DNA of 64,000 bases from Mesorhizobium sp. ORS 3324 (GTDB taxonomy: Bacteria > Pseudomonadota > Alphaproteobacteria > Rhizobiales > Rhizobiaceae). The translations under genes and the position numbers were made by a program. The notes below the pieces were generated by a model that saw only the letters and a list, made by a program, of their open reading frames with translations, was not told where the DNA came from and ran no database searches. Shown piece after piece: positions 1 to 64,000 of the stretch (position 1 is the first letter of the stretch; every line of letters begins with the position of its first letter). The stretch lies in contig LM655207.1 of NCBI GenBank assembly GCA_000824825.2, forward strand, positions 30,760 to 94,759, given 5' to 3'.

Positions 1-120
1 GGATGAGGGGCGGCGCCGGCTTCGCGTGATTGCCTTTGGCTGCGTCCGCGTCGCGGTTGCATGGACCGGAAAGACCGCCTAACAGAAAAGCTGAAACCAA
101 CCTTCAGGTGCGCATTCCGC

Positions 121-555
121 ATGGCCGCTCTCAAGCTCATCGCGCTCGACGACCAGGATCTGAGCATCGTCTCGGCCCATGTCCAGGACGCCGTGATGAA
201 GGTCTCCGACCTCGAATTCCTGCCCGCGGCCAAGCGCTTCGTGATGACCATGAACCGCTTCGTCTGGGAGGCGAAGTCGGGCTTCTTCCGCCAGCACAAC
301 GAGCGGCGGCAGAGTGTTTTGCATTTCGATCGCGTGCTTGGCGCCAAGACCAGCGGCATCGCCCGCGACAAGCCGGCCGAGGTGCTGTCACTGCTGGCGG
401 TGAGCTTCGTCGCGATCAGCAAGCCTGCCGGCATCATCGAACTGGTCTTCTCGGGCGGTGGAACCATCATGCTCGACGTCGAGTGCATCGAGGCGCGGCT
501 CACCGATGTCGGCGGCTCCTGGGAAGCCACCTCGCGCCCGGTTCACAGGGCATAG
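121..555 (+). CDS. DUF2948 family protein
   Basis: Protein of 144 residues beginning MAALKLIALDDQDL. I recognise the DUF2948 family, a short alphaproteobacterial protein usually found just upstream of hisD; its function is unknown. The open frame extends to a possible start at 61, but the ATG at 121 is preferred because family members begin with this MAALKLIA-type sequence and the upstream 20 residues have no family character. The stop codon lies 3 bases before the hisD start, so the two genes are almost certainly cotranscribed. No signal peptide or membrane segment is visible. Bases 1-120 hold no gene I can support. Confidence 0.85.
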   Translation: MAALKLIALDDQDLSIVSAHVQDAVMKVSDLEFLPAAKRFVMTMNRFVWEAKSGFFRQHNERRQSVLHFDRVLGAKTSGIARDKPAEVLSLLAVSFVAISKPAGIIELVFSGGGTIMLDVECIEARLTDVGGSWEATSRPVHRA

Positions 556-558
556 ACA

Positions 559-1851
559 ATGGCCATAACGCTTAGCCAAACCGACGCCGATTTCGAACAG
601 CGTTTTTCGGCATTCCTCACCACCAAGCGTGAGGTTTCGGCCGATGTCGAGGCCGTGGTGCGCGACATCATCGCGCGCGTGCGCGCCGAGGGCGACAAGG
701 CCCTTGCCGACTACACGCTGAAATTCGACAAGGCCGATCTCGGCGAGCTCGGCATCGCCGTTTCCAGGGACGATATCGCCAAGGCCTATGCCGCGGCCGA
801 CCCGGCAACCGTCGAGGCGCTCGAATTCGCGCGCGACCGCATCCGCTCCCATCACGAGCGGCAGAAGCCGCAGGACGACCGCTACACCGACGCCGCCGGC
901 GTCGAGCTCGGCTCGCGCTGGACGGCGATCGAGGCCGTCGGGCTCTACGTGCCCGGCGGCACTGCGAGCTATCCCAGCTCGGTGCTGATGAACGCGGTGC
1001 CGGCCAAGGTCGCCGGCGTCGAGCGCATCGTTATCGTGGTGCCGGCGTCGGGCGGCGTCATCAATCCGCTGGTGCTGGTGGCAGCCGACCTCGCCGGCGT
1101 TTCCGAGATCTACCGTGTCGGCGGCGCGCAGGCGGTTGCCGCGCTCGCCTACGGCACCGAGACGATCCGGCCCGTCGCCAAGATCGTCGGCCCGGGCAAC
1201 GCCTATGTCGCGGCGGCCAAGCGCCAGGTGTTCGGCACCGTCGGCATCGACATGATCGCCGGGCCGTCGGAAGTGCTGGTCGTGGCCGACAAGGACAACG
1301 ATCCGGACTGGATCGCCGCCGACCTGCTCGCCCAGGCCGAGCATGACGCATCGGCGCAATCGATCCTGATCACCGACAATGCCGCGTTCGGCAAGAGGGT
1401 GGAACAGGCGGTCGAGCGCCAGCTGAAGGCCCTGCCGCGCGCCGAGACGGCAGCCGCGAGCTGGCGTGATTTCGGCGCCGTGATCCTGGTCTCTACGATC
1501 GAAGCCTCGCTGCCGCTGGTCGACCGCATCGCGGCCGAGCATGTCGAGCTCGCATTCGACGACGCCGAAAGCTTCCTCGGCAGGATGCGCAATGCCGGCG
1601 CCGTCTTCCTTGGCCGCCACACGCCCGAAGTCATCGGCGACTATGTCGGCGGCTCCAACCATGTGCTGCCGACGGCGCGCTCGGCACGCTTCTCGTCGGG
1701 CTTGTCCGTGCTCGACTTCGTCAAGCGCACGTCGATCCTGAAGCTCGGCCCGGAGCAGCTCAAGGCGCTGGCGCCGGCGGCGATCGCTCTCGCCAAGGCG
1801 GAAGGGCTCGACGCGCATGCGCGCTCCGTGGCGATCAGGCTGAACATGTAG
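559..1851 (+). CDS. hisD: Histidinol dehydrogenase
   Basis: 430 residues, the normal length for HisD, which oxidises L-histidinol to L-histidine in two NAD-dependent steps, the last reactions of histidine biosynthesis in the cytoplasm. Family signatures are easy to see: [19 protein letters not shown] around residue 132, then [14 protein letters not shown] followed by [16 protein letters not shown] (about 213-245), an [15 protein letters not shown] stretch (about 257-271), AAEHVELA near residue 325, and GGSNHVLPT near 365. These contain the conserved Gln, Asp and His zinc ligands of the family. It starts 3 bases after the DUF2948 stop and ends 2 bases before the UPF0262 start, so it is inside a tight core operon. 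Other his genes are not next to it. Confidence 0.97.
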
Positions 1852-1853
1852 CG

Positions 1854-2339
1854 ATGTCCGGCCGCCAGCAAAACCGCGACAGGCTGATCGACGTCGAGCT
1901 CGACGAATCGATTGGACGTTCGACGCCCGATGTCGAGCATGAGCGGGCGGTGGCAATCTTCGACCTGATCGAGGAAAACAGTTTCCGGCCGGTCAACGAT
2001 GACGGCGCCGGACCATACAGGCTCAAACTGTCGCTGGCCGATTCGCGCCTGGTGTTTGCCGTCAGCCGGGAGAATGGCACCGATGTGGTTACCCACATCC
2101 TGTCGCTCACGCCGCTGAGGCGCATCGTCAAGGACTACTACCTGATCTGCGAAAGCTACTACGAGGCCATCCGCTCCTCGACGCCCAGCCATATCGAGGC
2201 GATCGACATGGGTCGGCGCGGCCTGCACAATGAGGGCTCGCAGACGCTGATGGACCGCCTCGCCGGCAAGATCGAGATCGACTTCGACACGGCGCGCCGG
2301 CTGTTCACGCTGGTCTGCGTGCTGCACTGGCGGGGCTAG
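1854..2339 (+). CDS. UPF0262 family protein
   Basis: 161 residues, starting with ATG two bases after hisD. The sequence ([19 protein letters not shown] at the start, [20 protein letters not shown] in the middle, [11 protein letters not shown] near residue 120) is that of the UPF0262 family, which is conserved in Rhizobiales directly after hisD. Its molecular function is not known. It is predicted to be soluble, with no signal peptide. The last codons overlap the first palindrome of the downstream repeat element, so this repeat may act as the transcription boundary or a 3' end stabiliser for the upstream genes. That role is inferred. Confidence 0.9.
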
Positions 2340-2438
2340 ATCAGGATGACGTTTCGTTGAATCGCCATCCCGATCTAACTCTTTGTTGGAGCATGATCTT
2401 CTCCGAAAACCGGTTCCCACTTTTCGGGATCATGCTCT
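2338..2438. repeat. RIME-type paired palindrome, copy 1
   Basis: Two adjacent palindromes of about 100 bp in total. The first has imperfect arms at 2338-2351 and 2363-2376 (AGATCAGGATG against CATCCCGATCT). The second has arms AGCATGATC at 2390-2398 and GATCATGCT at 2428-2436 with a CGAAAA/TTTTCG inner stem. The same layout recurs at 2945-3055 and 3327-3434, and matches the two-palindrome organisation of RIME intergenic elements known from rhizobia. Confidence 0.85.
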
Positions 2439-2439
2439 A

Positions 2440-2892
2440 ATGCCGGCCGCGCTGCCGCATTCGATCCTGTTTGTGTGCGGCATGAACGCCGTGCGCTCGC
2501 CGATGGCCGAGCAACTGGCGCGCCGGATGCTGCCGGCCACCACCTTCGTCGCCTCGGCCGGCGTACGCAGCGGCGAGCGCGATCCTTTCGTCGACGCCGT
2601 GCTTGCCGAAGAGGGCCTCACCCTCGGCGAGCGCCAGCCCAGGACGCTGGACGAGCTGGAAGACGATTATTTCGACCTGATCGTGACGCTGGCGCCGGAA
2701 GCGCATCACGCCGCGCTCGAGCTCACCCGCTCGCTGGCCGTCGAGGTCGAGTACTGGCCGATGCCGGACCCGACCGACACCGGCGGCACACGCGAGCATA
2801 TCATGGCCGCCTACCGCGATGTGCGCGAGCGATTGAAGGCGCGCATCGCCAAGCGTTTCGCGCCGCCGGAGCGAAAAAGCGCTGCCGATTAA
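2440..2892 (+). CDS. Low-molecular-weight protein phosphatase-like protein
   Basis: 150 residues from the ATG at 2440. The N-terminus SILFVCGMNAVRSPMAEQLA is the P-loop of the low-molecular-weight phosphatase / arsenate reductase fold (normally V/ICxxNxxRS/T), with the nucleophilic Cys at about residue 13 and Arg at about 18. A DPTDTGGT segment near residue 109 supplies the DP pair that carries the general acid in this family. The frame could start earlier at 2383, but that start lies within the palindromic repeat and adds no family sequence. In Rhizobiales this gene sits between the UPF0262 gene and infA. Whether it acts on phosphotyrosine or arsenate is not decided by the sequence; the loop has Met where classical enzymes have Thr/Gly. 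Confidence 0.85.
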   Translation: MPAALPHSILFVCGMNAVRSPMAEQLARRMLPATTFVASAGVRSGERDPFVDAVLAEEGLTLGERQPRTLDELEDDYFDLIVTLAPEAHHAALELTRSLAVEVEYWPMPDPTDTGGTREHIMAAYRDVRERLKARIAKRFAPPERKSAAD

Positions 2893-2944
2893 GCATGTTC
2901 ACAAGCGGGCGATTATCATATAGGTTCCGCCGCAAATTCCGGTT

Positions 2945-3055
2945 GGAGTCGGATGATTTCAGGTCTGTTCGACCTGAAATCATCCGACTCCAGTTCAAGA
3001 CTAGAGCATGATGTCGTCCGAAAGCCGCTTCACACTTTTCGGCATCATGCTCTAG
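2945..3055. repeat. RIME-type paired palindrome, copy 2
   Basis: First palindrome 2945-2991 has perfect 21-bp arms around a TGTTC loop (core AGGTC-TGTTC-GACCT). Second palindrome 3001-3055 has 13-bp arms beginning CTAGAGCATGATG. It lies between the phosphatase gene and infA. A transcript through it would form two strong stem-loops. Confidence 0.9.
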
Positions 3056-3088
3056 GCGCCGGAACCGCAATCCAAGCAAAGGTATCGA

Positions 3089-3307
3089 ATGCCGAAGGAA
3101 GAAGTCCTCGAATTTCCGGGCGTGGTCACGGAACTGCTGCCCAATGCGATGTTCCGGGTGAAGCTCGAAAACGAGCACGAGATCATCGCCCACACGGCCG
3201 GCCGCATGCGCAAGAACCGCATCCGCGTGCTGACCGGCGACAAGGTGCTGGTCGAGATGACGCCCTACGACCTGACCAAGGGCCGCATCACCTACCGTTT
3301 CAAGTAA
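3089..3307 (+). CDS. infA: Translation initiation factor IF-1
   Basis: 72 residues, exactly the family length. IF-1 is an S1/OB-fold protein that binds the ribosomal A site during initiation. The sequence is almost all family signature: [20 protein letters not shown] at the start, [20 protein letters not shown] in the middle and [19 protein letters not shown] near the end. It is flanked on both sides by RIME-type repeats, so it may be transcribed from its own promoter. Copies of this order (infA-maf-yacG) are usual in Rhizobiales. Confidence 0.98.
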
Positions 3308-3326
3308 CAGTTCGGCGCGAACCCAT

Positions 3327-3434
3327 AGCCGGATGATCTCAGGTCTGTTCGACCTGAGATCATCCGGCTCCAAATCAGGGAGTGGAGCATGATGTCGTCC
3401 GAAAACCGCTTCACACTTTTCGGCATCATGCTCC
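3327..3434. repeat. RIME-type paired palindrome, copy 3
   Basis: First palindrome 3327-3369 (19-bp arms AGCCGGATGATCTCAGGTC and its complement around TGTTC). Second palindrome 3384-3434 (GGAGCATGATG with complement CATCATGCTCC). It ends one base before the maf start codon, so the second stem probably covers or borders the maf ribosome-binding site. Confidence 0.9.
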
Positions 3435-3435
3435 C

Positions 3436-4062
3436 ATGAGCATCCTGCAGAAGCTCGTGCTTGCCTCGGGTTCGCCGCGCCGCATCGAGCTGTTGCAGCA
3501 GGCCGGCATCGAGCCGGACCGTATCCTGCCCGCCGATGTCGACGAGACGCCGCTGCGCGCCGAGCATCCGCGCTCGCTGGCGAAGCGTCTTTCCAAGGAC
3601 AAGGCGGAGAAGGCGCTGGCCTCGCTGAAGAGCGAGGAAGACTATGCGCCGGCCTTTATCCTCGCCGCCGACACGGTGGTGGCGGTCGGGCGCCGCATCC
3701 TGCCCAAGGCCGAGACGATCGACGACGCGGTGAACTGCCTCGGCCTGCTTTCCGGCCGCTCGCACCGGGTCTATTCCGGCATCTGCCTGATCACGCCGGG
3801 CGGCAAGCTCAGGCAGCGGCTGGTCGAGACCAGGGTGCGCTTCAAGCGGCTGCCGCGCGAGGAGATCGACGCCTATGTCGCCTCCGGCGAATGGCGCGGC
3901 AAGGCCGGCGGCTATGCCGTGCAGGGGCTGGCCGGCGCCTTCGTCGTCAAGCTGGTCGGTTCATACTCCAACGTGGTCGGCCTGCCGCTCTATGAGAGCG
4001 TCGCGCTGCTTGCCGGCGAAGGCTTCAAGCCGCACAAGAACTGGCACGTCGCGCGGCCATGA
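3436..4062 (+). CDS. maf: Maf-like nucleoside triphosphate pyrophosphatase
   Basis: 208 residues from ATG 3436. Maf proteins hydrolyse nucleotides such as dTTP, UTP or modified NTPs to monophosphates (house-cleaning). Signatures: [19 protein letters not shown] at residues 7-25, [17 protein letters not shown] near 78, the [13 protein letters not shown] segment near 105 and [20 protein letters not shown] near 160, which in Maf holds catalytic Asp/Gln/Lys-type residues. Another in-frame start at 3382 would fall inside the repeat and is not used. The stop overlaps the yacG start (ATGA), which implies translational coupling. Substrate preference cannot be told from sequence alone. Confidence 0.93.
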
Positions 4063-4280
4063 GCCCGGACGAAAAAGTAACGCCGCTGAGGCCAAAGCGC
4101 CCCTGCCCCGAATGCGGCAAGCCTTCCGTGCGCGAGCACTATCCGTTCTGCTCGGCGCGCTGCAAGGACATGGACCTCAATCGCTGGCTGAAAGGCGCCT
4201 ATGTCATCCCCGGCCGCGACGATGAGGAGGAAGATGAAGACGGCCCGAAGCAAGGCCCCGCGCCCAAGGACGAGGAGTGA
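4059..4280 (+). CDS. yacG: YacG family zinc-binding protein (DNA gyrase inhibitor)
   Basis: 73 residues. Small zinc-finger protein whose E. coli relative binds GyrB and inhibits DNA gyrase. Four Cys ligands are visible: CPECGK near residue 16 and CSARCKD near residue 32, giving a CxxC...CxxxC site, followed by the family DLNRWL segment. The C-terminus is strongly acidic (DDEEEDED). Its ATG overlaps the maf stop by 4 bases. Confidence 0.93.
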
Positions 4281-4436
4281 GGTGGCGCGGCAAATTCGCC
4301 GTCTCGCAGCGATTTCTCTTTATCAACACCTAAGCGCTGGACAGGCCGAATTCCCATGCTATAACCCACGCGCTTTCAAGGGGCGCCGCCCGGCGCTTTC
4401 GTGAAACCCGGCGGGCGATTCCGTTAGCCGGCACAG

Positions 4437-4512
<76 letters not shown>

Positions 4513-4658
4513 TTCCCTCTTCTCCCCAGGCTCCCTTTCGCCGAACCATCTACGCTTAAGTCTCCGCAAATGGCTGATTTTGCGCGTCTTTTCGGCACGA
4601 AAGATGCGCTTGGGCGAATTTCATCGCGGTTGGGCAAACTTCGTCCAACGGGGCCAGG

Positions 4659-4698
4659 TGTTGGTATTTTTGTTGGTATCGGAGAACCTGTTGGTATC
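4659..4698 (+). repeat. Triple TGTTGGTAT direct repeat before integrase
   Basis: The 9-mer TGTTGGTAT occurs at 4659, 4671 and 4689, between the tRNA-Phe gene and the integrase. Spaced direct repeats beside the attachment core are typical of arm-type binding sites of tyrosine integrases; that role is inferred. The integrase ribosome-binding site follows at 4710. Confidence 0.55.
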
Positions 4699-4724
4699 GA
4701 AGCACCAATAGGAGGTCCTACAAA

Positions 4725-6035
4725 TTGGCTCTCTCCGACGTGAAATGCCGCAACATCCGGCCTGCGTCCAAGCTCCAGAAACTATCCGACGGCGGCGGGC
4801 TGCAGCTATGGGTCCAGCCGTCGGGAACAAGGCTATGGCGCCTCGCCTATCGGTTCGGTGGGAAGCAGAAGCTGCTGTCTCTGGGCAGCTATCCTGTCAT
4901 TTCTCTCGCTGATGCCCGCCAAGCGCGCGATGAAGCCAAACGTCTCCTCAAGGCTGGTGCCGACCCGGCCCAGCAGCGCAAATTCCAGAAGGCTAATTCG
5001 CCAAATGACACCTTTCGCTCAATCGCAGACGAATATGTTGAGAAGCTGAAGAAGGAAGGACGTGCCGATCGGACGATCAGCAAGGTCAAATGGCTGCTCG
5101 ACTTTGCCTATCCGACAATCGGCGCCAAGTGCATTCGGGAGATCGATACGGCAAGCATCCTTACTGCTCTCCGTCGCGTGGAGGTTCGCGGTCGATACGA
5201 GTCGGCCAGGCGCCTACGCTCAACAATTGGCACTGTGTTTCGATTCGCAATCGCGACAGCACGCGCCGAGGCAGATCCGACGATCGCTCTCAGGGGCGCG
5301 CTCATCAGCCCGACCGTCACGCCTCGTGCCGCGATTACTGATCCTAAGGCCTTGGGCGGCTTGCTGAGGGCGATCGATGCATTTGATGGACAGCCTACAA
5401 CCCGAGCCGCCCTGAAGCTGATCGCACTGCTGTTTCCCCGCCCCGGCGAGCTTCGCGCGGCAGAATGGAAAGAGTTCGATTTCGAAAGCTCGGTGTGGAT
5501 CATTCCTGAAGCACGCATGAAAATGCGACGGCCGCACCGCGTACCCCTTTCAAGGCAGGCCTTGAGCGTCCTGGCCTCACTCAGAGAAATTTCTGGTGGC
5601 GGATCGCTGCTGGTTCCTAGCGTTCGATCGGCTTCGCGTCCGATTTCCGACAACACGGTTAACGCCGCCCTGCGCCGTATGGGCTACGGCAAGGAGGAAG
5701 CTACGGCGCACGGTTTTCGAGCAACGGCATCAACTCTGCTAAACGAATGCGGAAAATGGCATCCGGACGCCATCGAACGGCAGCTGGCCCACATTGAGAA
5801 CAACAACGTTCGTCGTGCCTACGCCCGGGCAGAGCACTGGGAAGAGCGCGTCAAGATGATGCAATGGTGGGCCGATTACCTGGATGAACTCGAGAGCAAA
5901 AACGCGCGGGTAATCTCAATCGTGGGGCGCGGCAAGCCTGTTGTCCATGCACGACCGGGGGAGTCCACTTGGGACCCAACAGCGACAGCTCACCAAACAT
6001 CGAGGCGAATCTCCAAGGTCCGAAAATCACATTAA
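4725..6035 (+). CDS. P4-type tyrosine integrase at tRNA-Phe
   Basis: 436 residues. Site-specific tyrosine recombinase of the phage P4 / genomic-island type, expected to integrate and excise DNA at the tRNA-Phe 3' end. An N-terminal arm-binding DUF4102-type domain (SDGGGLQLWVQPSGTRLWR, about 21-39; LSLGSYPVISLADAR, about 51-65) is followed by a core-binding domain (about 95-185) and a catalytic domain. Visible catalytic residues are Arg239 in FPRPGELRAAEW, His329-Arg332 in AHGFRATAS, His356 in QLAHIE and Tyr366 in RRAYARAE, so the enzyme looks intact. The start is TTG at 4725 because AGGAGG lies at 4710-4715 with good spacing. It is somewhat long at the C-terminus (about 40 basic residues beyond the fold). 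Confidence 0.93.
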   Translation: MALSDVKCRNIRPASKLQKLSDGGGLQLWVQPSGTRLWRLAYRFGGKQKLLSLGSYPVISLADARQARDEAKRLLKAGADPAQQRKFQKANSPNDTFRSIADEYVEKLKKEGRADRTISKVKWLLDFAYPTIGAKCIREIDTASILTALRRVEVRGRYESARRLRSTIGTVFRFAIATARAEADPTIALRGALISPTVTPRAAITDPKALGGLLRAIDAFDGQPTTRAALKLIALLFPRPGELRAAEWKEFDFESSVWIIPEARMKMRRPHRVPLSRQALSVLASLREISGGGSLLVPSVRSASRPISDNTVNAALRRMGYGKEEATAHGFRATASTLLNECGKWHPDAIERQLAHIENNNVRRAYARAEHWEERVKMMQWWADYLDELESKNARVISIVGRGKPVVHARPGESTWDPTATAHQTSRRISKVRKSH

Positions 6036-6113
6036 CGGTCGATGACGCCGAAGCTGGCGTGAGATGGTGGCCCGGTATATCCTTGGTGTGATCTCGTATG
6101 GTCTGGCGGACCT

Positions 6114-7832
6114 CTAGTTGCAAGAATTCGGATTGAGGCTCCGCCCCGCGCGAGACCACGTCGACCTGAAAAGGATAGGATGCAAGTAGGTTGATTGCGG
6201 GGACCCGCAACCCCTTTTGTCATAATCGTCAGACTTTTGATTTTGGTCAGGTTTGGCGAATTCGAGGATGCCGAACAACTCGCCGCGTAGCTCGGCATGG
6301 ACCTCGCCACGCTTGTCGCCTGGCGTGAGCACGATCTTTCCGATCAACGAGCGCAACGCCTCGGCGGCCAGGCGTCCATCGTCGTGGTCGGTGAGCGCTT
6401 GCGTGAACCGCTCGACCCGCTTGCGGTAGAGAGTGGCGATGTTAGGATGCAGGTCAGGCACGTCAGTGGGCGCCGCCGCAAGACGCGCGGATATCTCCGC
6501 CTTCTGCCTCTTCAGGTCTTCCATTCTCGCTTTCATTGAAGGTTGGTAGAGGCCATCCTCGATCGCAGCCATGATGCCGGCAATGGCGCGCTCGATCTTG
6601 TCGAATACCTTGCGGTCCTGTTCGCCTTGCGCGCGACGCTCCTGATTGAGACGGTTGGTCTCCTCGGCATAGGCTCTGATCGCCCCGGCTACGGCATCGG
6701 CCGAGACCAGTCTTTCCTTCAAACCCACGAGGACACGCTGTTCGATCTTCTCGCGGGTGATGGAGCGGCCATTGTTGCAGATGCCCCGGCGCTGGTGGTT
6801 GAGGCAGGCATAACGGTCGCGTGTGAATAGGCCGTAGCGCCCGCCGCAGCAGCCGCATGTGAGCAAGCCGGAGAGGAGGGAGACCGGCCGCTTCATGGTG
6901 TGCAGCTTCCTGGCTCGGGCCTTGCGCGTGGCGATGGCCACCGCCTCGAACTGGCTGGCGATAGACTTCTGTCTCTCCTTCACGGCCTGCCACAATTTGT
7001 CGTCGACGATCCTGAGATGCGGTACCGCCGTGCGAATCCATTTGTTTGACGGATTGGCCCGAGAGACGCGCTTGCCGGTGGCGGGATCCTTGACGAAGCG
7101 CAGGCGGTTCCAAACCAGCACACCGGTATAGAGCTCGTTGTTGATGACGCCGGTACCCCGGATCACATGCCCGCGCACGCTGGTATCGCCCCAGTGTCGG
7201 CCGAGCGGGCCAGGAACACCCTCCTTGTTGAGGTCGACGGCGATCGCCCTCGGGCTCTTGCCGGCAGCAAATTCGCGCAAGATCCGGCGCACGATGGTCG
7301 CTTCCTCCGGCACGATCTCGCGGTCGCCACGGATGGGCTCGCCCGCGGCATCGAGTTTCTTCACAACCCGGTAGCCGTAACAGAGCCCACCCCCGGCCTT
7401 GCCTTTCTCCACCCTCCCCCGCATGCCGCGATGGGTCTTGAGGGCAAGGTCCTTCAGGAACAAGGCATTCATCGTGCCCTTGAGGCCGACATGCAGCTCG
7501 CTGATCTCGCCCTCTGCTAAGGTGACGATGGCAACGCCGGCGAACTTGAGATGCTTAAAGAGCGTGGCGACGTCTGCTTGGTCGCGGCTGATACGATCGA
7601 GCGCTTCGGCCAGCACCACCTCGAAGCGGCCGCACTGGGCATCGCGCACCAATTGCTGGATTCCTGGCCGCAGCACCGTGCTGGCGCCGGAGATCGCGGC
7701 ATCCTCAAAGGTTCCCGCTAGATTCCAGCCCTCACGCGTCGCGTGCTCGCGGCACAGCTTCAGCTGGTCCTCGATGGAGGCATCCCGCTGGCTGTCGGAA
7801 GAATAGCGAGCATAGAGCGCGACGCGGGTCAT
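6114..7832 (-). CDS. Large serine recombinase
   Basis: 572 residues from the ATG at 7832. N-terminal resolvase domain with VALYARYSSDSQ (nucleophilic Ser at about residue 11) and EALDRISRDQADVATL (about 75-90). Then a recombinase domain (GGLCYGYRVV, about 145, to about 270), a zinc ribbon (LLTCGCCGGRYG ... YACLNHQRRGICNN, about 325-355) and a coiled-coil C-terminal part. Such enzymes integrate and excise mobile elements without cofactors. It converges on the tyrosine integrase. The frame stays open for 122 codons upstream (to 8198). Start 7832 is chosen because resolvase domains begin this way, but 7871 is possible. The last about 35 codons cross a palindrome resembling a tRNA 3' end (6191-6210), so the terminus may have been altered by recombination. 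Confidence 0.9.
   Translation of the reverse strand: MTRVALYARYSSDSQRDASIEDQLKLCREHATREGWNLAGTFEDAAISGASTVLRPGIQQLVRDAQCGRFEVVLAEALDRISRDQADVATLFKHLKFAGVAIVTLAEGEISELHVGLKGTMNALFLKDLALKTHRGMRGRVEKGKAGGGLCYGYRVVKKLDAAGEPIRGDREIVPEEATIVRRILREFAAGKSPRAIAVDLNKEGVPGPLGRHWGDTSVRGHVIRGTGVINNELYTGVLVWNRLRFVKDPATGKRVSRANPSNKWIRTAVPHLRIVDDKLWQAVKERQKSIASQFEAVAIATRKARARKLHTMKRPVSLLSGLLTCGCCGGRYGLFTRDRYACLNHQRRGICNNGRSITREKIEQRVLVGLKERLVSADAVAGAIRAYAEETNRLNQERRAQGEQDRKVFDKIERAIAGIMAAIEDGLYQPSMKARMEDLKRQKAEISARLAAAPTDVPDLHPNIATLYRKRVERFTQALTDHDDGRLAAEALRSLIGKIVLTPGDKRGEVHAELRGELFGILEFAKPDQNQKSDDYDKRGCGSPQSTYLHPILFRSTWSRAGRSLNPNSCN
6191..6210. other. Candidate recombination site inside recombinase 3' end
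   Basis: TTGCGGG (6195-6201), a GA spacer, then CCCGCAA (6204-6210) form a perfect 7-bp inverted repeat. Bases 6191-6204 match, with one mismatch, the TTGGTTGCGGGGAC motif that ends the two long repeats at 38.2 and 56.4 kb and that resembles the 3' end of a rhizobial initiator tRNA in antisense. A site of this kind beside its recombinase gene suggests an att half-site. This is inferred. Confidence 0.4.
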
Positions 7833-8198
7833 GGCGGCAGATCCTCTCTTCTGTTCAAGGGGCTTTGCCATCCGGCTCCCTGCCCTCTCCCTCTTGGCGG
7901 CCCGGCCGATTGTCGTTGGCCGCCGACCCAGCCTCGAATCCTCCCGCGCTAGCCGCCGGCCAATCAGCCGGGCGATATCGAGCACGACCCGATCCAGCTT
8001 GGCTGCCGTGACATTTTTAGGGCAACCCTCGGGGCTGACGAGATCGCCGTTGTCATTCGCCGGAGCCAACGCCTGCGGCCCAGTTCTGGTTTCCTCAGCC
8101 ACGCGGTCGGTCTCCCCATGGTGGATCGACCCGCCATCAGAGTCCTCCGGCCGGCGAAGAAAAGCATGAAGTTTATGTCGTAGGGCCACGGGGTGCAA
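7833..8198 (-). other. In-frame extension upstream of serine recombinase
   Basis: The recombinase frame is open for 122 codons upstream of its likely start. The extension contains ALAPANDNGD and LDRVVLDIARLIGRRLARED. In other rhizobia I know similar sequence as a short separate hypothetical protein encoded just before such recombinases. Here it is fused in frame, either as a real N-terminal domain or because the small gene lost its stop. I cannot decide which, and call no function. Confidence 0.35.
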
Positions 8199-8269
8199 AA
8201 ACTTGCGCCGTGCGGTTTCGCCTCAATCGTCGAGGTCGGGCTACAGGCGACAACGGCGAGGGGAGCGGG

Positions 8270-8887
8270 TCACAAGCCCGCGACACCGCCATGGTGCTCC
8301 GCCGCGCCTTCCTCTTCCAGGGCAGCGACCAACTTGACTGCGGACTCCCAATGCTTGGCAACATCGCTCCGCGTCCTTTCCCGGCTCCTGCGATCAACCG
8401 GCAAGCCTCCAGCGATCGCCCTTAAGTCGCGCAGTGCGGAAGCTATGTGAGGCCACGGGAAGTCGGTAGGGTCACCAATATCTCGATCAGCGCCGACGAT
8501 CATCTCCAACTTCGCGATGACGCCGCCGAGCGACGTAGCCGCGACTTCTGGGATAGAATCCTGAAGCTTAAGAGCTTCGGTCATCGCAAAGACCTCGGCC
8601 TCCCGCGCAACCGCATAGTCCCGTGGGTCACCGAACGTGCACGACGTCTGGTCTTGCACCCCAGTCGGTGAATCTGCAGTCAATCCCTGAATACCGGGAT
8701 TGATCATGATTTGGCACTCCAATCGCTGCTGCACGCGGCACAAAAGCAATGAGGCATGTCGAGCGTGTTGCCACTCGCTCCATAGGCTCAAGGCGGAATC
8801 TCTGGTTTGGGGTATCGGACTGCCAAGCGCATCGCGTTGCTGGCCGATGACGAAAGGCAAAGTCGTGGTATTGTCGGAATCAGCCAT
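8270..8887 (-). CDS. Hypothetical protein of rhizobial mobile elements
   Basis: 205 residues, no assigned function. The pattern ALSLWSEWQHARH ... CRVQQRLECQ (about 33-65), followed by SLGGVIAKLEMIVG (about 118-131) and DPTDFPWPHIASALRDL (about 137-153), is familiar from uncharacterised proteins on rhizobial phage-like and integrative elements. No membrane segment or signal peptide. It lies on the same strand as the serine recombinase, 71 bp upstream of that open frame, and is divergent from the RHH gene, with about 120 bp between them. Probably element cargo. Confidence 0.6.
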   Translation of the reverse strand: MADSDNTTTLPFVIGQQRDALGSPIPQTRDSALSLWSEWQHARHASLLLCRVQQRLECQIMINPGIQGLTADSPTGVQDQTSCTFGDPRDYAVAREAEVFAMTEALKLQDSIPEVAATSLGGVIAKLEMIVGADRDIGDPTDFPWPHIASALRDLRAIAGGLPVDRRSRERTRSDVAKHWESAVKLVAALEEEGAAEHHGGVAGL

Positions 8888-8975
8888 GATCCGAGCTCCA
8901 AACAGCTTGGTTTGTGGTCAGGCCGAGCGACGTGTTCGAGCACGTTGTTCGGCCGCAAAGCGCAAAACCACACCT

Positions 8976-8998
8976 TACGTACATACCGTACATTACGG
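8976..8998. promoter_or_regulatory. Candidate RHH operator (CGTACAT direct repeats)
   Basis: CGTACAT at 8978-8984 and again at 8987-8993, 9 bp apart, immediately before the RHH gene. Short direct repeats at this spacing are typical targets of MetJ/Arc-type ribbon-helix-helix dimers, so autoregulation is likely. This is inferred from position and pattern. Confidence 0.45.
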
Positions 8999-9007
8999 AT
9001 ATCGTCA

Positions 9008-9193
9008 TTGTCAAACACGCCCGATGCTATTGATAACAAAACTGAGCGCTTCGAACTGCGGCTTACGGGTGACTTGCTTGCCCGCGTTGACGAATGGCGC
9101 CGCAATCAGCCCGATCTTCCCACCAGGTCGGAGGCTTTCCGCCGACTTGTGGAAGCTGGTCTAGCTTCTAAGATAACCGGCGGCCCAACGTAA
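9008..9193 (+). CDS. Ribbon-helix-helix DNA-binding protein
   Basis: 61 residues from a TTG at 9008. The chain KTERFELRLTGDLLARVDEW-RRNQ then LPTRSEAFRRLVEAGL has the beta-strand plus two helices of the MetJ/Arc/CopG fold and ends soon after. The frame is open further upstream (to 8807), but that part is low-complexity and overlaps the start of the divergent gene, so I place the start after the CGTACAT repeats. Probably a small autoregulator. Its gene is 252 bp upstream of the HEPN-like gene on the same strand, but no clear shared operon can be claimed. Confidence 0.7.
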   Translation: MSNTPDAIDNKTERFELRLTGDLLARVDEWRRNQPDLPTRSEAFRRLVEAGLASKITGGPT

Positions 9194-9445
9194 GGCTTTG
9201 CAATCGAATGGAAGGTGACTGCGTCGAGTCCAAAGCCAATGCTTTGCAACACGACAGTGGAGAGGCTTGAGCGGCGCAACGATCCACGGCACGATTGCGG
9301 TCATACTTGCCGCCAGCTAGCGCCGAACGGCACCCGCGAAGGATGCGCGCGAATTTATAAAAACAGTCCTTGCAGCGCTCGATGGGCGCAAGGGTACTTC
9401 CGCTTTTTTCCGGTGCAAAACCGAAAACGAACTTCCGAGGGGGCA

Positions 9446-10318
9446 ATGCCATTCAACCAATACGGGTTCGAACAGGTCGAATATAGCGGTCATTATGATC
9501 AGTTTGCCGTGCCATTTTTGATTGAAGGCAACGCGGAGAACAATCTGTACTTCACACACGAAGCCCAACAGAACCACATCTATTCGGTAAACAATGCGGT
9601 GCTGGAGTTACTCACAGATGCGTTGGGACTCCTCTCGACCGTGGCATTCGCGAAAAAGGCAGAGGACATCTTTCGCTACGGTGTGATGCGACGACTTCGA
9701 ATGCTCAATGCCTCGTTCAAAAGCTTTCAAAATGCAATACCGCCGAACCGAACGACCCCTCTCTCCCAGGAGCATTCCGATCGCGTCTGTCGTGACTTGA
9801 ATGCGATTTACATCGACATCCTCGGCATGCTTGACAACTACGCTTGGACGATGGTCTTTCAGGCTGGCTCGGCGCAGACGCGGGCAGCAAGGCCGCTCGC
9901 CATCAATCTCTTCAAGCCACCCTTCGCATCGGATCGCGCTCTACAGCCGGCTGCAGATATTCTGCAAGGATTCAAAGCTTGGGAGGAGGACGTCAAGACC
10001 CGCCGCAATCCCGCTGCGCACCGGATGCCGCTGTATGTGCCACCGGCCGCCCTCACACCGTCGGATGTCGCCGAGTATGAGTGTCTGGAGCGGCTCATAT
10101 CAGGGGCTCTTCATGCGCAGGACTTCGAAAAGATGAAGGGGCTGCGAAAGACGCAGCGCCGGATTGGATCACTCATCCCCAAATTCCTCCACGTTCCAGA
10201 AGGACCAGTGACGGATATCTATCCGGTCATTCCCGAAGACATCGGCCAAGTGGTGAAAATTGGGCGGATCGTTCAAACGTTTCTGCGAACGCACGGACCA
10301 CTACTCGCGCCTTTATAG
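9446..10318 (+). CDS. HEPN-like hypothetical protein
   Basis: 290 residues from ATG 9446, preceded by GAGGGGGCA as ribosome-binding site. An earlier in-frame start (9215) adds unrelated residues. Mostly helical, no membrane segment. Residues about 160-200 read KAWEEDVKTRRNPAAHRMPL. Here Arg187-Asn188 and His192 form an R-N-x3-H motif of the type that makes the catalytic site of HEPN ribonucleases, with an upstream helix NAIYIDILGMLDNYAW as in HEPN bundles. HEPN proteins are often toxins or defence effectors. I see no obvious antitoxin apart from the RHH gene upstream. Identification is from motif and context only. Confidence 0.5.
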   Translation: MPFNQYGFEQVEYSGHYDQFAVPFLIEGNAENNLYFTHEAQQNHIYSVNNAVLELLTDALGLLSTVAFAKKAEDIFRYGVMRRLRMLNASFKSFQNAIPPNRTTPLSQEHSDRVCRDLNAIYIDILGMLDNYAWTMVFQAGSAQTRAARPLAINLFKPPFASDRALQPAADILQGFKAWEEDVKTRRNPAAHRMPLYVPPAALTPSDVAEYECLERLISGALHAQDFEKMKGLRKTQRRIGSLIPKFLHVPEGPVTDIYPVIPEDIGQVVKIGRIVQTFLRTHGPLLAPL

Positions 10319-10517
10319 AAGAGCGATCCTCTTGCTTCGCATCGGGCAGCCAGTCAAGAAGTCACCTGAAGAATAAGAACTCCTATAGCAATTGCCTATA
10401 TCAATAAATAACACGAATAACATTTAGTCGGCTCCAAGCACATCACTCTATTTCCGCATGCCGGGCATGTCATTGTACTAACTCAGAATGAACGCCAAGA
10501 AGCATCACTTCAGATTA

Positions 10518-11498
10518 TTAACGCGTTCGGACCCGGCGGTTGGTGCTTTCCCCTCGCAGCCTAACACGATGCCAGCGGAGAAAGCGCCAAACGGCGACGT
10601 TCTTCATGTAGTCGATCTCGCCAACCAGTTGAGGGTCTCCAGCTAAGTTAGCTACGAGCTTAACATTTTCCTCGAGCGCTATCTTGTCCCTGTATTGGTC
10701 GAACATTGCTTTGAACAGCTCGCCGAACTGGCGATGCGCATGCAGAGAAAAACGATAGACCACGAACGCCAAGACGATACAAACTATTGAAGCAGCAAGA
10801 TCATCGACGCTCCCCATCTTGAAAGTCGAGTCAGCAGGCCAATCGAGATGAAATACACGATAAGCTGCGAAGGTAGCACTCGATAGGATCAATGCTACGA
10901 CCGAGTAAAGTAGACCATCGGCTTGGGCCTGCTGATTGTCAATTTCGTCGCGTAGAGGCTGGTCAATGGCAACCCAGATCCGTGGCCAGAAAAATACGGC
11001 ATCTAGACCGTACTTGATAGACGGGTATTGCTCGAAGGCGGCGATGAGGTTCCCGAGCCGTGTTGGCCACGTAACCTCGGGCATCAAACGATTGGTATTC
11101 AGCGGAAAGCTCGAAATTTCGACGGCAGCTTCTAGGTAATGCCTACCAGCAATGGTCCGCTGGAAACGAGTTTCGTTGAGTTTCTGCTTAGTTTCACAAG
11201 CGCGCATTGTCCTGTGAAGCGACGCCAGCCTTTGTCTCTCCATCTGGTGAAAAATCTTGAGAGCCCAAACAGGCCAATATCTTCGGCCTTCAAAAAAGAT
11301 GTATATTGGCATGTCAAGAACGACGAATACCCATCCTATTATAAATATTTCGGCTGCTAAAATATACTCTAGGTATTCTGTAATATTTGTGTAAACTGCA
11401 AAGTTATAAGTTGCCTTAAATAAGCTTATTGATAGAATTGCTCCCGGAAATATTATTCTAAAGAAGAATCTGTTACCAAAAGATACTGGGAGCTTCAT
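10518..11498 (-). CDS. Hypothetical four-helix membrane protein
   Basis: 326 residues, unusually AT-rich at its 5' end compared with neighbours. Two hydrophobic segments near the N-terminus (about 12-32 and 42-65), a long cytoplasmic-type central part rich in charged residues, then two more segments (about 196-214 and 230-250) and a basic tail ending in RRVRTR. I do not recognise a family. It starts one base after the stop of the cold-shock gene, so the two are almost certainly one operon. Such membrane proteins in accessory islands can be defence effectors, but nothing in this sequence proves it. Confidence 0.6.
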   Translation of the reverse strand: MKLPVSFGNRFFFRIIFPGAILSISLFKATYNFAVYTNITEYLEYILAAEIFIIGWVFVVLDMPIYIFFEGRRYWPVWALKIFHQMERQRLASLHRTMRACETKQKLNETRFQRTIAGRHYLEAAVEISSFPLNTNRLMPEVTWPTRLGNLIAAFEQYPSIKYGLDAVFFWPRIWVAIDQPLRDEIDNQQAQADGLLYSVVALILSSATFAAYRVFHLDWPADSTFKMGSVDDLAASIVCIVLAFVVYRFSLHAHRQFGELFKAMFDQYRDKIALEENVKLVANLAGDPQLVGEIDYMKNVAVWRFLRWHRVRLRGESTNRRVRTR

Positions 11499-11499
11499 C

Positions 11500-11742
11500 T
11501 CAGTCTTTCGGGCCGCCGCCTGTCCCGTGCGTTCCGGTCATCTGTAAATGGCCGGCGGATGACTTGCCTGTGCGCCGGTCTTGCTCGACCTCAAAGTTGA
11601 CCTTCTGACCTTCGACCAGGGTCCGCAGGCCAGAGCGCTCGACAGCAGAGATGTGAACGAAAACGTCCGGGCCGCCGCTATCTGGCTGGATGAAGCCGAA
11701 GCCCTTCGTCGCGTTGAACCACTTGACGGTACCCTTAGCCAT
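11500..11742 (-). CDS. Cold-shock domain protein
   Basis: 80 residues starting [23 protein letters not shown]/single-stranded DNA-binding CSD protein with both motifs: RNP1 as KGFGFIQ (about 13-19) and RNP2 as DVFVHIS (about 26-32). The C-terminus carries a Gly/Thr-rich tail ([10 protein letters not shown]) longer than most CspA proteins. The frame continues upstream to 11874, but the [10 protein letters not shown] start is the family start. It is the first gene of a two-gene operon with the membrane protein. The 130 bp before the start could provide the long leader typical of csp genes. Confidence 0.92.
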
Positions 11743-12170
11743 TTTCTTACCCCCAGAGGAAAATACTTTAAGTTTGCCTTGAGAGGAATCCAATCGGCTT
11801 TTTTTGCCTGTAGCTTTCCTTCGTTGAAATGTTTCAGTTCGCGGTTGTTTGGCGTTTCTGACCGAGTCTCGCATAAAACATAAAGCGTGCTATCGGCGAG
11901 ACATGCAGGGAGTGAAAGCAGCGCGCCATTCCCCGACTAGAAAGCACGGGCGTAACCACGGGCGGAATGATCGCTGGCGGTGGACGATGGGCTCACAGCA
12001 GTTGAGTGCACGCTTGCTCCAAAGTGATCGTGCCAAGACTTGGTTCAATCGCCGCTCCCGGCGGCGGGCCAAAAGAAGGTGCAGAGCCCGCAGGACGCCG
12101 GGCCCGTTACAGTGCAGGGGCATAGCCCGACGTTTCCGCTATATGTTGCTCGGATCGAGGTAGTCGCGCC
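11743..12170. other. Intergenic, no supported gene
   Basis: 428 bp between the csp start and the DUF6527 stop. It must hold the csp promoter and leader. Open frames here have no family features. A GC-rich inverted stretch around 12050-12070 is visible (CGCCGCTCCCGGCGGCG) and could act as a terminator-like stem for the Ubl operon. Confidence 0.5.
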
Positions 12171-12578
12171 CTACAGGTGTAGTTGCTTCCTGAGCCACTT
12201 CCAGAAACGGAACAGCCAGCCTTGCTTGGCGTACATTGCTTCGTAGTAAGCTGCACGACTAATTTCCTCGCGCCGACGCCCGGCGGCGATCTGCGCGGGC
12301 GTCCACTTATCGTGCCAAATGATTGTGCCATCCTTGATCACGTAGTGTGACTGGCAGGCCTGTTGCCAGTTTCCAACCGATGGCCACAGGCTAGGACCTT
12401 TGGATGAGTCGTGGAAACTCCATTCCGTAGGTCCAAGTGGGGTACGAATTTTTGAGCCGCATCCACACGCGCATAGGTGGGCAGCGGTCTCGAACTCCTC
12501 GGACACGTAAAGAATGCCGGGCTCAAGCTGCTTGGGCATCGTCTCAACGCGACGGAGCTGAATGCTGCTAAGTTTCAT
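12171..12578 (-). CDS. DUF6527 family zinc-binding-type protein of Ubl operon
   Basis: 135 residues from the ATG at 12578, which overlaps the E1 gene stop by 11 bases; a further upstream start would deepen the overlap. A Cys-rich motif AHLCACGCGSKIRTPLGPTEW (about 33-53, split here as AHLCACGCGSKI then RTPLGPTEW) and a later WQQACQSHYVIKDG form the putative metal site of DUF6527. The C-terminus is Trp-rich (GWLFRFWKWLRKQ). The family has no proven activity but regularly accompanies bacterial multi-ubiquitin/E1 genes, as here. It is the last gene of the three-gene operon. Confidence 0.82.
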   Translation of the reverse strand: MKLSSIQLRRVETMPKQLEPGILYVSEEFETAAHLCACGCGSKIRTPLGPTEWSFHDSSKGPSLWPSVGNWQQACQSHYVIKDGTIIWHDKWTPAQIAAGRRREEISRAAYYEAMYAKQGWLFRFWKWLRKQLHL

Positions 12579-13791
12579 CGGCGCCAGCATAGGGATTGCT
12601 AACAATTTTATGGTCGGCGATTTCAAAGAGCATGTGACTGGTTGGCTCCTCGTCGAAGTAGAAGCCCTTGAGCTGCTTGAATTTCATAATCGCGAGAACC
12701 GCGTTCATCGCGTTCAACTCGCCGATTTGAATGTTCGTGCGGTATTCTTCATCCGGACGGTCGGACATTTCGGCCCGCGCGAGATCGCGCTGCGCTTGCG
12801 CGTTCTCTACTGAATAGTAAGTGACCCGAAGCTGACCGTTAAGCGCGCCGTTTTTGCGGTTCAACCCCATCCCAACGTCGATGAATGGGATTTTCTTGGC
12901 GATCAGGAGATCAAAGATGCCCGATCGCGAGGAACCTTTATCAACGCAAACGAAGGCGAAAGTCACTCCTTCTAGCTCCTCGACGCTGGAAGCATCGATG
13001 TATTTGGCCTGGAGCGACAAGCCGTTCCGGAAGTTGTCGTAGCGTGCCTGGTACACTTCGGCCTTGGATTTGTTGAATTCCGCTCCGTCCAGCTTGCCCG
13101 GTGAGCGATATGCGTTGTGAACATGAAACAGGTCGCGGTCAAAACCGCGGATTTCATTAACCCACGACTTAACCAGAAAATCGAGCAGGTAGGCGCCAGT
13201 GCCACCAAGACCGATTATGGCGACAATCTCGTTTTTCAGTTTGTCAGACAGGTCCGTGATCTCGGCGCGGCTGGTCATGGTGTCCTGGATCTTGAATATC
13301 GCGTTATCCGCGACCTCTTCCACCGACCGGAACGTGTATGGATTCGCGCCGTGCAGGCTCATGGCGGGGCCCGCGATAATGCCGGTGTAACTTTCGATCT
13401 TCGCGAAGAAGTCGGGAAAGCCAACAAGCTCACCGTTGACCCTTGGCTTATTCGAGAACTGCCTTTGCACGACAACATCCGAGGCGGCCGGGCTAAGCGC
13501 CAAGGACGTTGTACCGCCACCAAGGTTCGCGATTGGCTTGCCATCGAGATTGTACGGATGAGAACCAGTGAAGAAGACCTGATGATCTTCTTGTATGACA
13601 TGCTCGGGGTCGGTGAAGACCAATTTGGTGACGAACGCGCCCCACTGAAGCGCGCGCTTGTCATCGAGATAAGGAATATCGCGGACGATCAGATAATGGC
13701 TATCAAAACCGACCGCGAAACCCTTCTCGACGAGGCGACGGATTGCGTCGTTATGACTGACCAGTTTCTGAAACACTGAACCGCATCCCAT
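12568..13791 (-). CDS. DUF6791-E1 (ThiF family) ubiquitin-like activating enzyme
   Basis: 407 residues. N-terminal part (about 7-165) matches DUF6791: QKLVSHNDAIRRLVEKGF, then FFTGSHPYNLDGKPI and an LGGG segment. C-terminal part is an E1/ThiF Rossmann domain: IVAIIGLGGTGAYLLDFL (about 189-206, nucleotide-binding GxGGTG) and RGFDRDLFHVHNAYRSPG (about 215-232). E1 enzymes adenylate the C-terminus of ubiquitin-like proteins. A candidate catalytic Cys is in FVCVDKG (about 280-286), but this is a guess. The gene overlaps the Ubl gene by 41 bases if ATG 13791 is used; a GTG at 13776, before FQKLVS, is equally good. It is translationally coupled to both neighbours. Confidence 0.85.
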   Translation of the reverse strand: MGCGSVFQKLVSHNDAIRRLVEKGFAVGFDSHYLIVRDIPYLDDKRALQWGAFVTKLVFTDPEHVIQEDHQVFFTGSHPYNLDGKPIANLGGGTTSLALSPAASDVVVQRQFSNKPRVNGELVGFPDFFAKIESYTGIIAGPAMSLHGANPYTFRSVEEVADNAIFKIQDTMTSRAEITDLSDKLKNEIVAIIGLGGTGAYLLDFLVKSWVNEIRGFDRDLFHVHNAYRSPGKLDGAEFNKSKAEVYQARYDNFRNGLSLQAKYIDASSVEELEGVTFAFVCVDKGSSRSGIFDLLIAKKIPFIDVGMGLNRKNGALNGQLRVTYYSVENAQAQRDLARAEMSDRPDEEYRTNIQIGELNAMNAVLAIMKFKQLKGFYFDEEPTSHMLFEIADHKIVSNPYAGADET

Positions 13792-14062
13792 CCTTGACCT
13801 TGATCGACTCGCCCTTGGAGAGTGTGCCTTCCGGGCGATTACCCTGACCCTTCTTGTACTTAACCGAGTAGGTAATCTCGGGATGCTGGGGGTAGTCCGG
13901 CACCTCGAGTGTCACGACCTCGTCATAGCTGATCGTGTCCTTGCGCCAGAGGTGCGCCGTCCCTTCCACGTAGATCGTGACTTCGTGCCCGTGGCCATGA
14001 TCGTCGCCGTGTCCGGGACGGTTCTTGTCCTTTTCAGCCTCGTGGTTCTTATCGTCGTTCAT
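13751..14062 (-). CDS. Single-domain multiubiquitin-family Ubl protein
   Basis: 103 residues from ATG 14062, with GGAGGAGG just upstream. The first about 32 residues are charged and His-rich (RPGHGDDHGHGHEV). The rest, from VTIYVEGTAHLWRKDTISYD to GMRFSVSETGQS, is one beta-grasp domain of the bacterial multiubiquitin family, with the LEVPDYPQHPEITYSV core. Family members often have several tandem domains; here there is one. The C-terminus ends SETGQS and lacks a Gly-Gly tail, so either it is processed or the E1 acts in another way. First gene of the Ubl-E1-DUF6527 operon, divergent from the XRE gene. Confidence 0.82.
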   Translation of the reverse strand: MNDDKNHEAEKDKNRPGHGDDHGHGHEVTIYVEGTAHLWRKDTISYDEVVTLEVPDYPQHPEITYSVKYKKGQGNRPEGTLSKGESIKVKDGMRFSVSETGQS

Positions 14063-14105
14063 GCTGTCCTCCTCCGCTCTTTGGCGGAATTCACAATTGC
14101 GAAAT

Positions 14106-14168
14106 TGCAATTGATTTGCTAAAATTAAATCAGATTGGACGAAATTGCAAGATAGCAATCGATTGCTA
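14106..14168. promoter_or_regulatory. Divergent operator region with 16-bp palindrome
   Basis: TAGCAATCGATTGCTA at 14153-14168 is a perfect palindrome directly before the XRE gene. A degenerate copy, GCAATTGATTTGCTAA, lies around 14107-14122 on the Ubl side. The region is AT-rich and separates the Ubl operon from the XRE-ImmA operon. It fits two binding sites for the XRE repressor controlling both promoters; this role is inferred. Confidence 0.6.
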
Positions 14169-14190
14169 ATTCACAACCGAGGGAGATGCC

Positions 14191-14544
14191 ATGCCAGACG
14201 ACCGATTCAATGGTGAAGCTTTTTACGCAGCCTTGAACGCCACGCGCCTTAGTCGTGTGAAAACCTGGAAGGATGTCGCGGAGGAAACCGGAGTTGCGGC
14301 CTCGACACTAACCCGAATTGGACAAGGGGCCAAACCTGACGTGAATGGCCTTGCGGCCTTGTTAACATGGGCGAACATGAGACTAGACACTTTCATATTG
14401 GGTGGCGACAATAACCCCCCAGAAGCGATCGCCGAAATCACCGCGCTCTTACGCGCCGACCCTAAATTGACGAAGCAAAACGCCAAGCTGATGGAAGAGA
14501 TTGTGATTAGTACTTATAATAGACTAAAGAAGGATGCCTCGTAA
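14191..14544 (+). CDS. XRE-family repressor
   Basis: 117 residues. Residues about 17-70 form a helix-turn-helix of the XRE/Cro type (KTWKDVAEETGVAASTLTRI, then GLAALLTWANMRLDTFI). The C-terminal helix (about 80-115) may dimerise. Preceded by GAGGGAGATGCC, a good ribosome-binding site. The ImmA-type gene begins immediately after its stop (TAATTG). In many mobile elements an XRE repressor is inactivated by its ImmA partner after a stress signal, so this pair probably acts as an inducible switch for the divergent Ubl operon. Confidence 0.88.
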   Translation: MPDDRFNGEAFYAALNATRLSRVKTWKDVAEETGVAASTLTRIGQGAKPDVNGLAALLTWANMRLDTFILGGDNNPPEAIAEITALLRADPKLTKQNAKLMEEIVISTYNRLKKDAS

Positions 14545-15099
14545 TTGGCGTTCCGGCGGGGGTTCAAAGCCGAGGCAAATCGAATCGCTCTTCGCGTGCG
14601 CGAGGGCATGGGTTTGCGTCCCATTGACCCGATTGACCCGGCCGTCATCTGCGAGCACTTCGATATCAAGCTTTTGCGTCTGAGCGAACACGACCCTAAT
14701 TGCCCTTTCTTAGGCGCTGAACAGTCATCTTTCTCAGCGGTAACGGTGCCCAGCGGCTGGGGTACTGCCATCCTGCACAACGATGCCCACCATCCATATC
14801 GGCAGCGGAGCAATATTTGCCACGAGCTCGCCCATTGTTTCCTTGGGCACAAATGCACTCCACCCCTCACGGAGAAGGGGGAACGCGCGCGCGATGGCGG
14901 GATCGAGGCTGAAGCGAACTTTCTGGCCGGGGCACTACTCATTCCGAACGAGGCCGCGATCCATATTGTCCATCAAGGTTTAACGCTACAAGCCCAGGGC
15001 ATTTACGGAGTGAGCAAGCCGATGCTCGACTTCAGGCTGCGGATCAGCGGAGCCAATGCAATATTTGAACGGGGCTTGCGGTTCAGAAGGCATGCCTAA
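14545..15099 (+). CDS. ImmA/IrrE-type zinc metallopeptidase
   Basis: 184 residues from a TTG start abutting the XRE stop. The zinc motif HELAH is in NICHELAHCFLGH (about 91-103), and a downstream acidic segment GGIEAEANFLAGALLIP (about 117-133) supplies the third ligand Glu and the family ANxFA-like helix. ImmA-type proteases cleave partner repressors to derepress mobile-element or defence genes. Its partner here should be the XRE protein. The extent matches short ImmA proteins, without an extra sensor domain. Confidence 0.9.
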   Translation: MAFRRGFKAEANRIALRVREGMGLRPIDPIDPAVICEHFDIKLLRLSEHDPNCPFLGAEQSSFSAVTVPSGWGTAILHNDAHHPYRQRSNICHELAHCFLGHKCTPPLTEKGERARDGGIEAEANFLAGALLIPNEAAIHIVHQGLTLQAQGIYGVSKPMLDFRLRISGANAIFERGLRFRRHA

Positions 15100-15335
15100 G
15101 CCATCCAAATCATTTCCTCCCTAGCGAGCTTGCACTGGCGCGTTACGGCTCGATGCCGATCAAGCGCCGCGGGCCGGGATGCAATGGGGGTTCGCAACAA
15201 CGCCCCCCTTGCGAGGATGGCGCGGTACCGTCGCGCGTGATCTCAAACGTGACGGTGAGCTGGCGAGTGAAGTCATATGCTGGCGGTGATGCTGCACCTC
15301 TTCATATCCTGACCCGTGCAATGTCATGGAAACCA

Positions 15336-16622
15336 TCACCAGCGCCAGGACGGTTCAGGTGGATCGCCTAGCGGGTCAAGCAGGTCGTCGGTTTCCGGAA
15401 ACAGTGATTTGCCATCGAGCTGTGCAACGGCGGCATCGAGATGGATGCGGGCTTCAAGATCGGCTAGACGCGCCCCGGCCCAAATCAGCATACGCCCGCG
15501 TTCGGTGCCGGGATCGGCCTTCGCGTCCGGAGGTAAGTCGGCCAGCCAGCTTCGGATCCCGGCCGCCTCGCGCCGCAGGTCCACCAGTTCGTTGAGCCAG
15601 GCAATGCGGGCTTCCTCCCGCTCCTCGCGCTTTTTTGAAAGGTCGCGGCGGCGGGCCAGTTCAGCACGCTGGCGGGCCTCCTCTTCCCTACGCTCGCGCT
15701 CCGTCTTTTCGTGGGCGAGGATAACCTTCAGACCAACCACGATGTCGCCCAGCATCGACTCCACCGTCTGGGTCTTGCCATCGGCCCATGTCTTGCGCAG
15801 TCCGTCGTGCCACCCATCGACAGCGAAGGCGAACTGCCCGGTGTAGATGGTGTCATACTCAGGCCAAGGCTCGCGGTAGGGCAGCGACATGTAGGCGTCC
15901 CAATCGTTGCGCTTGGCTGCACGGTCACGCTTTTCCAGCGCGCGCTTGTGTTGCGCCTCTTCCTCTTTTGAGGGCCGGTGCTTTTCGCGACGATGACGCT
16001 CTGTCAGGTTAAAGACAACGTCGTCGGGACCGAGTGCAACCTTCATGCGCGCTCCTTCGGGTTGAAGGCGCATGTCTTCTGCGTCGAGCGCAACAGCCAA
16101 AGTATTCAGGAAAGCGAGCGCGCGCTCCACATTGTTGACATGCACGATGGCTCCGCACGTGCCGGTGTCCGTCGCGGACACTGCGCCCCACTCATTCGGT
16201 TTCGCCTTGCGCAGCGCACGGGCGGTCGCGGCGATGGCCGTATGCAGCCGTGCCGGTAGAGCGGGCTCTGCTAAAACCGGCTGCTTCTCCGCTGGTGCTT
16301 TCGCCTTGCGGTCAGCTCTTTTCGCCTTCGCGTGGCGGATCATGTCGCGGGTTTCCTGCGGCAGCGAGGAGAGCGTCCCTTCTATTTCGATGCGGTCGAG
16401 CCATTTGTCGGCAACTTTCGGCAACGTGGGGCGACGGATTTCCTGCCCGGCGGCAAGGCGCGCCCAATAACCGCGCATGGGGCTCGGCACCCGATGGCGC
16501 ATGCAGATCTTGCCAAGGCCTCGGTCGGAGATGCCAAGATCGTCAGCCACGTCGCGCATCGGCTTCGACCAGACGAGATCGAAAAGCTCCTGACGGGTAA
16601 AGGTATGGATATGGCGGGTCAT
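15336..16622 (-). CDS. Hypothetical protein with N-terminal HTH-like segment
   Basis: 428 residues. The start, FTRQELFDLVWSKPMRDVAD then LGISDRGLGKICMRH and PMRGYWARLAAGQ (about 8-58), is a conserved helix-turn-helix-like block known from uncharacterised alphaproteobacterial island proteins. A central region of unknown fold follows, then a long charged coiled-coil stretch (about 275-335, rich in Glu/Arg: EKTERERREEEARQRAELAR). No membrane segment. Function unknown; DNA binding is plausible for the N-terminus. It converges on the ImmA gene, with 236 bp between the two stops. Confidence 0.7.
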   Translation of the reverse strand: MTRHIHTFTRQELFDLVWSKPMRDVADDLGISDRGLGKICMRHRVPSPMRGYWARLAAGQEIRRPTLPKVADKWLDRIEIEGTLSSLPQETRDMIRHAKAKRADRKAKAPAEKQPVLAEPALPARLHTAIAATARALRKAKPNEWGAVSATDTGTCGAIVHVNNVERALAFLNTLAVALDAEDMRLQPEGARMKVALGPDDVVFNLTERHRREKHRPSKEEEAQHKRALEKRDRAAKRNDWDAYMSLPYREPWPEYDTIYTGQFAFAVDGWHDGLRKTWADGKTQTVESMLGDIVVGLKVILAHEKTERERREEEARQRAELARRRDLSKKREEREEARIAWLNELVDLRREAAGIRSWLADLPPDAKADPGTERGRMLIWAGARLADLEARIHLDAAVAQLDGKSLFPETDDLLDPLGDPPEPSWRW

Positions 16623-17488
16623 ACGCGGAGTATGGCGCTATAGCTCCCACCGTCAAACGCCTGTCCAACAAGCATCTAAACGGAAGGGTTGGGGCTGGCG
16701 GGTTGCGGGCGCAATACGCCAGGGGGCAGACGCGATGAGGCGGCACCGCTGATTTGGCGGTGCCGAGTGTCAGGCCGCCAAAGGGCATACGCCCATTCGG
16801 CACGGAGAGTCGAAACTTCCGTTTAACGGTGCCTTGTCGATAAGGCGCAGGCTGTCCCCATCACGACGCGGCAGCTATCCACAGCCTAGACTGACGTTGG
16901 TGCGGAACCACGCCCACAGAATCTGCAGACGAACGCGAGCGCCAATTGAGGGCAGATTGTTAATTGTCGAGTTATTACAATTGTTTAGCATTGGAACGCA
17001 CATTGCGTCAAAGGCTAGCAATGTGCCGAATACACTAAAAATACAAACAAAAACAGCCGACCGACCGACACACAATGTGTGGTCTTTTATCTTGCCATCC
17101 TAATCGGCTGTGCTTTACGAGACTTGGTATTCATCGTCAATTATTCTAAATGCCACGATAATATACGAATCTGTTCTCTAAGCTACGATCCCGCGTTTTG
17201 GCATCGAGTTCCGACGCGACGAGCAGTCCTCCGCGCTCTGCGACGGGATGTTTGGGCTGCAGCGTTGCAGCGCTCGAGTCGTCGCGGCGCACTTTTCCAT
17301 CGCACTGACGGAGCGCGTCACAGACAATCGAGCGCGGCCCGGCGGTCTTCCGATCAGCGCGGCCGTAGGCAATATATGGCCCGCCCCCTCTGCAAGAGGA
17401 ATGTTCAAGAGGACGCACCTGGTCTGCACCAAAGCACCCGGCCTCGGCGCATTGGCGCCCTGCCAAGATGGAGATTGGCGCGCTCAGA
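16623..17488. other. Intergenic DNA, no supported gene
   Basis: About 870 bp. It holds a strong hairpin, CGGCACCGC and GCGGTGCCG flanking TGATTTG (about 16741-16765), that could terminate or bound an element. From 16960 to 17180 it is AT-rich with no coding signal. Open frames on both strands lack family features. Probably recombination scar tissue next to the IS remnant. Confidence 0.5.
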
Positions 17489-17930
17489 GAGCACCGATGC
17501 CCGGGATGCTGCGCAACAAACGAGCCCGTTGGTCGCTCTTCGCGAGCGCTTCGAACGCCTGATCGAGTTGCTTGATCCGATGATCGATCGAGCGCAGTTC
17601 ATCGACCACGTCATGAACGAGTTTCCGCATCCTGGCGGTTAGGATCGTGCAATCCGGCACGTTCTTGCACAGCCACAGGTTCAGCGTTGGCCGACCCTTC
17701 GCGATGACGATGCCGCGGTCGAACAGCACACCTCGCAGCTGATTGATCAGTGCTGTCCGCGTGCCAACGTCTGCACGTCGAGTGACACATCGGCATTGAT
17801 CGGTACGAAACGCATGGTGAGCCGCGTTGCCGCTCCGGTAATAGCCTCGACGTCACGATCGTCGTTCTTGTGCGACTTGACGTAGGGTTTGACATACTCA
17901 GGCGGAGCAAACCGAACGTCCTGTCCACTT
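17489..17930 (-). pseudogene. IS110/IS1111-family transposase remnant
   Basis: Reading the minus strand, one frame gives PPEYVKPYVKSHKNDDRDVE followed by AITGAATRLTMRFVPIN (about 17925-17800), which is the DEDD-domain region of IS1111-type transposases. After a frame change, LRSIDHRIKQLDQAFEALAK and LLRSIPGIGAL (17600-17490) represent the later coiled-coil and the start of the transposase_20 domain. Both ends are missing and the frame is interrupted, so the gene is dead. Confidence 0.75.
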
Positions 17931-18259
17931 ATGACGAACTGACGCGCAATAAGTATCGCCAGTCCAATGGTGGGAGGCGAAGAGTTGCGTGGTAGTTCGT
18001 TAGACCCCGGCGCGTTGCTCGGTCAGCGCACTGACCGCGAACCGATAAGCCAAATCGGCCATACCCGATTTGGAGCGTTATCAGCCGATGCATTTTCCAA
18101 CAAGAAACGTTCGGATGAAGTCTCTACCTGCGTTGTCTAACGCCTTAGGGACCTCTACACTACCCCATTCCGACTCGCTGTTCTTGCAACAGAGATGTCG
18201 GGCGTGACCTCATTTGCGAGGCACTCCGGCCTCTTTTCAGTCTGGGATGTAAATTTCGG
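17931..18259. other. Intergenic, probable promoter of large NTPase gene
   Basis: 329 bp between the IS remnant and the large STAND gene. No coding frame has family features. It should contain the promoter of the downstream gene, but I could not pick a convincing -35/-10 pair. Confidence 0.4.
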
Positions 18260-21200
18260 GTGGGAGTGGAAAAAGTTGATCTCATTCGAGCATCGCTCGA
18301 CGGACATGCCTTTCATCATGCTTGGGCAGCCCGCAGTGCGTTAGAGCTCCTCCCCACGACGACCGACCTGCAACTGATTTCGATCGAAGGTTTCCCGAAG
18401 GACGATGAGGGCTTAAGCCCTTCGGACGCCTCAGACGAGGTGGCAGACTTGGTGCGGTTTCGAGGTGGAAGAACCTCTAAAACCGCATCGCGCATTGAAA
18501 TCGTTCAGTTCAAGTACTCGATCGCGAAGGCTGCGGAGCCTATGCGAGCGGTGGCAGCGGGCAAAGCCGTCAAGAAGTTCGCCGCCGCATTCGAGGATTA
18601 TGTCAAGGAACTTGGGTTCGATCGCGCGGCTCAGATCGTACGGTTCGAACTTGTGACGAACCGTCCCGTCGCATCAGAACTGACCGACGGCCTTGTTGGG
18701 CTGCAACAAGGTAACACGCTGGACGGAGCCGCTAGAGATCAGGCCGACACTATCGCGACAGCCTGTGGCCTCGGTGGTCGGGAGCTTCGCGCCTTCGCGA
18801 CGATGCTTTCGGTTTCGGGTGGAAGGGGCACTTTGCGCGGTTCTACCGGCGGCCTCGCGAAGGCAATTGCCAGCTGGAGTTCTTCGTCGGATGCTCTGGC
18901 GCGTACACGGCTTATCGCTCTTCAAAGGCTGATAACGGATAAGGCAGGCAGCGGCGGCCAATTCAACAACGCCGTTACTCGCGTCGATGTCCTGGGTGCG
19001 CTGGAAATAGCCGACGAGCGGGAGTTGTTCCCAGCAGAGGCTGCGTTTCCGCCCGTCGAAAGACTCATCGCGCGTGACGCCAATAACGAGCTGCTGAAAA
19101 CGGTCGAGGGCCTGGTCAGCCCTCTCCTCGTTCACGGTGTTGGCGGTATGGGCAAGACAGTATTGATGCAATCTCTCGCCGACCGCCTTGCCGAGTCGAA
19201 TTTAGTGGCCCTGTTCGACGGATTTGGTGCCGGTCGCTGGAGGGATCCGGCTGATGGGCGGCATCTGCCACAACGAGCTTTGCTCCAACTCATTAACCAA
19301 ATTGCGGCCAAAGGGCTATGCGATCTTCTGCTGCCCGGTGGCACTGTTGAAGACCTTCTCAGAGCTTTCCGCAAACGGCTTGAGCAAGCAGTAGCGTCAC
19401 TGCGAGACCAGGGGTTTGCGGGTACAATCGTGCTTCTACTCGACGCGATCGATCACTCGGCGATGCAAGCGCAAGCGACACAAACGCAGTCGTTTGCAGC
19501 GTTGTTGTTGGAAAGTTTTTCGATCTCACCAATCGAAGGTGTGCGACTGGTAGGTTCGTGCCGCACTGAGCGCTTGGCGCTGACCAAGGGGCAAGTGGAG
19601 TGCGAACTGTATGAGGTTCCGCCCTTCAGTAACGCAGAAACACATGCGCTGGTTCTCGCGAACTATCCAAACGTCACTTCGACCGACGCGGCAGCGGCAT
19701 ACGCACGATCTAACGGCAATCCGCGTATCCTTAGCATGGTGCTCAGGCAAGGACCACCATTTGAGCTGTTTCGAGCGGGGCCGGAACCTTCACTTACTGA
19801 AGCGTTGGACGAACTGATCGCAGAGCAAGTTCAAGCGGCACGAAGGACTGCCAAATCGTTGGGGGCGACAGAGGCCCAGATCGATGCAGTGCTAACTGGT
19901 CTGTCGCTTCTCCCGCCGCCGGTTCCTATCGAAGAACTGGCTGCCGCCCAAGGCGTACAGGCTGCGGCAATCCAGAGCTTTGTGGCGGACTTGTTCCCGC
20001 TGATTGAGCAGACGCCGTATGGACTGATCTTCCGCGACGAGCCTACTGAAACATTTGTTCGCAGGCGAGCCGATCAAGACGCGGCATCGCAGGAGGAAGT
20101 GCTTCGTCGCCTAGATGATCGTCAGGAGGTAAGCAACTACGCCGCTAGAGCTTTGCCCGCGGTTTTGCGGGAACTGGGCAGAAAGGCGGAGCTATTCGTA
20201 CTTGCGTTCATCGATCGACTTCCGGCGACCGCGACAAGCGGCGTTGCGCAGCGTGCGATACGCCTCGCTAGGCTCGAGGCGGCGTTGCATGTAGCTGGCA
20301 GAGAAGGCGAAACCGATAAGCTAATGGCACTGACGCTGGAGCTGGCTCGCATATCCGAAGGTTACGGTCGATCGGACAGGTACATCCGCGATAATCCAGA
20401 TTTGATAGCCATCGCTGCCGATCCGGAAGCGCTTCGGCGATTATTTGAAGATCGTGGCAACTGGCCCGGCGCTCGCCACGCATCATTGGCCGTCGCAAAC
20501 CTCATGGAAGGCGATAACGACGAGGCCTGGCGAAATGCGAGGCGTTCTCTGGAATGGCATGATTGGCGCGTACGTCAAACTGACGGGGGAAAGCAAACGT
20601 TGCCAAACGCACGTCAGCTCGATGTCTACGGGCCGGCGTGGGTCGCGGTCGCGCTTGGCCGCCAGAGGATCGTGGGCGAATGGCTACTGCGTTGGGAGCC
20701 TTCCGCAGGATTTGCCTACGCGGTCGAAATCGTGCGTTTGCTCGAAGAGCACGCCTATATCTCTGACAGAGCCGCCAAGCGCCGAGATCGACTTTACCAA
20801 GAGCTTGGAAGGATCAAACAGCCTGCGACGATCTTCCTGCTGGCAGTGCTCACACGGTCGCGCAGGTTGTCCTCAGGGCTACGGAATCATTTGGTTTCTA
20901 AGCTGGTCAATGCGACTGACATAGCAAATGTAAACACCCAAACAGAGGATCGCGACGGGCTAGAAAGCCTGACTCAGGCTTTCGTCGATGTTGCCGTGCG
21001 AGAGCTGCTTGCTGGAAGAAAGGCGGCTGCCGCTTCGCTCATTGATCGGGCGAGTCTGATCCGCCCGAGGATTTATGTCTTCGACGGAATTGGTAGATCA
21101 TGGGGCGAGATGAGCCGGTGGCTGTTGGGTGGCCTAGTGCGAGCAACAGCTCGCGGGCACGACATAAGCATCATGGACGTGGCGCCTGTCGAAATCGACA

Positions 21201-24200
21201 ACCTGGTGCGACGCAAGACCGATCGGAAGATGCCGGTCAAGTACATGCTCGCCGTCAAGGAAGGACTGAAAGTTCCACCGCCCTCGAAGCGGCGACGACC
21301 GGATCGAAAACGCGCGATAGATAGGGAGGGACTTCAGCGCTTTATCGATTTGCGAATCTCCCCCATCCTCAAAGTGCTGGCTGGCGCGCAAGAAGACCTG
21401 CGCCAAAATCGGCCTGATGCAGCTGTAAAGCGGCTGCTCGATGCCTGCGACAACGAGCTCAACAAGCTTGAGAGCTATCCCTATCGAGACAATCGAGGCT
21501 TTGCTAACCGACTAACAAGCCGGATCGCTAGTCAAATCGCGAACGCGATGGACATCATCGACCCGGCGACTGCTGCACGTGTCTGCACATATTTCGAAGC
21601 GTCAAAGTACCACCATTTGCCCGATGAGAGCCGGATCGTTTGGATGCTTGCGTCTCATGTGGCAGGCGCTTCTGCAGCCCTGAAGTTGGCATCTGCGATA
21701 GGCGACAAGCTAGCTGCCGAAACCAGTGTTGATACGCGGATTGGGCGACAGGCCACACTGGCCCACGCGGTGTGGCCGGCATCCACAGCTGAAGCCAGGA
21801 GCTACTTCATGGCGGGCTTACAACTCGCCGACAGTTTCAGTTCCGACGATATCGACGAGACATATGGACTGCTTGCGCTCGCCGAGGCTTACCGAGGCCC
21901 ACGTCTGACGCCGCAAACAGTGCACGACTTTCAGCGGCTCTGCGAAATGCAGATGACCGGCGATGCCGATCGCTACGATTGGCGCGCCCACAGCTTTGCG
22001 CTGGCGCGAATTGGCGGACTGGAGGGGTTGGCGATTGCATGTCGCCTGCTCGACCGGAATCGTGGGGGTCTGAGATACGATCATCTTGAGCTCTGCGCAG
22101 CGCTCGCAGAAGCAGAGAAACTATCCCCGGAGTTGGCCGCCGTTCTGATAGGCGTGCAAAGTTACAAGGATTGGCTAGCGTTTCGCATCACGGACTATCT
22201 TGGGCGGATCCTGCCAACACTTGATGGGCCACGCCAGGCAACGGTACTAGGCTATGCCGCTTGTGAAGTTGATCGCGTCTACGCCGCAAGCATACCGTCA
22301 GAGATCGCAAATGGGCTTAGGGCGTTCGCCGTTCAGTATCTGTCCGAACAGAGTCCGCTGCGTCTGAGATTTGAGCAGCTCGCCGTCGAGGAAAATCACG
22401 CGCCAGACGGTGAAAGCAAACGCGGACTCCTGGATATTGTTTTCGAAAGCGATCAATCCGAGGAAGAACGGAATCTGATCGAGGCAATTGTGGCTGAGGC
22501 CGACATTGCAAGCTCAGCAGGAATTGATGCGGCCGTCGCCAGGCTTCCAGAAAAGCGCAAGGTAGGACGTCCAACTGCACGACTTCTGAAGCGGCTCGGC
22601 GAACGGGCGGCGCTACCAGATCAGCAAATTCGGTTCCTCGATGCTGTCGAGCAGGCGCTGTTGATAGGCGTTGAGGACAAGCTTTTAGCTTTGGATGGTA
22701 TCTTGCCGGAATGGATGCACGCATCCGCTGCTATTCAAGATCATGTCGTCGGCTGGGCGAGAAGGCTTTGCGCTCGACACGCTCGTGATTTGGCCAAGAG
22801 TGGATGGGGTGGCTCTCATTGGCAGAACCGACTCATCGCCATCTGCGATGGCGCCGTCACAAGCGGAGAGATAGCCGCTCTCGTCCTGAAGCATTTGGAC
22901 GGACAGCTGGAAGGGATGGATCGCAAATCCTGGCTTGGACTTGCCCGCCAGCTTGCTCCATCTGCCTCGTCCCAGTCGTTGGGTGATGGACTGAGCCGCT
23001 ATGTTCGCATAGCGGCAAAAGCGATTCCAGACGAGGTTGCGGACGGCCCGTGGTCGACTGGCTTCGAGGTGTCCGACGATCAGGCCGCCGTGGTTGCAGG
23101 CGTGATATGGTCCCAGCTGGGTAGCCCAAACGCTCGCACCCGCTGGCGGGCTGCCCACGCAGTGAGACGAAGTGTCGAGTTGAATCAGCCCGAGGTCATG
23201 AAATGCCTTATGGGCCGCATCCATTCAATGGACGCCGGGGCCTTTCAGGATCGCTCGACTAACTTCTTTTTCCTGAATGCTAAGCTGTGGCTATTGTTAG
23301 CAATGGCTCGAATAGCGCTCGACCAACCGGATCGGGTTGTTACTTATCGCCAGATGCTGGAGGAGATTGCCTTCTCGACGGACTTGCCACATGTACTCAT
23401 GCGAGAACTTGCGAAACGCACTCTATCATCAATCTCCATTTGCTTGCCCAAGACCGACGGCGAGGCGCTGAGAAAACGATGTAAGCTCGTCAATGCTCAC
23501 GCTTTCAAGCCTGAGCGAAGGGACCACTACTACGGCGCCGACTTCTACGGCAAGGTCCCGGACGGTTACACCAAGCGCGAGCCTGAGTTCCATTTCGAGT
23601 ACGATTTCGGGAAATACCGGCTGGTTGGATTGGCGGGAATATTTGGCTCGAACCAATATGAGACCGGTGACAAGGTTGCCGCCTGGGTCCATCGATGGTC
23701 CCCCGGCGCGACAAACATGTGGTCAGGGCACGACGAGAATTTTGACGAATGGTCCGGAGGCCGAAAGCCTATCTTGGAAGGTTGGAACGGTCACCTCGCC
23801 TGGCACGGTCTATTTCTTGCTGCCGGCGAGATGCTGCTTACCCACCGCATCGTTACGACGGAATGGGATAAGCACCCATGGAAAACCTGGTTGAGCAATG
23901 AACTTCTGTCGCGCGAAGACGGACGCTGGCTCGCCGATGACACCAGTCTGACGCCCGTGGAGATTGGATTGGAGCTGACCGGCTTAAGAGACCTGCCGGT
24001 ACCAGCGCGATCGATCGAACTTTTGCCACTGGCAAATCTGGACCTTCCTTACCCGGAATGGTTTGTGGTCGACGGTATGTGGGATGCCAAAGATGGCTTT
24101 GATGTCACAGTCTCTTCGGCCCTTGTGCCAGAAGCCGATGTCAGCGACGCGGTGTTAACACTGGCATTACTGAGCCAGTTTGACGTTTGGTTGCCCAAGA

Positions 24201-24787
24201 GACGGCACGAAGATCGATTCCATGTCGAGATGCGGCCCTTTCAAGCATGGCTTGATGAGGTCGAACGGGCTCGCGAGAGTGGCATCGACCAGTCCGATCC
24301 ATATGGAATCCGAGCAGTTCGCGACGATGTCGTCCCGGTACCCGATCTGGTGCGAGAAGCTGCCCTTTCTTCGCTTTCGCCATACCACCGTATCTGGTCA
24401 GACGGCGCCGGAGCAAAATTCAGAACGGAGGCTTGGGGCCGCGTGAGCGGTAGAGGCCGGGACGAGAGCGAGATTCGTGGACGAAGAGCCGTCGCGCATC
24501 GCTCGCTCGTCCAGCAGGCATGCGCGTCGGTCGGTGGCAGCTTGGTAATTTTGATCTTTACTCGTCGCTACATGGAGGGAAAGCATGGGGATGCCGCTTT
24601 TCCCTCCCGGTGGCTCTTGGTCGTGATAGGACCTGACGGAAAGCCGCAGCCGGTGGTCCGAATTCCGACAGCTGTGCGCCGCGCGGTGAGGGCCATGGCT
24701 GAACATCCCCGACCAGAGTTCAAACGGGCGCTAAAGGTTGTGCGATCCGCCCGCAGGGCCAACACTAGGTCCCGCGGAAAGATCTAG
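18260..24787 (+). CDS. Nuclease-like STAND NTPase, 2175 aa (Avs-like)
   Basis: 2175 residues, the largest gene here. Residues 1-170 resemble the PD-(D/E)xK nuclease domains (DUF4297/Cap4 type) that begin many STAND defence proteins: a DGHAFHHAWAAR motif (about 14-25), IEGFPKDDE (about 42-50), EVADLVRF (about 59-66) and a Gln-x-Lys in IVQFKYS (about 80-86). A P-loop NTPase follows: Walker A in GVGGMGKTVLMQ (about 293-304) and Walker B in TIVLLLDAIDHS (about 388-399). The remaining about 1500 residues are helical-repeat-like, then a Trp/Tyr-rich segment (about 1755-1900), typical of a ligand-sensing half. This is the layout of Avs-type phage sensors; the specific family is not recognised. Start GTG at 18260 or 18266. 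It is convergent with the next gene, 48 bp away. Confidence 0.75.
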   Translation: MGVEKVDLIRASLDGHAFHHAWAARSALELLPTTTDLQLISIEGFPKDDEGLSPSDASDEVADLVRFRGGRTSKTASRIEIVQFKYSIAKAAEPMRAVAAGKAVKKFAAAFEDYVKELGFDRAAQIVRFELVTNRPVASELTDGLVGLQQGNTLDGAARDQADTIATACGLGGRELRAFATMLSVSGGRGTLRGSTGGLAKAIASWSSSSDALARTRLIALQRLITDKAGSGGQFNNAVTRVDVLGALEIADERELFPAEAAFPPVERLIARDANNELLKTVEGLVSPLLVHGVGGMGKTVLMQSLADRLAESNLVALFDGFGAGRWRDPADGRHLPQRALLQLINQIAAKGLCDLLLPGGTVEDLLRAFRKRLEQAVASLRDQGFAGTIVLLLDAIDHSAMQAQATQTQSFAALLLESFSISPIEGVRLVGSCRTERLALTKGQVECELYEVPPFSNAETHALVLANYPNVTSTDAAAAYARSNGNPRILSMVLRQGPPFELFRAGPEPSLTEALDELIAEQVQAARRTAKSLGATEAQIDAVLTGLSLLPPPVPIEELAAAQGVQAAAIQSFVADLFPLIEQTPYGLIFRDEPTETFVRRRADQDAASQEEVLRRLDDRQEVSNYAARALPAVLRELGRKAELFVLAFIDRLPATATSGVAQRAIRLARLEAALHVAGREGETDKLMALTLELARISEGYGRSDRYIRDNPDLIAIAADPEALRRLFEDRGNWPGARHASLAVANLMEGDNDEAWRNARRSLEWHDWRVRQTDGGKQTLPNARQLDVYGPAWVAVALGRQRIVGEWLLRWEPSAGFAYAVEIVRLLEEHAYISDRAAKRRDRLYQELGRIKQPATIFLLAVLTRSRRLSSGLRNHLVSKLVNATDIANVNTQTEDRDGLESLTQAFVDVAVRELLAGRKAAAASLIDRASLIRPRIYVFDGIGRSWGEMSRWLLGGLVRATARGHDISIMDVAPVEIDNLVRRKTDRKMPVKYMLAVKEGLKVPPPSKRRRPDRKRAIDREGLQRFIDLRISPILKVLAGAQEDLRQNRPDAAVKRLLDACDNELNKLESYPYRDNRGFANRLTSRIASQIANAMDIIDPATAARVCTYFEASKYHHLPDESRIVWMLASHVAGASAALKLASAIGDKLAAETSVDTRIGRQATLAHAVWPASTAEARSYFMAGLQLADSFSSDDIDETYGLLALAEAYRGPRLTPQTVHDFQRLCEMQMTGDADRYDWRAHSFALARIGGLEGLAIACRLLDRNRGGLRYDHLELCAALAEAEKLSPELAAVLIGVQSYKDWLAFRITDYLGRILPTLDGPRQATVLGYAACEVDRVYAASIPSEIANGLRAFAVQYLSEQSPLRLRFEQLAVEENHAPDGESKRGLLDIVFESDQSEEERNLIEAIVAEADIASSAGIDAAVARLPEKRKVGRPTARLLKRLGERAALPDQQIRFLDAVEQALLIGVEDKLLALDGILPEWMHASAAIQDHVVGWARRLCARHARDLAKSGWGGSHWQNRLIAICDGAVTSGEIAALVLKHLDGQLEGMDRKSWLGLARQLAPSASSQSLGDGLSRYVRIAAKAIPDEVADGPWSTGFEVSDDQAAVVAGVIWSQLGSPNARTRWRAAHAVRRSVELNQPEVMKCLMGRIHSMDAGAFQDRSTNFFFLNAKLWLLLAMARIALDQPDRVVTYRQMLEEIAFSTDLPHVLMRELAKRTLSSISICLPKTDGEALRKRCKLVNAHAFKPERRDHYYGADFYGKVPDGYTKREPEFHFEYDFGKYRLVGLAGIFGSNQYETGDKVAAWVHRWSPGATNMWSGHDENFDEWSGGRKPILEGWNGHLAWHGLFLAAGEMLLTHRIVTTEWDKHPWKTWLSNELLSREDGRWLADDTSLTPVEIGLELTGLRDLPVPARSIELLPLANLDLPYPEWFVVDGMWDAKDGFDVTVSSALVPEADVSDAVLTLALLSQFDVWLPKRRHEDRFHVEMRPFQAWLDEVERARESGIDQSDPYGIRAVRDDVVPVPDLVREAALSSLSPYHRIWSDGAGAKFRTEAWGRVSGRGRDESEIRGRRAVAHRSLVQQACASVGGSLVILIFTRRYMEGKHGDAAFPSRWLLVVIGPDGKPQPVVRIPTAVRRAVRAMAEHPRPEFKRALKVVRSARRANTRSRGKI

Positions 24788-24835
24788 GCCCGCCGGAAGC
24801 AGGGCAAAGCTGGTCCCAAGATTCCGTCGAAGTGC

Positions 24836-27310
24836 TCAAAAATCCAAATCCAGACCTTTTGCATTAGGAAAAATTCTGAAGATTTCGCCAGCGTCGCGGA
24901 CGGCTTCTCTACCGAAGCGGCGCACGAGTTCGTCCAAATGGCGCTGCGGCTCCGGGCGTTCTGGTGCAGACTCAATGATTTTCCACACAAGCTTCCCGAC
25001 GTTGCCGCCTGTCTCGTGCTTAATCAGTACCTTGAGCAGCCGTTCGCGCCGCGCGATCTCTCCTGGTGTCGTATTGCTGCGGACGGGCGATCCGGCATAG
25101 TAGATAAGTTGGGTTCTCGTTTCGTCATCCGCGCTCGAGGCAAGCTTCATCGCCATGGCCTCGAGTTCGGGCGGCGCTGGATCGGGGTGGGTATAAAGCA
25201 TTCCCTCGATCGCGCCTGCTGCGACACGCGAATGCTGCGATGAAAGCTCGGCATAGCGCAACAACGGACCCGCCAAAATCACTGGGTTCACGATGGGCGA
25301 TGTCTGTATTTGCATGCCTTTAATGATCTCAGCTGCAGGCCGACGCGGCTCATTACCCTGAATCAGGCCAACCAGCCGATCGGAGGCTTCCGCTGTGGCC
25401 AGCACGCCGAGAGCGTCCCAATAGAATTCGTCCGGGATGTCTGCCCATCGAGTGCGCAGCTCATCCTGCAAATTCCCGCAAGGCTCCGCCGCCAGCCTCA
25501 CGATCAGAAGCGTGGCACGCAAAGAGGGTTCCACGACGCGACTCAGCATTGCATCGGCTGCATCCCGGATCGCCGCCGCAACGTCGCTTGCATTGTCATA
25601 TTGACCGATTGACCAAAGCCGTCTGACAACAAAACTGGCCATCGCCGCACTGTCGAGCTCGACGCCGGCAAGGAAGCGTGCGGCCGCGGCGGAAGCAGCA
25701 AAGGAAACTACGCTGAAGGCGCCCTGTACTCTGCTTTGCACTGCCCAAGACGCCTCGAGTGCCGGCCCAGGCGATAGCTCGGCAGCTCGATAAAGCAGAC
25801 TGCGTCCCACGCCGGAGCTCGTCTTGTCTTGGCTCCCCGCAAGATCAATGATTTCCGACAACATTCCCTCAGGAGCGTCTTGGACGGACCGCTCGATCGC
25901 CGTCGCGAATTGCGAAACCCACCGGCCGGGGACGTCACCACGCCAATATTTGTCCCGCCAGTCGTCCGCGTCTTCACCCTTCATCAACGGCAGCACAATG
26001 TCAAAGCGGGTTCGGCCCGGCAGAGTGACTTCGTTGATCATCGCGCCGAGCGTGCTTGCGGCGAGCATGACGTTAGATTTGTTCCACAATTTCACTGCTT
26101 GCCGAAGGCGGCCGGCGACAAGCTCCGGCGACTGAAGCTCGAGAATTGCCATCGCGGCCGCTTCGAGGCGGCCGCTCTGGCCTTGCGGCGCAGCATCGAG
26201 CAGCGCGCCAAGAGCCGCGTCGGCACCGTCTCCTAGCTCGGTCATCGCGATGGAGAGTGCCGCCGCTCCCATGAATATCGGGTCAGAGCGACCAGCATCG
26301 AGGTTTCGAGTTATCGTCTCTTGCGTAAGCCTTCGGGCCAACAGGAGTTCTGCTAGATCATCCGAGTCCAGACGCAGGGACCCGTTCTGAAGGATCAGTC
26401 GATCACGATCGACCAAGGTTTGGAGAGACTTGGTAAGTTGGCGATCATCCACAGCTGGTATCCAACCGTCGGTCGAGTGCCGAAGCTGATCACCAAGCCA
26501 CGAGAGCACCCGGTCAGAGGTAATCGTGCCGATGCCGGCAGACCGTAGTTCTCGCTCAACCTCCAGGCGGTGGGCTTCCAGAATGCTGAGCCTCGTTATG
26601 ATCGAAGGCGCTTTTGCTCTCAGCCTTGCAAAGAGGGCGATCAGAGACGGACTTTTCAATCTTGCCCCGCGATGTTGATCGCGGGAGACGCCGTAGGCTT
26701 TGTACACCTCCGCCGCCGCTTCGGGATCGAGATCCGCGAGCAAGAAGCTCCAAGAATCGTCGTTCGTATTCTCCGGTCTAAATAAAGTCGCCGTGAACCC
26801 GGGAAGTAGGCTGTGGAGACGTTTCCATGCTTCCTGCCTGGCTGTGAGGACAAGCCTCACTGATGCCTTGCGGGTCATGTTGAGCGCGGATTCCAGCCAC
26901 TGTGGGAGCGTTTCGAGCACACTGGCGCGCACTCGATCGAGCCCGTCGACGATAAGAAGCCTGTTGCCGGCATCCAGCCACGCCCACACCGATTGATCGA
27001 TCTCGGACTGTGACACGCCGCGGAGAGGCCGCGCGGTGAGTAGCCCAGCGATTGTATCGATGGGATTGCGGTCAGACGGGGCGATCTGTTCAGCAGGTAT
27101 TAGTAGTGTTGCGAGGCCATCCGGCGCGGAGGCTAGGAGCCGCGCCGACCAACTGGTCTTGCCCTGCCCCGAACCACCAACAGCTACGAAGGTGCGTTGA
27201 GGGTCAAGGAGGAAATCGGCGAAAGCACAGTCGAGCGCGCTTCGTGCGACGTATCGGTCCGGTGTGTACCGGCCGCTGGCAGCGAGATTTTCAAGCTGCT
27301 CCTGCCGCAT
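24836..27310 (-). CDS. STAND/NACHT-like NTPase, 824 aa
   Basis: 824 residues. Walker A is VGGSGQGKTSW (about 44-54) and Walker B NRLLIVDGLDRV (about 116-127), followed by a sensor-type Arg in LVLTARQEAW (about 154-163). This is a STAND-class NTPase, with helical-repeat-like sequence from about 330 to the end. It lacks an obvious effector domain of its own. The upstream gene on the same strand encodes an Mrr-like nuclease, which is likely the effector. ATG 27310 is the first ATG in frame, although the frame is open for another 30 codons. It converges on the 2175-aa gene, so the two systems share a 48-bp terminator region. Confidence 0.75.
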   Translation of the reverse strand: MRQEQLENLAASGRYTPDRYVARSALDCAFADFLLDPQRTFVAVGGSGQGKTSWSARLLASAPDGLATLLIPAEQIAPSDRNPIDTIAGLLTARPLRGVSQSEIDQSVWAWLDAGNRLLIVDGLDRVRASVLETLPQWLESALNMTRKASVRLVLTARQEAWKRLHSLLPGFTATLFRPENTNDDSWSFLLADLDPEAAAEVYKAYGVSRDQHRGARLKSPSLIALFARLRAKAPSIITRLSILEAHRLEVERELRSAGIGTITSDRVLSWLGDQLRHSTDGWIPAVDDRQLTKSLQTLVDRDRLILQNGSLRLDSDDLAELLLARRLTQETITRNLDAGRSDPIFMGAAALSIAMTELGDGADAALGALLDAAPQGQSGRLEAAAMAILELQSPELVAGRLRQAVKLWNKSNVMLAASTLGAMINEVTLPGRTRFDIVLPLMKGEDADDWRDKYWRGDVPGRWVSQFATAIERSVQDAPEGMLSEIIDLAGSQDKTSSGVGRSLLYRAAELSPGPALEASWAVQSRVQGAFSVVSFAASAAAARFLAGVELDSAAMASFVVRRLWSIGQYDNASDVAAAIRDAADAMLSRVVEPSLRATLLIVRLAAEPCGNLQDELRTRWADIPDEFYWDALGVLATAEASDRLVGLIQGNEPRRPAAEIIKGMQIQTSPIVNPVILAGPLLRYAELSSQHSRVAAGAIEGMLYTHPDPAPPELEAMAMKLASSADDETRTQLIYYAGSPVRSNTTPGEIARRERLLKVLIKHETGGNVGKLVWKIIESAPERPEPQRHLDELVRRFGREAVRDAGEIFRIFPNAKGLDLDF

Positions 27311-27410
27311 CTCGCTGAGAAGTTGATTGATGTCGCTGACAGACGCCTGAGTTGGTCCATCGTCCGGTGAGCGGAAAAATAGGCGCCGCAGATGAGGAAA
27401 TCTCGCTAGA

Positions 27411-28037
27411 TCACTTTATCGCCTCTGGCCCGACGTGCTGCAGTACAAGGCCCGCCGCGATGTCGATAGCGTAAGCCAGTTCGGCATCGTTGAGAGCGGC
27501 ATCGCGGTGAGGTTGAAGCGACACAATGTTGGCTCTTGCCCTATCAACGAAGGTCGGTAGCTCGGCCCGCATTAGGCTTCTCGTGTCTGGGCTCTCAACC
27601 AAAGCACGTGCCCGCTCGGTTAATCCCGATGCTGTCCATATTTCATATCGCGTACCAGCGGCGGGGATCAGTTGGGGCTCGCGCACGGCGTAGAGGGCAA
27701 AGCGGAGGATCTCCGTCATTAGGCTCTCGCGACCGACCTTGTCGGCTTTGCGCTTGCACTGGACCACGCCGGTTACGACACTCCGCCGCAGTAGAACGTC
27801 GCGCCCCTTGTCAGCACCGGTGCGCAGCAGGGAGACTGCGTCATAGAATGTCGAACTTCCTGCTTTCTCACGCAGGATCAGATACGCGAGAATTTCAAAG
27901 TGGCGGTCGTCGAGCTCAAGCAGTGGCAATGCGGGGGATCGGGCCACAATATGAGTCAGCCCGGTGCCCCCGGTCTCAGAGCTAAGCGCAGCCTCGCTCG
28001 GAACGTACTCGCTTGCTGAAGCGGCTAAATCGTCCAT
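27411..28037 (-). CDS. Mrr-like restriction endonuclease fold protein
   Basis: 208 residues. The core TGADKGRDVLLRR (about 73-85) then GVVQCKRK (about 90-97) gives the GxDxGxD...QxK pattern of Mrr-type nucleases: Asp80, Gln93 and Lys95 are the likely active-site residues. Before it, DDRHFEILAYLILREK (about 43-58) is the FE-type helix that precedes the fold in this group. It is upstream of and in the same direction as the 824-aa NTPase, 100 bp apart, suggesting a two-gene NTPase/nuclease defence unit. DNA or RNA specificity is unknown. Confidence 0.75.
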   Translation of the reverse strand: MDDLAASASEYVPSEAALSSETGGTGLTHIVARSPALPLLELDDRHFEILAYLILREKAGSSTFYDAVSLLRTGADKGRDVLLRRSVVTGVVQCKRKADKVGRESLMTEILRFALYAVREPQLIPAAGTRYEIWTASGLTERARALVESPDTRSLMRAELPTFVDRARANIVSLQPHRDAALNDAELAYAIDIAAGLVLQHVGPEAIK

Positions 28038-28592
28038 GATCGTCCGACTGGCGACCTAGCTGTGCGGGTCGAAAATGTCCCGCTAAAGACGACGCAATCC
28101 AACAAGTTCCCCCTATGCGGCATGAGGCATGGATAGAGGTTAGTGTAGGTTCTCTTCGCATGCCAGAGGGCAAGCCGAAGCGCCTACAATGCACGCTTTT
28201 GATCCAACCGCGACCACCAACTTGGTCTCTGATGGCTGCAGCTTAGGGAACTGGTAAGAGTGATCCCAATGAGAGGCATTGCGCGCTTTGCAGTCACACC
28301 TACTTGCCGGCCGAGGTTTCTGCGCGGATACACGGAACGGTTCTGGCATTTGTAGGGGAAACCAATGACCGTCCGAGGTTTCCCGAAAGACTACAGCGCA
28401 TCTCTTGCCAGAGCGATTTGCAAAGAGCGGCTTGGCCGCTACCCTCCAAACATGATGATGCGTCGATAGTGTAATATGCCGCCAGTGCTGGATCATTTTA
28501 TGCCACAACTCTGATTTTCCCTCGGACAGATCTAGACTAATAGTTGTAGTTAGGACTATTGGCATTTCTATCGGCAAAGCGGAGGGGGCAGC
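28038..28592. other. Divergent intergenic region, no supported gene
   Basis: 555 bp between the Mrr-like gene (leftward) and the KAP gene (rightward). It should contain both promoters. A frame of 145 codons on the minus strand (28140-28577) has no recognisable features and is not called. GGAGGGGG at 28581-28588 is the KAP ribosome-binding site. Confidence 0.45.
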
Positions 28593-31500
28593 TTGGCCAG
28601 TGCATCTGAACCACCCAGATGGGGCGAACTTGCGGAGCGTGTGGCTGAGCGACTGGGCCTCGATCGCGCCCGATCGCCGACCCTTAAGACGACGATTGAA
28701 CGCGGCGTCCGCTACATCAAGGTGGACGACGACGCCAGACAGTTGGTCTTTGATACACGGGCGCTGTTCATCGGTCTGGTCGCCGCCGGGCAGGAGGACC
28801 GAGACTCGATTCGCTATGGAAATACGGCGTCCTGGTTTGTCGATTGGCTGCAGAAGCGTGTCGGGACTGCACCTGTCTTCGAGATAGTGGGTGCCCAGCT
28901 TGGCAGCCAGGATTCGATCTTTGCAGCACTTGCAGATGGCTACCGCATCCAGCTTTCCACCTCAGTACGCAGCCTCCTCGAACCGGCTAGCCACATCGCT
29001 CGAACGACAATCCAGATATCCGAATACGAGGCGAGACACCTTTTTGGGGCAATGATTCTTCGTGGGGTTGTCGCGGACCAGGTCAGGCAACTCTTCTCTA
29101 TCGACTTGACAGACGGTGACATCGCGGCACTGGCGCAGACATTTATCGATCGGGTCATGACTTCGCCGCAGCCCAACGAGACCCGGGCAAGCTGGTTGAA
29201 GGCGCTTGGAACACTTTTCGATCCACAACTGGAGAGCTCAGCGGACTTCCGTCGGATTGAGCAATTCCTGCAGGGTCACGGCATTAATGCCGTGACCTCC
29301 AGCGTGTTCATGACCTTGAACGTTGCGGCCGGTCTCAACCAATCTGACGATGGTGTCGCGGAGATCAGCAGCAGCAGATTGTTTGCTGCTGCTTTGAGGG
29401 CAACTGACCTTCAAACAGTCTTCCCGGAAATGGCAGCCGTGAATGCCTTGCTAGCGCTGTCGACGAGAGTTCCATTCCATGGCATAGGCGATGTCGTAGC
29501 GTCCTTCTCGGACCAGCCAGAAGTAACCCCTTCTGGGGCCCGCCGCTTCGAAGCGACAGAAAATGTCAACGCAATTCTGCGTCGCGCACGTTCCCTGGCT
29601 GCAACTTTCGATCGGCCAGACATGGTAGGGATGGAGGCGCTCATAGCGGCTCTCCTGTTGCAGCCAGGCACGAAGCTCCAGCAGCGGCTTGGCGAGAATT
29701 CGATCGATCCTGCCGATCTGCAGGCCGCGGTGCTCGAGCAACTCCAAACTCTTGACCGACCGCACATAAGACAATGGTATTCGGCTTTCGGGGCTCGGCT
29801 GCCGGCGAGCATCGAAGTCATCTTCGCCAATCTGCGCAATGACAGCACCGATGGCGACACCCTCGACGACAAACTCAATGTCGAAGACGAGGCGAGGGCG
29901 TTTGCCCGGGTGGCGGCCGCGCGCCAGGTATTGTCACCACTGGCGTTCGGCATCTTCGGGGACTGGGGCTCCGGCAAGTCGTTCTTTATGCGGCTTATTC
30001 ACCGCCACGTCGCTGCATTGGCCAAGCAAGCGTCTACCGATGCCGGGGGACGCCAAAGCTTCCATCAACAGATCGTCCAGATCCGGTTCAACGCATGGCA
30101 CTACGCCGAGACCAACCTGTGGGCGAGTCTGGTCGACAATATTTTCGTGGAATTGGACGGCTGGCTCCGGGCGAAGAACCCTGAGCGCGGCGGCGCCAAC
30201 GCAAGCCTGCTCGACAAGCTTGCGACCGCCCGTGAACTGACGCTGGACTCAGCCCAACGCCTCTTGTCGCAGCGGCGGCAGCAGAAGTTAGCATCCGAGC
30301 GCGTCGCATCCGCCGAGCGCGAGCTCGCGATGCAACGCGGGCGACTGGCGTCAACACCTCGCCTATTCTGGAAGGTCGTCGGGAAAAGCTTTGCAGCTGC
30401 CATCGCAAAAAACGACGACCTCAAAAAGGCGACGAAAACGCTTGGCCTCGATCAGTTGCAGGCGGATGGCGAGGCACTGAAAAGCGCGCTTGACGCACTT
30501 GGCGAGGAGGGCAAGCGGACCAAAATCGTCGCAAAGGCGACGCGTGCACAGTTGCTGGGAGGCCCATTCCTCGTGGCCAGCCTGACGGTAATCCTGGTCG
30601 TTCCACCACTGGTGGGTTTGATCGGAAAGTGGGTGCTGGCTCATACTGGCACCGACGATCTTTTTGGGATGGTCCATCTGGTCGTTTTGCAGTTGTCGAC
30701 CCTGGCGATCGCGATCGCAGGGATCGTGCGTATTGCCGCCGGCGGGGTAAAGACGGCGACAACGGTCATTGACAAGCATCGCGAAGAGCTCCTCGATGCT
30801 ATCGAAAAGGAACTCAAAACACCCACAACCGAAGTCAAGAAGGCAGAAGAGCAGCTGGCGAAACTCACGGCCGAACTCGCTGAATCCAAGGCGATCCTTT
30901 CATCGGCATCGGGCCAATTGGCTAAAATCGCCAACGAGTATGAGGGAGATATTGGAGGTGGGCGCCTGCTCCGCTTCGTCCGGGAACGGGCGAGCGAGGG
31001 GCTCTATGCCAGACACCTTGGACTGATTGCAACGATCCGCCAGGACTTCACCGAGTTGTCGGCCTTGATGGCGGTTGCCGACCACACCATGCAGCGGGAG
31101 GTTGCTCGTCAAGTATCCGAGTACAGGCTGCGGGTTTCTGAGCTCATTGCCAGCAGCAAGGAGGGAGACCTGCTCACGCTCGACGAGCAGGAAACGCTGA
31201 TGCGGTCTTCCGATCTCCCCACCACATCCAAGTCGGATCGCTTCGAACGCATCATCCTCTACATTGACGACCTCGACCGCTGTCCGCCCGAGAAGGTGGT
31301 GCAGGTCCTGCAGGCCGTTCACCTGCTTTTGTCATTTCCGTTGTTCGTGGTTGTCGTGGCGGTCGATTCCCGGTGGGTCAGCAAATCGCTTGCATCGCAC
31401 TACGCCAAGCTTCTGGCAGAAAGCGCAGCAGAGGGCGCCACGGCTGGCGACTATCTTGAGAAGATCTTTCAGGTGCCCTACTGGGTCCGCGGCATGTCGC

Positions 31501-32177
31501 AGGCGGGCAGCCACGCCTTGTTGGCGTCGCTGGTGACCCCGCCGCTGCGTGAAGCGTCCGTTTCGGCGGCCGCGGTGCCCGAGCAAGACGACGGTCCTTC
31601 GGCTGGTGCCGAAAAAGGTCATGCCGAGCCCGTCGCTAGTCCTGCACCCGCCGAGGCTGCGGCCAAAGCCGAGGAAGCGCGGCCGGTCGCGGTCGGCGCG
31701 GCCGATAGTTCAGTCGATATGCCGGTGTCCACGGTGGCAGACGCAACGGCGTTGACACTGACCAGCGATGAGGTCGCCTACATCGAAATGATCGCACCCT
31801 TCACAGGCCGAACGCCACGGCGCGCTCTCCGGTTCCTCAACACCTACCGCGTCATCAAGGCCAGTCTGGATTCTATCGAAGTCGCGCGCCTCGAAGCAGG
31901 CGGCTATCGATCGCTCATGACTCAACTCGCGATCGTCACTGGTTCTCCAGGCTTGCACCTTGACTGGGTAACGGCGCTCGATCAATCGGAGGGCAATGCT
32001 GATTTGGTCGACATGCCGGCACGTCTAAAAAAGGCAAAAGTTTCCGAGCAGAGCGCAAGCCTTCTGCTTGGAGCTCTCGCCGCGCTGGTGGAAAGCACCC
32101 CCAATCGTGCGGATCTGGTGACGGACCTCAAGCGCTATGGAGAAATAGCTCGTCGCTATAGTTTCGAGAGTGCATAG
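28593..32177 (+). CDS. KAP-family membrane-anchored P-loop NTPase
   Basis: 1194 residues, TTG start supported by GGAGGGGG six bases upstream. Residues about 320-400 (VGMEALIAALLLQPGTKLQQ) look like a Clp-N-type helical repeat. The KAP NTPase begins at FGIFGDWGSGKSFFM (Walker A, about 452-466) with the family motif RFNAWHYAETNLWASLV (about 500-516). As in other KAP proteins, the NTPase is interrupted by membrane segments (about 654-680 and 689-713) and a coiled coil (about 735-790). Walker B is ILYIDDLDRCPPEK (about 888-901). An Ala/Glu/Pro-rich linker follows near 1000-1060. KAP NTPases are inner-membrane proteins linked to phage exclusion and defence. No partner gene is obvious; MucR follows after 165 bp. 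Confidence 0.85.
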   Translation: MASASEPPRWGELAERVAERLGLDRARSPTLKTTIERGVRYIKVDDDARQLVFDTRALFIGLVAAGQEDRDSIRYGNTASWFVDWLQKRVGTAPVFEIVGAQLGSQDSIFAALADGYRIQLSTSVRSLLEPASHIARTTIQISEYEARHLFGAMILRGVVADQVRQLFSIDLTDGDIAALAQTFIDRVMTSPQPNETRASWLKALGTLFDPQLESSADFRRIEQFLQGHGINAVTSSVFMTLNVAAGLNQSDDGVAEISSSRLFAAALRATDLQTVFPEMAAVNALLALSTRVPFHGIGDVVASFSDQPEVTPSGARRFEATENVNAILRRARSLAATFDRPDMVGMEALIAALLLQPGTKLQQRLGENSIDPADLQAAVLEQLQTLDRPHIRQWYSAFGARLPASIEVIFANLRNDSTDGDTLDDKLNVEDEARAFARVAAARQVLSPLAFGIFGDWGSGKSFFMRLIHRHVAALAKQASTDAGGRQSFHQQIVQIRFNAWHYAETNLWASLVDNIFVELDGWLRAKNPERGGANASLLDKLATARELTLDSAQRLLSQRRQQKLASERVASAERELAMQRGRLASTPRLFWKVVGKSFAAAIAKNDDLKKATKTLGLDQLQADGEALKSALDALGEEGKRTKIVAKATRAQLLGGPFLVASLTVILVVPPLVGLIGKWVLAHTGTDDLFGMVHLVVLQLSTLAIAIAGIVRIAAGGVKTATTVIDKHREELLDAIEKELKTPTTEVKKAEEQLAKLTAELAESKAILSSASGQLAKIANEYEGDIGGGRLLRFVRERASEGLYARHLGLIATIRQDFTELSALMAVADHTMQREVARQVSEYRLRVSELIASSKEGDLLTLDEQETLMRSSDLPTTSKSDRFERIILYIDDLDRCPPEKVVQVLQAVHLLLSFPLFVVVVAVDSRWVSKSLASHYAKLLAESAAEGATAGDYLEKIFQVPYWVRGMSQAGSHALLASLVTPPLREASVSAAAVPEQDDGPSAGAEKGHAEPVASPAPAEAAAKAEEARPVAVGAADSSVDMPVSTVADATALTLTSDEVAYIEMIAPFTGRTPRRALRFLNTYRVIKASLDSIEVARLEAGGYRSLMTQLAIVTGSPGLHLDWVTALDQSEGNADLVDMPARLKKAKVSEQSASLLLGALAALVESTPNRADLVTDLKRYGEIARRYSFESA

Positions 32178-32342
32178 CCGAAACGCAGCAAATCAGCCGC
32201 CCGCGACGTAAGGGCACCGCAACGAGGCACATTAGACGGCCTTTGGACAATCGCCGATCGAGAAGACCCCTGTGACAAAGTCGTGGACCTGTTGCTAAAA
32301 CCGGCTAAGAAGGTCTGGGATCGCCGCACAAGGAGCTATTGC

Positions 32343-32831
32343 ATGCCGGAAGAGATAGAAAACGGCCGAATCCATTTGATCGAGCTGACTGCCGATATTG
32401 TCTCCGCCTATGTCAGCAAGAATCCCCTACCCGTCGCTGGGCTACCCGACCTCATTGCGTCAACTCATTCGTCTTTGGCAGGCATCGGTAAGCCACGTGC
32501 GGCTGAAGAGCCGAAGCAAGAGCCGGCAGTCAATTCGAAGCGATCAGTGTTCCCCGACCATATAGTCTGCCTCGAGGACGGCAAGAAGTTCAAATCGCTA
32601 AAGCGTCATCTCGGCGTACACTATGGGCTGACGCCAGACGAGTACCGGGCCAAGTGGGGGTTGAAGTCAGATTATCCAATGGTGGTACCGAGCTATGCAG
32701 CCCAGATCGGCGCTCGCGAAGTCGAGTGGGCTTGGGAGAAAGGCTGCGGCGAAACCGGCGAAAAAGCTTGCGGCGAAGCGGAAGGCGTAGCGACCGATAG
32801 CCTGCTCGCAACATCAACGCAGCAATTATGA
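32343..32831 (+). CDS. MucR/Ros-family transcriptional regulator
   Basis: 162 residues, slightly longer than typical MucR (about 140). The conserved block HIVCLEDGKKFKSLKRHLGV then HYGLTPDEYRAKWGLKSDYP (about 92-131) is the Ros/MucR zinc-finger region with Cys, Asp and His ligands. The N-terminus has the family LTADIVSAYVSKNPLP helix and the PDLIAS segment. The start at 32343 is preferred over 32283 because AAGGAG precedes it. Ros/MucR proteins silence or activate AT-rich horizontally acquired genes. The C-terminus has an unusual Gly/Glu/Ala tail. Its stop overlaps the AlbA_2 gene start (ATGA), so the two are coupled. Confidence 0.9.
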   Translation: MPEEIENGRIHLIELTADIVSAYVSKNPLPVAGLPDLIASTHSSLAGIGKPRAAEEPKQEPAVNSKRSVFPDHIVCLEDGKKFKSLKRHLGVHYGLTPDEYRAKWGLKSDYPMVVPSYAAQIGAREVEWAWEKGCGETGEKACGEAEGVATDSLLATSTQQL

Positions 32832-33381
32832 GCATCCTGCGAAAGTCTCTTGAAGAGATTGCGGTTCCCGACTTGGAGCAAATCTGCGCCCATCAGGTTC
32901 GCGAGACCCATGAACTCGAGTTCAAGAAAGATCTGCCCTTCTTGCCGGTGAAAGGACAGGCCGAACAGGCGGACCGCTGGGTTACACGAGGCGACCGAGT
33001 CGGAGACTACGCCCGCGACAAGATACTTGCCGAACTCATCGCCTTTGCCAACGCGGAAGGCGGAACACTCGTTCTCGGAATCGACGAGACCGATGACGAG
33101 CCAAGGCGGGCAAGAGCAATATTCCCCGTACCCCGATGTGAGGATCTTGCAAAACGGCTCGCTGATGCGTGTGAAGACGTCATTGAGCCACGGCTTCCAC
33201 TGGTTACCGCGCGAGCGCTACCTTTGGAAGGCGATGCTGGCGTCGTGATTCTACGCGTTGGGCGCTCGTCTATCGGACCACACAGGCTTGCTTCCGATGG
33301 CCAATTCTATGCGCGAAGAGGTGAACGGAGCGTAAGAATGACAGTACGCGAAGTTAGAGACCTAGTCCTCGAACTAGCTAG
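32828..33381 (+). pseudogene. AlbA_2 (Schlafen-like) protein, 5' part, split by IS
   Basis: The 5' 554 bp of a gene encoding an AlbA_2/Schlafen-type ATP-binding protein: ETHELEFKKDLPFL (about 27-40) and KILAELIAFANAEGGTLVLG (about 66-85) are its hallmarks. The frame now stops 13 bases inside the inserted IS (33394), giving a 188-aa product. Joining 33381 to 35041 restores one frame of 1284 bp (427 aa), reading ELARRGNVIEELFSARRA across the junction. Because the AlbA_2 core lies in this part, a truncated product might retain nucleotide binding. Confidence 0.88.
33374..33381. repeat. Target-site duplication CTAGCTAG, left copy
   Basis: CTAGCTAG immediately before the left inverted repeat of the IS; the same octamer follows the right end at 35033-35040. 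It is itself palindromic. Confidence 0.9.
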
Positions 33382-35032
33382 TTTCCGTCCATAAACAGCA
33401 AGCGATTGATTCTATTGAGTGAATCGCAGCTTTGCGCGAGCAAGGCCCGGCGGTTTCAGGTATCTTGGATCATGCCACTGATTCCAAAGTCCTGCCACCG
33501 CCGGAGCCGACAATGCGCCAAGAACGCACCGTCCAAGCGAGTATATTCGATGTTTTCGCCACGCACGAGATCGGACGCGAACTGGAGGCAATGTCGCGCT
33601 GGCTGGACGAGCATCGCGATCTGCTTGGCTTGGTGGCGCGCGATTTGGTCCGGGTCGGTGTCAAGGCTACCGGACGGCAAGGCCTGCCTGCTGAAGCGGT
33701 GCTGCGTTGCGCACTTCTCAAGCAATACCGGCAGCTGAGCTATCAGGAGCTGGCGTTCCATCTTGAGGACTCTGCCTCGTTTCGCGCCTTTGCCCGCCTA
33801 CCATTGTCATGGAGCCCCCAGAAGTCAGTGCTGCAAAAGACGATCAGCGCGCTGCGGCCCGAGACCTGGGAAGAGATCAATCAGGTACTGCTGTCAAGCG
33901 CTCGACAGGCGAAGCTCGAAGACGGCGCGGTGGTGCGGCTGGACAGCACCGTGACCTCGGCACTCATGCACGAGCCGAGTGACAGCAGCCTGCTTTGGGA
34001 TGCCGTGCGGGTCATGGTGCGCCTTTTGAAGCGGGCTGATGTCTTGATTGGCGGCACCAGCATGGCATGGCGCGATCACTGCCGCGCAGCCAAGAAGCGG
34101 GCTCGCAAAATCCAGTTCACGCGCGGTCGACCCAACCGGGTCCAACTCTACCGCGAGCTGATCGCAATCACCCGTGCGACCTTGGCCTATCTGGAGCAGG
34201 CGAGCGAGCGTTTGGCCGTGGCCAGCACACCGTCCATAGCCCTGTGGCAGGTCCAGGTTCGCCATTATCGGCCGCTGGTCGAACGGATCATCAGACAGAG
34301 CGAGCGGCGGGTGTTAGCCGGCGAGCCGGTGCCCGCCGGCGAGAAGTTGGTCAGCCTGTTCGAAGAGCATGCCGATATCATCGTCAAAGGCAGCCGCGAT
34401 ACCGAATACGGCCACAAGCTCAACCTCACCACCGGCAGGAGCGGCATGATCCTCGATCTGATGATCGAGAAAGGCAACCCAGCCGACAGCGACCGCTTGC
34501 TGCCGATGCTTTTGCGCCACATCGCCCTCTATGGTCAGGCACCGCGGCAGGCGGCCGCCGACGGTGGCTTCGCCACTCGCGCCAACCTGGCCACGGCGAA
34601 AGCGTGGGGCGTTTCCGACATGGCCTTCCACAAGAAAGCTGGCCTGAGCATCGAGGGCATGGTCAGAAGCAAGTGGGTCTATCGCAAGCTGCGCAACTTC
34701 CGCGCCGGCATCGAGGCCGGCATTTCATGCCTCAAGCGCGCTTACGGTTTGGCGCGTTGCACCTGGCGCGGCCTCGACCACTTCAAGACCTACGTCTGGT
34801 CCTCGGTCGTGGCCTACAACCTCGTCATCTTCACCCGCCTCAAGCCGACCTGAATTGCCCCCCGGGATCGCAGGTTGCCCACGCCGACCCATGCCGGCCG
34901 CCACCGCGCGCGCCGGTGACACTATTTTGGCGACAAACAGCACTCTTCGACCCGTCCGCGCCCGTCAAGGCGCTTTCAATCGCGCGCAACTCATTGTAAA
35001 CGCTGTGAAATACGCACGTTTATGGATGGAAA
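33382..35032 (+). mobile_element. ISNCY-type insertion sequence, 1651 bp, complete
   Basis: Left end TTTCCGTCCATAAAC (33382-33396) and right end GTTTATGGATGGAAA (35018-35032) are inverted repeats with one mismatch in 15 bp. Both ends are flanked by CTAGCTAG. A single transposase gene fills the element. The insertion is in the middle of the AlbA_2 gene and, because the ends and duplication are almost perfect, it looks recent. Confidence 0.93.
33513..34853 (+). CDS. ISNCY-family transposase
   Basis: 446 residues from ATG 33513 (MRQERTVQASIFDVF); the frame is open back to 33432. Matches the ISNCY transposase group: IGRELEAMSRWLDEHRDLLG near 18, LPAEAVLRCALLKQYRQLSY near 55, then an RNase-H-like DDE domain with VVRLDSTVTSAL (first Asp, about 150), an RDTEYGHKLNLTTG segment (about 310-325), and AAADGGFATRAN near 370. 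It ends NLVIFTRLKPT. The frame is intact, so the element is probably still active. Confidence 0.92.
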   Translation: MRQERTVQASIFDVFATHEIGRELEAMSRWLDEHRDLLGLVARDLVRVGVKATGRQGLPAEAVLRCALLKQYRQLSYQELAFHLEDSASFRAFARLPLSWSPQKSVLQKTISALRPETWEEINQVLLSSARQAKLEDGAVVRLDSTVTSALMHEPSDSSLLWDAVRVMVRLLKRADVLIGGTSMAWRDHCRAAKKRARKIQFTRGRPNRVQLYRELIAITRATLAYLEQASERLAVASTPSIALWQVQVRHYRPLVERIIRQSERRVLAGEPVPAGEKLVSLFEEHADIIVKGSRDTEYGHKLNLTTGRSGMILDLMIEKGNPADSDRLLPMLLRHIALYGQAPRQAAADGGFATRANLATAKAWGVSDMAFHKKAGLSIEGMVRSKWVYRKLRNFRAGIEAGISCLKRAYGLARCTWRGLDHFKTYVWSSVVAYNLVIFTRLKPT

Positions 35033-35040
35033 CTAGCTAG
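35033..35040. repeat. Target-site duplication CTAGCTAG, right copy
   Basis: Second copy of the octamer that precedes the IS at 33374-33381. It directly follows the right inverted repeat. Confidence 0.9.
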
Positions 35041-35770
35041 GCGCGGCAATGTCATCGAAGAACTTTTTAGTGCACGACGAGCTGTCACTCGCAATGATCT
35101 TCAGATCGCTTGGCGGACGGCGACGAGTAACGGCATTTCCGGTCATTCTATGGCTGTGCGAGTCACAGCCTTCCCAGTCTCCAAATTGTCGATATCGAAT
35201 CTGACCGAGCGACCCAATCTATGGTGGGTAGGAGGAGAGCACCAGGCCGTTGTGGATCAATCGGATCTTCGCTTGGGGTATCCGGCCAGACGCTTTGCGG
35301 AGGCACCGGAAATAGCTTTGCGAAGTTTCCAATCCGGAGACGAGCAGTTTGGACGGTTGCTTACCTCTGACGGGTTGATCGAGGCCCGCGTGATCGATGT
35401 TAAGCAGCCCGCCTTCGGTAAGGCGCTGCCCGAATATCAAACATTGTATTTGGGCTGGCTGATTTCGCTTGTGTGTGGAGTTCTTGCTCAAATTGAGCAT
35501 CTACGGCGATCCCTCGCGAATGACGGTGCCGAGTTTGCCATGCAGGTCGACGTTGAGGGAGATGCAGAGATTTCGCTTGCTTGGGGCGATTATGGCGGCT
35601 CGGGACGCACAGCGCTGTTTCGTGATCTGACATTTCCGCTTCTGTCAGTTGGAGCGGTAGACGGGTTCGGCGATGTTTTAAATACAATCCTCCGTGACGT
35701 GTTCAATCATGCAGGCTCGCAATTTCGAACCAACGTGGTGGTGGATTGGGACGCGTTGCTTCGACATTAG
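35041..35770 (+). pseudogene. AlbA_2 protein, 3' part, cut off by IS
   Basis: Frame open from the IS junction (cgc ggc aat at 35042) to the stop at 35770, continuing the interrupted AlbA_2 gene. The first residues after the junction are RGNVIEELFSARRA. A 206-residue reading frame begins at an internal ATG (35150), but no ribosome-binding site is clear and I see it as the severed C-terminal part rather than its own gene. This region (about 240 residues) has mixed alpha/beta sequence with no known motif. Confidence 0.8.
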
Positions 35771-36320
35771 GCGAGCCATTCGTCACACCAGATCACACTT
35801 CTCTCATCGGATCCAAACCGTATAGACACGCTGCGGACGTTCGGTTAGCAGACGATTTCTACAACCGCGCTGTATTGGCGGTAGCCCTCTCCCGCTATCA
35901 TCGCTCCCCCGAAGAGATACGTTAGACGGGCTGACCTAGACTGCGACCGCATCCGTCGGCGACTCGGCGGTGAAGGAGATCAAGAGCGTGCTGACCAAGG
36001 TCGCCGCAGCAAACTTCATCCGCATGCTCAATGCCGAAAACGATGGAGCCGTCGACTCTGACAAATACCTCAATCGACAACTGCAACCGGGCTCGAGAAC
36101 TTCAAAGCTCTGTTGCTCGCTAGCCATAATGCTGCCTCGACGATCACGCGGTCGCGCCCGGCGGCAGAGCCGAATAGTTCGCAGAATGGCCGTCCTCGTC
36201 ACTGCCGACAAGCGTGTAGAGGGTCCACAAGCATTGTCGTTTCCTTTCATCATGCCCCACAGTCGGGGCGGGTTGAAATCGCGCGGTTGGCGCCGGTTGA
36301 CCGGCGCCGCCCGCATCCTG
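35771..36320. other. Intergenic, scrambled mobile-element DNA
   Basis: 550 bp after the AlbA_2 stop. Several short frames exist (for example 35970-36449) but none shows family sequence or codon bias. It leads into phage-type remnants and is probably decayed prophage DNA. Confidence 0.4.
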
Positions 36321-36389
36321 CTAGTGCCAGAAGGCCAGCAGGATGTAGAGCACACCGATGATCAGGTGTGCGTAGTCGATGATCGTCAT
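36321..36389 (-). CDS. Tiny hydrophobic peptide (22 aa)
   Basis: ATG at 36389 gives a 22-residue peptide, mostly one membrane helix (DYAHLIIGVLYILLAFWH is its end). GGAGA lies 7 bases upstream of the start. Small single-helix peptides like this occur in phage lysis regions and toxin systems. The context of phage-lysis remnants makes it a possible holin-like or leftover peptide. Weak call. Confidence 0.3.
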   Translation of the reverse strand: MTIIDYAHLIIGVLYILLAFWH

Positions 36390-36456
36390 TGGACGGTCTC
36401 CGGCCGGACCCGCCCGGCTGGCGGCAGCCACGATCTTGCGTCTGCCTAATATTTAG

Positions 36457-36759
36457 CAAACCGCCGATCTTACCGCGCCTTGCCAAGCATCGGGTGAAGA
36501 TGCGCAGTCCGCCCCGTCGGCCGCGCCGGTCGACGCCGCGGCTGGCGGCGGCGTGGCTGGCATCGGGGTGTCGGGCACGCTGGCCGAACTGCAGAACCAG
36601 CTATCGCCGTTCTCCTACACCGGCGAATGGATCGGCAAGGTCGTGGTCATCCTTGCGCTGGTGAGTGCGGTGGCGGCGATCGGCGGCCTCGCCTACGGCT
36701 GGCACGCCCCTCGCAGGGCCGCGCGCCTGTCCAACGCGCTCGGCACAGTGGGAGCCTGA
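36457..36759 (+). pseudogene. C-terminal remnant of phage endolysin-type protein
   Basis: A frame without an upstream start reads a Ser/Ala/Pro-rich linker (EDAQSAPSAAPVDAA), then VSGTLAELQNQLSPFSYTGE and a membrane segment WIGKVVVILALVSAVAAIGG, ending RRAARLSNALGTVGA. Rhizobial prophage lysozymes often carry such a linker and C-terminal membrane helix. The catalytic part is absent, so this is a truncated remnant. The nearby small membrane ORFs support a decayed lysis cassette. Confidence 0.5.
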
Positions 36760-36803
36760 CCTATGGAAACCTCAAGGAATTCTAAGCCGAGAACCTTGCC
36801 GCG

Positions 36804-36872
36804 ATGAAACCGTATTTCACCGTCGGCGCGGCCTGCTTCGCCGCGGGCATCTTCGTCGGATCGTTCCTGTGA
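36804..36872 (+). CDS. Small single-helix membrane ORF (22 aa)
   Basis: ATG 36804 encodes 22 residues, MKPYFTVGAACFAAGIFVGS being the start, essentially one hydrophobic helix. It overlaps the next GTG frame by 4 bases (GTGA), as in compact phage cassettes. Likely left over from a phage lysis region. Its function is unknown. Confidence 0.35.
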   Translation: MKPYFTVGAACFAAGIFVGSFL

Positions 36873-37030
36873 ACTTCCTCATCGGTCTCGTTGTCGACCG
36901 ACTTGGCGTGTCGCGCTTGGTCGGCGGCGTCATCGCCTGGGCGGTCATTGCCGCTTTGGCCTCGGGCGCGGCGCTCGGGGTCGACGAACTTGAGATTGCC
37001 GGCCATGTTCCATGGACGTGCCGAGGGTGA
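36869..37030 (+). CDS. Small membrane ORF (53 aa), lysis-cassette-like
   Basis: GTG start overlapping the previous stop. 53 residues with a hydrophobic segment, VGGVIAWAVIAALASGAALG, after NFLIGLVVDRLGVSRL. Position after the endolysin-like tail and the 22-aa ORF matches small phage proteins near holins. No homologue is recognised. Weak call. Confidence 0.35.
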   Translation: MNFLIGLVVDRLGVSRLVGGVIAWAVIAALASGAALGVDELEIAGHVPWTCRG

Positions 37031-37099
37031 AAAGCACGAACAACCCTGCCGCCTCTCAGAGCAAAGGAATAAAACCACGCATCAGTCGATCGGCATCTG

Positions 37100-37963
37100 T
37101 CATTCATAAAAGCTCCGGTTGTCGACATGGATATCGAGATCACTAGCCCGAATTTTCATCGGCTGGGCGACAGCGCACGTAACGGTCGCGACGTAAGGGT
37201 AGGAATCGTCCTTTATTAACCCCATGTCGTTCCTCAGGTCTGAATTTGACCCGTACTGAAGCTCGACCTCAACTTCGCCTTCGACGCGATAGTGGATTTC
37301 CTTCGAGTCCAAGTTCGTTACACTCACCATGTCGATGCTGTGCCCGTCGACTGTCGTATGCGTCGAAAGCTCGTCAAGTTCGCTAATCGTCTCGGAAATG
37401 AGTTTATCGAAGACGGCTTCTCGCATCGTCTCAGCCACCGCGTGGCTAATGGCCTCCCGGCTTCCTTCCGCTGCCTGGAGCAACTGATCAAGTCCGAGTA
37501 AGACATCCTGAAACATCCCACGGATCTTCCCTCCTCTGGAAAGTATGGTGTCGGCGCGGACGTGGGTCGACTTGTTGAGTCTATCCATCACTTCGATCAG
37601 GGGGGCAGTGTAGTCGCGCGCATCTATTCCCAACGTGTCGCTGACGAATTCGTCCGGTAGCCCAGCCTTTACAATGTAACTTGCACGCTGCTGGCGAGTG
37701 ACAGTTTTCGTATCTTTAGCCTGCACGAACCAAACACAGGCTCGAACATGTTCATCAGGAGCCAAGCTGTGGAGGACGTGGCCTATCGCCTCGCGCAGTC
37801 CACTTGCAGCGAAATTTCCCCGCAAGGGATTATCCCTATCTCGAGCGACCCTGAAGCAGCCTTCGAGTACCGTCACAAAAAATCTATCTTGGGGCATTCG
37901 CGCCTGAAGTGCGCGACGAACCTTCCTAAGTTGGCTCCAGCGTGGAGGATTTTTGCTTGGCAC
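37100..37963 (-). CDS. Hypothetical protein, possible pPIWI-associated nuclease type
   Basis: 287 residues, soluble. The middle section LREAIGHVLHSLAPDEHVRA (about 56-75), TRQQRASYIVKAGLPDEFV (about 89-107) and IEVMDRLNKSTHVRADTIL (about 123-141) resembles the predicted pPIWI-associated nuclease families that occur in defence islands. That assignment rests on my recollection of the family pattern and is uncertain. The C-terminal about 90 residues form a beta-rich part with Glu/Val-rich strands (VEGEVEVELQYGS). It is monocistronic: upstream is spacer, downstream are phage-type remnants. Confidence 0.4.
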   Translation of the reverse strand: MPSKNPPRWSQLRKVRRALQARMPQDRFFVTVLEGCFRVARDRDNPLRGNFAASGLREAIGHVLHSLAPDEHVRACVWFVQAKDTKTVTRQQRASYIVKAGLPDEFVSDTLGIDARDYTAPLIEVMDRLNKSTHVRADTILSRGGKIRGMFQDVLLGLDQLLQAAEGSREAISHAVAETMREAVFDKLISETISELDELSTHTTVDGHSIDMVSVTNLDSKEIHYRVEGEVEVELQYGSNSDLRNDMGLIKDDSYPYVATVTCAVAQPMKIRASDLDIHVDNRSFYE

Positions 37964-38158
37964 TGTGGTTTGTTCCTGATGTTGCCTAGGGGTATTGGTG
38001 GATTGTTCCGCTCAATCGCCGATGCCATCATTACCTTCTGCACGGCGCGGCAGCATTGCAGCGGGAGCCAAAATCTGACAGCCCGCCGTCGATCTGTTTG
38101 AGACCTGCAACACGTAGCTGGGTGGGTGCCGACGCCACCGAGATTTCCTTGGCCTTTT

Positions 38159-38225
38159 AAACGCAAAGACCGCCCCGGTTAGACCGGGACGGTGATTGAT
38201 TTATGATAAAATTGGTTGCGGGGAC
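38159..38225. repeat. Long direct repeat with tRNA-3'-end core, copy 1
   Basis: 67 bp beginning AAACGCAAAGACCGCC, with a hairpin ACCGCCCCGG-TTAG-ACCGGGACGGT and ending ATTGGTTGCGGGGAC. The same unit, with about 6 changes, is at 56361-56426 in the same orientation. The final TGGTTGCGGGGAC is what the 3' end of a rhizobial initiator tRNA (with CCA) reads like in antisense, and the hairpin fits its terminator. Likely an att site or displaced tRNA end. Confidence 0.8.
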
Positions 38226-38256
38226 ACGCACACGCGGCGCGAGGCATCGCTCGGCC

Positions 38257-38871
38257 TCAAAGCTTGCACGCCACCTGTTGCGCGGCTCCAGCCTGCAGGT
38301 GTCCCTTCCAGAGACAGTCTTGGCGCGACGCTCGAGTTACCCGAACGACCACATCGCCGGCGTCCACCCTGTATCGGCCCTCATTATTGACCCGAACCGG
38401 GTCCCCGTTGATCTGGACAAGGTAGTCGACCGGTGGAACCGGGTCGACTACGATCGTTATGGAGGGCATCCTCTCGATCTGTAACGAGACGAGCTCTGGT
38501 TTAAGTGTGCTGGCGACAGTGGCAAACTGGTTGGAATCGTACCAGGCAAACCGCACTTCGCCGGCAGACCATTTCGCTATCATTCCCTGCGGTTTCACGG
38601 AAAAGTCGCCAGCATCCCGGATTGCTTCCGCGACCTTCGAAGTGCTGTTTACATCGATGCCAGCGTAGGTCGCTGTCGCACTGAAGTCGGTCGCGATAGC
38701 CTTCAGGACCGCCTTGCGTGCTGACGGCGACACCACCTCGCCGGTTCGCGTTTCCCATGCCGTGATCTGGGCCTCGTAGCTAAATTCTTGCATCAGGTCC
38801 GACGCCCCAAAGGCGGGCGGCAGGCATGTAAAAACCAAGCATACAACTGTAGCGTATCTGGCTCTCGTCAT
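38257..38871 (-). CDS. Exported hypothetical protein
   Basis: 204 residues from ATG 38871. An N-terminal signal peptide is clear: basic MTRAR, hydrophobic YATVVCLVFTCLPPAFG, then cleavage before ASDLMQEF. The mature protein probably lies in the periplasm. It has a helical first half and a beta-type second half (ITIVVDPVPPVDYLVQINGD, then GRYRVDAGDVVVRVTRA), the latter like a PEGA-type surface domain. Two Cys near the C-terminus (QDCLWKG, QQVACKL) may pair. It starts 11 bases after the stop of the upstream membrane-protein gene, so they form an operon. Function unknown. Confidence 0.65.
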   Translation of the reverse strand: MTRARYATVVCLVFTCLPPAFGASDLMQEFSYEAQITAWETRTGEVVSPSARKAVLKAIATDFSATATYAGIDVNSTSKVAEAIRDAGDFSVKPQGMIAKWSAGEVRFAWYDSNQFATVASTLKPELVSLQIERMPSITIVVDPVPPVDYLVQINGDPVRVNNEGRYRVDAGDVVVRVTRASRQDCLWKGHLQAGAAQQVACKL

Positions 38872-38882
38872 CGTGGTGTCTC

Positions 38883-39410
38883 CTACCCCCGCGCGGCCAT
38901 TCCGATAACCGTGCCTTCCGCAGAGGCTGGTGCTTCGCCGACCCGCTGCAATGCGATCGAGATCACCAGAACCCCTAACAGCCCTATTCCGAGCATGAAG
39001 AACTCGTAGCTGGTCGAGTATCGATACTGCAGGAAGTCGGAGTCGACCTTTTCCCAGCATTCATTGAACCAAAGGTTCGCAATACCGGCCTTCCACCACA
39101 CGCCATACAAGATGGTTTGCGCCAAGCAGACCAGAGATCCCGCCAAAAACGTGACGTTCCATGGCGTCATCCTCAAGCTGCCTTGAAGGCCAATCATGAG
39201 CGCGGCACCCAGCCCGATGAGACCGGTCGACAGCGTAAGGCCGAGTTGAATAATGCTGTCCAGGAACTCCACGGTCTTTTGATATTGCTCACTCGCAACG
39301 GTGGGATCGCAGACACCGACGTGCGTCGCCGGTGCTTCAAGGAGCCTCGATATCGAGTAAACGAGGATTGATCCGCCAACAATGACGGTGATGCCCCACT
39401 TTCGCCTCAT
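38883..39410 (-). CDS. Hypothetical four-helix membrane protein
   Basis: 175 residues with four predicted membrane helices (about 7-24, 54-76, 86-106, 138-157) and no recognised domain. The first helix is followed by a short segment with one Cys (VGVCDPTVAS). Located just upstream of, and in operon with, the exported protein at 38257-38871, so the two could form an envelope complex. Nothing more can be said from sequence. Confidence 0.6.
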   Translation of the reverse strand: MRRKWGITVIVGGSILVYSISRLLEAPATHVGVCDPTVASEQYQKTVEFLDSIIQLGLTLSTGLIGLGAALMIGLQGSLRMTPWNVTFLAGSLVCLAQTILYGVWWKAGIANLWFNECWEKVDSDFLQYRYSTSYEFFMLGIGLLGVLVISIALQRVGEAPASAEGTVIGMAARG

Positions 39411-39958
39411 TCTCCCCTCCCGCCTAGGATGGCCTACCGACTTTATGTCGGAAAGTTATTTGGTCATTGGCGAAAGTATTACTCGTTTTTTTGTTTTCGT
39501 CGAACTTTCTGCGAACGACAGCCTCAAAACAGGTCGTGCCTGACCGGACACGAAATCCGCCTCAGATATCCCTCCGGCAGGGCCTAGGACGCAAACCCTA
39601 ACCGGCCCTCGCCCGAAGTCATAGTGGTGACAAACCAATAGAGCGTCTGACCGCGAACGCTTCATCTTTCGTCAGACGCCGCCAAGTGCGGACGCACGCT
39701 ACCTTGTCCTTCTCGACCCTCGATGAGGTTACGCATCTCGACTGATCGTCGTCGATAGCCGAAAAGCCGTTGGCGGAGTTCGAGGTGCGTCCAACTCGGG
39801 CCTGCATGCGCTGGGCAGTGTGACCGTGATTTGATCTCGCCTCTAATAATCACCTATGGCATTTTTGCTTGTGGATATGATTTGGACCGAGACGGTGATT
39901 AGACGCTCGCGAATTCCAACTGCATCGTGGTGCGTTTTGAAAACGTAAGGGGGCTGCA
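39411..39958. other. Intergenic, no supported gene
   Basis: 548 bp between divergent genes. It should carry promoters for both sides. Short frames on the minus strand (39456-39665, 39619-39807) have no family features. Confidence 0.45.
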
Positions 39959-40666
39959 TTGGCATCATCACGACGGAAATGGGAAATGGACCTGATACGT
40001 GTAGTCGTCTACGCGCTCGCGCTCGTCGGCTTCGTAGCCGTTGTTCTCGGACTCCTTTCTATAGGTCGCTCCATTAAGTGGTGTCCGGCGGAAGGCTGCA
40101 GTGTGCAAGGCTCTATCGAGGCCATCAGCAGCAGTCTGGCGACAATATTTGCTTTTGCAGCAGTAGTTGTTGCGTTGCAGGCCTTGCGTGTCCAGCGCAA
40201 CGCGTCTGAAGCAGAGCTTCGCGCTTACATATTTCTAGATCGAGCCGAATACGTTTCCACCACGGATAGCATCGAGATAGCTCTGAGAAACTGCGGCGGC
40301 ACCCCGGCGTTGAACCTTGATATTGTTCTGGACCTTCAATTGGTGGAAGATCGCGAGAGCGAGTTGGAGGTCAGCTTCGACTGCGCATATCCATTTGGCG
40401 CTATCGGCCCGGACAAATACCAAACACTTGACTGGCCGGAAGTCTGCTCCAAGAGATCTGCTGACCTTGAACACCTTCACTCAAAATCGAAACATATATG
40501 CGTCGCAGGTTGGATTGCGTACGACGATATTTTCGGCGTCCGCCATCGGCTGAAAGTCCAAACAGCGCTAACTAGTGATGGCAAAGAGTTCCGCAAAAAG
40601 CTCGACATAATCCGACAAGTGAACGAAACCCCGGCGTTGGGCGCAGCCGCAGCCGTCGCATCTTGA
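39959..40666 (+). CDS. Hypothetical membrane protein
   Basis: 235 residues from a TTG at 39959 with AAGGGGG seven bases upstream; ATG at 39986 is the alternative. Two membrane helices near the N-terminus (about 13-36 and 55-75), with a short Cys-containing loop (KWCPAEGCSVQG) between them, and a soluble C-terminal domain of about 155 residues with beta-strand character (IEIALRNCGGTPALNLDIVL). Similar two-helix plus beta-domain proteins are common and uncharacterised. It is convergent with the 442-aa gene at 40778. Confidence 0.55.
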   Translation: MASSRRKWEMDLIRVVVYALALVGFVAVVLGLLSIGRSIKWCPAEGCSVQGSIEAISSSLATIFAFAAVVVALQALRVQRNASEAELRAYIFLDRAEYVSTTDSIEIALRNCGGTPALNLDIVLDLQLVEDRESELEVSFDCAYPFGAIGPDKYQTLDWPEVCSKRSADLEHLHSKSKHICVAGWIAYDDIFGVRHRLKVQTALTSDGKEFRKKLDIIRQVNETPALGAAAAVAS

Positions 40667-40777
40667 TTTTCAAGGCTGTTGATTGTCTGCGCGCGGATGG
40701 GTCGTTCGGTCCGCATTGAGGGCGGTGCGGCAGCGGTAGCGCATCAATCCGCTCCGCAAGATGCCGGGACTAAACAT

Positions 40778-42106
40778 TTAGGAGCTCTGCTCATGCTCAG
40801 CCGCGAGGACCCAGCCGTCATTGGCTGCTTCCGTGGTAGAGAGCGAACTCGCCGACGGTGCGGCCTTGGCTGCAGCGTTGCGCTCGAGAAAGGCTCGGAC
40901 AATACCAAGTTCGAATTGTTTCTGCGAGCGCGCAAGCGATACGTCCGCAAGCGTCGCATCGGCCATCGTCGTTATGGCATGTGGCTGGAGTTCGCCTGCA
41001 TACTCGCATGCGCCAATCGCCATGGTCGGGCAAAGCGTGCAAGGCCCCTTCGTTCGCGACAGTCTCCCCGTGACCTTGTTGAACGCGATTCCACCACGCT
41101 TCGCCTCGTCGATGAGCTGGGCGAGAACCTTCGGCCGGAAGACCTTGAACCCGTGCGGATTTCCCGTGATATGCGGCGAGAAGATCACTCGCGCCTCGTG
41201 CTCAGTGTCGCCAAACTTGAGGCGGATCTCGCGATCGACCAAAGCTTCCACTGTTTCTCCCACCTTCGGCGCGCCAAGTGAGAAGTTGCCATTCATCTGC
41301 TCAAGGAACGCGTCCGTCGTGGCCTGGCTAATTACGAGGAGCACCGCTGGCATCGAGTGCGCCAACTGACGCAGGAAATATTGACGTTTGACGAAGCACT
41401 CGACGACGATCCCCTCCATTTCGGTGCGGGCCATCGGCGGCATCCGCGGATCCTGTGCATAGGGCTTCAACAGCCATTTTGCCGATGGGCATCCGATCAT
41501 GTTGCCATAGGAAAGGTCCTCGCCCACGACCGGTTTGGCGTCGTTCCAGTCCATTGCCTCCGCCATGTCGGCGAGAAGCGCTTCATAACCTTGGTACATT
41601 GGGACTGGCCGCGGCTCTAGAGGGATGGTCCTGTGCCCGTCAGCGTCCATAGGCACTGCAAGCTCAGCGGTCGAAAGCGGCGGATCTTTTGCATCGCCGC
41701 CGAAACGCTCGTAATCAGCGAGCGGAATGTCGAGCTTAGCGTTCGCCCTGTACCGAAAGTAGTGGGCGAATTCCTGTACCTCGTCGAACAGCGGATTGAC
41801 CGAATTGGGCCTGTTCCAGCCGGGCAGGTTGGGATTGATCCCGACAGCCATGATCGGAGCCTTGCGACAGCCGCTCAGCGCCTCGGCGACAAGGGGACGT
41901 CGGCCTACATAGGCGCTCTTGAGCCCGATCTCGTGATGCATCATCGGTGCGTCGGGCTCATAGTCGAAGCTGTGCCAGATACCCCATTTCCTGAAATAGG
42001 CGCACGGCAACGGAGGCCTGTCCGCGACTTGGGCGCTATGTTCGTCGGCACAAGGCTTGATCTGATAGAGCAGCTCAATCTCGGTTGGTACTTCGGTGAT
42101 GGGCAT
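40778..42106 (-). CDS. Cys-rich hypothetical protein, last gene of QS operon
   Basis: 442 residues, no signal peptide. A segment APIMAVGINPNLPGWNRPN (about 83-101) is reminiscent of the GxNPx active-site loop of uracil-DNA-glycosylase-like folds, but the rest does not let me assign it. Near the C-terminus is a Cys cluster CTLCPTMAIGACEY (about 360-373) that could bind a metal or Fe-S centre. It starts 18 bases after the phosphorylase-like gene and is the last of the minus-strand run headed by luxR/luxI. Function unknown. Confidence 0.6.
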   Translation of the reverse strand: MPITEVPTEIELLYQIKPCADEHSAQVADRPPLPCAYFRKWGIWHSFDYEPDAPMMHHEIGLKSAYVGRRPLVAEALSGCRKAPIMAVGINPNLPGWNRPNSVNPLFDEVQEFAHYFRYRANAKLDIPLADYERFGGDAKDPPLSTAELAVPMDADGHRTIPLEPRPVPMYQGYEALLADMAEAMDWNDAKPVVGEDLSYGNMIGCPSAKWLLKPYAQDPRMPPMARTEMEGIVVECFVKRQYFLRQLAHSMPAVLLVISQATTDAFLEQMNGNFSLGAPKVGETVEALVDREIRLKFGDTEHEARVIFSPHITGNPHGFKVFRPKVLAQLIDEAKRGGIAFNKVTGRLSRTKGPCTLCPTMAIGACEYAGELQPHAITTMADATLADVSLARSQKQFELGIVRAFLERNAAAKAAPSASSLSTTEAANDGWVLAAEHEQSS

Positions 42107-42124
42107 GGATGCTTCCCCGATGGT

Positions 42125-43585
42125 TCACCGACGTGCCGTGAATTCCTGCCGGGCGACGAGGCGCCCCGCTTCGAATAAATAGCTGCCACGAAACACGCCG
42201 GTGTTGCTTTCCTGCGAGACGTTCGCCAGCTGCAGGTTGCGGCGATTACCTGCTTCGTCGGTGAACGCATAGCTGCGCCAATCGACTGACGCAGACCCGG
42301 GATCAAATCCGACGCGCTCAGCTTCGCCGGCGAAAGCGGCGGCATCGACAGGCGAAGGCGCCGCGCCGCGCGTGACGGTCGCGTCATCAGCGGACAACGC
42401 CGCCAGCAGTACTGCCTCGGGACTGGGCTGTGGCGCTGGCTGCGGCGCTCTCGCCGCGGCTATCACGGCGGCTATCGCCGGCGAGGGCTGGGCCGGGTTG
42501 GCAGCCGCGGGTACGGTCGCTCGGATCACGGCCCAAGTCGCGATCACGCTACCCACCGTCGTGTAGAGCCCGTATTTCTTGTAGATGTCACCGGCGACCT
42601 TGTCGCGTTGATCTTTGGGAAGAGTCCCATCAATCTGCGGATCGGACGCATTGCGGATCGCAACCCAGAGTGGTGCGTCGGCGCGTCCCTCCATCGCCAG
42701 CCCCAACACCGCATCACCCATCTCGCAAGCATGCCCGAGTTCCTGCAGACCGTAGGTGTCGTTAGTGTCGTCATAGGCAAAGAAGTCGGTGGTCACGATC
42801 ACGGGCTGGGGCAGCTCATGCGATTCCGGATACAGCATGCGCGGCAAGCTATTGTTAAGGGGCTTCAGCGCGTCGCCGTTCGGCTTCAGCAGCGCTTCGG
42901 TCACTTGCGCAAACGTCGTGGCCGGCAAGGTGCTCGTTGCGTAGCTGGCTGTCTTGAACGGCGCGTTCTTGAATTTGGTGGTGCAGTCGAAACGGACATT
43001 TTTGGCAATCACGACATCGCCGAGCTCGATGCTGTCCCCAATACCCCCGGCGGTCCCCGTCGTGATCACCACTTTGGCGCCAGTTTCCGCGACGATCTGC
43101 TCCCACAGGTCCTTCACTGGAAGCGCCGGACCATCATAATCCATGTGCAGGCCGGACTTGAAGCAAAGGACCCGGGCCTCGCCGATTTGGCAGGGGTGAT
43201 AGAGTCCGAGCACATGGTGATACATAGCCAACCCGCCCCGGAAAGGTGCGCGCGGTCCGGTGACCTTCGGAATGAAGTCAGCCAGGTTGTGCGTATATCG
43301 GCCCCATGATTCGATCTGAATGCCGGGTGTGAACAGGGTCGCCAAGGCGCGCGCCTCGGCTGCCGTCCAAGTAACGACAAGCACGTCGCATTGAGGAAGC
43401 GGTCCTCCTGGATCGCTTGTGTCCAGCGCCATCGCGAACGGAGCGAAACCGACAGGCCAGGGCACTGGATTGGGCAGCGGGGGAGCGGCAAGCGTCGCCG
43501 CAAATTCCGTCGCCGTGTCTGCGAAGCGTAGCTCGGGCGCGAGGGGGTCGTAATTGAGGATAAGATCCTGGAGCTTTTCGGACAT
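42125..43585 (-). CDS. Nucleoside-phosphorylase-like protein with Ala/Pro-rich tail
   Basis: 486 residues from ATG 43585 (AGGAGGAACACTATG). Residues about 65-350 carry a PNP_UDP (MTA/SAH nucleosidase, purine phosphorylase) fold: CDVLVVTWTAAEARALATLF near 68, AKVVITTGTAGGIGDSIELG-DVV near 170 and the CEMGDAVLGLAMEGRADAP loop near 285, which is the base-binding motif with Glu and Asp nearby. A proline/alanine-rich linker (about 375-410) and a C-terminal part of about 75 residues of unknown type (WRSYAFTDEAGNRRN) follow. Nucleoside cleavage is likely, but the substrate cannot be told. 34 bases from the upstream gene stop. Confidence 0.7.
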   Translation of the reverse strand: MSEKLQDLILNYDPLAPELRFADTATEFAATLAAPPLPNPVPWPVGFAPFAMALDTSDPGGPLPQCDVLVVTWTAAEARALATLFTPGIQIESWGRYTHNLADFIPKVTGPRAPFRGGLAMYHHVLGLYHPCQIGEARVLCFKSGLHMDYDGPALPVKDLWEQIVAETGAKVVITTGTAGGIGDSIELGDVVIAKNVRFDCTTKFKNAPFKTASYATSTLPATTFAQVTEALLKPNGDALKPLNNSLPRMLYPESHELPQPVIVTTDFFAYDDTNDTYGLQELGHACEMGDAVLGLAMEGRADAPLWVAIRNASDPQIDGTLPKDQRDKVAGDIYKKYGLYTTVGSVIATWAVIRATVPAAANPAQPSPAIAAVIAAARAPQPAPQPSPEAVLLAALSADDATVTRGAAPSPVDAAAFAGEAERVGFDPGSASVDWRSYAFTDEAGNRRNLQLANVSQESNTGVFRGSYLFEAGRLVARQEFTARR

Positions 43586-43619
43586 AGTGTTCCTCCTATA
43601 CGAGACGCCTGGCAGACGT

Positions 43620-44561
43620 TCAAATGACAACCAGATACCGGCTGATTTCGTCGCCGACGGGCATCACTAGGCGGGCTTGCGTCTGGGTCTTGGCCGTCCC
43701 CATCTGGTCCCATCCTCCGCAGTTCGCCCAAATACGGTAGAAAGCAAGCACGCCTCCGTCGCGATAGGAGACGAAATACGGTTCTCCATGCGCGAATTGG
43801 AGCGGTTGCACGAGCTTCAGCGACATCGCCTCGGGTAATTGGTCTTGCATCTGCGAGGTGACTTCGATCGTGCCCTGGCTGAGATCGTCCAGGATGCGGT
43901 CGATGTTTACATTGGGATAGACCGGATTGGTCTTCAGGAAGAAATTCGCGAGCCCGAAAGTGAAGAACGCGAAACGCGTCCACCCCTTGGCCCAAAGGTG
44001 CGCCCATTGCACTAGCGCGAACAAGGGCGGCGTGTCGGCGGGCGAGGTGGAGCGAACGCTGAGCGTATAGCTGGCGACGGCTCCAGTGGCGCCGTTATAG
44101 CCGATAAAGGCGATTCTTCCACCCGGCTCGACCGCAAACGGCTTGACCATTGAGAAGGCGGATGTCGTTCCCGGCTCGTGGGTCCGCCTGAACACATATG
44201 GTCGCGAAAGCGCGCCCGTGTCGCCAAGTTCGTAGAAGGTGAAGTTCCCTTTGGCTTGCTCGTAGCACAACAAATGCAGCCGATTGCCGAGGACGAACGG
44301 TTCGATCTCATCGAGTTGTTGCGGCAAGGTCAGCTTTGACCTGGCGGACAAGAATGGCGGGGCGTCGGAGACAGCGAAGAGTGATGCGACGCCGCTTTCG
44401 CGCTCATAGGTGAGAACGTGGAGACCGTCAGCTAGCTTGAGCGCCGCGGCGGCCGTGACCTCCTCGGAGATGCCATTTACCGGCCCGGAAAATAGGACCC
44501 TCGCCGCTATAACGCCCGAGGAGTCCTTTGCCAGTTCGAACACGTCCACCGAGCCCGCCAT
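43620..44561 (-). CDS. Hypothetical protein with beta-propeller-like repeats
   Basis: 313 residues. A motif recurs four times: LHVLTYERESGVASLFAVSD (about 47-66), LHLLCYEQAKGNFTFYELGD (about 94-113), IAFIGYNGATGAVASYTLSV (about 149-168) and PYFVSYRDGGVLAFYRIWAN (about 264-283). Each has the shape hydrophobic-x-Tyr-x4-Gly-x-hydrophobic-Tyr, like blades of small lectin-type or tachylectin-like propellers. Between the third and fourth lies an inserted helical stretch. No signal peptide. The role in this operon is unknown; substrate binding or a structural part is possible. Confidence 0.5.
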   Translation of the reverse strand: MAGSVDVFELAKDSSGVIAARVLFSGPVNGISEEVTAAAALKLADGLHVLTYERESGVASLFAVSDAPPFLSARSKLTLPQQLDEIEPFVLGNRLHLLCYEQAKGNFTFYELGDTGALSRPYVFRRTHEPGTTSAFSMVKPFAVEPGGRIAFIGYNGATGAVASYTLSVRSTSPADTPPLFALVQWAHLWAKGWTRFAFFTFGLANFFLKTNPVYPNVNIDRILDDLSQGTIEVTSQMQDQLPEAMSLKLVQPLQFAHGEPYFVSYRDGGVLAFYRIWANCGGWDQMGTAKTQTQARLVMPVGDEISRYLVVI

Positions 44562-44641
44562 CTAGTCCTCCGTCCAGCTCGTTGAACCTTGCCGTTACGC
44601 GAAGCCTTGAACAAAAAAGCTGTTCCCCGCATGCATTCCCT

Positions 44642-46300
44642 CTAGGACGGCATCAGTTCACATACACGGAAGGCATTCGCGAGTAAGGTAAGAGAGGGGT
44701 TCGAGGCGCCCGCGCTAGGCATCCACGCCGCGTCGAGCACCGTCAGCCCCGCCACTTCGTGCGATTCGCACATTGGGTTGAGCACCGAAGCGCCGCGATC
44801 TTGGCCTGCCCGCAACGCACCATGGACGTGTCCATAGCCGGGATTGGCTTCATCCTGCGGTTCGCTCTTGCGCAGTTCGCCCCCGCCGGCCGCCACCGCA
44901 TCGGCGATCCGTTGCAGCGCGAAGCGGCTCATGTCGCAATCCCATGTATCGTGGCGATAAAAGGTCTTGGCGACCGGCACGCCCCATGGATCCTTGACAG
45001 CGGGATCGAGCTCAACGCGGTTATCGTAGAGGCTCATCGCGTCGCCGGTGAACGACACCGACACTCCCGCCTGGCTACGAATCTCTTGAAGATATCGAAC
45101 GAGATCGTCGCCCCAAATCGCCTTCTTTTTCGGGCCGAAAGAGGCGGCCTTCAGCAAGCGGATCGGGGTGGTGCAGGTGAATGGATCGTATACGGAGAAC
45201 TTACCCGCCTTGCGAAGGTCGCCCGCCGAGTCCTTGTAGGTATAGATGCCACGCAGCTGCAGACTGCCGATTGCCGTTACGGGCTGCACTGAGAAATCAC
45301 GGGGACCCGGATCCCAAACGCGCTTGCCGGGGAAAGTGAAATGTGCCTCGCCCTTGGTGTGGTAGGTGAGATATCGCCCAATCATTTGGTTTGGATCAGG
45401 GATCTCGGAAAGCAGGAAAAGCCGCGCCGACTGGATCGTCTGGATCGAGACGATCACGCGGCGCGCTCCGAGGAATTGTTCCGGCCCTTCGGGCTTGGTC
45501 TTGTACCATACCCCCCGCACTTGGCTGCGACCGTCTCCCTTGTCATGCTCGATCCGCGTCACATAATGGCCAGGACGCAGGTCGCACCGCCCGGTCGCCA
45601 GCGCCCGCCGCAGCATCGTGTTGACGCCGTTCGCGCGCGAATTCACCGCGCAGCCAAAGAACTGACAGTATCCACAGAACGGGCAACCCGGGCGGCCGTC
45701 ATAGGTCAACGAGTTGATCGCGCGCGCGCCGATGTAGGGGCCTAGCCCAGCGTTGCCGAACAGGTCCTTAAGGAACGGTGTCGAGAGATGAGGCTTCAGA
45801 GCCGGGATCGGATATTCATAACCTGGCCTCATCTCTTCCAGCGACTGCGCCGCGTCCCCGGAGACGTCCCATTCCCACTCGGCGCGCTCGAACCAGGGGA
45901 GGAACTCCTCGTAGGTCCAGGGCCATGCGACCATGTGCTCAGCATTGCGCAAGCCCGTTAGATAGGGCGTCACGTCGAAATCGGCCGATGTGTAGCGCGG
46001 GAAATTCCCGTCCCAGATCATGGTCGACCCGCCGACCATGTTGACCTCCCACCAGCGTTCACTCGGCGTGGGCGTCGCGCCGTCGAGGCCCGCATAGATC
46101 ATCGGATCGTCGACGATCTTGGGAATAAGGTTCTTGTGCTCCCGGAAATGCAGTTCGTCGAGCGGAAGGAACTCGTCGGCGTGAACTTCCTGCCCCTTTT
46201 CGAGCACGACTACGTTCCAGCCGCGCGAAGTCAGGACGCGCGCTGCCGTCGAGCCACCGGCGCCGCTTCCGACGATGATCGCATCGGGTTGCTCGATCAT
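44642..46300 (-). CDS. GMC-family FAD oxidoreductase
   Basis: 552 residues from ATG 46300. The FAD-binding motif is IIVGSGAGGSTAARVL (about 8-23) with VVVLEKGQE (about 31-39). The middle contains NMVGGSTMIWDGNFPRYTSA, a typical GMC flavin-contact region. The C-terminus has the GASNPSLTLLANAFR motif that closes the FAD site. GMC enzymes oxidise alcohols, sugars or aldehydes. The start overlaps the stop of the gluconate-dehydrogenase-subunit-3-like gene by 4 bases (ATGA), so the two are likely partner subunits. A Cys-rich stretch CPFCGYCQFFGCAVNSR (about 217-233) may bind a cluster, as in membrane-bound GMC dehydrogenases. Confidence 0.9.
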   Translation of the reverse strand: MIEQPDAIIVGSGAGGSTAARVLTSRGWNVVVLEKGQEVHADEFLPLDELHFREHKNLIPKIVDDPMIYAGLDGATPTPSERWWEVNMVGGSTMIWDGNFPRYTSADFDVTPYLTGLRNAEHMVAWPWTYEEFLPWFERAEWEWDVSGDAAQSLEEMRPGYEYPIPALKPHLSTPFLKDLFGNAGLGPYIGARAINSLTYDGRPGCPFCGYCQFFGCAVNSRANGVNTMLRRALATGRCDLRPGHYVTRIEHDKGDGRSQVRGVWYKTKPEGPEQFLGARRVIVSIQTIQSARLFLLSEIPDPNQMIGRYLTYHTKGEAHFTFPGKRVWDPGPRDFSVQPVTAIGSLQLRGIYTYKDSAGDLRKAGKFSVYDPFTCTTPIRLLKAASFGPKKKAIWGDDLVRYLQEIRSQAGVSVSFTGDAMSLYDNRVELDPAVKDPWGVPVAKTFYRHDTWDCDMSRFALQRIADAVAAGGGELRKSEPQDEANPGYGHVHGALRAGQDRGASVLNPMCESHEVAGLTVLDAAWMPSAGASNPSLTLLANAFRVCELMPS

Positions 46301-46815
46301 GGTGACGTTCCCTGAACGGCTGGTGCGCCTTGGGCGGCGTCGCCGTCGGGATAGCCCAACCAGTTCCAAATGACCTTCTCGCGATTGCCGCCCCAGCGCG
46401 GATCGGCCACGCATCCTTCGATACAATGTCCGCGGAGCACACCGAATAAAACCTTCTGGTTCTGCGCGGACATGCTTCCTGTCAGAGCACCTTTCGTTAG
46501 ATCGGCTAGAAGTGCCGTCGCTTGATCGCGCGACAATACCGCGAGCGGCTTGCCAAAGCGGCCGCGCGCGACATTCTCCAGGTACGGCAGCCCCTCCTTG
46601 TATCGGGTGATCCAGCTCGGGATTTCGTAATAGACGGTCGCGGGGAGCGCGAGGAGCTGGTCGACGTAGTCAGCCGCGCCTGCTTCCCGCGCGCCCGGGC
46701 GATCCTCTCCGCCCGGCCAGATGGCGTCGAACAAAACGACGAGCTGCCGTAATTCGTCGGCGTTGAAGTGCCGCGCGCCCGTCATTTGAGGTAAGGGAGG
46801 AACCGTGCCTGGCAT
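46297..46815 (-). CDS. Gluconate 2-dehydrogenase subunit 3-like protein
   Basis: 172 residues from ATG 46815, which overlaps the upstream stop (TGATG). The FNADELRQLVVLFDAIWPG (about 17-35) N-terminus and the ending GCVADPRWGGNREKVIWNWLGYPD (about 135-158, read as GCVADPRWGGN then WNWLGYPD) are family hallmarks. These small proteins assist GMC-type dehydrogenase subunits, usually with an exported Tat signal; here no signal is visible, so a cytoplasmic complex is possible. Paired by overlap with the GMC oxidoreductase. Confidence 0.82.
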   Translation of the reverse strand: MPGTVPPLPQMTGARHFNADELRQLVVLFDAIWPGGEDRPGAREAGAADYVDQLLALPATVYYEIPSWITRYKEGLPYLENVARGRFGKPLAVLSRDQATALLADLTKGALTGSMSAQNQKVLFGVLRGHCIEGCVADPRWGGNREKVIWNWLGYPDGDAAQGAPAVQGTSP

Positions 46816-47936
46816 CACGCCGCTCCGATGCTGAGTAGTGCCTCGGCACGCTCGACCATGCCGATATAGGGAGTGATATCCGCGGCGCCTGAATGTTGGA
46901 TGAGATTGACGACGAGTGCATCGTCGGAGTCCGAGAAGAAGCTCCCTGCCATCGGATAAAGCTGGTTGTTCTCGCGCACAGCGTGCGCACGGAACAGCCG
47001 CACGAATGAACGAGCGAGCGCGGTAAAGTCGAGCAATGCGTAGAAACGGTCGTCGTCGTCGCCGAACTGAACGCGTCGCCACGCGACGTCTATCGCCGAC
47101 CAATACGCCCGCGCCTGATCGTGTTGGTCGAATACCCACTGGCCTTTGCGGCGGTCCATACCACAGGCCACCGCCACTTCAATCATCGCTTCTTCAGCTT
47201 TAAGGTGAACGGGATCGGCAAAATGATCAATAAGGTGCACGAAGTAAGCCATGCCACGTCGCAGATCGTCTGGAAGCGCCGTCGGCGGTGGCGACGTCCA
47301 TGCATCCGCAACCTCCGTCGGAACGCGGCCCTCTACGAGATGGTCGAGACCGTCAGCGATAGCAATCCCTATCGTGAAAATACGCTCACCCAAGAGATGC
47401 TCGTGCTGCAGCAACGCTTCGAACTGGCGCCCGCTTTCGGTAGGCGAGGACTCCAGCTTGCCTTGCAGCGCGGGGAGGAACTCGCGGCCCGGCGGACATG
47501 GCTTTAGTAGGCTTTTCATGCCGGCGAGTTCTGCGCCTAGGCATTCAAGATAGTTCTCGCCGACGAATACACATTGGCCAGGCGATACCCCCAACTTACG
47601 AGCGGCGAAACCATAAATTTCCGCTGATGGCTTGTCGGCCTTTGCCTCGTGATTTGTAGTAATATTGTCACGAGGAATGAAATCACCGATGGTAACTTGC
47701 CTCCCTGTATTGTTCAGCGAGAGCTCAGTGGTGACGATCATGTCGCGACCCTGTTCGTCGCTAACATCAGCAGGCAGGTTGGTGATCACCCCGACTCTAG
47801 CGCCGAGCGCCTTCACGCCTTCAAGCAGTTTCTGGGTACTCGGGAGGTAGGCAACCAAATGCCCAGGCCGATCGACCTCACCGAGCGTGTCTCTGACATC
47901 GAACAACACGACCATCTGGTTCGCCGGATCAACCAT
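46815..47936 (-). CDS. HAD-like domain fused to hemerythrin-like domain
   Basis: 373 residues from ATG 47936 (AAGGAGACCAAG before it). N-terminal half (about 1-160) is HAD-like: VVLFDVRDTLGEVD has the DxRDT-type loop (the usual second Asp is Arg-Asp shifted), followed by GVITNLPAD near 50 and CVFVGENYLECLGAELAGM near 125. C-terminal half (about 220-370) has hemerythrin-type iron ligands: YFVHLIDHFADPVHLKAEEA, FDQHDQARAY, and FRAHAVRENNQLYPMA. So a phosphatase-like fold is joined to a likely di-iron O2- or ROS-sensing or detoxifying module. I know of no described protein of this composition. It is 100 bp downstream of the sedolisin and overlaps the next gene. Confidence 0.7.
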   Translation of the reverse strand: MVDPANQMVVLFDVRDTLGEVDRPGHLVAYLPSTQKLLEGVKALGARVGVITNLPADVSDEQGRDMIVTTELSLNNTGRQVTIGDFIPRDNITTNHEAKADKPSAEIYGFAARKLGVSPGQCVFVGENYLECLGAELAGMKSLLKPCPPGREFLPALQGKLESSPTESGRQFEALLQHEHLLGERIFTIGIAIADGLDHLVEGRVPTEVADAWTSPPPTALPDDLRRGMAYFVHLIDHFADPVHLKAEEAMIEVAVACGMDRRKGQWVFDQHDQARAYWSAIDVAWRRVQFGDDDDRFYALLDFTALARSFVRLFRAHAVRENNQLYPMAGSFFSDSDDALVVNLIQHSGAADITPYIGMVERAEALLSIGAA

Positions 47937-48036
47937 CTTGGTCTCCTTTACTCGAGAAGTACACGATAAGGTTGAAACCACACCTCATCGCTCTCCCCTT
48001 CCGTGTAAACGCCTCTTCGATATGCTTGAAGGACAA

Positions 48037-49656
48037 CTAAACCCCTGGTCCACCCAGCCTGTTGATGAGTTCCGCCACGTTCGGGGCCCCGAGGCCGGTT
48101 ACGAGGTCGTAGCCAGCCTTTGCGGTGTAAGCCCCATTGGTGCCTTCAGCGATATCCCGGAACGCAGCTGTCCCCGACAAGGAGTACAATAGTGAGTTCA
48201 AATAGGTCAGAGGTGGTTGTCCGTTCTTCTGACGCGCTTCGTTGATGAGCGCGCAAAAGCCGGCCCACATCGGCGCGCTCCAGCTCGTTCCACCAATTCC
48301 GGTAGCCTGTCCGTGGAGCACAAGAAAGGCGCCTGTGTTCGGATCGGCAGCTGCGCATACGTCCGGCACAAGGCGATCCGTGCCCTTTGGTACTCCAGCG
48401 CCAGCCTGCCAAGCTGGCCGCGAGAACAAAACGCTTCGACCACCGCCACCCGCAGCCCATCCTGTCTCTGACGACACCGTTCCGTCAGGTGCTAGTTGTA
48501 GCGTCGTGCCACCAACCGATACCACCGCGGTATCAGTCGATTCGTACTCAGCTTGCAGAGGCCCAGTTGGGCTGTGTCCTGATAGGTCAGGGTTAGATCC
48601 TGCGTCGCCGGTAGAGACGAAAACATTCACGCCCGCAGCCGCCAATTTCAGAAATCGCCTGTGCTGAGCGGCGACCTCCCCGTCTGGCCCGCCCATATAG
48701 GTCTCTCCCAATCCCAGACTGATCGAAAGCTGCCGCAAGCCGGGGTTTGCCGGTAAATCGGCGATAATACGGTCCAGAGCCCGATCCAGGGCAGAAAACT
48801 GCAGCGAGCCGGACGCATAGATTCGTATCTCAGCCTCCGGGGCAATGCCGCCAGTCCAAGATACGTCAAGTGTCTCCTCTCCTTCAGGCGGCGGTAGCGG
48901 AGTATTGCCTACATTAATCTTCTTTACGCGAGACTGATCCCACTCAAGCTCGTTCACTTTCCAAAACGCTTTGAGATCGGCGTCGGCCGGAAATGTGTCG
49001 ATGAGGATTGCGATCTGCTGACCTTTTCCGGTCAGGCCCAGCCCGCGCGCACCGTAGGCTCCTAGAATCTCAGCAATCAGATACGGCGGTGAATTTTGGA
49101 CGTTTGGTTGAAGTGCACCGGCCCGAAGACGGTTGCGATTCGCCGCTCTGGAGAAGCGCTTCCGAAAGTGCTTTTGTGCTCGACGAAACGGCTGAAGACC
49201 CAAGATTGCGTGCACGGGTTCGCCGATGTCCGCCGGCAGACTTGGAGCATTTTGGGCCGACATATAGGTGATGCCGTCACGCGTCACCGGGACCATTTTG
49301 ACTTGGAGGGTCTGTTCAACTAGCGACACGGTCGCTCGAGCATATACCGCGCTTTTATCAGCTGCCACGTCGAGTATTTCGAATCCCTGGGACTTCAACC
49401 ACTTGATGAGCGCATCCGCTCGTTCCGAATCCCCGCCGTATTTTGATTGCAGTTCGTTTGCGCTGACCGTCTCCCCGGCTGCAATCTTGTCCTCTAGCTC
49501 TTTCTGTAGGTCTGGCGGTATATCCATTGAGAACATGACGTCCACCGGCGCAGGCGATGCCGGCTGGACCGCGTTTACCATCAATCCGTTATGGGTTACT
49601 CCAGCATGGTCTGGTAGCGGCACAACACTGTTCGAGAACACCTTTCTGTCAGCCAT
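48037..49656 (-). CDS. S53-family serine peptidase (sedolisin/kumamolisin-like)
   Basis: 539 residues with propeptide. Residues about 35-185 are a pro-kumamolisin-type region (LQKELEDKIAAGETVSANEL, then VEQTLQVKMVPVTRDGITYM). The catalytic domain begins near residue 187. The E-x3-D pair is Glu260/Asp264 in EGEETLDVSW. Asp351 in STGDAGSN supplies the oxyanion residue, and Ser458 is in GIGGTSWSAP. A calcium-site motif near the end is FRDIAEGTNGAYTAKAGYDL (about 500-520). Sedolisins act at acidic pH, usually outside the cell. There is no clear signal peptide, so secretion would need another path. Second gene in the QS-headed run after luxI. Confidence 0.9.
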   Translation of the reverse strand: MADRKVFSNSVVPLPDHAGVTHNGLMVNAVQPASPAPVDVMFSMDIPPDLQKELEDKIAAGETVSANELQSKYGGDSERADALIKWLKSQGFEILDVAADKSAVYARATVSLVEQTLQVKMVPVTRDGITYMSAQNAPSLPADIGEPVHAILGLQPFRRAQKHFRKRFSRAANRNRLRAGALQPNVQNSPPYLIAEILGAYGARGLGLTGKGQQIAILIDTFPADADLKAFWKVNELEWDQSRVKKINVGNTPLPPPEGEETLDVSWTGGIAPEAEIRIYASGSLQFSALDRALDRIIADLPANPGLRQLSISLGLGETYMGGPDGEVAAQHRRFLKLAAAGVNVFVSTGDAGSNPDLSGHSPTGPLQAEYESTDTAVVSVGGTTLQLAPDGTVSSETGWAAGGGGRSVLFSRPAWQAGAGVPKGTDRLVPDVCAAADPNTGAFLVLHGQATGIGGTSWSAPMWAGFCALINEARQKNGQPPLTYLNSLLYSLSGTAAFRDIAEGTNGAYTAKAGYDLVTGLGAPNVAELINRLGGPGV

Positions 49657-49758
49657 AGAAAGCCCTCCTCATCACAACGGCTTAAGGAATCGAAGAATTC
49701 GTCGTACTCGGAAGCAGGAAAGTCGATGCCTGGCCGAGACAGCGGAAGTTCGATCCGG

Positions 49759-50418
49759 TCACAGCGCAACCTCAATGATGTCGCTGGTCTTCTGTACGAA
49801 CGGACGCTGCCTTCCCCGCCTCACCAGCAGCGAATGCTCAATCCCGAGTATCTTCCGCACACTCGCCAGCGCCGCCTCATTCACCTCGATATATGCGACG
49901 ATGTACCATTCACCGTCTTGTTCCCGCGCCATACCCAGCGGCTCCGCGCGCCATTTCAATGCGCCGTGGTGGGGCATGAAGTAGGTTTCCTGGACTCCGC
50001 CGACGGCGCTGAGACCCTCGTCGAGCGCGTATTCCATGACCGCGCAGCAGAGCTGCGTCAGCGTGCCGCGCAAGCCGGTCCTCCGTTTGTCGGGCACGAC
50101 GAAGGTGCGGGTCCATTCGGCCCAGTCGGGGCGTCTGGGCACGCCCGATTTCTCGCACATGTGAGGAAAGACCTCAGAGACCATGTGCGGCTCGCTCGTT
50201 GGGATCAATCGGGCCGAGGTCACGACGTGACCGTCTTCGAGACCGAGCAGGTAGGTTGCCGCGTCAGTATCGAACTGGTCTCGCTCGCGACCGTCCGGAC
50301 TTGGAGGGCGCCAGTGTTTTTGATGCACGAAGAAATCGTGCCTGCGGCGCAGAAACTCGTCGAATTCGTTTTCGTAGAGATGCTTGTTCTGCGCATTGAC
50401 GACATGAGCCGTAATCAT
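49759..50418 (-). CDS. Acyl-homoserine-lactone synthase, LuxI family
   Basis: 219 residues, the usual LuxI length. It makes acyl-homoserine lactones from SAM and acyl-ACP. Conserved sites are visible: RRRHDFFVHQKHWRPP (about 24-39), FDTDAATYLLGL (about 49-60, Asp of the SAM site), SARLIPTSEPHM (about 68-79, Arg-Leu-x-Pro) and EVFPHMCE. A weakly conserved C-terminal part follows. The start at 50418 is 57 bp downstream of the lux palindrome. It is the first gene of the run under that box. The acyl-chain specificity cannot be read. Confidence 0.92.
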   Translation of the reverse strand: MITAHVVNAQNKHLYENEFDEFLRRRHDFFVHQKHWRPPSPDGRERDQFDTDAATYLLGLEDGHVVTSARLIPTSEPHMVSEVFPHMCEKSGVPRRPDWAEWTRTFVVPDKRRTGLRGTLTQLCCAVMEYALDEGLSAVGGVQETYFMPHHGALKWRAEPLGMAREQDGEWYIVAYIEVNEAALASVRKILGIEHSLLVRRGRQRPFVQKTSDIIEVAL

Positions 50419-50474
50419 CGCGCGATCCCCCGATCGTTCTTGGGGGAATAGTTGCAGCGTGTCTAATGTACGTC

Positions 50475-50494
50475 ACCTGTCCGATCGGACAGTT
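50475..50494. promoter_or_regulatory. lux-box palindrome between luxR and luxI
   Basis: CTGTCCGATCGGACAG at 50477-50492 is a perfect 16-bp palindrome in the 83-bp gap between the luxR stop and the luxI start, reading towards luxI. It has the size and symmetry of LuxR-type binding sites and lies 57 bases before luxI. No second copy is visible elsewhere in the cluster, so direct activation is expected for luxI and the genes that follow. This role is inferred. Confidence 0.75.
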
Positions 50495-50501
50495 GACTCG
50501 G

Positions 50502-51224
50502 TTATGGGTGGATCAGACGCCTGCGCACGGCCTCGACGACGGCTTGCGTGGTCGTGGCCACGCCGAAAGCCTCGCGGGCGCGTGTCGCATGCCATTTGAC
50601 GGTGCGCTCCGTCAGGCCGAGGATTTGCGAGGTTTCCGATGACGTCTTGCCGGCCGCAGCCCACAGGAGCACTTCCTTCTCCCGATCGGTCAGCGGGCTC
50701 TCAGCGTGTTCCTCGTCATTCGAAAGAGCCTGGATCGTCATGCCGGCATAAACGGCCATGGTGACCAGTTGCACCTGCTGGCGCGCCGACAGCTTGCAGG
50801 ATTTCGCCGAAGAGGCGAATGACAGCACGGATTGCCAGTGATTGACGCTGAGCATCGGCACGGCAAAGCCGCTCCAGATGCCGAACTCCGTTGCTTCGCC
50901 GGCAACGCGCCGCGAAGCTTCCGTGCCGGACCACTTGGCAGGAACCTCGGACCAAAGAAACGGCTTCAAAGTTTTCGCCGAATAGATGCAGACGCCGTCC
51001 ACGGCGGCGTGCTCTGCTTCGACGTAGCGCTCGAACCAGCCTTTGGGCCAACCGTTCAGCTCCACCATAGGCGCGAGTTTCTGCCCGCCCAAAGGGACGC
51101 CACTCAAGATAAGATGTTCAAATCCTAGATTCTTTACTGTTTCGAGCAGGTCGCTCAAAAGCGAGCCTGCTGTAACATGCTTCCTGCAGCGCTCAACAAA
51201 GTCGAATACATCTGAATCGATCAT
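50502..51224 (-). CDS. LuxR-family quorum-sensing regulator
   Basis: 240 residues from ATG 51224. N-terminal autoinducer-binding domain (about 1-165) with the WFERYVEAEHAAVDGVC stretch (about 66-82) containing the Trp/Tyr/Asp contacts typical of acyl-HSL receptors. C-terminal LuxR HTH (about 175-235): SPLTDREKEVLLWAAAGKTS then SETSQILGLTERTVKWHATR. An alternative start eight codons upstream exists. It lies upstream of luxI on the same strand, so it may also be read in the same transcript. Its own promoter should be in the 551 bp before it. Confidence 0.93.
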   Translation of the reverse strand: MIDSDVFDFVERCRKHVTAGSLLSDLLETVKNLGFEHLILSGVPLGGQKLAPMVELNGWPKGWFERYVEAEHAAVDGVCIYSAKTLKPFLWSEVPAKWSGTEASRRVAGEATEFGIWSGFAVPMLSVNHWQSVLSFASSAKSCKLSARQQVQLVTMAVYAGMTIQALSNDEEHAESPLTDREKEVLLWAAAGKTSSETSQILGLTERTVKWHATRAREAFGVATTTQAVVEAVRRRLIHP

Positions 51225-51775
51225 GCCAGAGACCCCTCCCGCATGCACCTTTTATAGCGAATTTAGGATATCTGAATATGCAATTTCGAGTTATCGGCAA
51301 GGCAATAGAGTGAGAAGTAGGTGACAAAATGGTTCTGAGCTGGATTCATCGACGTTGTCTGATCCAGGAATGAAGGATGATGTGATGCGAGAAACGGGGC
51401 GGACTGCACGGTGGTGGCCGAGACGACACAGTCTGGTAAGGATCGCAAAGCGACTTTAGTCACCAAACATTTGTCTTGTCCCAACCGTGTTCCAAGTCCC
51501 CGTTCGGGAAACACCGCCACTCGTTGGTAATGCCCGCGTCCCCTCTTCCGACGCCTAGGCACCGAGCCAGTAGCACTATTTTGTCGATAGTCAGCGGCTC
51601 GAAGAGCGTCCAAGTAAGCGAACCAGATGCACTATTGCGAGCTTGGCCTCGGCGTCTTTCCTAGCAGCCGTTACGCTCAACTTTAGCAAAATGTCTCAAT
51701 TGCGAAGTGAGGTAGGAATGGTGTAAAATCTTCCATACTGTCGAAAAATAATATGATAGGATGCTAAAACCTTGA
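51225..51775. other. Divergent control region between luxR and tyrosinase
   Basis: 551 bp with the promoters of the leftward luxR transcript and the rightward tyrosinase-caspase transcript. An AT-rich stretch at 51690-51770 lies just before the tyrosinase start. I looked for a second copy of the lux palindrome and did not find one. No gene is supported here. Confidence 0.5.
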
Positions 51776-53335
51776 ATGCATCCAAATATATCGGGGTACG
51801 TTGGCAAGCTTTTCGGCTCAGCCATAGCTCGACTAGGGGGTGAGATGGTCGGCAAACGCGAGGACGCCTGGAAGCTGGGCGCAGGTTGGAACGATACCTT
51901 CCTTTGGTACGCCAAGGCCGTGATAGCGTTGAAGAGCCGTCCCGTGACTGACAGGACGAGTTGGCGCTACCTTGCCGCGATGCATCAGTTCGATCGCAAT
52001 CTTTGGATTGGTCTCGGTATCATCGACAAAAAAACGAAGCTGCCGTCTGCTAGCGACATGGATGTCGCCTGGAACCAATGCCAGCATTCATCCTTTTATT
52101 TCCTGCCCTGGCATCGTGGCTATCTCGCCCGTTTCGAGGAGATCATCGCGGCGACGATCGTTTCGCTCGGCGGAAACGCCGGCTGGAAGCTGCCTTACTG
52201 GAACTACCTCGACTCGACCAATCCCAACGCACGCAAGATACCAGAAGCGTTCCTCCTGAAATACCTGCCGGACGGCACGACGCGGAACCCGCTGGAGGAT
52301 GTTCCGCGCTACGGCCAGAAAGTTCTGGGTCCCGAGCCGCGGCTTCACATAGACGACATCGACCTCTCGGCGATGGACGAACCCGATTTCACTGGTTCGG
52401 TCAGCTTCGGGGGCAGCAAGACGCTCTTCTCGAACCCCGATATCGGCATAAGAGGGCAATTGGAGAATGTGCCGCACGGTTCGGTCCACGTACTAGTTGG
52501 CGGAGCTCGCCCGGCCAATCCCGGCGACGGCTATCTTTCCGCCTTCGAGACGGCCGGGCTGGATCCACTGTTTTGGCTCCATCACTGCAACATCGACCGG
52601 CTCTGGGCCGCTTGGATGATCAAGCCAGGCGTCAATATGGAGGCTGGCAAGCAATGGCTCGACGGTCCGTCTAACCGTGCCTTTGCCGTGCCGAAGGCCG
52701 ATGGTTCGGGATTGGAAAACTATACGGCGCGCGATACTTTGAACGGTGGCAAATTCTACCCCGACTACGACGATCTTCATGCCGGCACCGGGGTGGCGGC
52801 AGTGCCAGCGGGCGGACAAGCCGCAGTCCTCGTACAGGGACCAGCAACCATGACGGAGCCGAAGGTCATCGGTGCGAACGGCGAGAAGATCACTCTGGGC
52901 GACGCCCCAGTGGAAACCGCCGTGAAGATCGCCCCGCAGGCCGGCAAGGCAATGGTCACGGCCATGGGGCCTGGCGCGCCCGAAGCGGACTCTGGCAAGC
53001 GGACCTTTCTCAAGCTTGAGAATATCCGCGGTGCAAGTTCGGCTGGCGGCCTGAAGGCCTATGTCAATGCCCCGGCCGGCAGCGAGAAGGACTTGCCGCA
53101 GGAGTACGTGGCCGGAAGTGCCGCCTTGTTCGGCCTGGGTAGTGCCTCCAAGGTGGACGGCCAGCACGGCGGCAACGGTATCACGCTCATCTTCGACATC
53201 TCGGATCTTGCGCGGCGCCTTGTCGATCAAGGCAATTTCGATCCGTCAAACATCCGCGTGAAGATCGTTTCGGCGCACGGCGGCGGCAGCACGAACCCCA
53301 TCACGATCGAGCGCGTCAGCGTCCTGCGAGAGTGA
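51776..53335 (+). CDS. Tyrosinase (type 3 copper monooxygenase)
   Basis: 519 residues. It oxidises phenols to o-quinones (melanin chemistry). Copper A ligands: His70 in LAAMHQFDR, His104 in NQCQHSSFYF and His113 in FLPWHRGYLARFE. Copper B ligands: His234 and His238 in VPHGSVHVL, and His269/270 in DPLFWLHHCNIDRLW. The fold runs to about residue 330, then a C-terminal extension of about 190 residues (beta-rich, ends VSAHGGGSTNPITIERVSVL) that may act as a shielding domain, as in plant and fungal types. No signal peptide. ATG 51776 or 51845 (with better ribosome-binding site GGGGGTGAG) are possible. First gene of the divergent run. Confidence 0.92.
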   Translation: MHPNISGYVGKLFGSAIARLGGEMVGKREDAWKLGAGWNDTFLWYAKAVIALKSRPVTDRTSWRYLAAMHQFDRNLWIGLGIIDKKTKLPSASDMDVAWNQCQHSSFYFLPWHRGYLARFEEIIAATIVSLGGNAGWKLPYWNYLDSTNPNARKIPEAFLLKYLPDGTTRNPLEDVPRYGQKVLGPEPRLHIDDIDLSAMDEPDFTGSVSFGGSKTLFSNPDIGIRGQLENVPHGSVHVLVGGARPANPGDGYLSAFETAGLDPLFWLHHCNIDRLWAAWMIKPGVNMEAGKQWLDGPSNRAFAVPKADGSGLENYTARDTLNGGKFYPDYDDLHAGTGVAAVPAGGQAAVLVQGPATMTEPKVIGANGEKITLGDAPVETAVKIAPQAGKAMVTAMGPGAPEADSGKRTFLKLENIRGASSAGGLKAYVNAPAGSEKDLPQEYVAGSAALFGLGSASKVDGQHGGNGITLIFDISDLARRLVDQGNFDPSNIRVKIVSAHGGGSTNPITIERVSVLRE

Positions 53336-53357
53336 TCCGGGCCGAGAAGCGCTGCCG

Positions 53358-54167
53358 ATGTCGGGGAAAGGTTCGTCCGCGAAATTGTTGTTGCTGAGCA
53401 GTCTGCTCGAACCTCCGTTCAGGGGCGCGATGATGGTTGCCGGCGTAGGTCTGGTTGCCTCGTCGATGCTTGGCATTCACGCCGACCTGCCTTCGATCTG
53501 CGTAGCCTCGGAACAGCTATCCCTCAGCGCCGTCGTTGCCAGTTCACGGTTTTTCATTGCTACCAATCCAACGGGGACCCTGGCATTGGCATGGTTGACC
53601 ATGCTGATTGCGATGATGACGCCGCTCCTCGCCTTGCCCCTGTCTCATGTCCACGCCTCAAGCCTCGCTGACCGTCGACTACGCGCCTCCACGGGTTTTC
53701 TGCTTGGCTATTTCGGCGTCTGGCTTTTCGCGGGGTATCCTCTTCTGGCAGTTGCGATTGCGCTTCGGCTTCTGGCCGGCAACGCATCTGCCGCGCTGAT
53801 GACGGCGTGCCTGCTGGCGCTGATCTGGAGCGCCAGCCCTATGCAGATGGCCGCACAGAACCGGGCGCACCGCCTGCGGCGCATCGGTCTTTTCGGACTT
53901 GCTGCCGATCGCGATTGCCTGGCATTTGGAGCCACTCTGGGGGGCTGGTGCCTGGCCAGTTCGTGGCCCTGGATGCTGGTACCGCTGTTTGTAGCGCATA
54001 CCCACCTAGCCGCAATGTTCGGCGTCGCCATCATCCTCATGGCTGAGCGGCTGCGTGGACCCGGCCCGCTGCGATGGCGTTTCCCGGTCGTCCTCTCAAT
54101 CCCTACCGGCTGGATACGGGAAACTGTGATTTGCCGCCGAAGCTCCGGAGCCACGGGCCATGTCTAG
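53358..54167 (+). CDS. DUF2182 family membrane protein
   Basis: 269 residues with about six membrane helices. The TLALAWLTMLIAMMTPLLAL region (about 75-94) and LAALW-type helices with MMxxxMxP-like spacing identify the DUF2182 family, often annotated as predicted metal-binding membrane proteins. It lies 22 bases after the tyrosinase gene, so a role in copper supply to tyrosinase is plausible but inferred. Its stop overlaps the caspase-like gene start by 8 bases. Confidence 0.7.
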   Translation: MSGKGSSAKLLLLSSLLEPPFRGAMMVAGVGLVASSMLGIHADLPSICVASEQLSLSAVVASSRFFIATNPTGTLALAWLTMLIAMMTPLLALPLSHVHASSLADRRLRASTGFLLGYFGVWLFAGYPLLAVAIALRLLAGNASAALMTACLLALIWSASPMQMAAQNRAHRLRRIGLFGLAADRDCLAFGATLGGWCLASSWPWMLVPLFVAHTHLAAMFGVAIILMAERLRGPGPLRWRFPVVLSIPTGWIRETVICRRSSGATGHV

Positions 54168-56163
54168 AAAATGCCTCGCCATTGGCGTCAGCAGTGTCGA
54201 ACCCGTGGACGATGCAACTGAGGAATTTCCCTATCTCGATGGGGCGGTCGTTGCAGCCGAGACGATCGGCCAATGGGCCCTGCATTCGGGTTTCGCGAAA
54301 TCGGACGTCTTAGTTCTGACAGACAAGGGTTCCAATCGAGTCACGGACAGGTCGTTGCAGGATGCCTTCGACAAGTTGCTGCCCGTAGGTTCGGCTGTCG
54401 ACCATTTCGTGTTGGCCTTCACGGGCCATGGCTTGACCGGCATTAATGACGACACGACCTATTGGCTGCTCAGTGACTCTCTCGACCAGGGCTACAATAT
54501 CTTCGTCGAGGATTTGCGACGGCAGCTTTATGCCTACGGCATCCAGCACCTTACGATCTTCAGCGATGCCTGTCGTGCGATCGCCAACAGCCGCGACCTT
54601 CGTGGTTTGCTACCAAGACCCGGTGTGCGTAAGCGACACCAGCCGCTGACGGACGCAATCGAGGTGGCACGCTTCAACGCCTGCCAGGATGTGGCAAGCG
54701 CTTTCATGGTGCGCGTGCCTGGCGCCGCCGCACCGGGCAAATGTATTTTCTCTGGCGTTTTGGCCGAGGCATTGTGGGGTCTTGTGCCGTCGGCATTTGA
54801 CGGATCGACCATCGACAGTTCCTCGCTCGGTCGGGGGCTGCGCGCCGCAGCCAAGGAACGGGCCAAGCAATATGACCTGACGCTAATTCCCAGCGGAAGC
54901 GCATTCTTCGACAAGGTGATCTACTTCGACAAGGAGGTCCCGCCCTTGCCGCCGAATCCTGAACTGGCGCCCTGGCCGCCGGCCAAGGTGGCTCAAACCG
55001 CCTCTGGTGCGGCTGCCGCACCTAACGTCGCCGAGCAGCCAATCCGAGATGTCTTCAAGTCTGTGCTTAGAGACCCAGAGACCCGGACCGCCATCCTCGG
55101 TGCCTCCTTTGGAATCAGCCATCCCGACATCGATACGAATGATTCGTTTCCAGGTCTGCCGAAAATTGCCAAACCGATAGTCGAAAGCGTCAGTTCGGCG
55201 CGTCTCAGGCTCGCCTCGCCCGAAATATCGAGGCACAGCAGGGAGGTGCTTTCCGACCAGTTGACTAGCCAACTAAAGGCACTGGAGGCACTCGCAGCTG
55301 GTGAGGCGCGCAGGAAAAAAGCAGACGAGCTGGGCGCGCACCTGCAGAATGCCGCTTGGCGTGGTGGCGACGACTATCCGGGACTCGTCTTCAACGATTA
55401 TGAGCCGAAACAAATTTGGTCCGAGAACTCATTTTACCCCTTCGTTGAGTGGTCGGGACAGGTCAAGTTCGTACCCGGTGACTCTGCAAGAGACAGTTTG
55501 TTGGTGGTTGAATTCTGGGACGGCCTGTTCGCTCCCGTTTGGTTCTATAGCGATCTGGTCTGCACGGTGTTGCGTGACAGGGATGGCGTCGCGGCGATAA
55601 GCTATCGTCACATCTACGGTGACGAAGCCAACACGAGCGTCGGCGCAAGCGCGATCAGCCAGTTAGTCACGGGCACTCTATCGGTCAAAGAAGTCGATAA
55701 GCTGGCGACCAGCCTCAGATACGAGAAGCATGCCAATCCCACGTTTGGCGCCATCGCAGCCTACTGCTACGACGTGACCGGAGATCTGAACTCCATTCGT
55801 CGCATGGCCGCCTACTATGGACAAAGGGACCAGGCTGCTCCCTACGACATTGTGTTCATGGGCATGATTGAGAATGACGGCACATTAGCGCGCGTGCCAA
55901 ACGTGCCCAAGGACAGACGCCGCCGGGAACGACCTGATTGGGTATCCGGTCGAATGGAGGCTGTCGACGTACGCGTCGCTGGCCGCTGTCCGTGGCTTCG
56001 TCAGGGTTGGGATTTTCTGAGTTCGCCCGAGGATTCGGAAAGACCTCTCGTCAACGATCTCGATCGGTTCCGTAAGCACCTGACGCGTTCTGTGTTTACC
56101 ACGCTGGACACGAGAGGCGGCAGGGAACTCGTCGAAAGGTGGCGACTGCGGCGAAATCTGTAA
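54160..56163 (+). CDS. Caspase-like (peptidase C14 type) protein, 667 aa
   Basis: 667 residues. Residues about 1-270 form a caspase-like p20/p10 domain. The catalytic His90 is in FVLAFTGHGLTG and Cys138 in HLTIFSDACRAI, with the strand before each conserved. After a Pro-rich linker (about 271-300), the C-terminal about 370 residues have no recognised domain; they include AARRKKADELGAHLQNAAWRG-like sequence, then a beta-rich part with WSGQVKFVPGDSARD. Start ATG 54160 overlaps the DUF2182 stop. Bacterial caspase-like proteases often act in immunity, cell death or development. The partner that activates it is not evident. Confidence 0.82.
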   Translation: MSRKCLAIGVSSVEPVDDATEEFPYLDGAVVAAETIGQWALHSGFAKSDVLVLTDKGSNRVTDRSLQDAFDKLLPVGSAVDHFVLAFTGHGLTGINDDTTYWLLSDSLDQGYNIFVEDLRRQLYAYGIQHLTIFSDACRAIANSRDLRGLLPRPGVRKRHQPLTDAIEVARFNACQDVASAFMVRVPGAAAPGKCIFSGVLAEALWGLVPSAFDGSTIDSSSLGRGLRAAAKERAKQYDLTLIPSGSAFFDKVIYFDKEVPPLPPNPELAPWPPAKVAQTASGAAAAPNVAEQPIRDVFKSVLRDPETRTAILGASFGISHPDIDTNDSFPGLPKIAKPIVESVSSARLRLASPEISRHSREVLSDQLTSQLKALEALAAGEARRKKADELGAHLQNAAWRGGDDYPGLVFNDYEPKQIWSENSFYPFVEWSGQVKFVPGDSARDSLLVVEFWDGLFAPVWFYSDLVCTVLRDRDGVAAISYRHIYGDEANTSVGASAISQLVTGTLSVKEVDKLATSLRYEKHANPTFGAIAAYCYDVTGDLNSIRRMAAYYGQRDQAAPYDIVFMGMIENDGTLARVPNVPKDRRRRERPDWVSGRMEAVDVRVAGRCPWLRQGWDFLSSPEDSERPLVNDLDRFRKHLTRSVFTTLDTRGGRELVERWRLRRNL

Positions 56164-56754
56164 GCTCGGCTACGGCGGAGCTTACTGCATAGCTTCCTTG
56201 CGGCGTCACCATCGCAGTTTCGTGCTGCGGCGAAGGACGACCTCATTCCAATGAGACTCCTGTCGCCACATACCTTAGCGCAGAATTTACCCGTACCCGC
56301 GAACGATCCAACATATGGCTGCCCAGCTGGCAGCCGGACTCCATTGGTGCAGCGTTCCGTAAACGCAAAAACCGCCCTGTTAGACCGGGACGGTTATAGA
56401 TTTATGATAAAATTGGTTGCGGGGACTGGATACGGGACCGTGACCCCGTGGTTGAGAACTCCCCTCAGCATACGAACGCAGGACTATACTGACGGGGTCC
56501 CTTGACGGTCTCGCCGTAGACGGCCAGCGCCGATCAAGCTGCTCCGTTTCGGATTGAGAAATTCCAATCTCCTTCACAAACGCGAGCAATTCGGCCGGAG
56601 GTGCGACCCAGAAAGTTCGAAAAGCTTTACCCCTGGCAGATTAGATGACCTCCGGGTTAGCCGCTCGTCCCCGCGCATATGAAGTGATACGCGGCCCGCT
56701 TCTGGTTTCGCTCCATTGTGTCGTTCCGCACGTCAGGCCGATGGCTGGATCGGC
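56164..56754. other. Boundary region, contains att-like repeat
   Basis: 591 bp between the caspase-like gene and the SDR gene, containing the second att-like repeat (56361-56426). The spurious short frame starting MIKLVAGTGYGT at 56403 is antisense of a tRNA-like end, not a gene. Probably the junction between accessory DNA and the ABC operon region. Confidence 0.55.
56361..56426. repeat. Long direct repeat with tRNA-3'-end core, copy 2
   Basis: 66 bp, AAACGCAAAAACCGCC at the start and ATTGGTTGCGGGGAC at the end, the same orientation and about 90% the same as 38159-38225. After the shared part it continues TGGAT, which also fits the initiator tRNA in antisense for 5 more bases, then diverges. 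Together the copies bracket 18 kb that includes the QS cluster. Confidence 0.8.
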
Positions 56755-57483
56755 TCACCGGCAGGTGTAGCCGCCGTCGATGGGCAGATGGATGCCGGTG
56801 ATCATCGAGGCGGCGTCGCTGAGCAGGAAGACGATCGGGCCGGCGACCTCGTCCTCAGTCGCCCAGCGCCCGAGCGGCATCTGCTTCAGGAACGGCTCGG
56901 CGACATGCGGTTGGCTCCAGTGGCCGGATGAGATCGGCGTCATGACCACGGTCGGGTTCACGCTGTTGACGCGAATGTTGTATTTGCCCAGCTCCAGCGC
57001 CGAGCAGCGGGTAATGTTTTCCAGCGCCGCCTTGGACGAGCCGTAGGAAATATGGCCTTCGAGCGCGACCAATGCCGCCTGGCTGGAGACGTTGACGATC
57101 GCGCCGCCCTTGCCGATCGCCACCATCTGGCGCGTGGCGTATTTGGTGACAAGCAGCGCGCCGCGCGCATTGATGGTGATGACCTTGTCGAAGATGGCGA
57201 TGTCGGTGTCCATCGGCGTCGCGATCTCGCCGCCGAAGCCGCCGCAATTGACCACGCCCCAGAGATCGAGGCCTTCGAGCGCGTCGCGGATCTCGTCCTC
57301 GGAAGCGAGGTCGAAGGTGACTGTCCGGCACCCGGTTTCCCTGGCGATGGCATCGAGCACCGCCTGCGAGCGGCCGGCCGCGATCACATTGGCATTGGCC
57401 CGCACCAGATGCCGCACGGTGGCGCCGCCAATGCCGCCGCTGCCGCCCGTCACCAGAATGTTGCGTCCGTGAAAATCCGTCAT
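56755..57483 (-). CDS. SDR-family dehydrogenase, L-xylulose-reductase-like
   Basis: 242 residues from ATG 57483. Short-chain dehydrogenase: cofactor motif TGGSGGIGG (about 12-20), NVSSQ with catalytic Ser (about 134), then GHISYGSSKAALE with the catalytic Tyr-x3-Lys (about 150-158). SVNPTVVMTP (about 180) resembles dicarbonyl/L-xylulose reductase (DCXR) types. In the sugar ABC operon it would oxidise or reduce the imported polyol or sugar. Ends IDGGYTCR, the normal SDR end. It is 31 bases downstream of the ABC ATPase. Confidence 0.88.
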   Translation of the reverse strand: MTDFHGRNILVTGGSGGIGGATVRHLVRANANVIAAGRSQAVLDAIARETGCRTVTFDLASEDEIRDALEGLDLWGVVNCGGFGGEIATPMDTDIAIFDKVITINARGALLVTKYATRQMVAIGKGGAIVNVSSQAALVALEGHISYGSSKAALENITRCSALELGKYNIRVNSVNPTVVMTPISSGHWSQPHVAEPFLKQMPLGRWATEDEVAGPIVFLLSDAASMITGIHLPIDGGYTCR

Positions 57484-57514
57484 GGTTTCCCTCTCGTGAT
57501 GTCGTAAGATCGTG

Positions 57515-58621
57515 TCAGGCGGGCTCGGTGGCTGCCGCCGTGTCGGAAATTCTTTGGCCGGCCTTGTCGAAGAGATGGCAGGCGCCGGGCGGCAGAGAGA
57601 TCGCGATGCGATCGCCGGCGCGTACCATACGGCCGCCGCTGTCGCGAATGACAAGGCTCTCCTCTCCGTCACGCACATGAATGAAAGTGTCGCTGCCCAG
57701 AAGCTCGACCACGCTGGCTTTCAGGGCGACCGCATCGGCCTGACCTTCGGCGGCAAGCACGATGTGCTCCGGCCGAATACCCACGGTCACTTCGGCGCCC
57801 GGCTGGGGCGGCTTCGAAACGGACATCCGAAGGGAAAACCCGAGGTCCAGGCTGACCATGGCCTGATCGCCCTCAGCCGAAGCGACGCGGCCCTTCAGGA
57901 AATTCATTGCCGGCGAGCCGATGAAGCCGGCGACGAACAGATTGGCCGGCCGGTGGTAGAGGTCGAGTGGGGCGCCGACCTGCTCGATGCGGCCGCCATT
58001 CATGACGACGATGCGGTCGGCCAGCGTCATCGCCTCGACTTGGTCATGCGTGACATAGACCATGGTGGAGGCGAGCTCGGCCTTCAGCCGCGCGATCTCG
58101 ACGCGCATGCCGACCCGCAGCGCCGCGTCGAGATTGGAGAGCGGCTCGTCGAGCAGGAAGAGCTTCGGCTTGCGGGTCATGGCGCGGCCAATGGCGACGC
58201 GCTGGCGCTGGCCGCCGGAGAGCTCGCGCGGCTTGCGCTTGAGATAGGAGCCGAGCCGCAGCTTCTCGGCGGCGCGGCCGACGCGTTCGGTGATTTCGGC
58301 GAGCGGTGTGCGGGCGATCTTCAGGCCGAAGCCGATGTTGCGGCCGACATCCATATGAGGATAAAGCGCGTAGGACTGGAACACCATGGCGACGCCCCGC
58401 TCCGGCGGCTCGGCGTCGCTCATGTCGACGCCGTCGACGAGGATGCGGCCGGAGCTGATCGGCTCCAGCCCGGCGATGATCCGAAGCAGCGTGGACTTGC
58501 CGCAGCCGGACGGTCCGACCAGCACGCAGAATTCGCCGTCCTCGATGGTCAGCGACAGTTCCGGGATGACCGTGGTGTGGCCGAAGGCCTTGGTGATCTT
58601 GTCGATCGAAAGCGTCGCCAT
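57515..58621 (-). CDS. ABC transporter ATP-binding protein (MalK/UgpC type)
   Basis: 368 residues. Walker A GPSGCGKST (about 37-45), Q-loop VFQSYALYP (about 80-88), signature LSGGQRQRVAIGRAM (about 134-148), Walker B LFLLDEPLSNLDA (about 154-166) and the H-loop VTHDQ (about 190-194). After about 235 the C-terminal TOBE regulatory domain follows (VGIRPEHIVLA near 282). This is the ATPase of carbohydrate importers of the CUT1 class. It starts 4 bases after the downstream permease stop. Confidence 0.95.
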   Translation of the reverse strand: MATLSIDKITKAFGHTTVIPELSLTIEDGEFCVLVGPSGCGKSTLLRIIAGLEPISSGRILVDGVDMSDAEPPERGVAMVFQSYALYPHMDVGRNIGFGLKIARTPLAEITERVGRAAEKLRLGSYLKRKPRELSGGQRQRVAIGRAMTRKPKLFLLDEPLSNLDAALRVGMRVEIARLKAELASTMVYVTHDQVEAMTLADRIVVMNGGRIEQVGAPLDLYHRPANLFVAGFIGSPAMNFLKGRVASAEGDQAMVSLDLGFSLRMSVSKPPQPGAEVTVGIRPEHIVLAAEGQADAVALKASVVELLGSDTFIHVRDGEESLVIRDSGGRMVRAGDRIAISLPPGACHLFDKAGQRISDTAAATEPA

Positions 58622-58625
58622 CGGC

Positions 58626-59462
58626 CTAGCCTTTCACCGCGCCGGCCAGCAGGCCGCGCACGAAGGCGCGCTGCACCAGCACATAAAGCAGGATCAAGGG
58701 GAGCGCGATCAGCGTCAGGACCGCGAAGAGCGCGCCGGGGTTGGCCATGTAGAACCCGGAATATTGCATCGGTACGATGGTGAGCGTCTTCATCTCGCTC
58801 TTGGTCAGCACGATCAAGGCGAGGAAGAACTCGTTCCAGGTGACGATGAACTGCCAGATGGTGACGAAGACCAGCGCAGGCCGCACCAGCGGCAGGGCGA
58901 CGTGCCAGTAGGTCTGCCAGGCGTTGCAGCCGTCGACGCGCGCCGCCTCGAAGAGCTCGCGCGGCGCGTCTTCCATGAAGGCCTTAAGGATCACCATGGC
59001 GAAAGGCACGCCGAGCGCCGCATAGGGCAGGATAAGGCCGATATAGGTGTTCACCCAGCCGAAGGTCTTGAGCAGGATCGCCAAGGGCAGAACCATGGAG
59101 GCAAGCGGCACCATCAGCGTGGTGAGCAGCGTCGTGTAGAGCAGCATCGAGCCCTTCAGCCGCAGGATCGCGCAGGAGAAGGCAAAGAGCGAGGAGACTG
59201 CGACGACGATCGCCACTGTCGCCACGGTGATGATCAGGCTGTTCAAGAAAATGCCGCCCAGCGGATTGTCGCGGATCACGGTGACGAAATTGTCGAAGGT
59301 CACCGGCCAGGTGAACAAGGCGGCATCGAAGGCCTGCGCCGGGGTACGCAGGCCGATCGAGAGCATGTAGACCTGCGGGATCATCCAGAAGCCGAGCACG
59401 ACGAAGAGAACCGCATGGATGACCACGCCGCGGATGCGGTTGCGGGAAAGAAGCGTCATCAT
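58626..59462 (-). CDS. Carbohydrate ABC permease (MalG type)
   Basis: 278 residues, six membrane helices. EAA loop: EAARVDGCNAWQTYWHVALP (about 171-190) faces the ATPase. N-terminal start MMTLLSRNRIRGV overlaps the stop of the MalF-type permease by 4 bases (ATGA). Forms the inner-membrane channel with the other permease. Confidence 0.94.
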   Translation of the reverse strand: MMTLLSRNRIRGVVIHAVLFVVLGFWMIPQVYMLSIGLRTPAQAFDAALFTWPVTFDNFVTVIRDNPLGGIFLNSLIITVATVAIVVAVSSLFAFSCAILRLKGSMLLYTTLLTTLMVPLASMVLPLAILLKTFGWVNTYIGLILPYAALGVPFAMVILKAFMEDAPRELFEAARVDGCNAWQTYWHVALPLVRPALVFVTIWQFIVTWNEFFLALIVLTKSEMKTLTIVPMQYSGFYMANPGALFAVLTLIALPLILLYVLVQRAFVRGLLAGAVKG

Positions 59463-60412
59463 GGCTCGTCCTTCCCGGCGGGCGACAGGCGGGCGCCCAG
59501 CAGCGCGATCTGGACCAGCGACAGCACCAACGCAATGACCAGCACGATGACGGAAAGGGCTGCGCCGCTGGCGGTGTCGCCCAGGACGAAGCTCTGCTTG
59601 AAGATGAAGGTGCCGAAGACTTCGCTCGCCCGGTTCGGGCCGCCGCCGGTCATCAGATGTACGATCGGAAAGGTCTGCAGCGTGCCGATGACGCCGAGCA
59701 GCAGCAGCGACTTCGTCGCCGGCGAAAGCATTGGCACGATGACGTGGACGCCCAGCCGCCAGCCCCTAGCGCCGTCGATGCGGGCGGCGTCCAGCACCTC
59801 GCTCGGCAGGTTGGCGATGCCGGCGATATACATCAGCATCGAGAAGCCAGTCCATTGCCAGATGTTGACGACAATCAGCGCGTAGATCGCGGTCTTCGGG
59901 TCACCGATCGGCGACGTCATCATGACGATGCCGACATGCTTCAGATATTCCTGGGCGATGCCGTAGTAGGGCGCGTAGATCTGCACCCAGACCAGGCTTA
60001 TGACCGAGACCGAGGTCACCACCGGCAGGAAGAACATGGTGCGAAAGAAGCCGCGCAGGGCGTGGGTGTGTCGCTCGATGAAATAGGCGAGCAGCCCGCC
60101 GATCAGCATCTGCACGGGAATGGTGATGATGCCCCACAGCACCATGTTGCGCACCACGATCCAGAAGGTCGGATCACTGAGGATGGTCGTGTAATTGGCG
60201 AAGCCGGCAAAGACGGCGCGGCCGTCTGCGGTGCCGGTGTAAAGGCTTTCGCCCGCGACCCACAGGATCGGATAGGCGATGAAGACGACAAAGAGCAGGG
60301 TCGCCGGCAGGGCGAAGAGATAGACCGTCGAAGCTTTCGATGCCGATCGCCGTTTCGCCGCCTGGACGGCGGTTCCGGCTCGCATGGCCTCTGCGCTCAT
60401 GATGCTCGCCAT
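59459..60412 (-). CDS. Carbohydrate ABC permease (MalF type)
   Basis: 317 residues from ATG 60412 (MASIMSAEAM); an internal ATG at 60400 is the alternative. Six membrane helices preceded by a basic N-terminus, and the EAA loop DAARIDGARGWRLGVHVIVP (about 209-228). The two permeases with MalK and the binding protein form one CUT1 importer. A stable hairpin lies in the gap to the binding-protein gene upstream (60447-60470). Confidence 0.93.
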   Translation of the reverse strand: MASIMSAEAMRAGTAVQAAKRRSASKASTVYLFALPATLLFVVFIAYPILWVAGESLYTGTADGRAVFAGFANYTTILSDPTFWIVVRNMVLWGIITIPVQMLIGGLLAYFIERHTHALRGFFRTMFFLPVVTSVSVISLVWVQIYAPYYGIAQEYLKHVGIVMMTSPIGDPKTAIYALIVVNIWQWTGFSMLMYIAGIANLPSEVLDAARIDGARGWRLGVHVIVPMLSPATKSLLLLGVIGTLQTFPIVHLMTGGGPNRASEVFGTFIFKQSFVLGDTASGAALSVIVLVIALVLSLVQIALLGARLSPAGKDEP

Positions 60413-60446
60413 CTTAACTGAAAAAGGACCGGCACTGAAGGAAAGA

Positions 60447-60470
60447 GCCGGGCGCGTTTCCACGCCCGGC
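60447..60470. terminator. Intercistronic stem-loop after binding-protein gene
   Basis: GCCGGGCG (60447-60454) and CGCCCGGC (60463-60470) form an 8-bp GC stem in the 71-bp gap between the binding protein and the permeases. Such hairpins often protect or partly terminate so that the binding protein is made in excess. That role is inferred. Confidence 0.5.
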
Positions 60471-60483
60471 AGTTGGTCTTGGG

Positions 60484-61773
60484 TTATTTCGCGGCAAGGG
60501 CTTTCTCGCTCGCCGCCTGGACGGCGGCCAGGGCCGCTTCCGGCTCTGTGCTGCCGGCGGCGACGCCGGCCAACGCATTGTCCAGCGCCTCGGCGACGGC
60601 GGGCGAGGCGAAGCGCTGGTTCTCGGCCTTCGGCAAGTCGGCCATGAAGCGGGCCGACATGTCCTTGACATGGTCGGTGATGTCACCCTTTGGCGCATTG
60701 CCGTCGAAGGCCGGCAGGTCGTTGAGGTCGTTCAGCGCTTCCTGCAGGCCGACGCCGTTGGTGAACTCGGCCAGGAAGGTCCAGGCTTCCGGATTCTTGC
60801 CGCCGTTCTTGGTCAGGCCGTAGCCGATATCGATGCCGCCGACCGGCGGGCTGGCGGAATTGCCGTCCTTGACCGGGGGCATGTAGAAGAAATCGAAGCC
60901 CTCCATGTTCTGCACGAACTCGGAAAGCGGCGGCGGGAACTTGCTTTCCTGCATCCACCAGGAGCCCAGCGCCATCATGCCGACCTTGCCTTGCGCGAAG
61001 AGTTGCGCGCCGGTCGGATAGGCATGGGCGCCCAGCGCGCCTTGCTGGAAGATGCCGTCGTCGAAAAGGCCTTTCCAGGCCTTCATCGCGGCGACCAGCT
61101 CGGGCGCCGTCCACGGCGACTCGCCGGCCTGCGCCTTGTCGACGATGCCGGGCGAGAACTGGTTGGCGAGCATCAGGAAGACGTTTTCGTTCTGCCAGCC
61201 ATCGGCCGCGCCCTGGAACATCGGGATGTAGCCGCCATCCGTTAGCGCCTTGGCCGCAGCCTTGAGGTCGGCATAGGTCTTCGGCGGAGACAGGTTGAGC
61301 TTCTCGAAGATCTTGCGGTTGTACCAGATGCAGAGCACCTGCGATTCCTGCGGGATGATGTAATAGTTCTCATCGCCCTTGGGATTGCCCATCAGCATCT
61401 GCTTGCGGTTGACGGGGAAGATCTTCTCCGCCCATTTGTCGCCCCACTGCTTGGCGGCGCGTTCGTTCACCGCTTCCAGATTTTCGCGATATTGCTGGGT
61501 GAGCGAGCCGGGCTGCAGGCCGATCACGTCGGGCAGGCTGCCCGACGCGGCAGCGGCCTTGAGCGCGGTGATGTATTCGGGCGAATAGTTGTAATAGGTG
61601 TATTTGACTTTGATGTCGGGATGGGCCTTCTCGAAGGCAGCGATCGATTTCTCCATCGTGCTCTGGACGAACCAGGACCAGACGGTCACCTCTTTCTGCT
61701 CGGCATTGGCAAAAGCGGAATAAAGCGCTGCGGCGAGGATCGTCGTCGCAAGAAACAGCATTTTTCTCATCAT
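60484..61773 (-). CDS. Sugar ABC extracellular solute-binding protein
   Basis: 429 residues with a signal peptide (MMRKMLFLATTILAAALYSA then cleavage after ANA). Family 1 solute-binding protein: VTVWSWFVQSTMEKSIAAFE near 30 and ALKAAAASGSLPDVIGLQPG near 70. It captures the carbohydrate in the periplasm. Two ATGs lie next to GGGAGG; 61773 or 61770 could be used. It is the second gene of the operon, after the barrel gene. Confidence 0.93.
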   Translation of the reverse strand: MMRKMLFLATTILAAALYSAFANAEQKEVTVWSWFVQSTMEKSIAAFEKAHPDIKVKYTYYNYSPEYITALKAAAASGSLPDVIGLQPGSLTQQYRENLEAVNERAAKQWGDKWAEKIFPVNRKQMLMGNPKGDENYYIIPQESQVLCIWYNRKIFEKLNLSPPKTYADLKAAAKALTDGGYIPMFQGAADGWQNENVFLMLANQFSPGIVDKAQAGESPWTAPELVAAMKAWKGLFDDGIFQQGALGAHAYPTGAQLFAQGKVGMMALGSWWMQESKFPPPLSEFVQNMEGFDFFYMPPVKDGNSASPPVGGIDIGYGLTKNGGKNPEAWTFLAEFTNGVGLQEALNDLNDLPAFDGNAPKGDITDHVKDMSARFMADLPKAENQRFASPAVAEALDNALAGVAAGSTEPEAALAAVQAASEKALAAK

Positions 61774-61860
61774 ATTCCTCCCTTTTTCAGTTCCCAAACG
61801 ATGCGCGCCGCGAGCCTCCATCTCGCGGACACCGTGACCCGTCGCCGGATCATTCAAACG

Positions 61861-61903
61861 CGACGGCTGTGCCGTCGTCGCAAATGCGACGGCTCTGCCG
61901 TCG
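61861..61903. repeat. Twin 17-nt hairpins
   Basis: CGACGGC-TGT-GCCGTCG at 61861-61877 and CGACGGC-TCT-GCCGTCG at 61887-61903, two tandem near-identical stem-loops in the gap between the barrel gene and the binding-protein gene. Possibly a processing or attenuation element, or a small dispersed repeat. Confidence 0.7.
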
Positions 61904-61913
61904 CGCGCTGATC

Positions 61914-62930
61914 TTACGCCGCTTTGGCGGCTGCTTCGGTTAGCACCTCCTCGGTAATCGCGCGGTCGTCGGCGAGCGGCCGGTTCGGCGTCAGCCCGAG
62001 CTTCTGCAACTCGTCGTGATAGGCGCGCACGGCCTCTTCCGGCGCGATCGTGCCGTCGGCAACCGCGCGCATCAGGACGATGAGCTGCAGCGGCGCCTCA
62101 GCGAGGTTGATCTTGCGACCGAACAGTGCGAGGCGCGCGCCGTAACGCTCCGATTGGGCGACGAGCTCGAAGGTGTCGCGCGTCGTGCCGGCGCCGCCGC
62201 CGAGCACGCCGACGATCAGCTCGGTGTCGAAGCTTGCGAGTTCTTCCAGCGCCTTCGGACCGTTATAGGCGGTCTTCAGGAACAGCGGGCGTTCGGCCTT
62301 CGGCACGCTCGCCAGCGACTTGATAATGTTGTCGTTGACGAATTCGCCGATCTGGTCTCGGCTGAAGCCGAGGTCGATGCTCGGATTGAAGACCTCGTAG
62401 AAATACTTGAAGCCGACGCGAGCCGCTTGGGCACGGAAGTCGGCAAAGGCGTTCAGGGTGGAGACGTCACGCTCGACGTCGTTGCTGAAGGAAACCGAAT
62501 AGAGGGCAAGGTCGGTGCCATGCGCGGGATAATTGGCGATGGCGCGCGCCAGATTGGTGTCGCGGAAGGGCACCGAGGCGGTCTGGGTGTAGGTACCATG
62601 GCGCACGGCGCCCCAGCACATGGTTTCCAGATTGCCGCGGATGGCGGGCTTCACCTCGCTGCCGAAGAAAGCGCCGCGCTCGTCGAGAAGCTCGAGATTG
62701 GACTGCGACACCAGCATGATGTCGACAACGTCCTGTTTGATGATCTCTTCGATCTGGGCAATGAATTCCTGGCGGCTGCGGCGGCGCGGCGGCTTGGCCG
62801 AATAGTCGAAGCCGGTGGCGGTCACGCCGGCGCCGACATCGCTGTCCTTGGCATCGGCGATGACGAAATCGGCCCGCGTGTAACGGCCGGCACGGATGTT
62901 CGCCAGCTTCCTGTCCAATCTCGTGACCAT
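61914..62930 (-). CDS. Beta/alpha-barrel-type protein of sugar operon
   Basis: 338 residues from ATG 62930 with GAGGAAG upstream. Aldolase-like barrel pattern without a family I can name precisely: ADFVIADAKDSDVGAGVTAT near 20, QDVVDIMLVSQSNLELLDER near 60, FKYFYEVFNPSIDLGF near 170 and FDTELIVGVLGGGAGTTRDT near 235. It is the first gene of the ABC operon, so a role in catabolism of the imported sugar is likely. A metal or Schiff-base residue cannot be identified with confidence. Confidence 0.65.
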   Translation of the reverse strand: MVTRLDRKLANIRAGRYTRADFVIADAKDSDVGAGVTATGFDYSAKPPRRRSRQEFIAQIEEIIKQDVVDIMLVSQSNLELLDERGAFFGSEVKPAIRGNLETMCWGAVRHGTYTQTASVPFRDTNLARAIANYPAHGTDLALYSVSFSNDVERDVSTLNAFADFRAQAARVGFKYFYEVFNPSIDLGFSRDQIGEFVNDNIIKSLASVPKAERPLFLKTAYNGPKALEELASFDTELIVGVLGGGAGTTRDTFELVAQSERYGARLALFGRKINLAEAPLQLIVLMRAVADGTIAPEEAVRAYHDELQKLGLTPNRPLADDRAITEEVLTEAAAKAA

Positions 62931-62990
62931 GATCTTCCTCGGTGAAATCTGCTGTGCGCCGCCGCGATGTCGCGGTCCGAGCGTGCCGCC

Positions 62991-63020
62991 ACTATGGCAA
63001 AAGTTATCATAATCTGTCAA
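62991..63020 (-). promoter_or_regulatory. Candidate promoter of ABC operon
   Basis: On the minus strand TTGACA (63020-63015) is followed after 18 bases by CATAGT (62996-62991), about 60 bp before the barrel gene start. The -35 is a consensus match and the -10 is weak. The stretch around it, with GTTATCATAA and ATAGCTATCTAAC, is also AT-rich and could hold an operator. Confidence 0.4.
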
Positions 63021-63310
63021 TAGCTATCTAACTCTCTCTTACTTGGAGAGGAGGTCACTTTGCCCGCAGGCACTTCCGATGCGAAGGCTCGGCCAAAGCC
63101 GAACTCACATAACGTTTTGAATTAGCAATACTTTGTCGCCAAACCGGGATTGGCCCGCATTTTTGCAGCCGAGGTTTGGGTCGCCAGTGTCGCTGCCTTA
63201 GCTCTTCCAAGCGAAGCGTATTCAACGTCGTCGAGTAAAAATCGCATTGACGATTTGGAAGATAATGATAGCAATTGACAAGACTGCAGGTTCAGGAGGA
63301 AAGGCGCGGG

Positions 63311-64000
63311 ATGAGCGATGTTGGCACCGGGTCGCTCGCGGAACGCTATGCTGCCCTGACCGATCCCCGATCGGGTCCGCTCGGCGCCGACGCGTTGTCC
63401 TCGACCGGGCTTTTCCTGTGCGGCATCAGCGCGTGCGTCGACGCGCGGGTCGAGATGAACGACATCTGGCCGCTGCTGGAAGCACCGGCCGACACACAGG
63501 CGGCGCGGCTTGCGGCGCTTCTGCTTGCGCGGGCGGCGCGCGGCGTAGGCGGCGAGGTGCGCTTCGACTGGCCGGAAGGCCCGGCATGGCTGCGCGAGCG
63601 CTTGCAGCCTCGCCATGCCCTAGGCGGAACCGGGCCGCAGGCGGCCTGGGTGCTCGCGCAACTCGGCGTCCGCTCGCTGGTGGCGCTGGAAGATCGCCAT
63701 GACCTGATGCTCCGGCAAATCCCCCCGGGTGTTCTTTTGGCGGATGGCGGGGCGCTCAAAAGCGTGGACGAAGTTCCGGCCACGGGGCCGCATATCTCGG
63801 AAATCTTCATCTTCGAATTCACCGCCGGCCGAGCGATCGGTCCGGTTGTCCCGCCGCGATCCTCTCGGGTCATCATTCGCTTCTGCGACCGCGGCATCCA
63901 ACATGACTCCGATTTCGAAAGCCTGTCGCGGCAACTGGCGCCGTCGGCCGCGGCCGGGCTCCTTTCCGGCCTCAACGATGAGGCGATAGAGAATATCGGC
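63311..64000 (+). CDS. ADP-dependent gluco/phosphofructokinase-like protein (partial)
   Basis: Open frame from ATG 63311, preceded by AGGAGGA (63294-63300), running off the window end with no stop in 230 codons. The sequence has GLFLCGISACVDARVEMND near residue 30, then a GGTGPQAAWVLAQLGVRSLV segment near 102, like the ribokinase-type fold of ADP-dependent glucokinase/phosphofructokinase proteins (ADP_PFK_GK). It is divergent from the ABC operon and likely phosphorylates the sugar it brings in. C-terminus not seen, so the key Asp motif cannot be checked. Confidence 0.7.
   Translation, partial: MSDVGTGSLAERYAALTDPRSGPLGADALSSTGLFLCGISACVDARVEMNDIWPLLEAPADTQAARLAALLLARAARGVGGEVRFDWPEGPAWLRERLQPRHALGGTGPQAAWVLAQLGVRSLVALEDRHDLMLRQIPPGVLLADGGALKSVDEVPATGPHISEIFIFEFTAGRAIGPVVPPRSSRVIIRFCDRGIQHDSDFESLSRQLAPSAAAGLLSGLNDEAIENIG

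What the first reader, a model, noticed from the sequence alone, without database searches (positions are those of the whole stretch)
40778..56163. Quorum-sensing-headed cluster of oxidases and proteases of unknown purpose
Twelve genes spread from one centre. Leftward: luxR, luxI, S53 protease, HAD-hemerythrin fusion, gluconate-DH-subunit-3-like, GMC oxidoreductase, propeller-like repeat protein, nucleoside-phosphorylase-like, Cys-rich protein. Rightward: tyrosinase, DUF2182, caspase-like protease. Several neighbours overlap (ATGA, TGATG), which implies joint expression. Known families give phenol oxidation, alcohol oxidation, di-iron chemistry and two proteases under density control. I know of no described system with this set. 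A population-level oxidative or self-destructive response, or an extracellular crosslinking process, is a guess.
Basis: partly seen in the sequence, partly recalled or inferred. Interest (0 to 1): 0.85.

Follow-up and report, generated by a model that had tools for sequence, protein, structure and literature searches.

The report
Quorum-sensing head with swappable cargo
A cell-density switch (luxR-luxI) that stays almost identical across many Mesorhizobium-type genomes sits in front of a different set of genes, many of them lytic or oxidising enzymes, in nearly every strain examined, so it looks like a shared signal wired to exchangeable strain-specific cargo.

Summary
The genes are real and where stated, but the 12 genes are not one pathway. 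(1) luxR-luxI is a constant head: LuxI 87-93% identical occurs in 18 of 89 other same-genus genomes, with a lux-box palindrome about 74 nt before luxI (24 of 24 copies within 2 mismatches). Identity collapses to random after LuxI codon ~208 and upstream of luxR. What follows luxI differs: 7 of 276 copy pairs share anything in the next 2.5 kb, against 153 of 153 for another LuxI family. At one site with both flanks 91-94% identical the cargo is wholly different. (2) Here the cargo is a sedolisin, then an oxidoreductase/nucleosidase module that also occurs without luxRI. (3) Tyrosinase-DUF2182-caspase is a third module, found without luxRI in two other loci; no lux box faces it. Recognised cargo elsewhere includes peptidoglycan hydrolases, lipases, proteases and copper oxidases. 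Best reading: AHL-triggered exchangeable effector cassettes. Architecture is shown; control of the cargo and its purpose are inferred.

The parts
50502..51248 (-). luxR (constant head); most relatives align from residues 2-7 on, so the true start may be slightly downstream
   Evidence: Autoind_bind + GerE; relatives mostly 84-94% identical
50477..50492 (.). lux-box-like site CTGTCCGATCGGACAG, perfect 16-nt palindrome, 74 nt before luxI
   Evidence: the only match with 0-2 mismatches in the window
49759..50418 (-). luxI (constant head to about codon 208, then a copy-specific tail)
   Evidence: Autoind_synth; identity profile and tails
48037..49656 (-). cargo: sedolisin (S53) protease with pro-kumamolisin domain
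   Evidence: 73% identical to a copy in a Phenylobacterium MAG stretch without luxRI
46815..47936 (-). module A: HAD-type hydrolase with weak hemerythrin-like C-terminal part
   Evidence: 69% in G047, 38% in Azospirillum p5
46297..46815 (-). module A: gluconate 2-dehydrogenase subunit 3-like; no Tat signal seen by eye
44642..46300 (-). module A: GMC oxidoreductase
   Evidence: 74% in G047, 54% in Azospirillum p5
43620..44561 (-). module A: propeller-like repeat protein without family (propeller fold not tested)
   Evidence: relatives in G047 (opposite strand to the module) and Burkholderia pBPJTT
42125..43585 (-). module A: nucleoside-phosphorylase/nucleosidase-like protein
   Evidence: PNP_UDP_1; MTA/SAH nucleosidases by profile; GTAG, EM.DA and N.SDP invariant in 4 rows
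40778..42106 (-). module A: Cys-rich protein (GCRKAP..GINPN and C..C..C invariant in 4 rows), no known family; relative fused behind the PNP-like domain in Burkholderia
51776..53335 (+). module B: tyrosinase with DUF7868 C-terminal domain
53358..54167 (+). module B: PpoB2/DUF2182 copper chaperone-like membrane protein
54160..56163 (+). module B: caspase-like protease
4437..6035 (+). tRNA-Phe and tyrosine-type integrase: left edge of the low-GC3 stretch (probable island) whose far end holds this locus
   Evidence: no shared 12-mer found between 4401-4740 and 38-58 kb, so the right end is unproven

Best explanation
The locus is one instance of an exchangeable-cargo quorum-sensing unit. A constant luxR-lux box-luxI head makes and senses one acyl-homoserine lactone and switches itself on at high density (inferred from families and the lux box). 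Transcription from the luxI promoter is expected to run on into whatever genes lie behind luxI (inferred). Those genes differ between strains even at one and the same site (shown), probably by recombination that uses the head and the outer flank as homology (inferred), and displaced heads remain as remnants (a truncated luxI with lux box in G075, a luxR without its 5' part in G066; shown). In this strain the cargo is a sedolisin plus an oxidoreductase/nucleosidase module, with a tyrosinase-copper chaperone-caspase module divergently placed on the other side. Since recognised cargo elsewhere includes many peptidoglycan hydrolases, lipases, proteases and copper oxidases, the likeliest role is density-triggered release or deployment of antagonistic or lytic enzymes, with a signal shared across strains and weapons private to each.
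For: LuxI 87-93% identical in 18 of 89 other same-genus genomes; best match outside the genus among the listed rows 39%. 18 copies, 153 pairs: mean pairwise identity 0.79-0.93 in the first 19 bins of luxI, 0.73 and 0.59 in the next two (codons 191-210), then 0.25-0.29; 0.24-0.30 upstream of the luxR start. Downstream 2.5 kb shared in 7 of 276 pairs of 24 copies; control LuxI family 153 of 153 pairs of 18 loci, ten of them from genomes also in the test set or its outgroup. Site-matched swap: G070 vs G066, both flanks 91-94% identical (one 176-nt piece 80%), unrelated cargo of 2421 vs 849 nt; G017, G044 and G011 share the luxI-side flank, with unrelated 4.8, 6.4 and 4.3 kb between it and luxI. 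Lux box: 19 of 24 copies exact, 4 with 1 mismatch, 1 with 2. First downstream gene on luxI's strand in 18 of 21 copies; median GC3 0.61 for cargo vs 0.71 for luxI. Cargo families: GH25, GH19 (below cut-off), Amidase_2/YkuD, M15, CHAP (below cut-off), patatin, GDSL, astacin, trypsin, CHAT, multicopper oxidase, tyrosinase, sedolisin; S8 peptidase and caspase behind luxRI on M. huakuii p_2.
Against: No expression data: cargo control by the lux box is not shown. The window's own cargo lacks a lipobox and I saw no export signal by eye. In 3 of 21 copies the gene next to luxI is on the other strand; G077's next gene is an integrase; pMHb has DegT aminotransferase, transketolase and radical SAM genes further down, so not all cargo is lytic. 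Twenty of the 30 cargo proteins scanned with Pfam were picked by eye as recognisable; of the 10 picked without reading them, 5 had no family, 1 only a sub-threshold one, 1 was an integrase and 3 fit the lytic/oxidase picture; 3 of the other 20 had none. Genes on the luxR side vary too at several sites, so the swapping is not limited to what luxI could transcribe. No immunity genes were identified.
Confidence: 0.58

Rival explanations
1. A single quorum-controlled oxidative or cross-linking system of twelve co-operating genes.
For: All genes are adjacent, in two divergent blocks around luxRI, with overlapping starts and stops in parts. A tyrosinase also lies between luxR and luxI in G033 and G038, and S8 peptidase plus caspase behind luxI in M. 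huakuii p_2.
Against: Module A occurs without luxRI and module B in the stretches read of G047 and Azospirillum p5; module B without luxRI in G053 and Mesorhizobium sp. AR10. No lux box before the tyrosinase.
Confidence: 0.12
2. Module A is a biosynthetic operon for a small molecule (for example a modified nucleoside), put under density control by luxRI.
For: GMC oxidoreductase with GDH3-like partner, HAD phosphatase-like and PNP-like enzymes, without a secretion signal seen by eye; in Azospirillum a GDPD gene and an amidohydrolase domain join; pMHb has sugar-biosynthesis-like genes further down from luxRI.
Against: Relatives also carry proteases next to it (S8 in G047 and Azospirillum; S53 here), and Burkholderia has DNase II and R-body genes near; no NRPS or PKS family among the 40 window ORFs scanned.
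Confidence: 0.2
3. luxRI serves the mobile element: it controls excision or transfer of the island, as TraR-TraI do for Mesorhizobium symbiosis ICEs, and the neighbouring genes are passive hitch-hikers.
For: The locus lies in a low-GC3 region with an integrase next to tRNA-Phe; Mesorhizobium ICEs carry luxRI genes directly upstream of fseA (passages in PMC9973854).
Against: No relaxase or type IV secretion family among the 40 window ORFs scanned (fseA itself was not searched for); luxRI heads sit in differing places; cargo is mostly same-strand and often enzymatic.
Confidence: 0.08

Closest known systems
LuxR-LuxI acyl-homoserine-lactone circuits, e.g. Mesorhizobium japonicum R1-I1 (PMC10470506; first part of the text and passages seen)
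   Same: LuxR and LuxI families, adjacent genes, palindrome before luxI
   Different: R1-I1 is described as conserved in most Mesorhizobium genomes, with an I1-linked crotonase-superfamily gene; this pair has a sedolisin next and differing cargo per strain. Direct sequence comparison with R1-I1 to R4-I4 of MAFF 303099 was not made.
Marinomonas mediterranea ppoB1-ppoB2 tyrosinase operon (PMC2855505, passages seen)
   Same: Tyrosinase followed by a protein of the PpoB2 family, which in Marinomonas transfers copper to tyrosinase
   Different: Here a caspase-like protease follows as third gene in the three loci compared (window, G053, AR10)
Polymorphic toxin and CDI-type loci with swapped effector ends and orphan modules (recalled, no call)
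   Same: Constant part, sharply bounded variable part, displaced remnants, lytic cargo
   Different: The constant part is a regulatory gene pair, not a trafficking domain fused to the effector; immunity genes not identified
Kumamolisin (sedolisin, S53; PDB 1t1e)
   Same: Part of the prodomain and the catalytic domain align (E 5.8e-35)
   Different: Placed behind luxI; aligned from residue 103 on

Membership tests
LuxR-LuxI quorum-sensing circuit | Autoinducer synthase domain and LuxR with autoinducer-binding and GerE domains, adjacent | tested here: met
LuxR-LuxI quorum-sensing circuit | Palindromic LuxR-type site upstream of luxI, conserved | tested here: met
   24 of 24 copies within 2 mismatches; the 69% relative in G031 has none within 3; binding not tested
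LuxR-LuxI quorum-sensing circuit | AHL made and sensed | not testable with these tools
   needs mass spectrometry and a reporter
Mesorhizobium R1-I1 circuit | Linked crotonase-superfamily gene involved in making the signal | tested here: not met
   next gene is the sedolisin; feature from the text seen of PMC10470506
Sedolisin (S53) peptidase | Prodomain and Glu-Asp-Ser catalytic motifs | tested here: met
   Pro-kuma_activ; GE..LD and GD.GS align to kumamolisin 1t1e, GGTS stands where that entry has GGTA (roles of residues recalled)
ppoB1-ppoB2-type tyrosinase operon | Tyrosinase with copper-binding His and adjacent PpoB2/DUF2182 | tested here: met
   (H70, H104, H113, H234, H238, H270 identical in the two aligned sequences; assignment as ligands recalled)
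Caspase/metacaspase-like peptidase | His-Cys dyad in a caspase-like domain | tested here: inconclusive
   H90 and C138 invariant in 4 rows; only weak profile matches
Polymorphic toxin system | Constant N-terminal trafficking domain fused to variable toxin tips | tested here: not met
   constant part is luxR-luxI; only the last LuxI residues vary
Polymorphic toxin system | Cognate immunity gene | tested here: inconclusive
   lipobox proteins among the first five genes behind 9 of 21 luxI copies, role unknown; none in the window cargo
ICE TraR-TraI regulation | Transfer genes next to luxRI | tested here: not met
   no relaxase or type IV secretion family in the 40 window ORFs scanned; integrase and recombinase genes lie more than 40 kb away

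The most novel reading that the evidence does not exclude
Mesorhizobium-type bacteria share a common density signal whose constant luxRI head works as a plug-in socket: any gene set placed behind luxI becomes a quorum-triggered weapon or lysis programme. Strains therefore hear the same signal but fire different, mutually foreign enzyme sets, a quorum-sensing analogue of polymorphic toxin systems that would act in kin discrimination.
Probability: 0.33. Interest if true: 0.87.

Novelty: new variant of a known kind. Interest (0 to 1): 0.72.

Why it matters
LuxRI circuits are usually studied with a fixed regulon (recalled). Here the regulator pair is the constant part and the neighbouring output genes are replaced wholesale, with a boundary near LuxI codon 208. 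That makes testable how a shared signal can control private goods, how cargo is acquired, and whether a common AHL sets off different lytic or oxidative programmes in neighbouring strains. It also gives a search tag (the lux box plus the LuxI end motif RG.Q..F) for unknown enzymes such as the Cys-rich and propeller-like proteins.

Tried and rejected
Tried without result: folding of the Cys-rich protein alone (mean pLDDT 33; no fold search made). The idea that it is a uracil-DNA-glycosylase relative: hhalign against three glycosylases of the same genome gave 0.4% probability, so not claimed. Its profile hit to ribonuclease F1 (E 0.012) is taken as chance. Attachment-site search: no shared 12-mer between 4401-4740 and 38-58 kb. 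Viral-contig scans for the Cys-rich and propeller-like families found no relative. A genome-contig scan with the propeller-like protein found none; that scan reaches close relatives only. Sigma-70 promoter and terminator scans gave no more than shuffles; one promoter-like site lies before the tyrosinase (51700-51729).

Considered and rejected: anti-phage defence as the role of the locus (the island holds NACHT, KAP and ThiF genes, but PADLOC gave only weak hits for 3 of the 8 cluster proteins scanned); simple conservation of the genes behind this luxI.

Limits of counts: the 150 genomes include the window's own; 89 others are of its genus. The 20 fetched neighbourhoods come from 17 of the 18 genomes with LuxI of at least 87% (G040 left out) plus G031 (69%, excluded from the 24 copies); two more copies come from plasmid records and one is the window. 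The identity profile used 18 copies with luxR directly before luxI; the second copies of L058 and L059 and L061, L064 and L070 were left out, and L081/L082 had not been fetched. The control loci were chosen by me from the ~30% identical matches listed; whether they are the published I1 was not tested. Pairs are not independent: of the 7 sharing pairs, L061-L070 are nearly the same locus, L061/L070-L069 share one small gene, L071-L072 share a GH19-type gene, L069-L071 share only flank beyond the cargo (no match between the cargo intervals); L076-L082 was not looked into. The lipobox rule is home-made; 4 of its 10 hits behind luxI are on the opposite strand, and L061 and L070 are near-duplicates, so the Fisher test (on rounded totals) is only descriptive. 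Of the 30 cargo proteins given to Pfam, 29 are among the 63 listed, whose output was cut, and one (L057:5638-10104) is not.

Literature: searches; no title or abstract start that I saw there describes a luxRI pair with swapped cargo. Several listings were capped (10 of 10, 12 of 194, 2 of 2, 20 of 76, 1 of 1, 8 of 12, 0, 2 of 2, 6 of 33 papers shown). Opened: PMC10470506 (first of seven parts, and passages), PMC2855505, PMC9973854 and PMC13133039 (passages only). Most subscription papers are not in the library.
Full report
Observation. The hemerythrin half and the caspase call rest on weak matches, the latter helped by a His-Cys pair invariant in the four aligned rows. The sedolisin keeps its prodomain and catalytic motifs against kumamolisin (residue roles recalled). 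The tyrosinase keeps six histidines shared with the AR10 relative and carries DUF7868; the DUF2182 protein is of the PpoB2 family, whose Marinomonas member transfers copper to tyrosinase (PMC2855505, passages).

Setting. The genome is 6.58 Mb in 79 contigs. From about 4.7 to 56.2 kb the third-position GC of picked genes is lower (about 0.5-0.77) than in most genes on either side (mostly 0.8-0.9), an integrase sits beside tRNA-Phe, and between them lie NACHT, KAP, ThiF-DUF6791, Mrr and other island-type genes. The locus is at the far end of this probable island; its right end was not proven.

The genes fall into units. Module A (HAD-hemerythrin, GDH3, GMC, PNP-like, Cys-rich, with the propeller-like protein) is found in order in same-genus genome G047, where the propeller relative lies before it on the other strand, and, without the propeller and with a GDPD gene between, on Azospirillum plasmid p5; in both a subtilase-type (S8) protease follows (annotated as two overlapping genes in Azospirillum). 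In Burkholderia pBPJTT relatives of the PNP-like and Cys-rich proteins are fused in one 980-residue protein and a propeller relative lies near, beside a ferritin-like gene and R-body genes, which suggests that those two proteins work together. A lone PNP-like relative also occurs in genome G252 among unrelated genes. Module B (tyrosinase, DUF2182, caspase-like) is found in that order in G053 (tyrosinase match split over two frames) and on a Mesorhizobium sp. AR10 plasmid. No luxRI relative was found in the stretches read of these places. Both modules are rare: of 149 other genomes one has a close HAD-hemerythrin relative (69%) and one a full-length caspase relative (35%). The sedolisin has a 73% relative in an 18.5-kb stretch of a Phenylobacterium MAG without luxRI or the other genes.

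The head. A search with LuxI gave the turning point. Eighteen of 89 other same-genus genomes have LuxI 87-93% identical, and luxR goes with it in most copies. DNA identity to the window at 1e-5 is confined to luxR-luxI in the 3.6-kb loci compared. In an anchored comparison of 18 copies mean identity is 0.79-0.93 over the first 570 nt of luxI, 0.73 and 0.59 in the next two 30-nt bins and 0.25-0.29 after codon 210; upstream of the luxR start it is 0.24-0.30. Each LuxI thus ends in a different short tail after a shared end (RG.Q..F, 18 of 18; L071 and L072 have the same tail). A perfect palindrome, CTGTCCGATCGGACAG, lies about 74 nt before luxI; 19 of 24 copies have it exactly and all 24 within two mismatches, while the 69% relative in G031 has none within three. 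In the window it is the only match with fewer than three mismatches. The own genome has one exact site and three with two mismatches, against one site for the control pattern, so a few further targets elsewhere are possible.

Cargo swapping. Of 276 pairs of the 24 copies, 7 share any translated similarity (tblastx, E 1e-5) in the 2.5 kb behind luxI; one is the window with G045, through a second sedolisin (28.6% identity), and others are near-duplicate or flank effects. For a different LuxI family of the genus (29-32% identical to this one), 18 loci chosen from the list, 153 of 153 pairs share their downstream 2.5 kb. So the variability belongs to this head and not to luxI loci or these assemblies in general. 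The cleanest case is G070 against G066: luxRI and both flanks 91-94% identical (one 176-nt piece 80%), but 2421 nt of cargo in one and an unrelated 849 nt in the other. G017, G044 and G011 share the flank on the luxI side (79-95%, one 379-nt piece 71%) and luxRI, with unrelated stretches of 4.8, 6.4 and 4.3 kb between; on the luxR side they differ too. G069, G077 and G052 share a gene upstream of luxR but not what follows luxI. In G033 and G038 a gene set with a tyrosinase sits between luxR and luxI, with lux boxes (0-1 mismatch) before it, before a later gene and before luxI. G027 has three luxI copies in about 20 kb, one without a luxR match beside it; G066 has two 9 kb apart, the second luxR lacking its 5' part; G075 keeps an exact lux box with a truncated luxI about 5 kb behind an intact copy. 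These look like stacked units and worn remnants.

What the cargo is. The first gene behind luxI is on its strand in 18 of 21 copies. Recognised families are GH25, a Rv2525c-type glycoside hydrolase, amidase with YkuD, M15 peptidase, patatin, GDSL, DUF900 hydrolase, astacin, trypsin-like, CHAT, M48, multicopper oxidase, tyrosinase, sedolisin, metallophosphoesterase and a peptidoglycan-binding domain, and below Pfam's cut-off GH19, CHAP, Hint and a second GDSL; S8 peptidase with caspase is annotated behind luxRI on M. huakuii p_2. Twenty of the thirty proteins scanned were picked as recognisable. Predicted lipoproteins occur among the first five genes behind 9 of 21 copies, 10 of about 105 proteins, against 2 of about 264 elsewhere in the same loci (home-made rule, 4 of the 10 on the opposite strand). 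Exceptions are an integrase behind luxI in G077, sugar-biosynthesis-like genes further down on pMHb, and eight scanned proteins without any family.

Mechanism. Shown: constant head, fixed boundaries, swapped cargo, conserved palindrome. Inferred: the palindrome is LuxR's site; luxI transcription runs on into cargo; cargo is deployed at density as lytic or oxidative goods, by lysis or export. For this strain I saw no export signal on the cargo proteins, so release by lysis or an intracellular role is open. The tyrosinase module has no lux box before it and its density control is unsupported.

Comparison. The pair is an ordinary LuxR-LuxI circuit by family. It does not have the linked crotonase-superfamily gene of the M. 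japonicum R1-I1 circuit (PMC10470506, first part and passages); a direct sequence comparison was not made. It works like a polymorphic effector locus but fails that family's defining fused trafficking domain. No title or abstract start seen in the listings, several of them capped, describes such a head with swapped cargo; the library lacks most subscription journals.

Noticed in passing
window 18260-24787: A 2175-residue protein with a NACHT ATPase domain, next to a second AAA/NACHT gene (24836-27310), an Mrr-type nuclease (27411-28037) and a KAP NTPase (28593-32177): a defence-like block in the same island.
   Followed up: no
window 37100-37963: Predicted pPIWI-associating nuclease (pP_pnuc_1 and pP_pnuc_2); no pPIWI family among the 40 window ORFs scanned.
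   Followed up: no
window 12568-13791: DUF6791-ThiF fusion, a ubiquitin-activating-like protein; partners not looked for.
   Followed up: no
L022 (Burkholderia pyrrocinia pBPJTT), 1-18000: R-body (RebB) genes with DNase II, metallophosphoesterase, tyrosinase, ferritin-like, a propeller relative and a PNP/Cys-rich fusion: another enzyme-rich cluster of unknown purpose.
   Followed up: partly
L020 (pTiCG920), 8992-11624: Relatives of the window's caspase-like protein lie on five Agrobacterium plasmid records; in the one opened it is followed by a hypothetical gene, and no tyrosinase is annotated within 9 kb.
   Followed up: partly
L034, 7810-9009 (-): A lone relative of the PNP-like protein (43% identity) between a CysZ-like and a sugar-transporter gene in another family of the order.
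   Followed up: partly
L061 4480-9451 and L070 5533-10504: luxR and luxI separated by a cassette whose tyrosinase has a Tat-like start by eye, and three lux-box-like sites.
   Followed up: partly
L059 3740-14299: Two luxRI heads in tandem with different cargo; the second luxR lacks its 5' part.
   Followed up: partly
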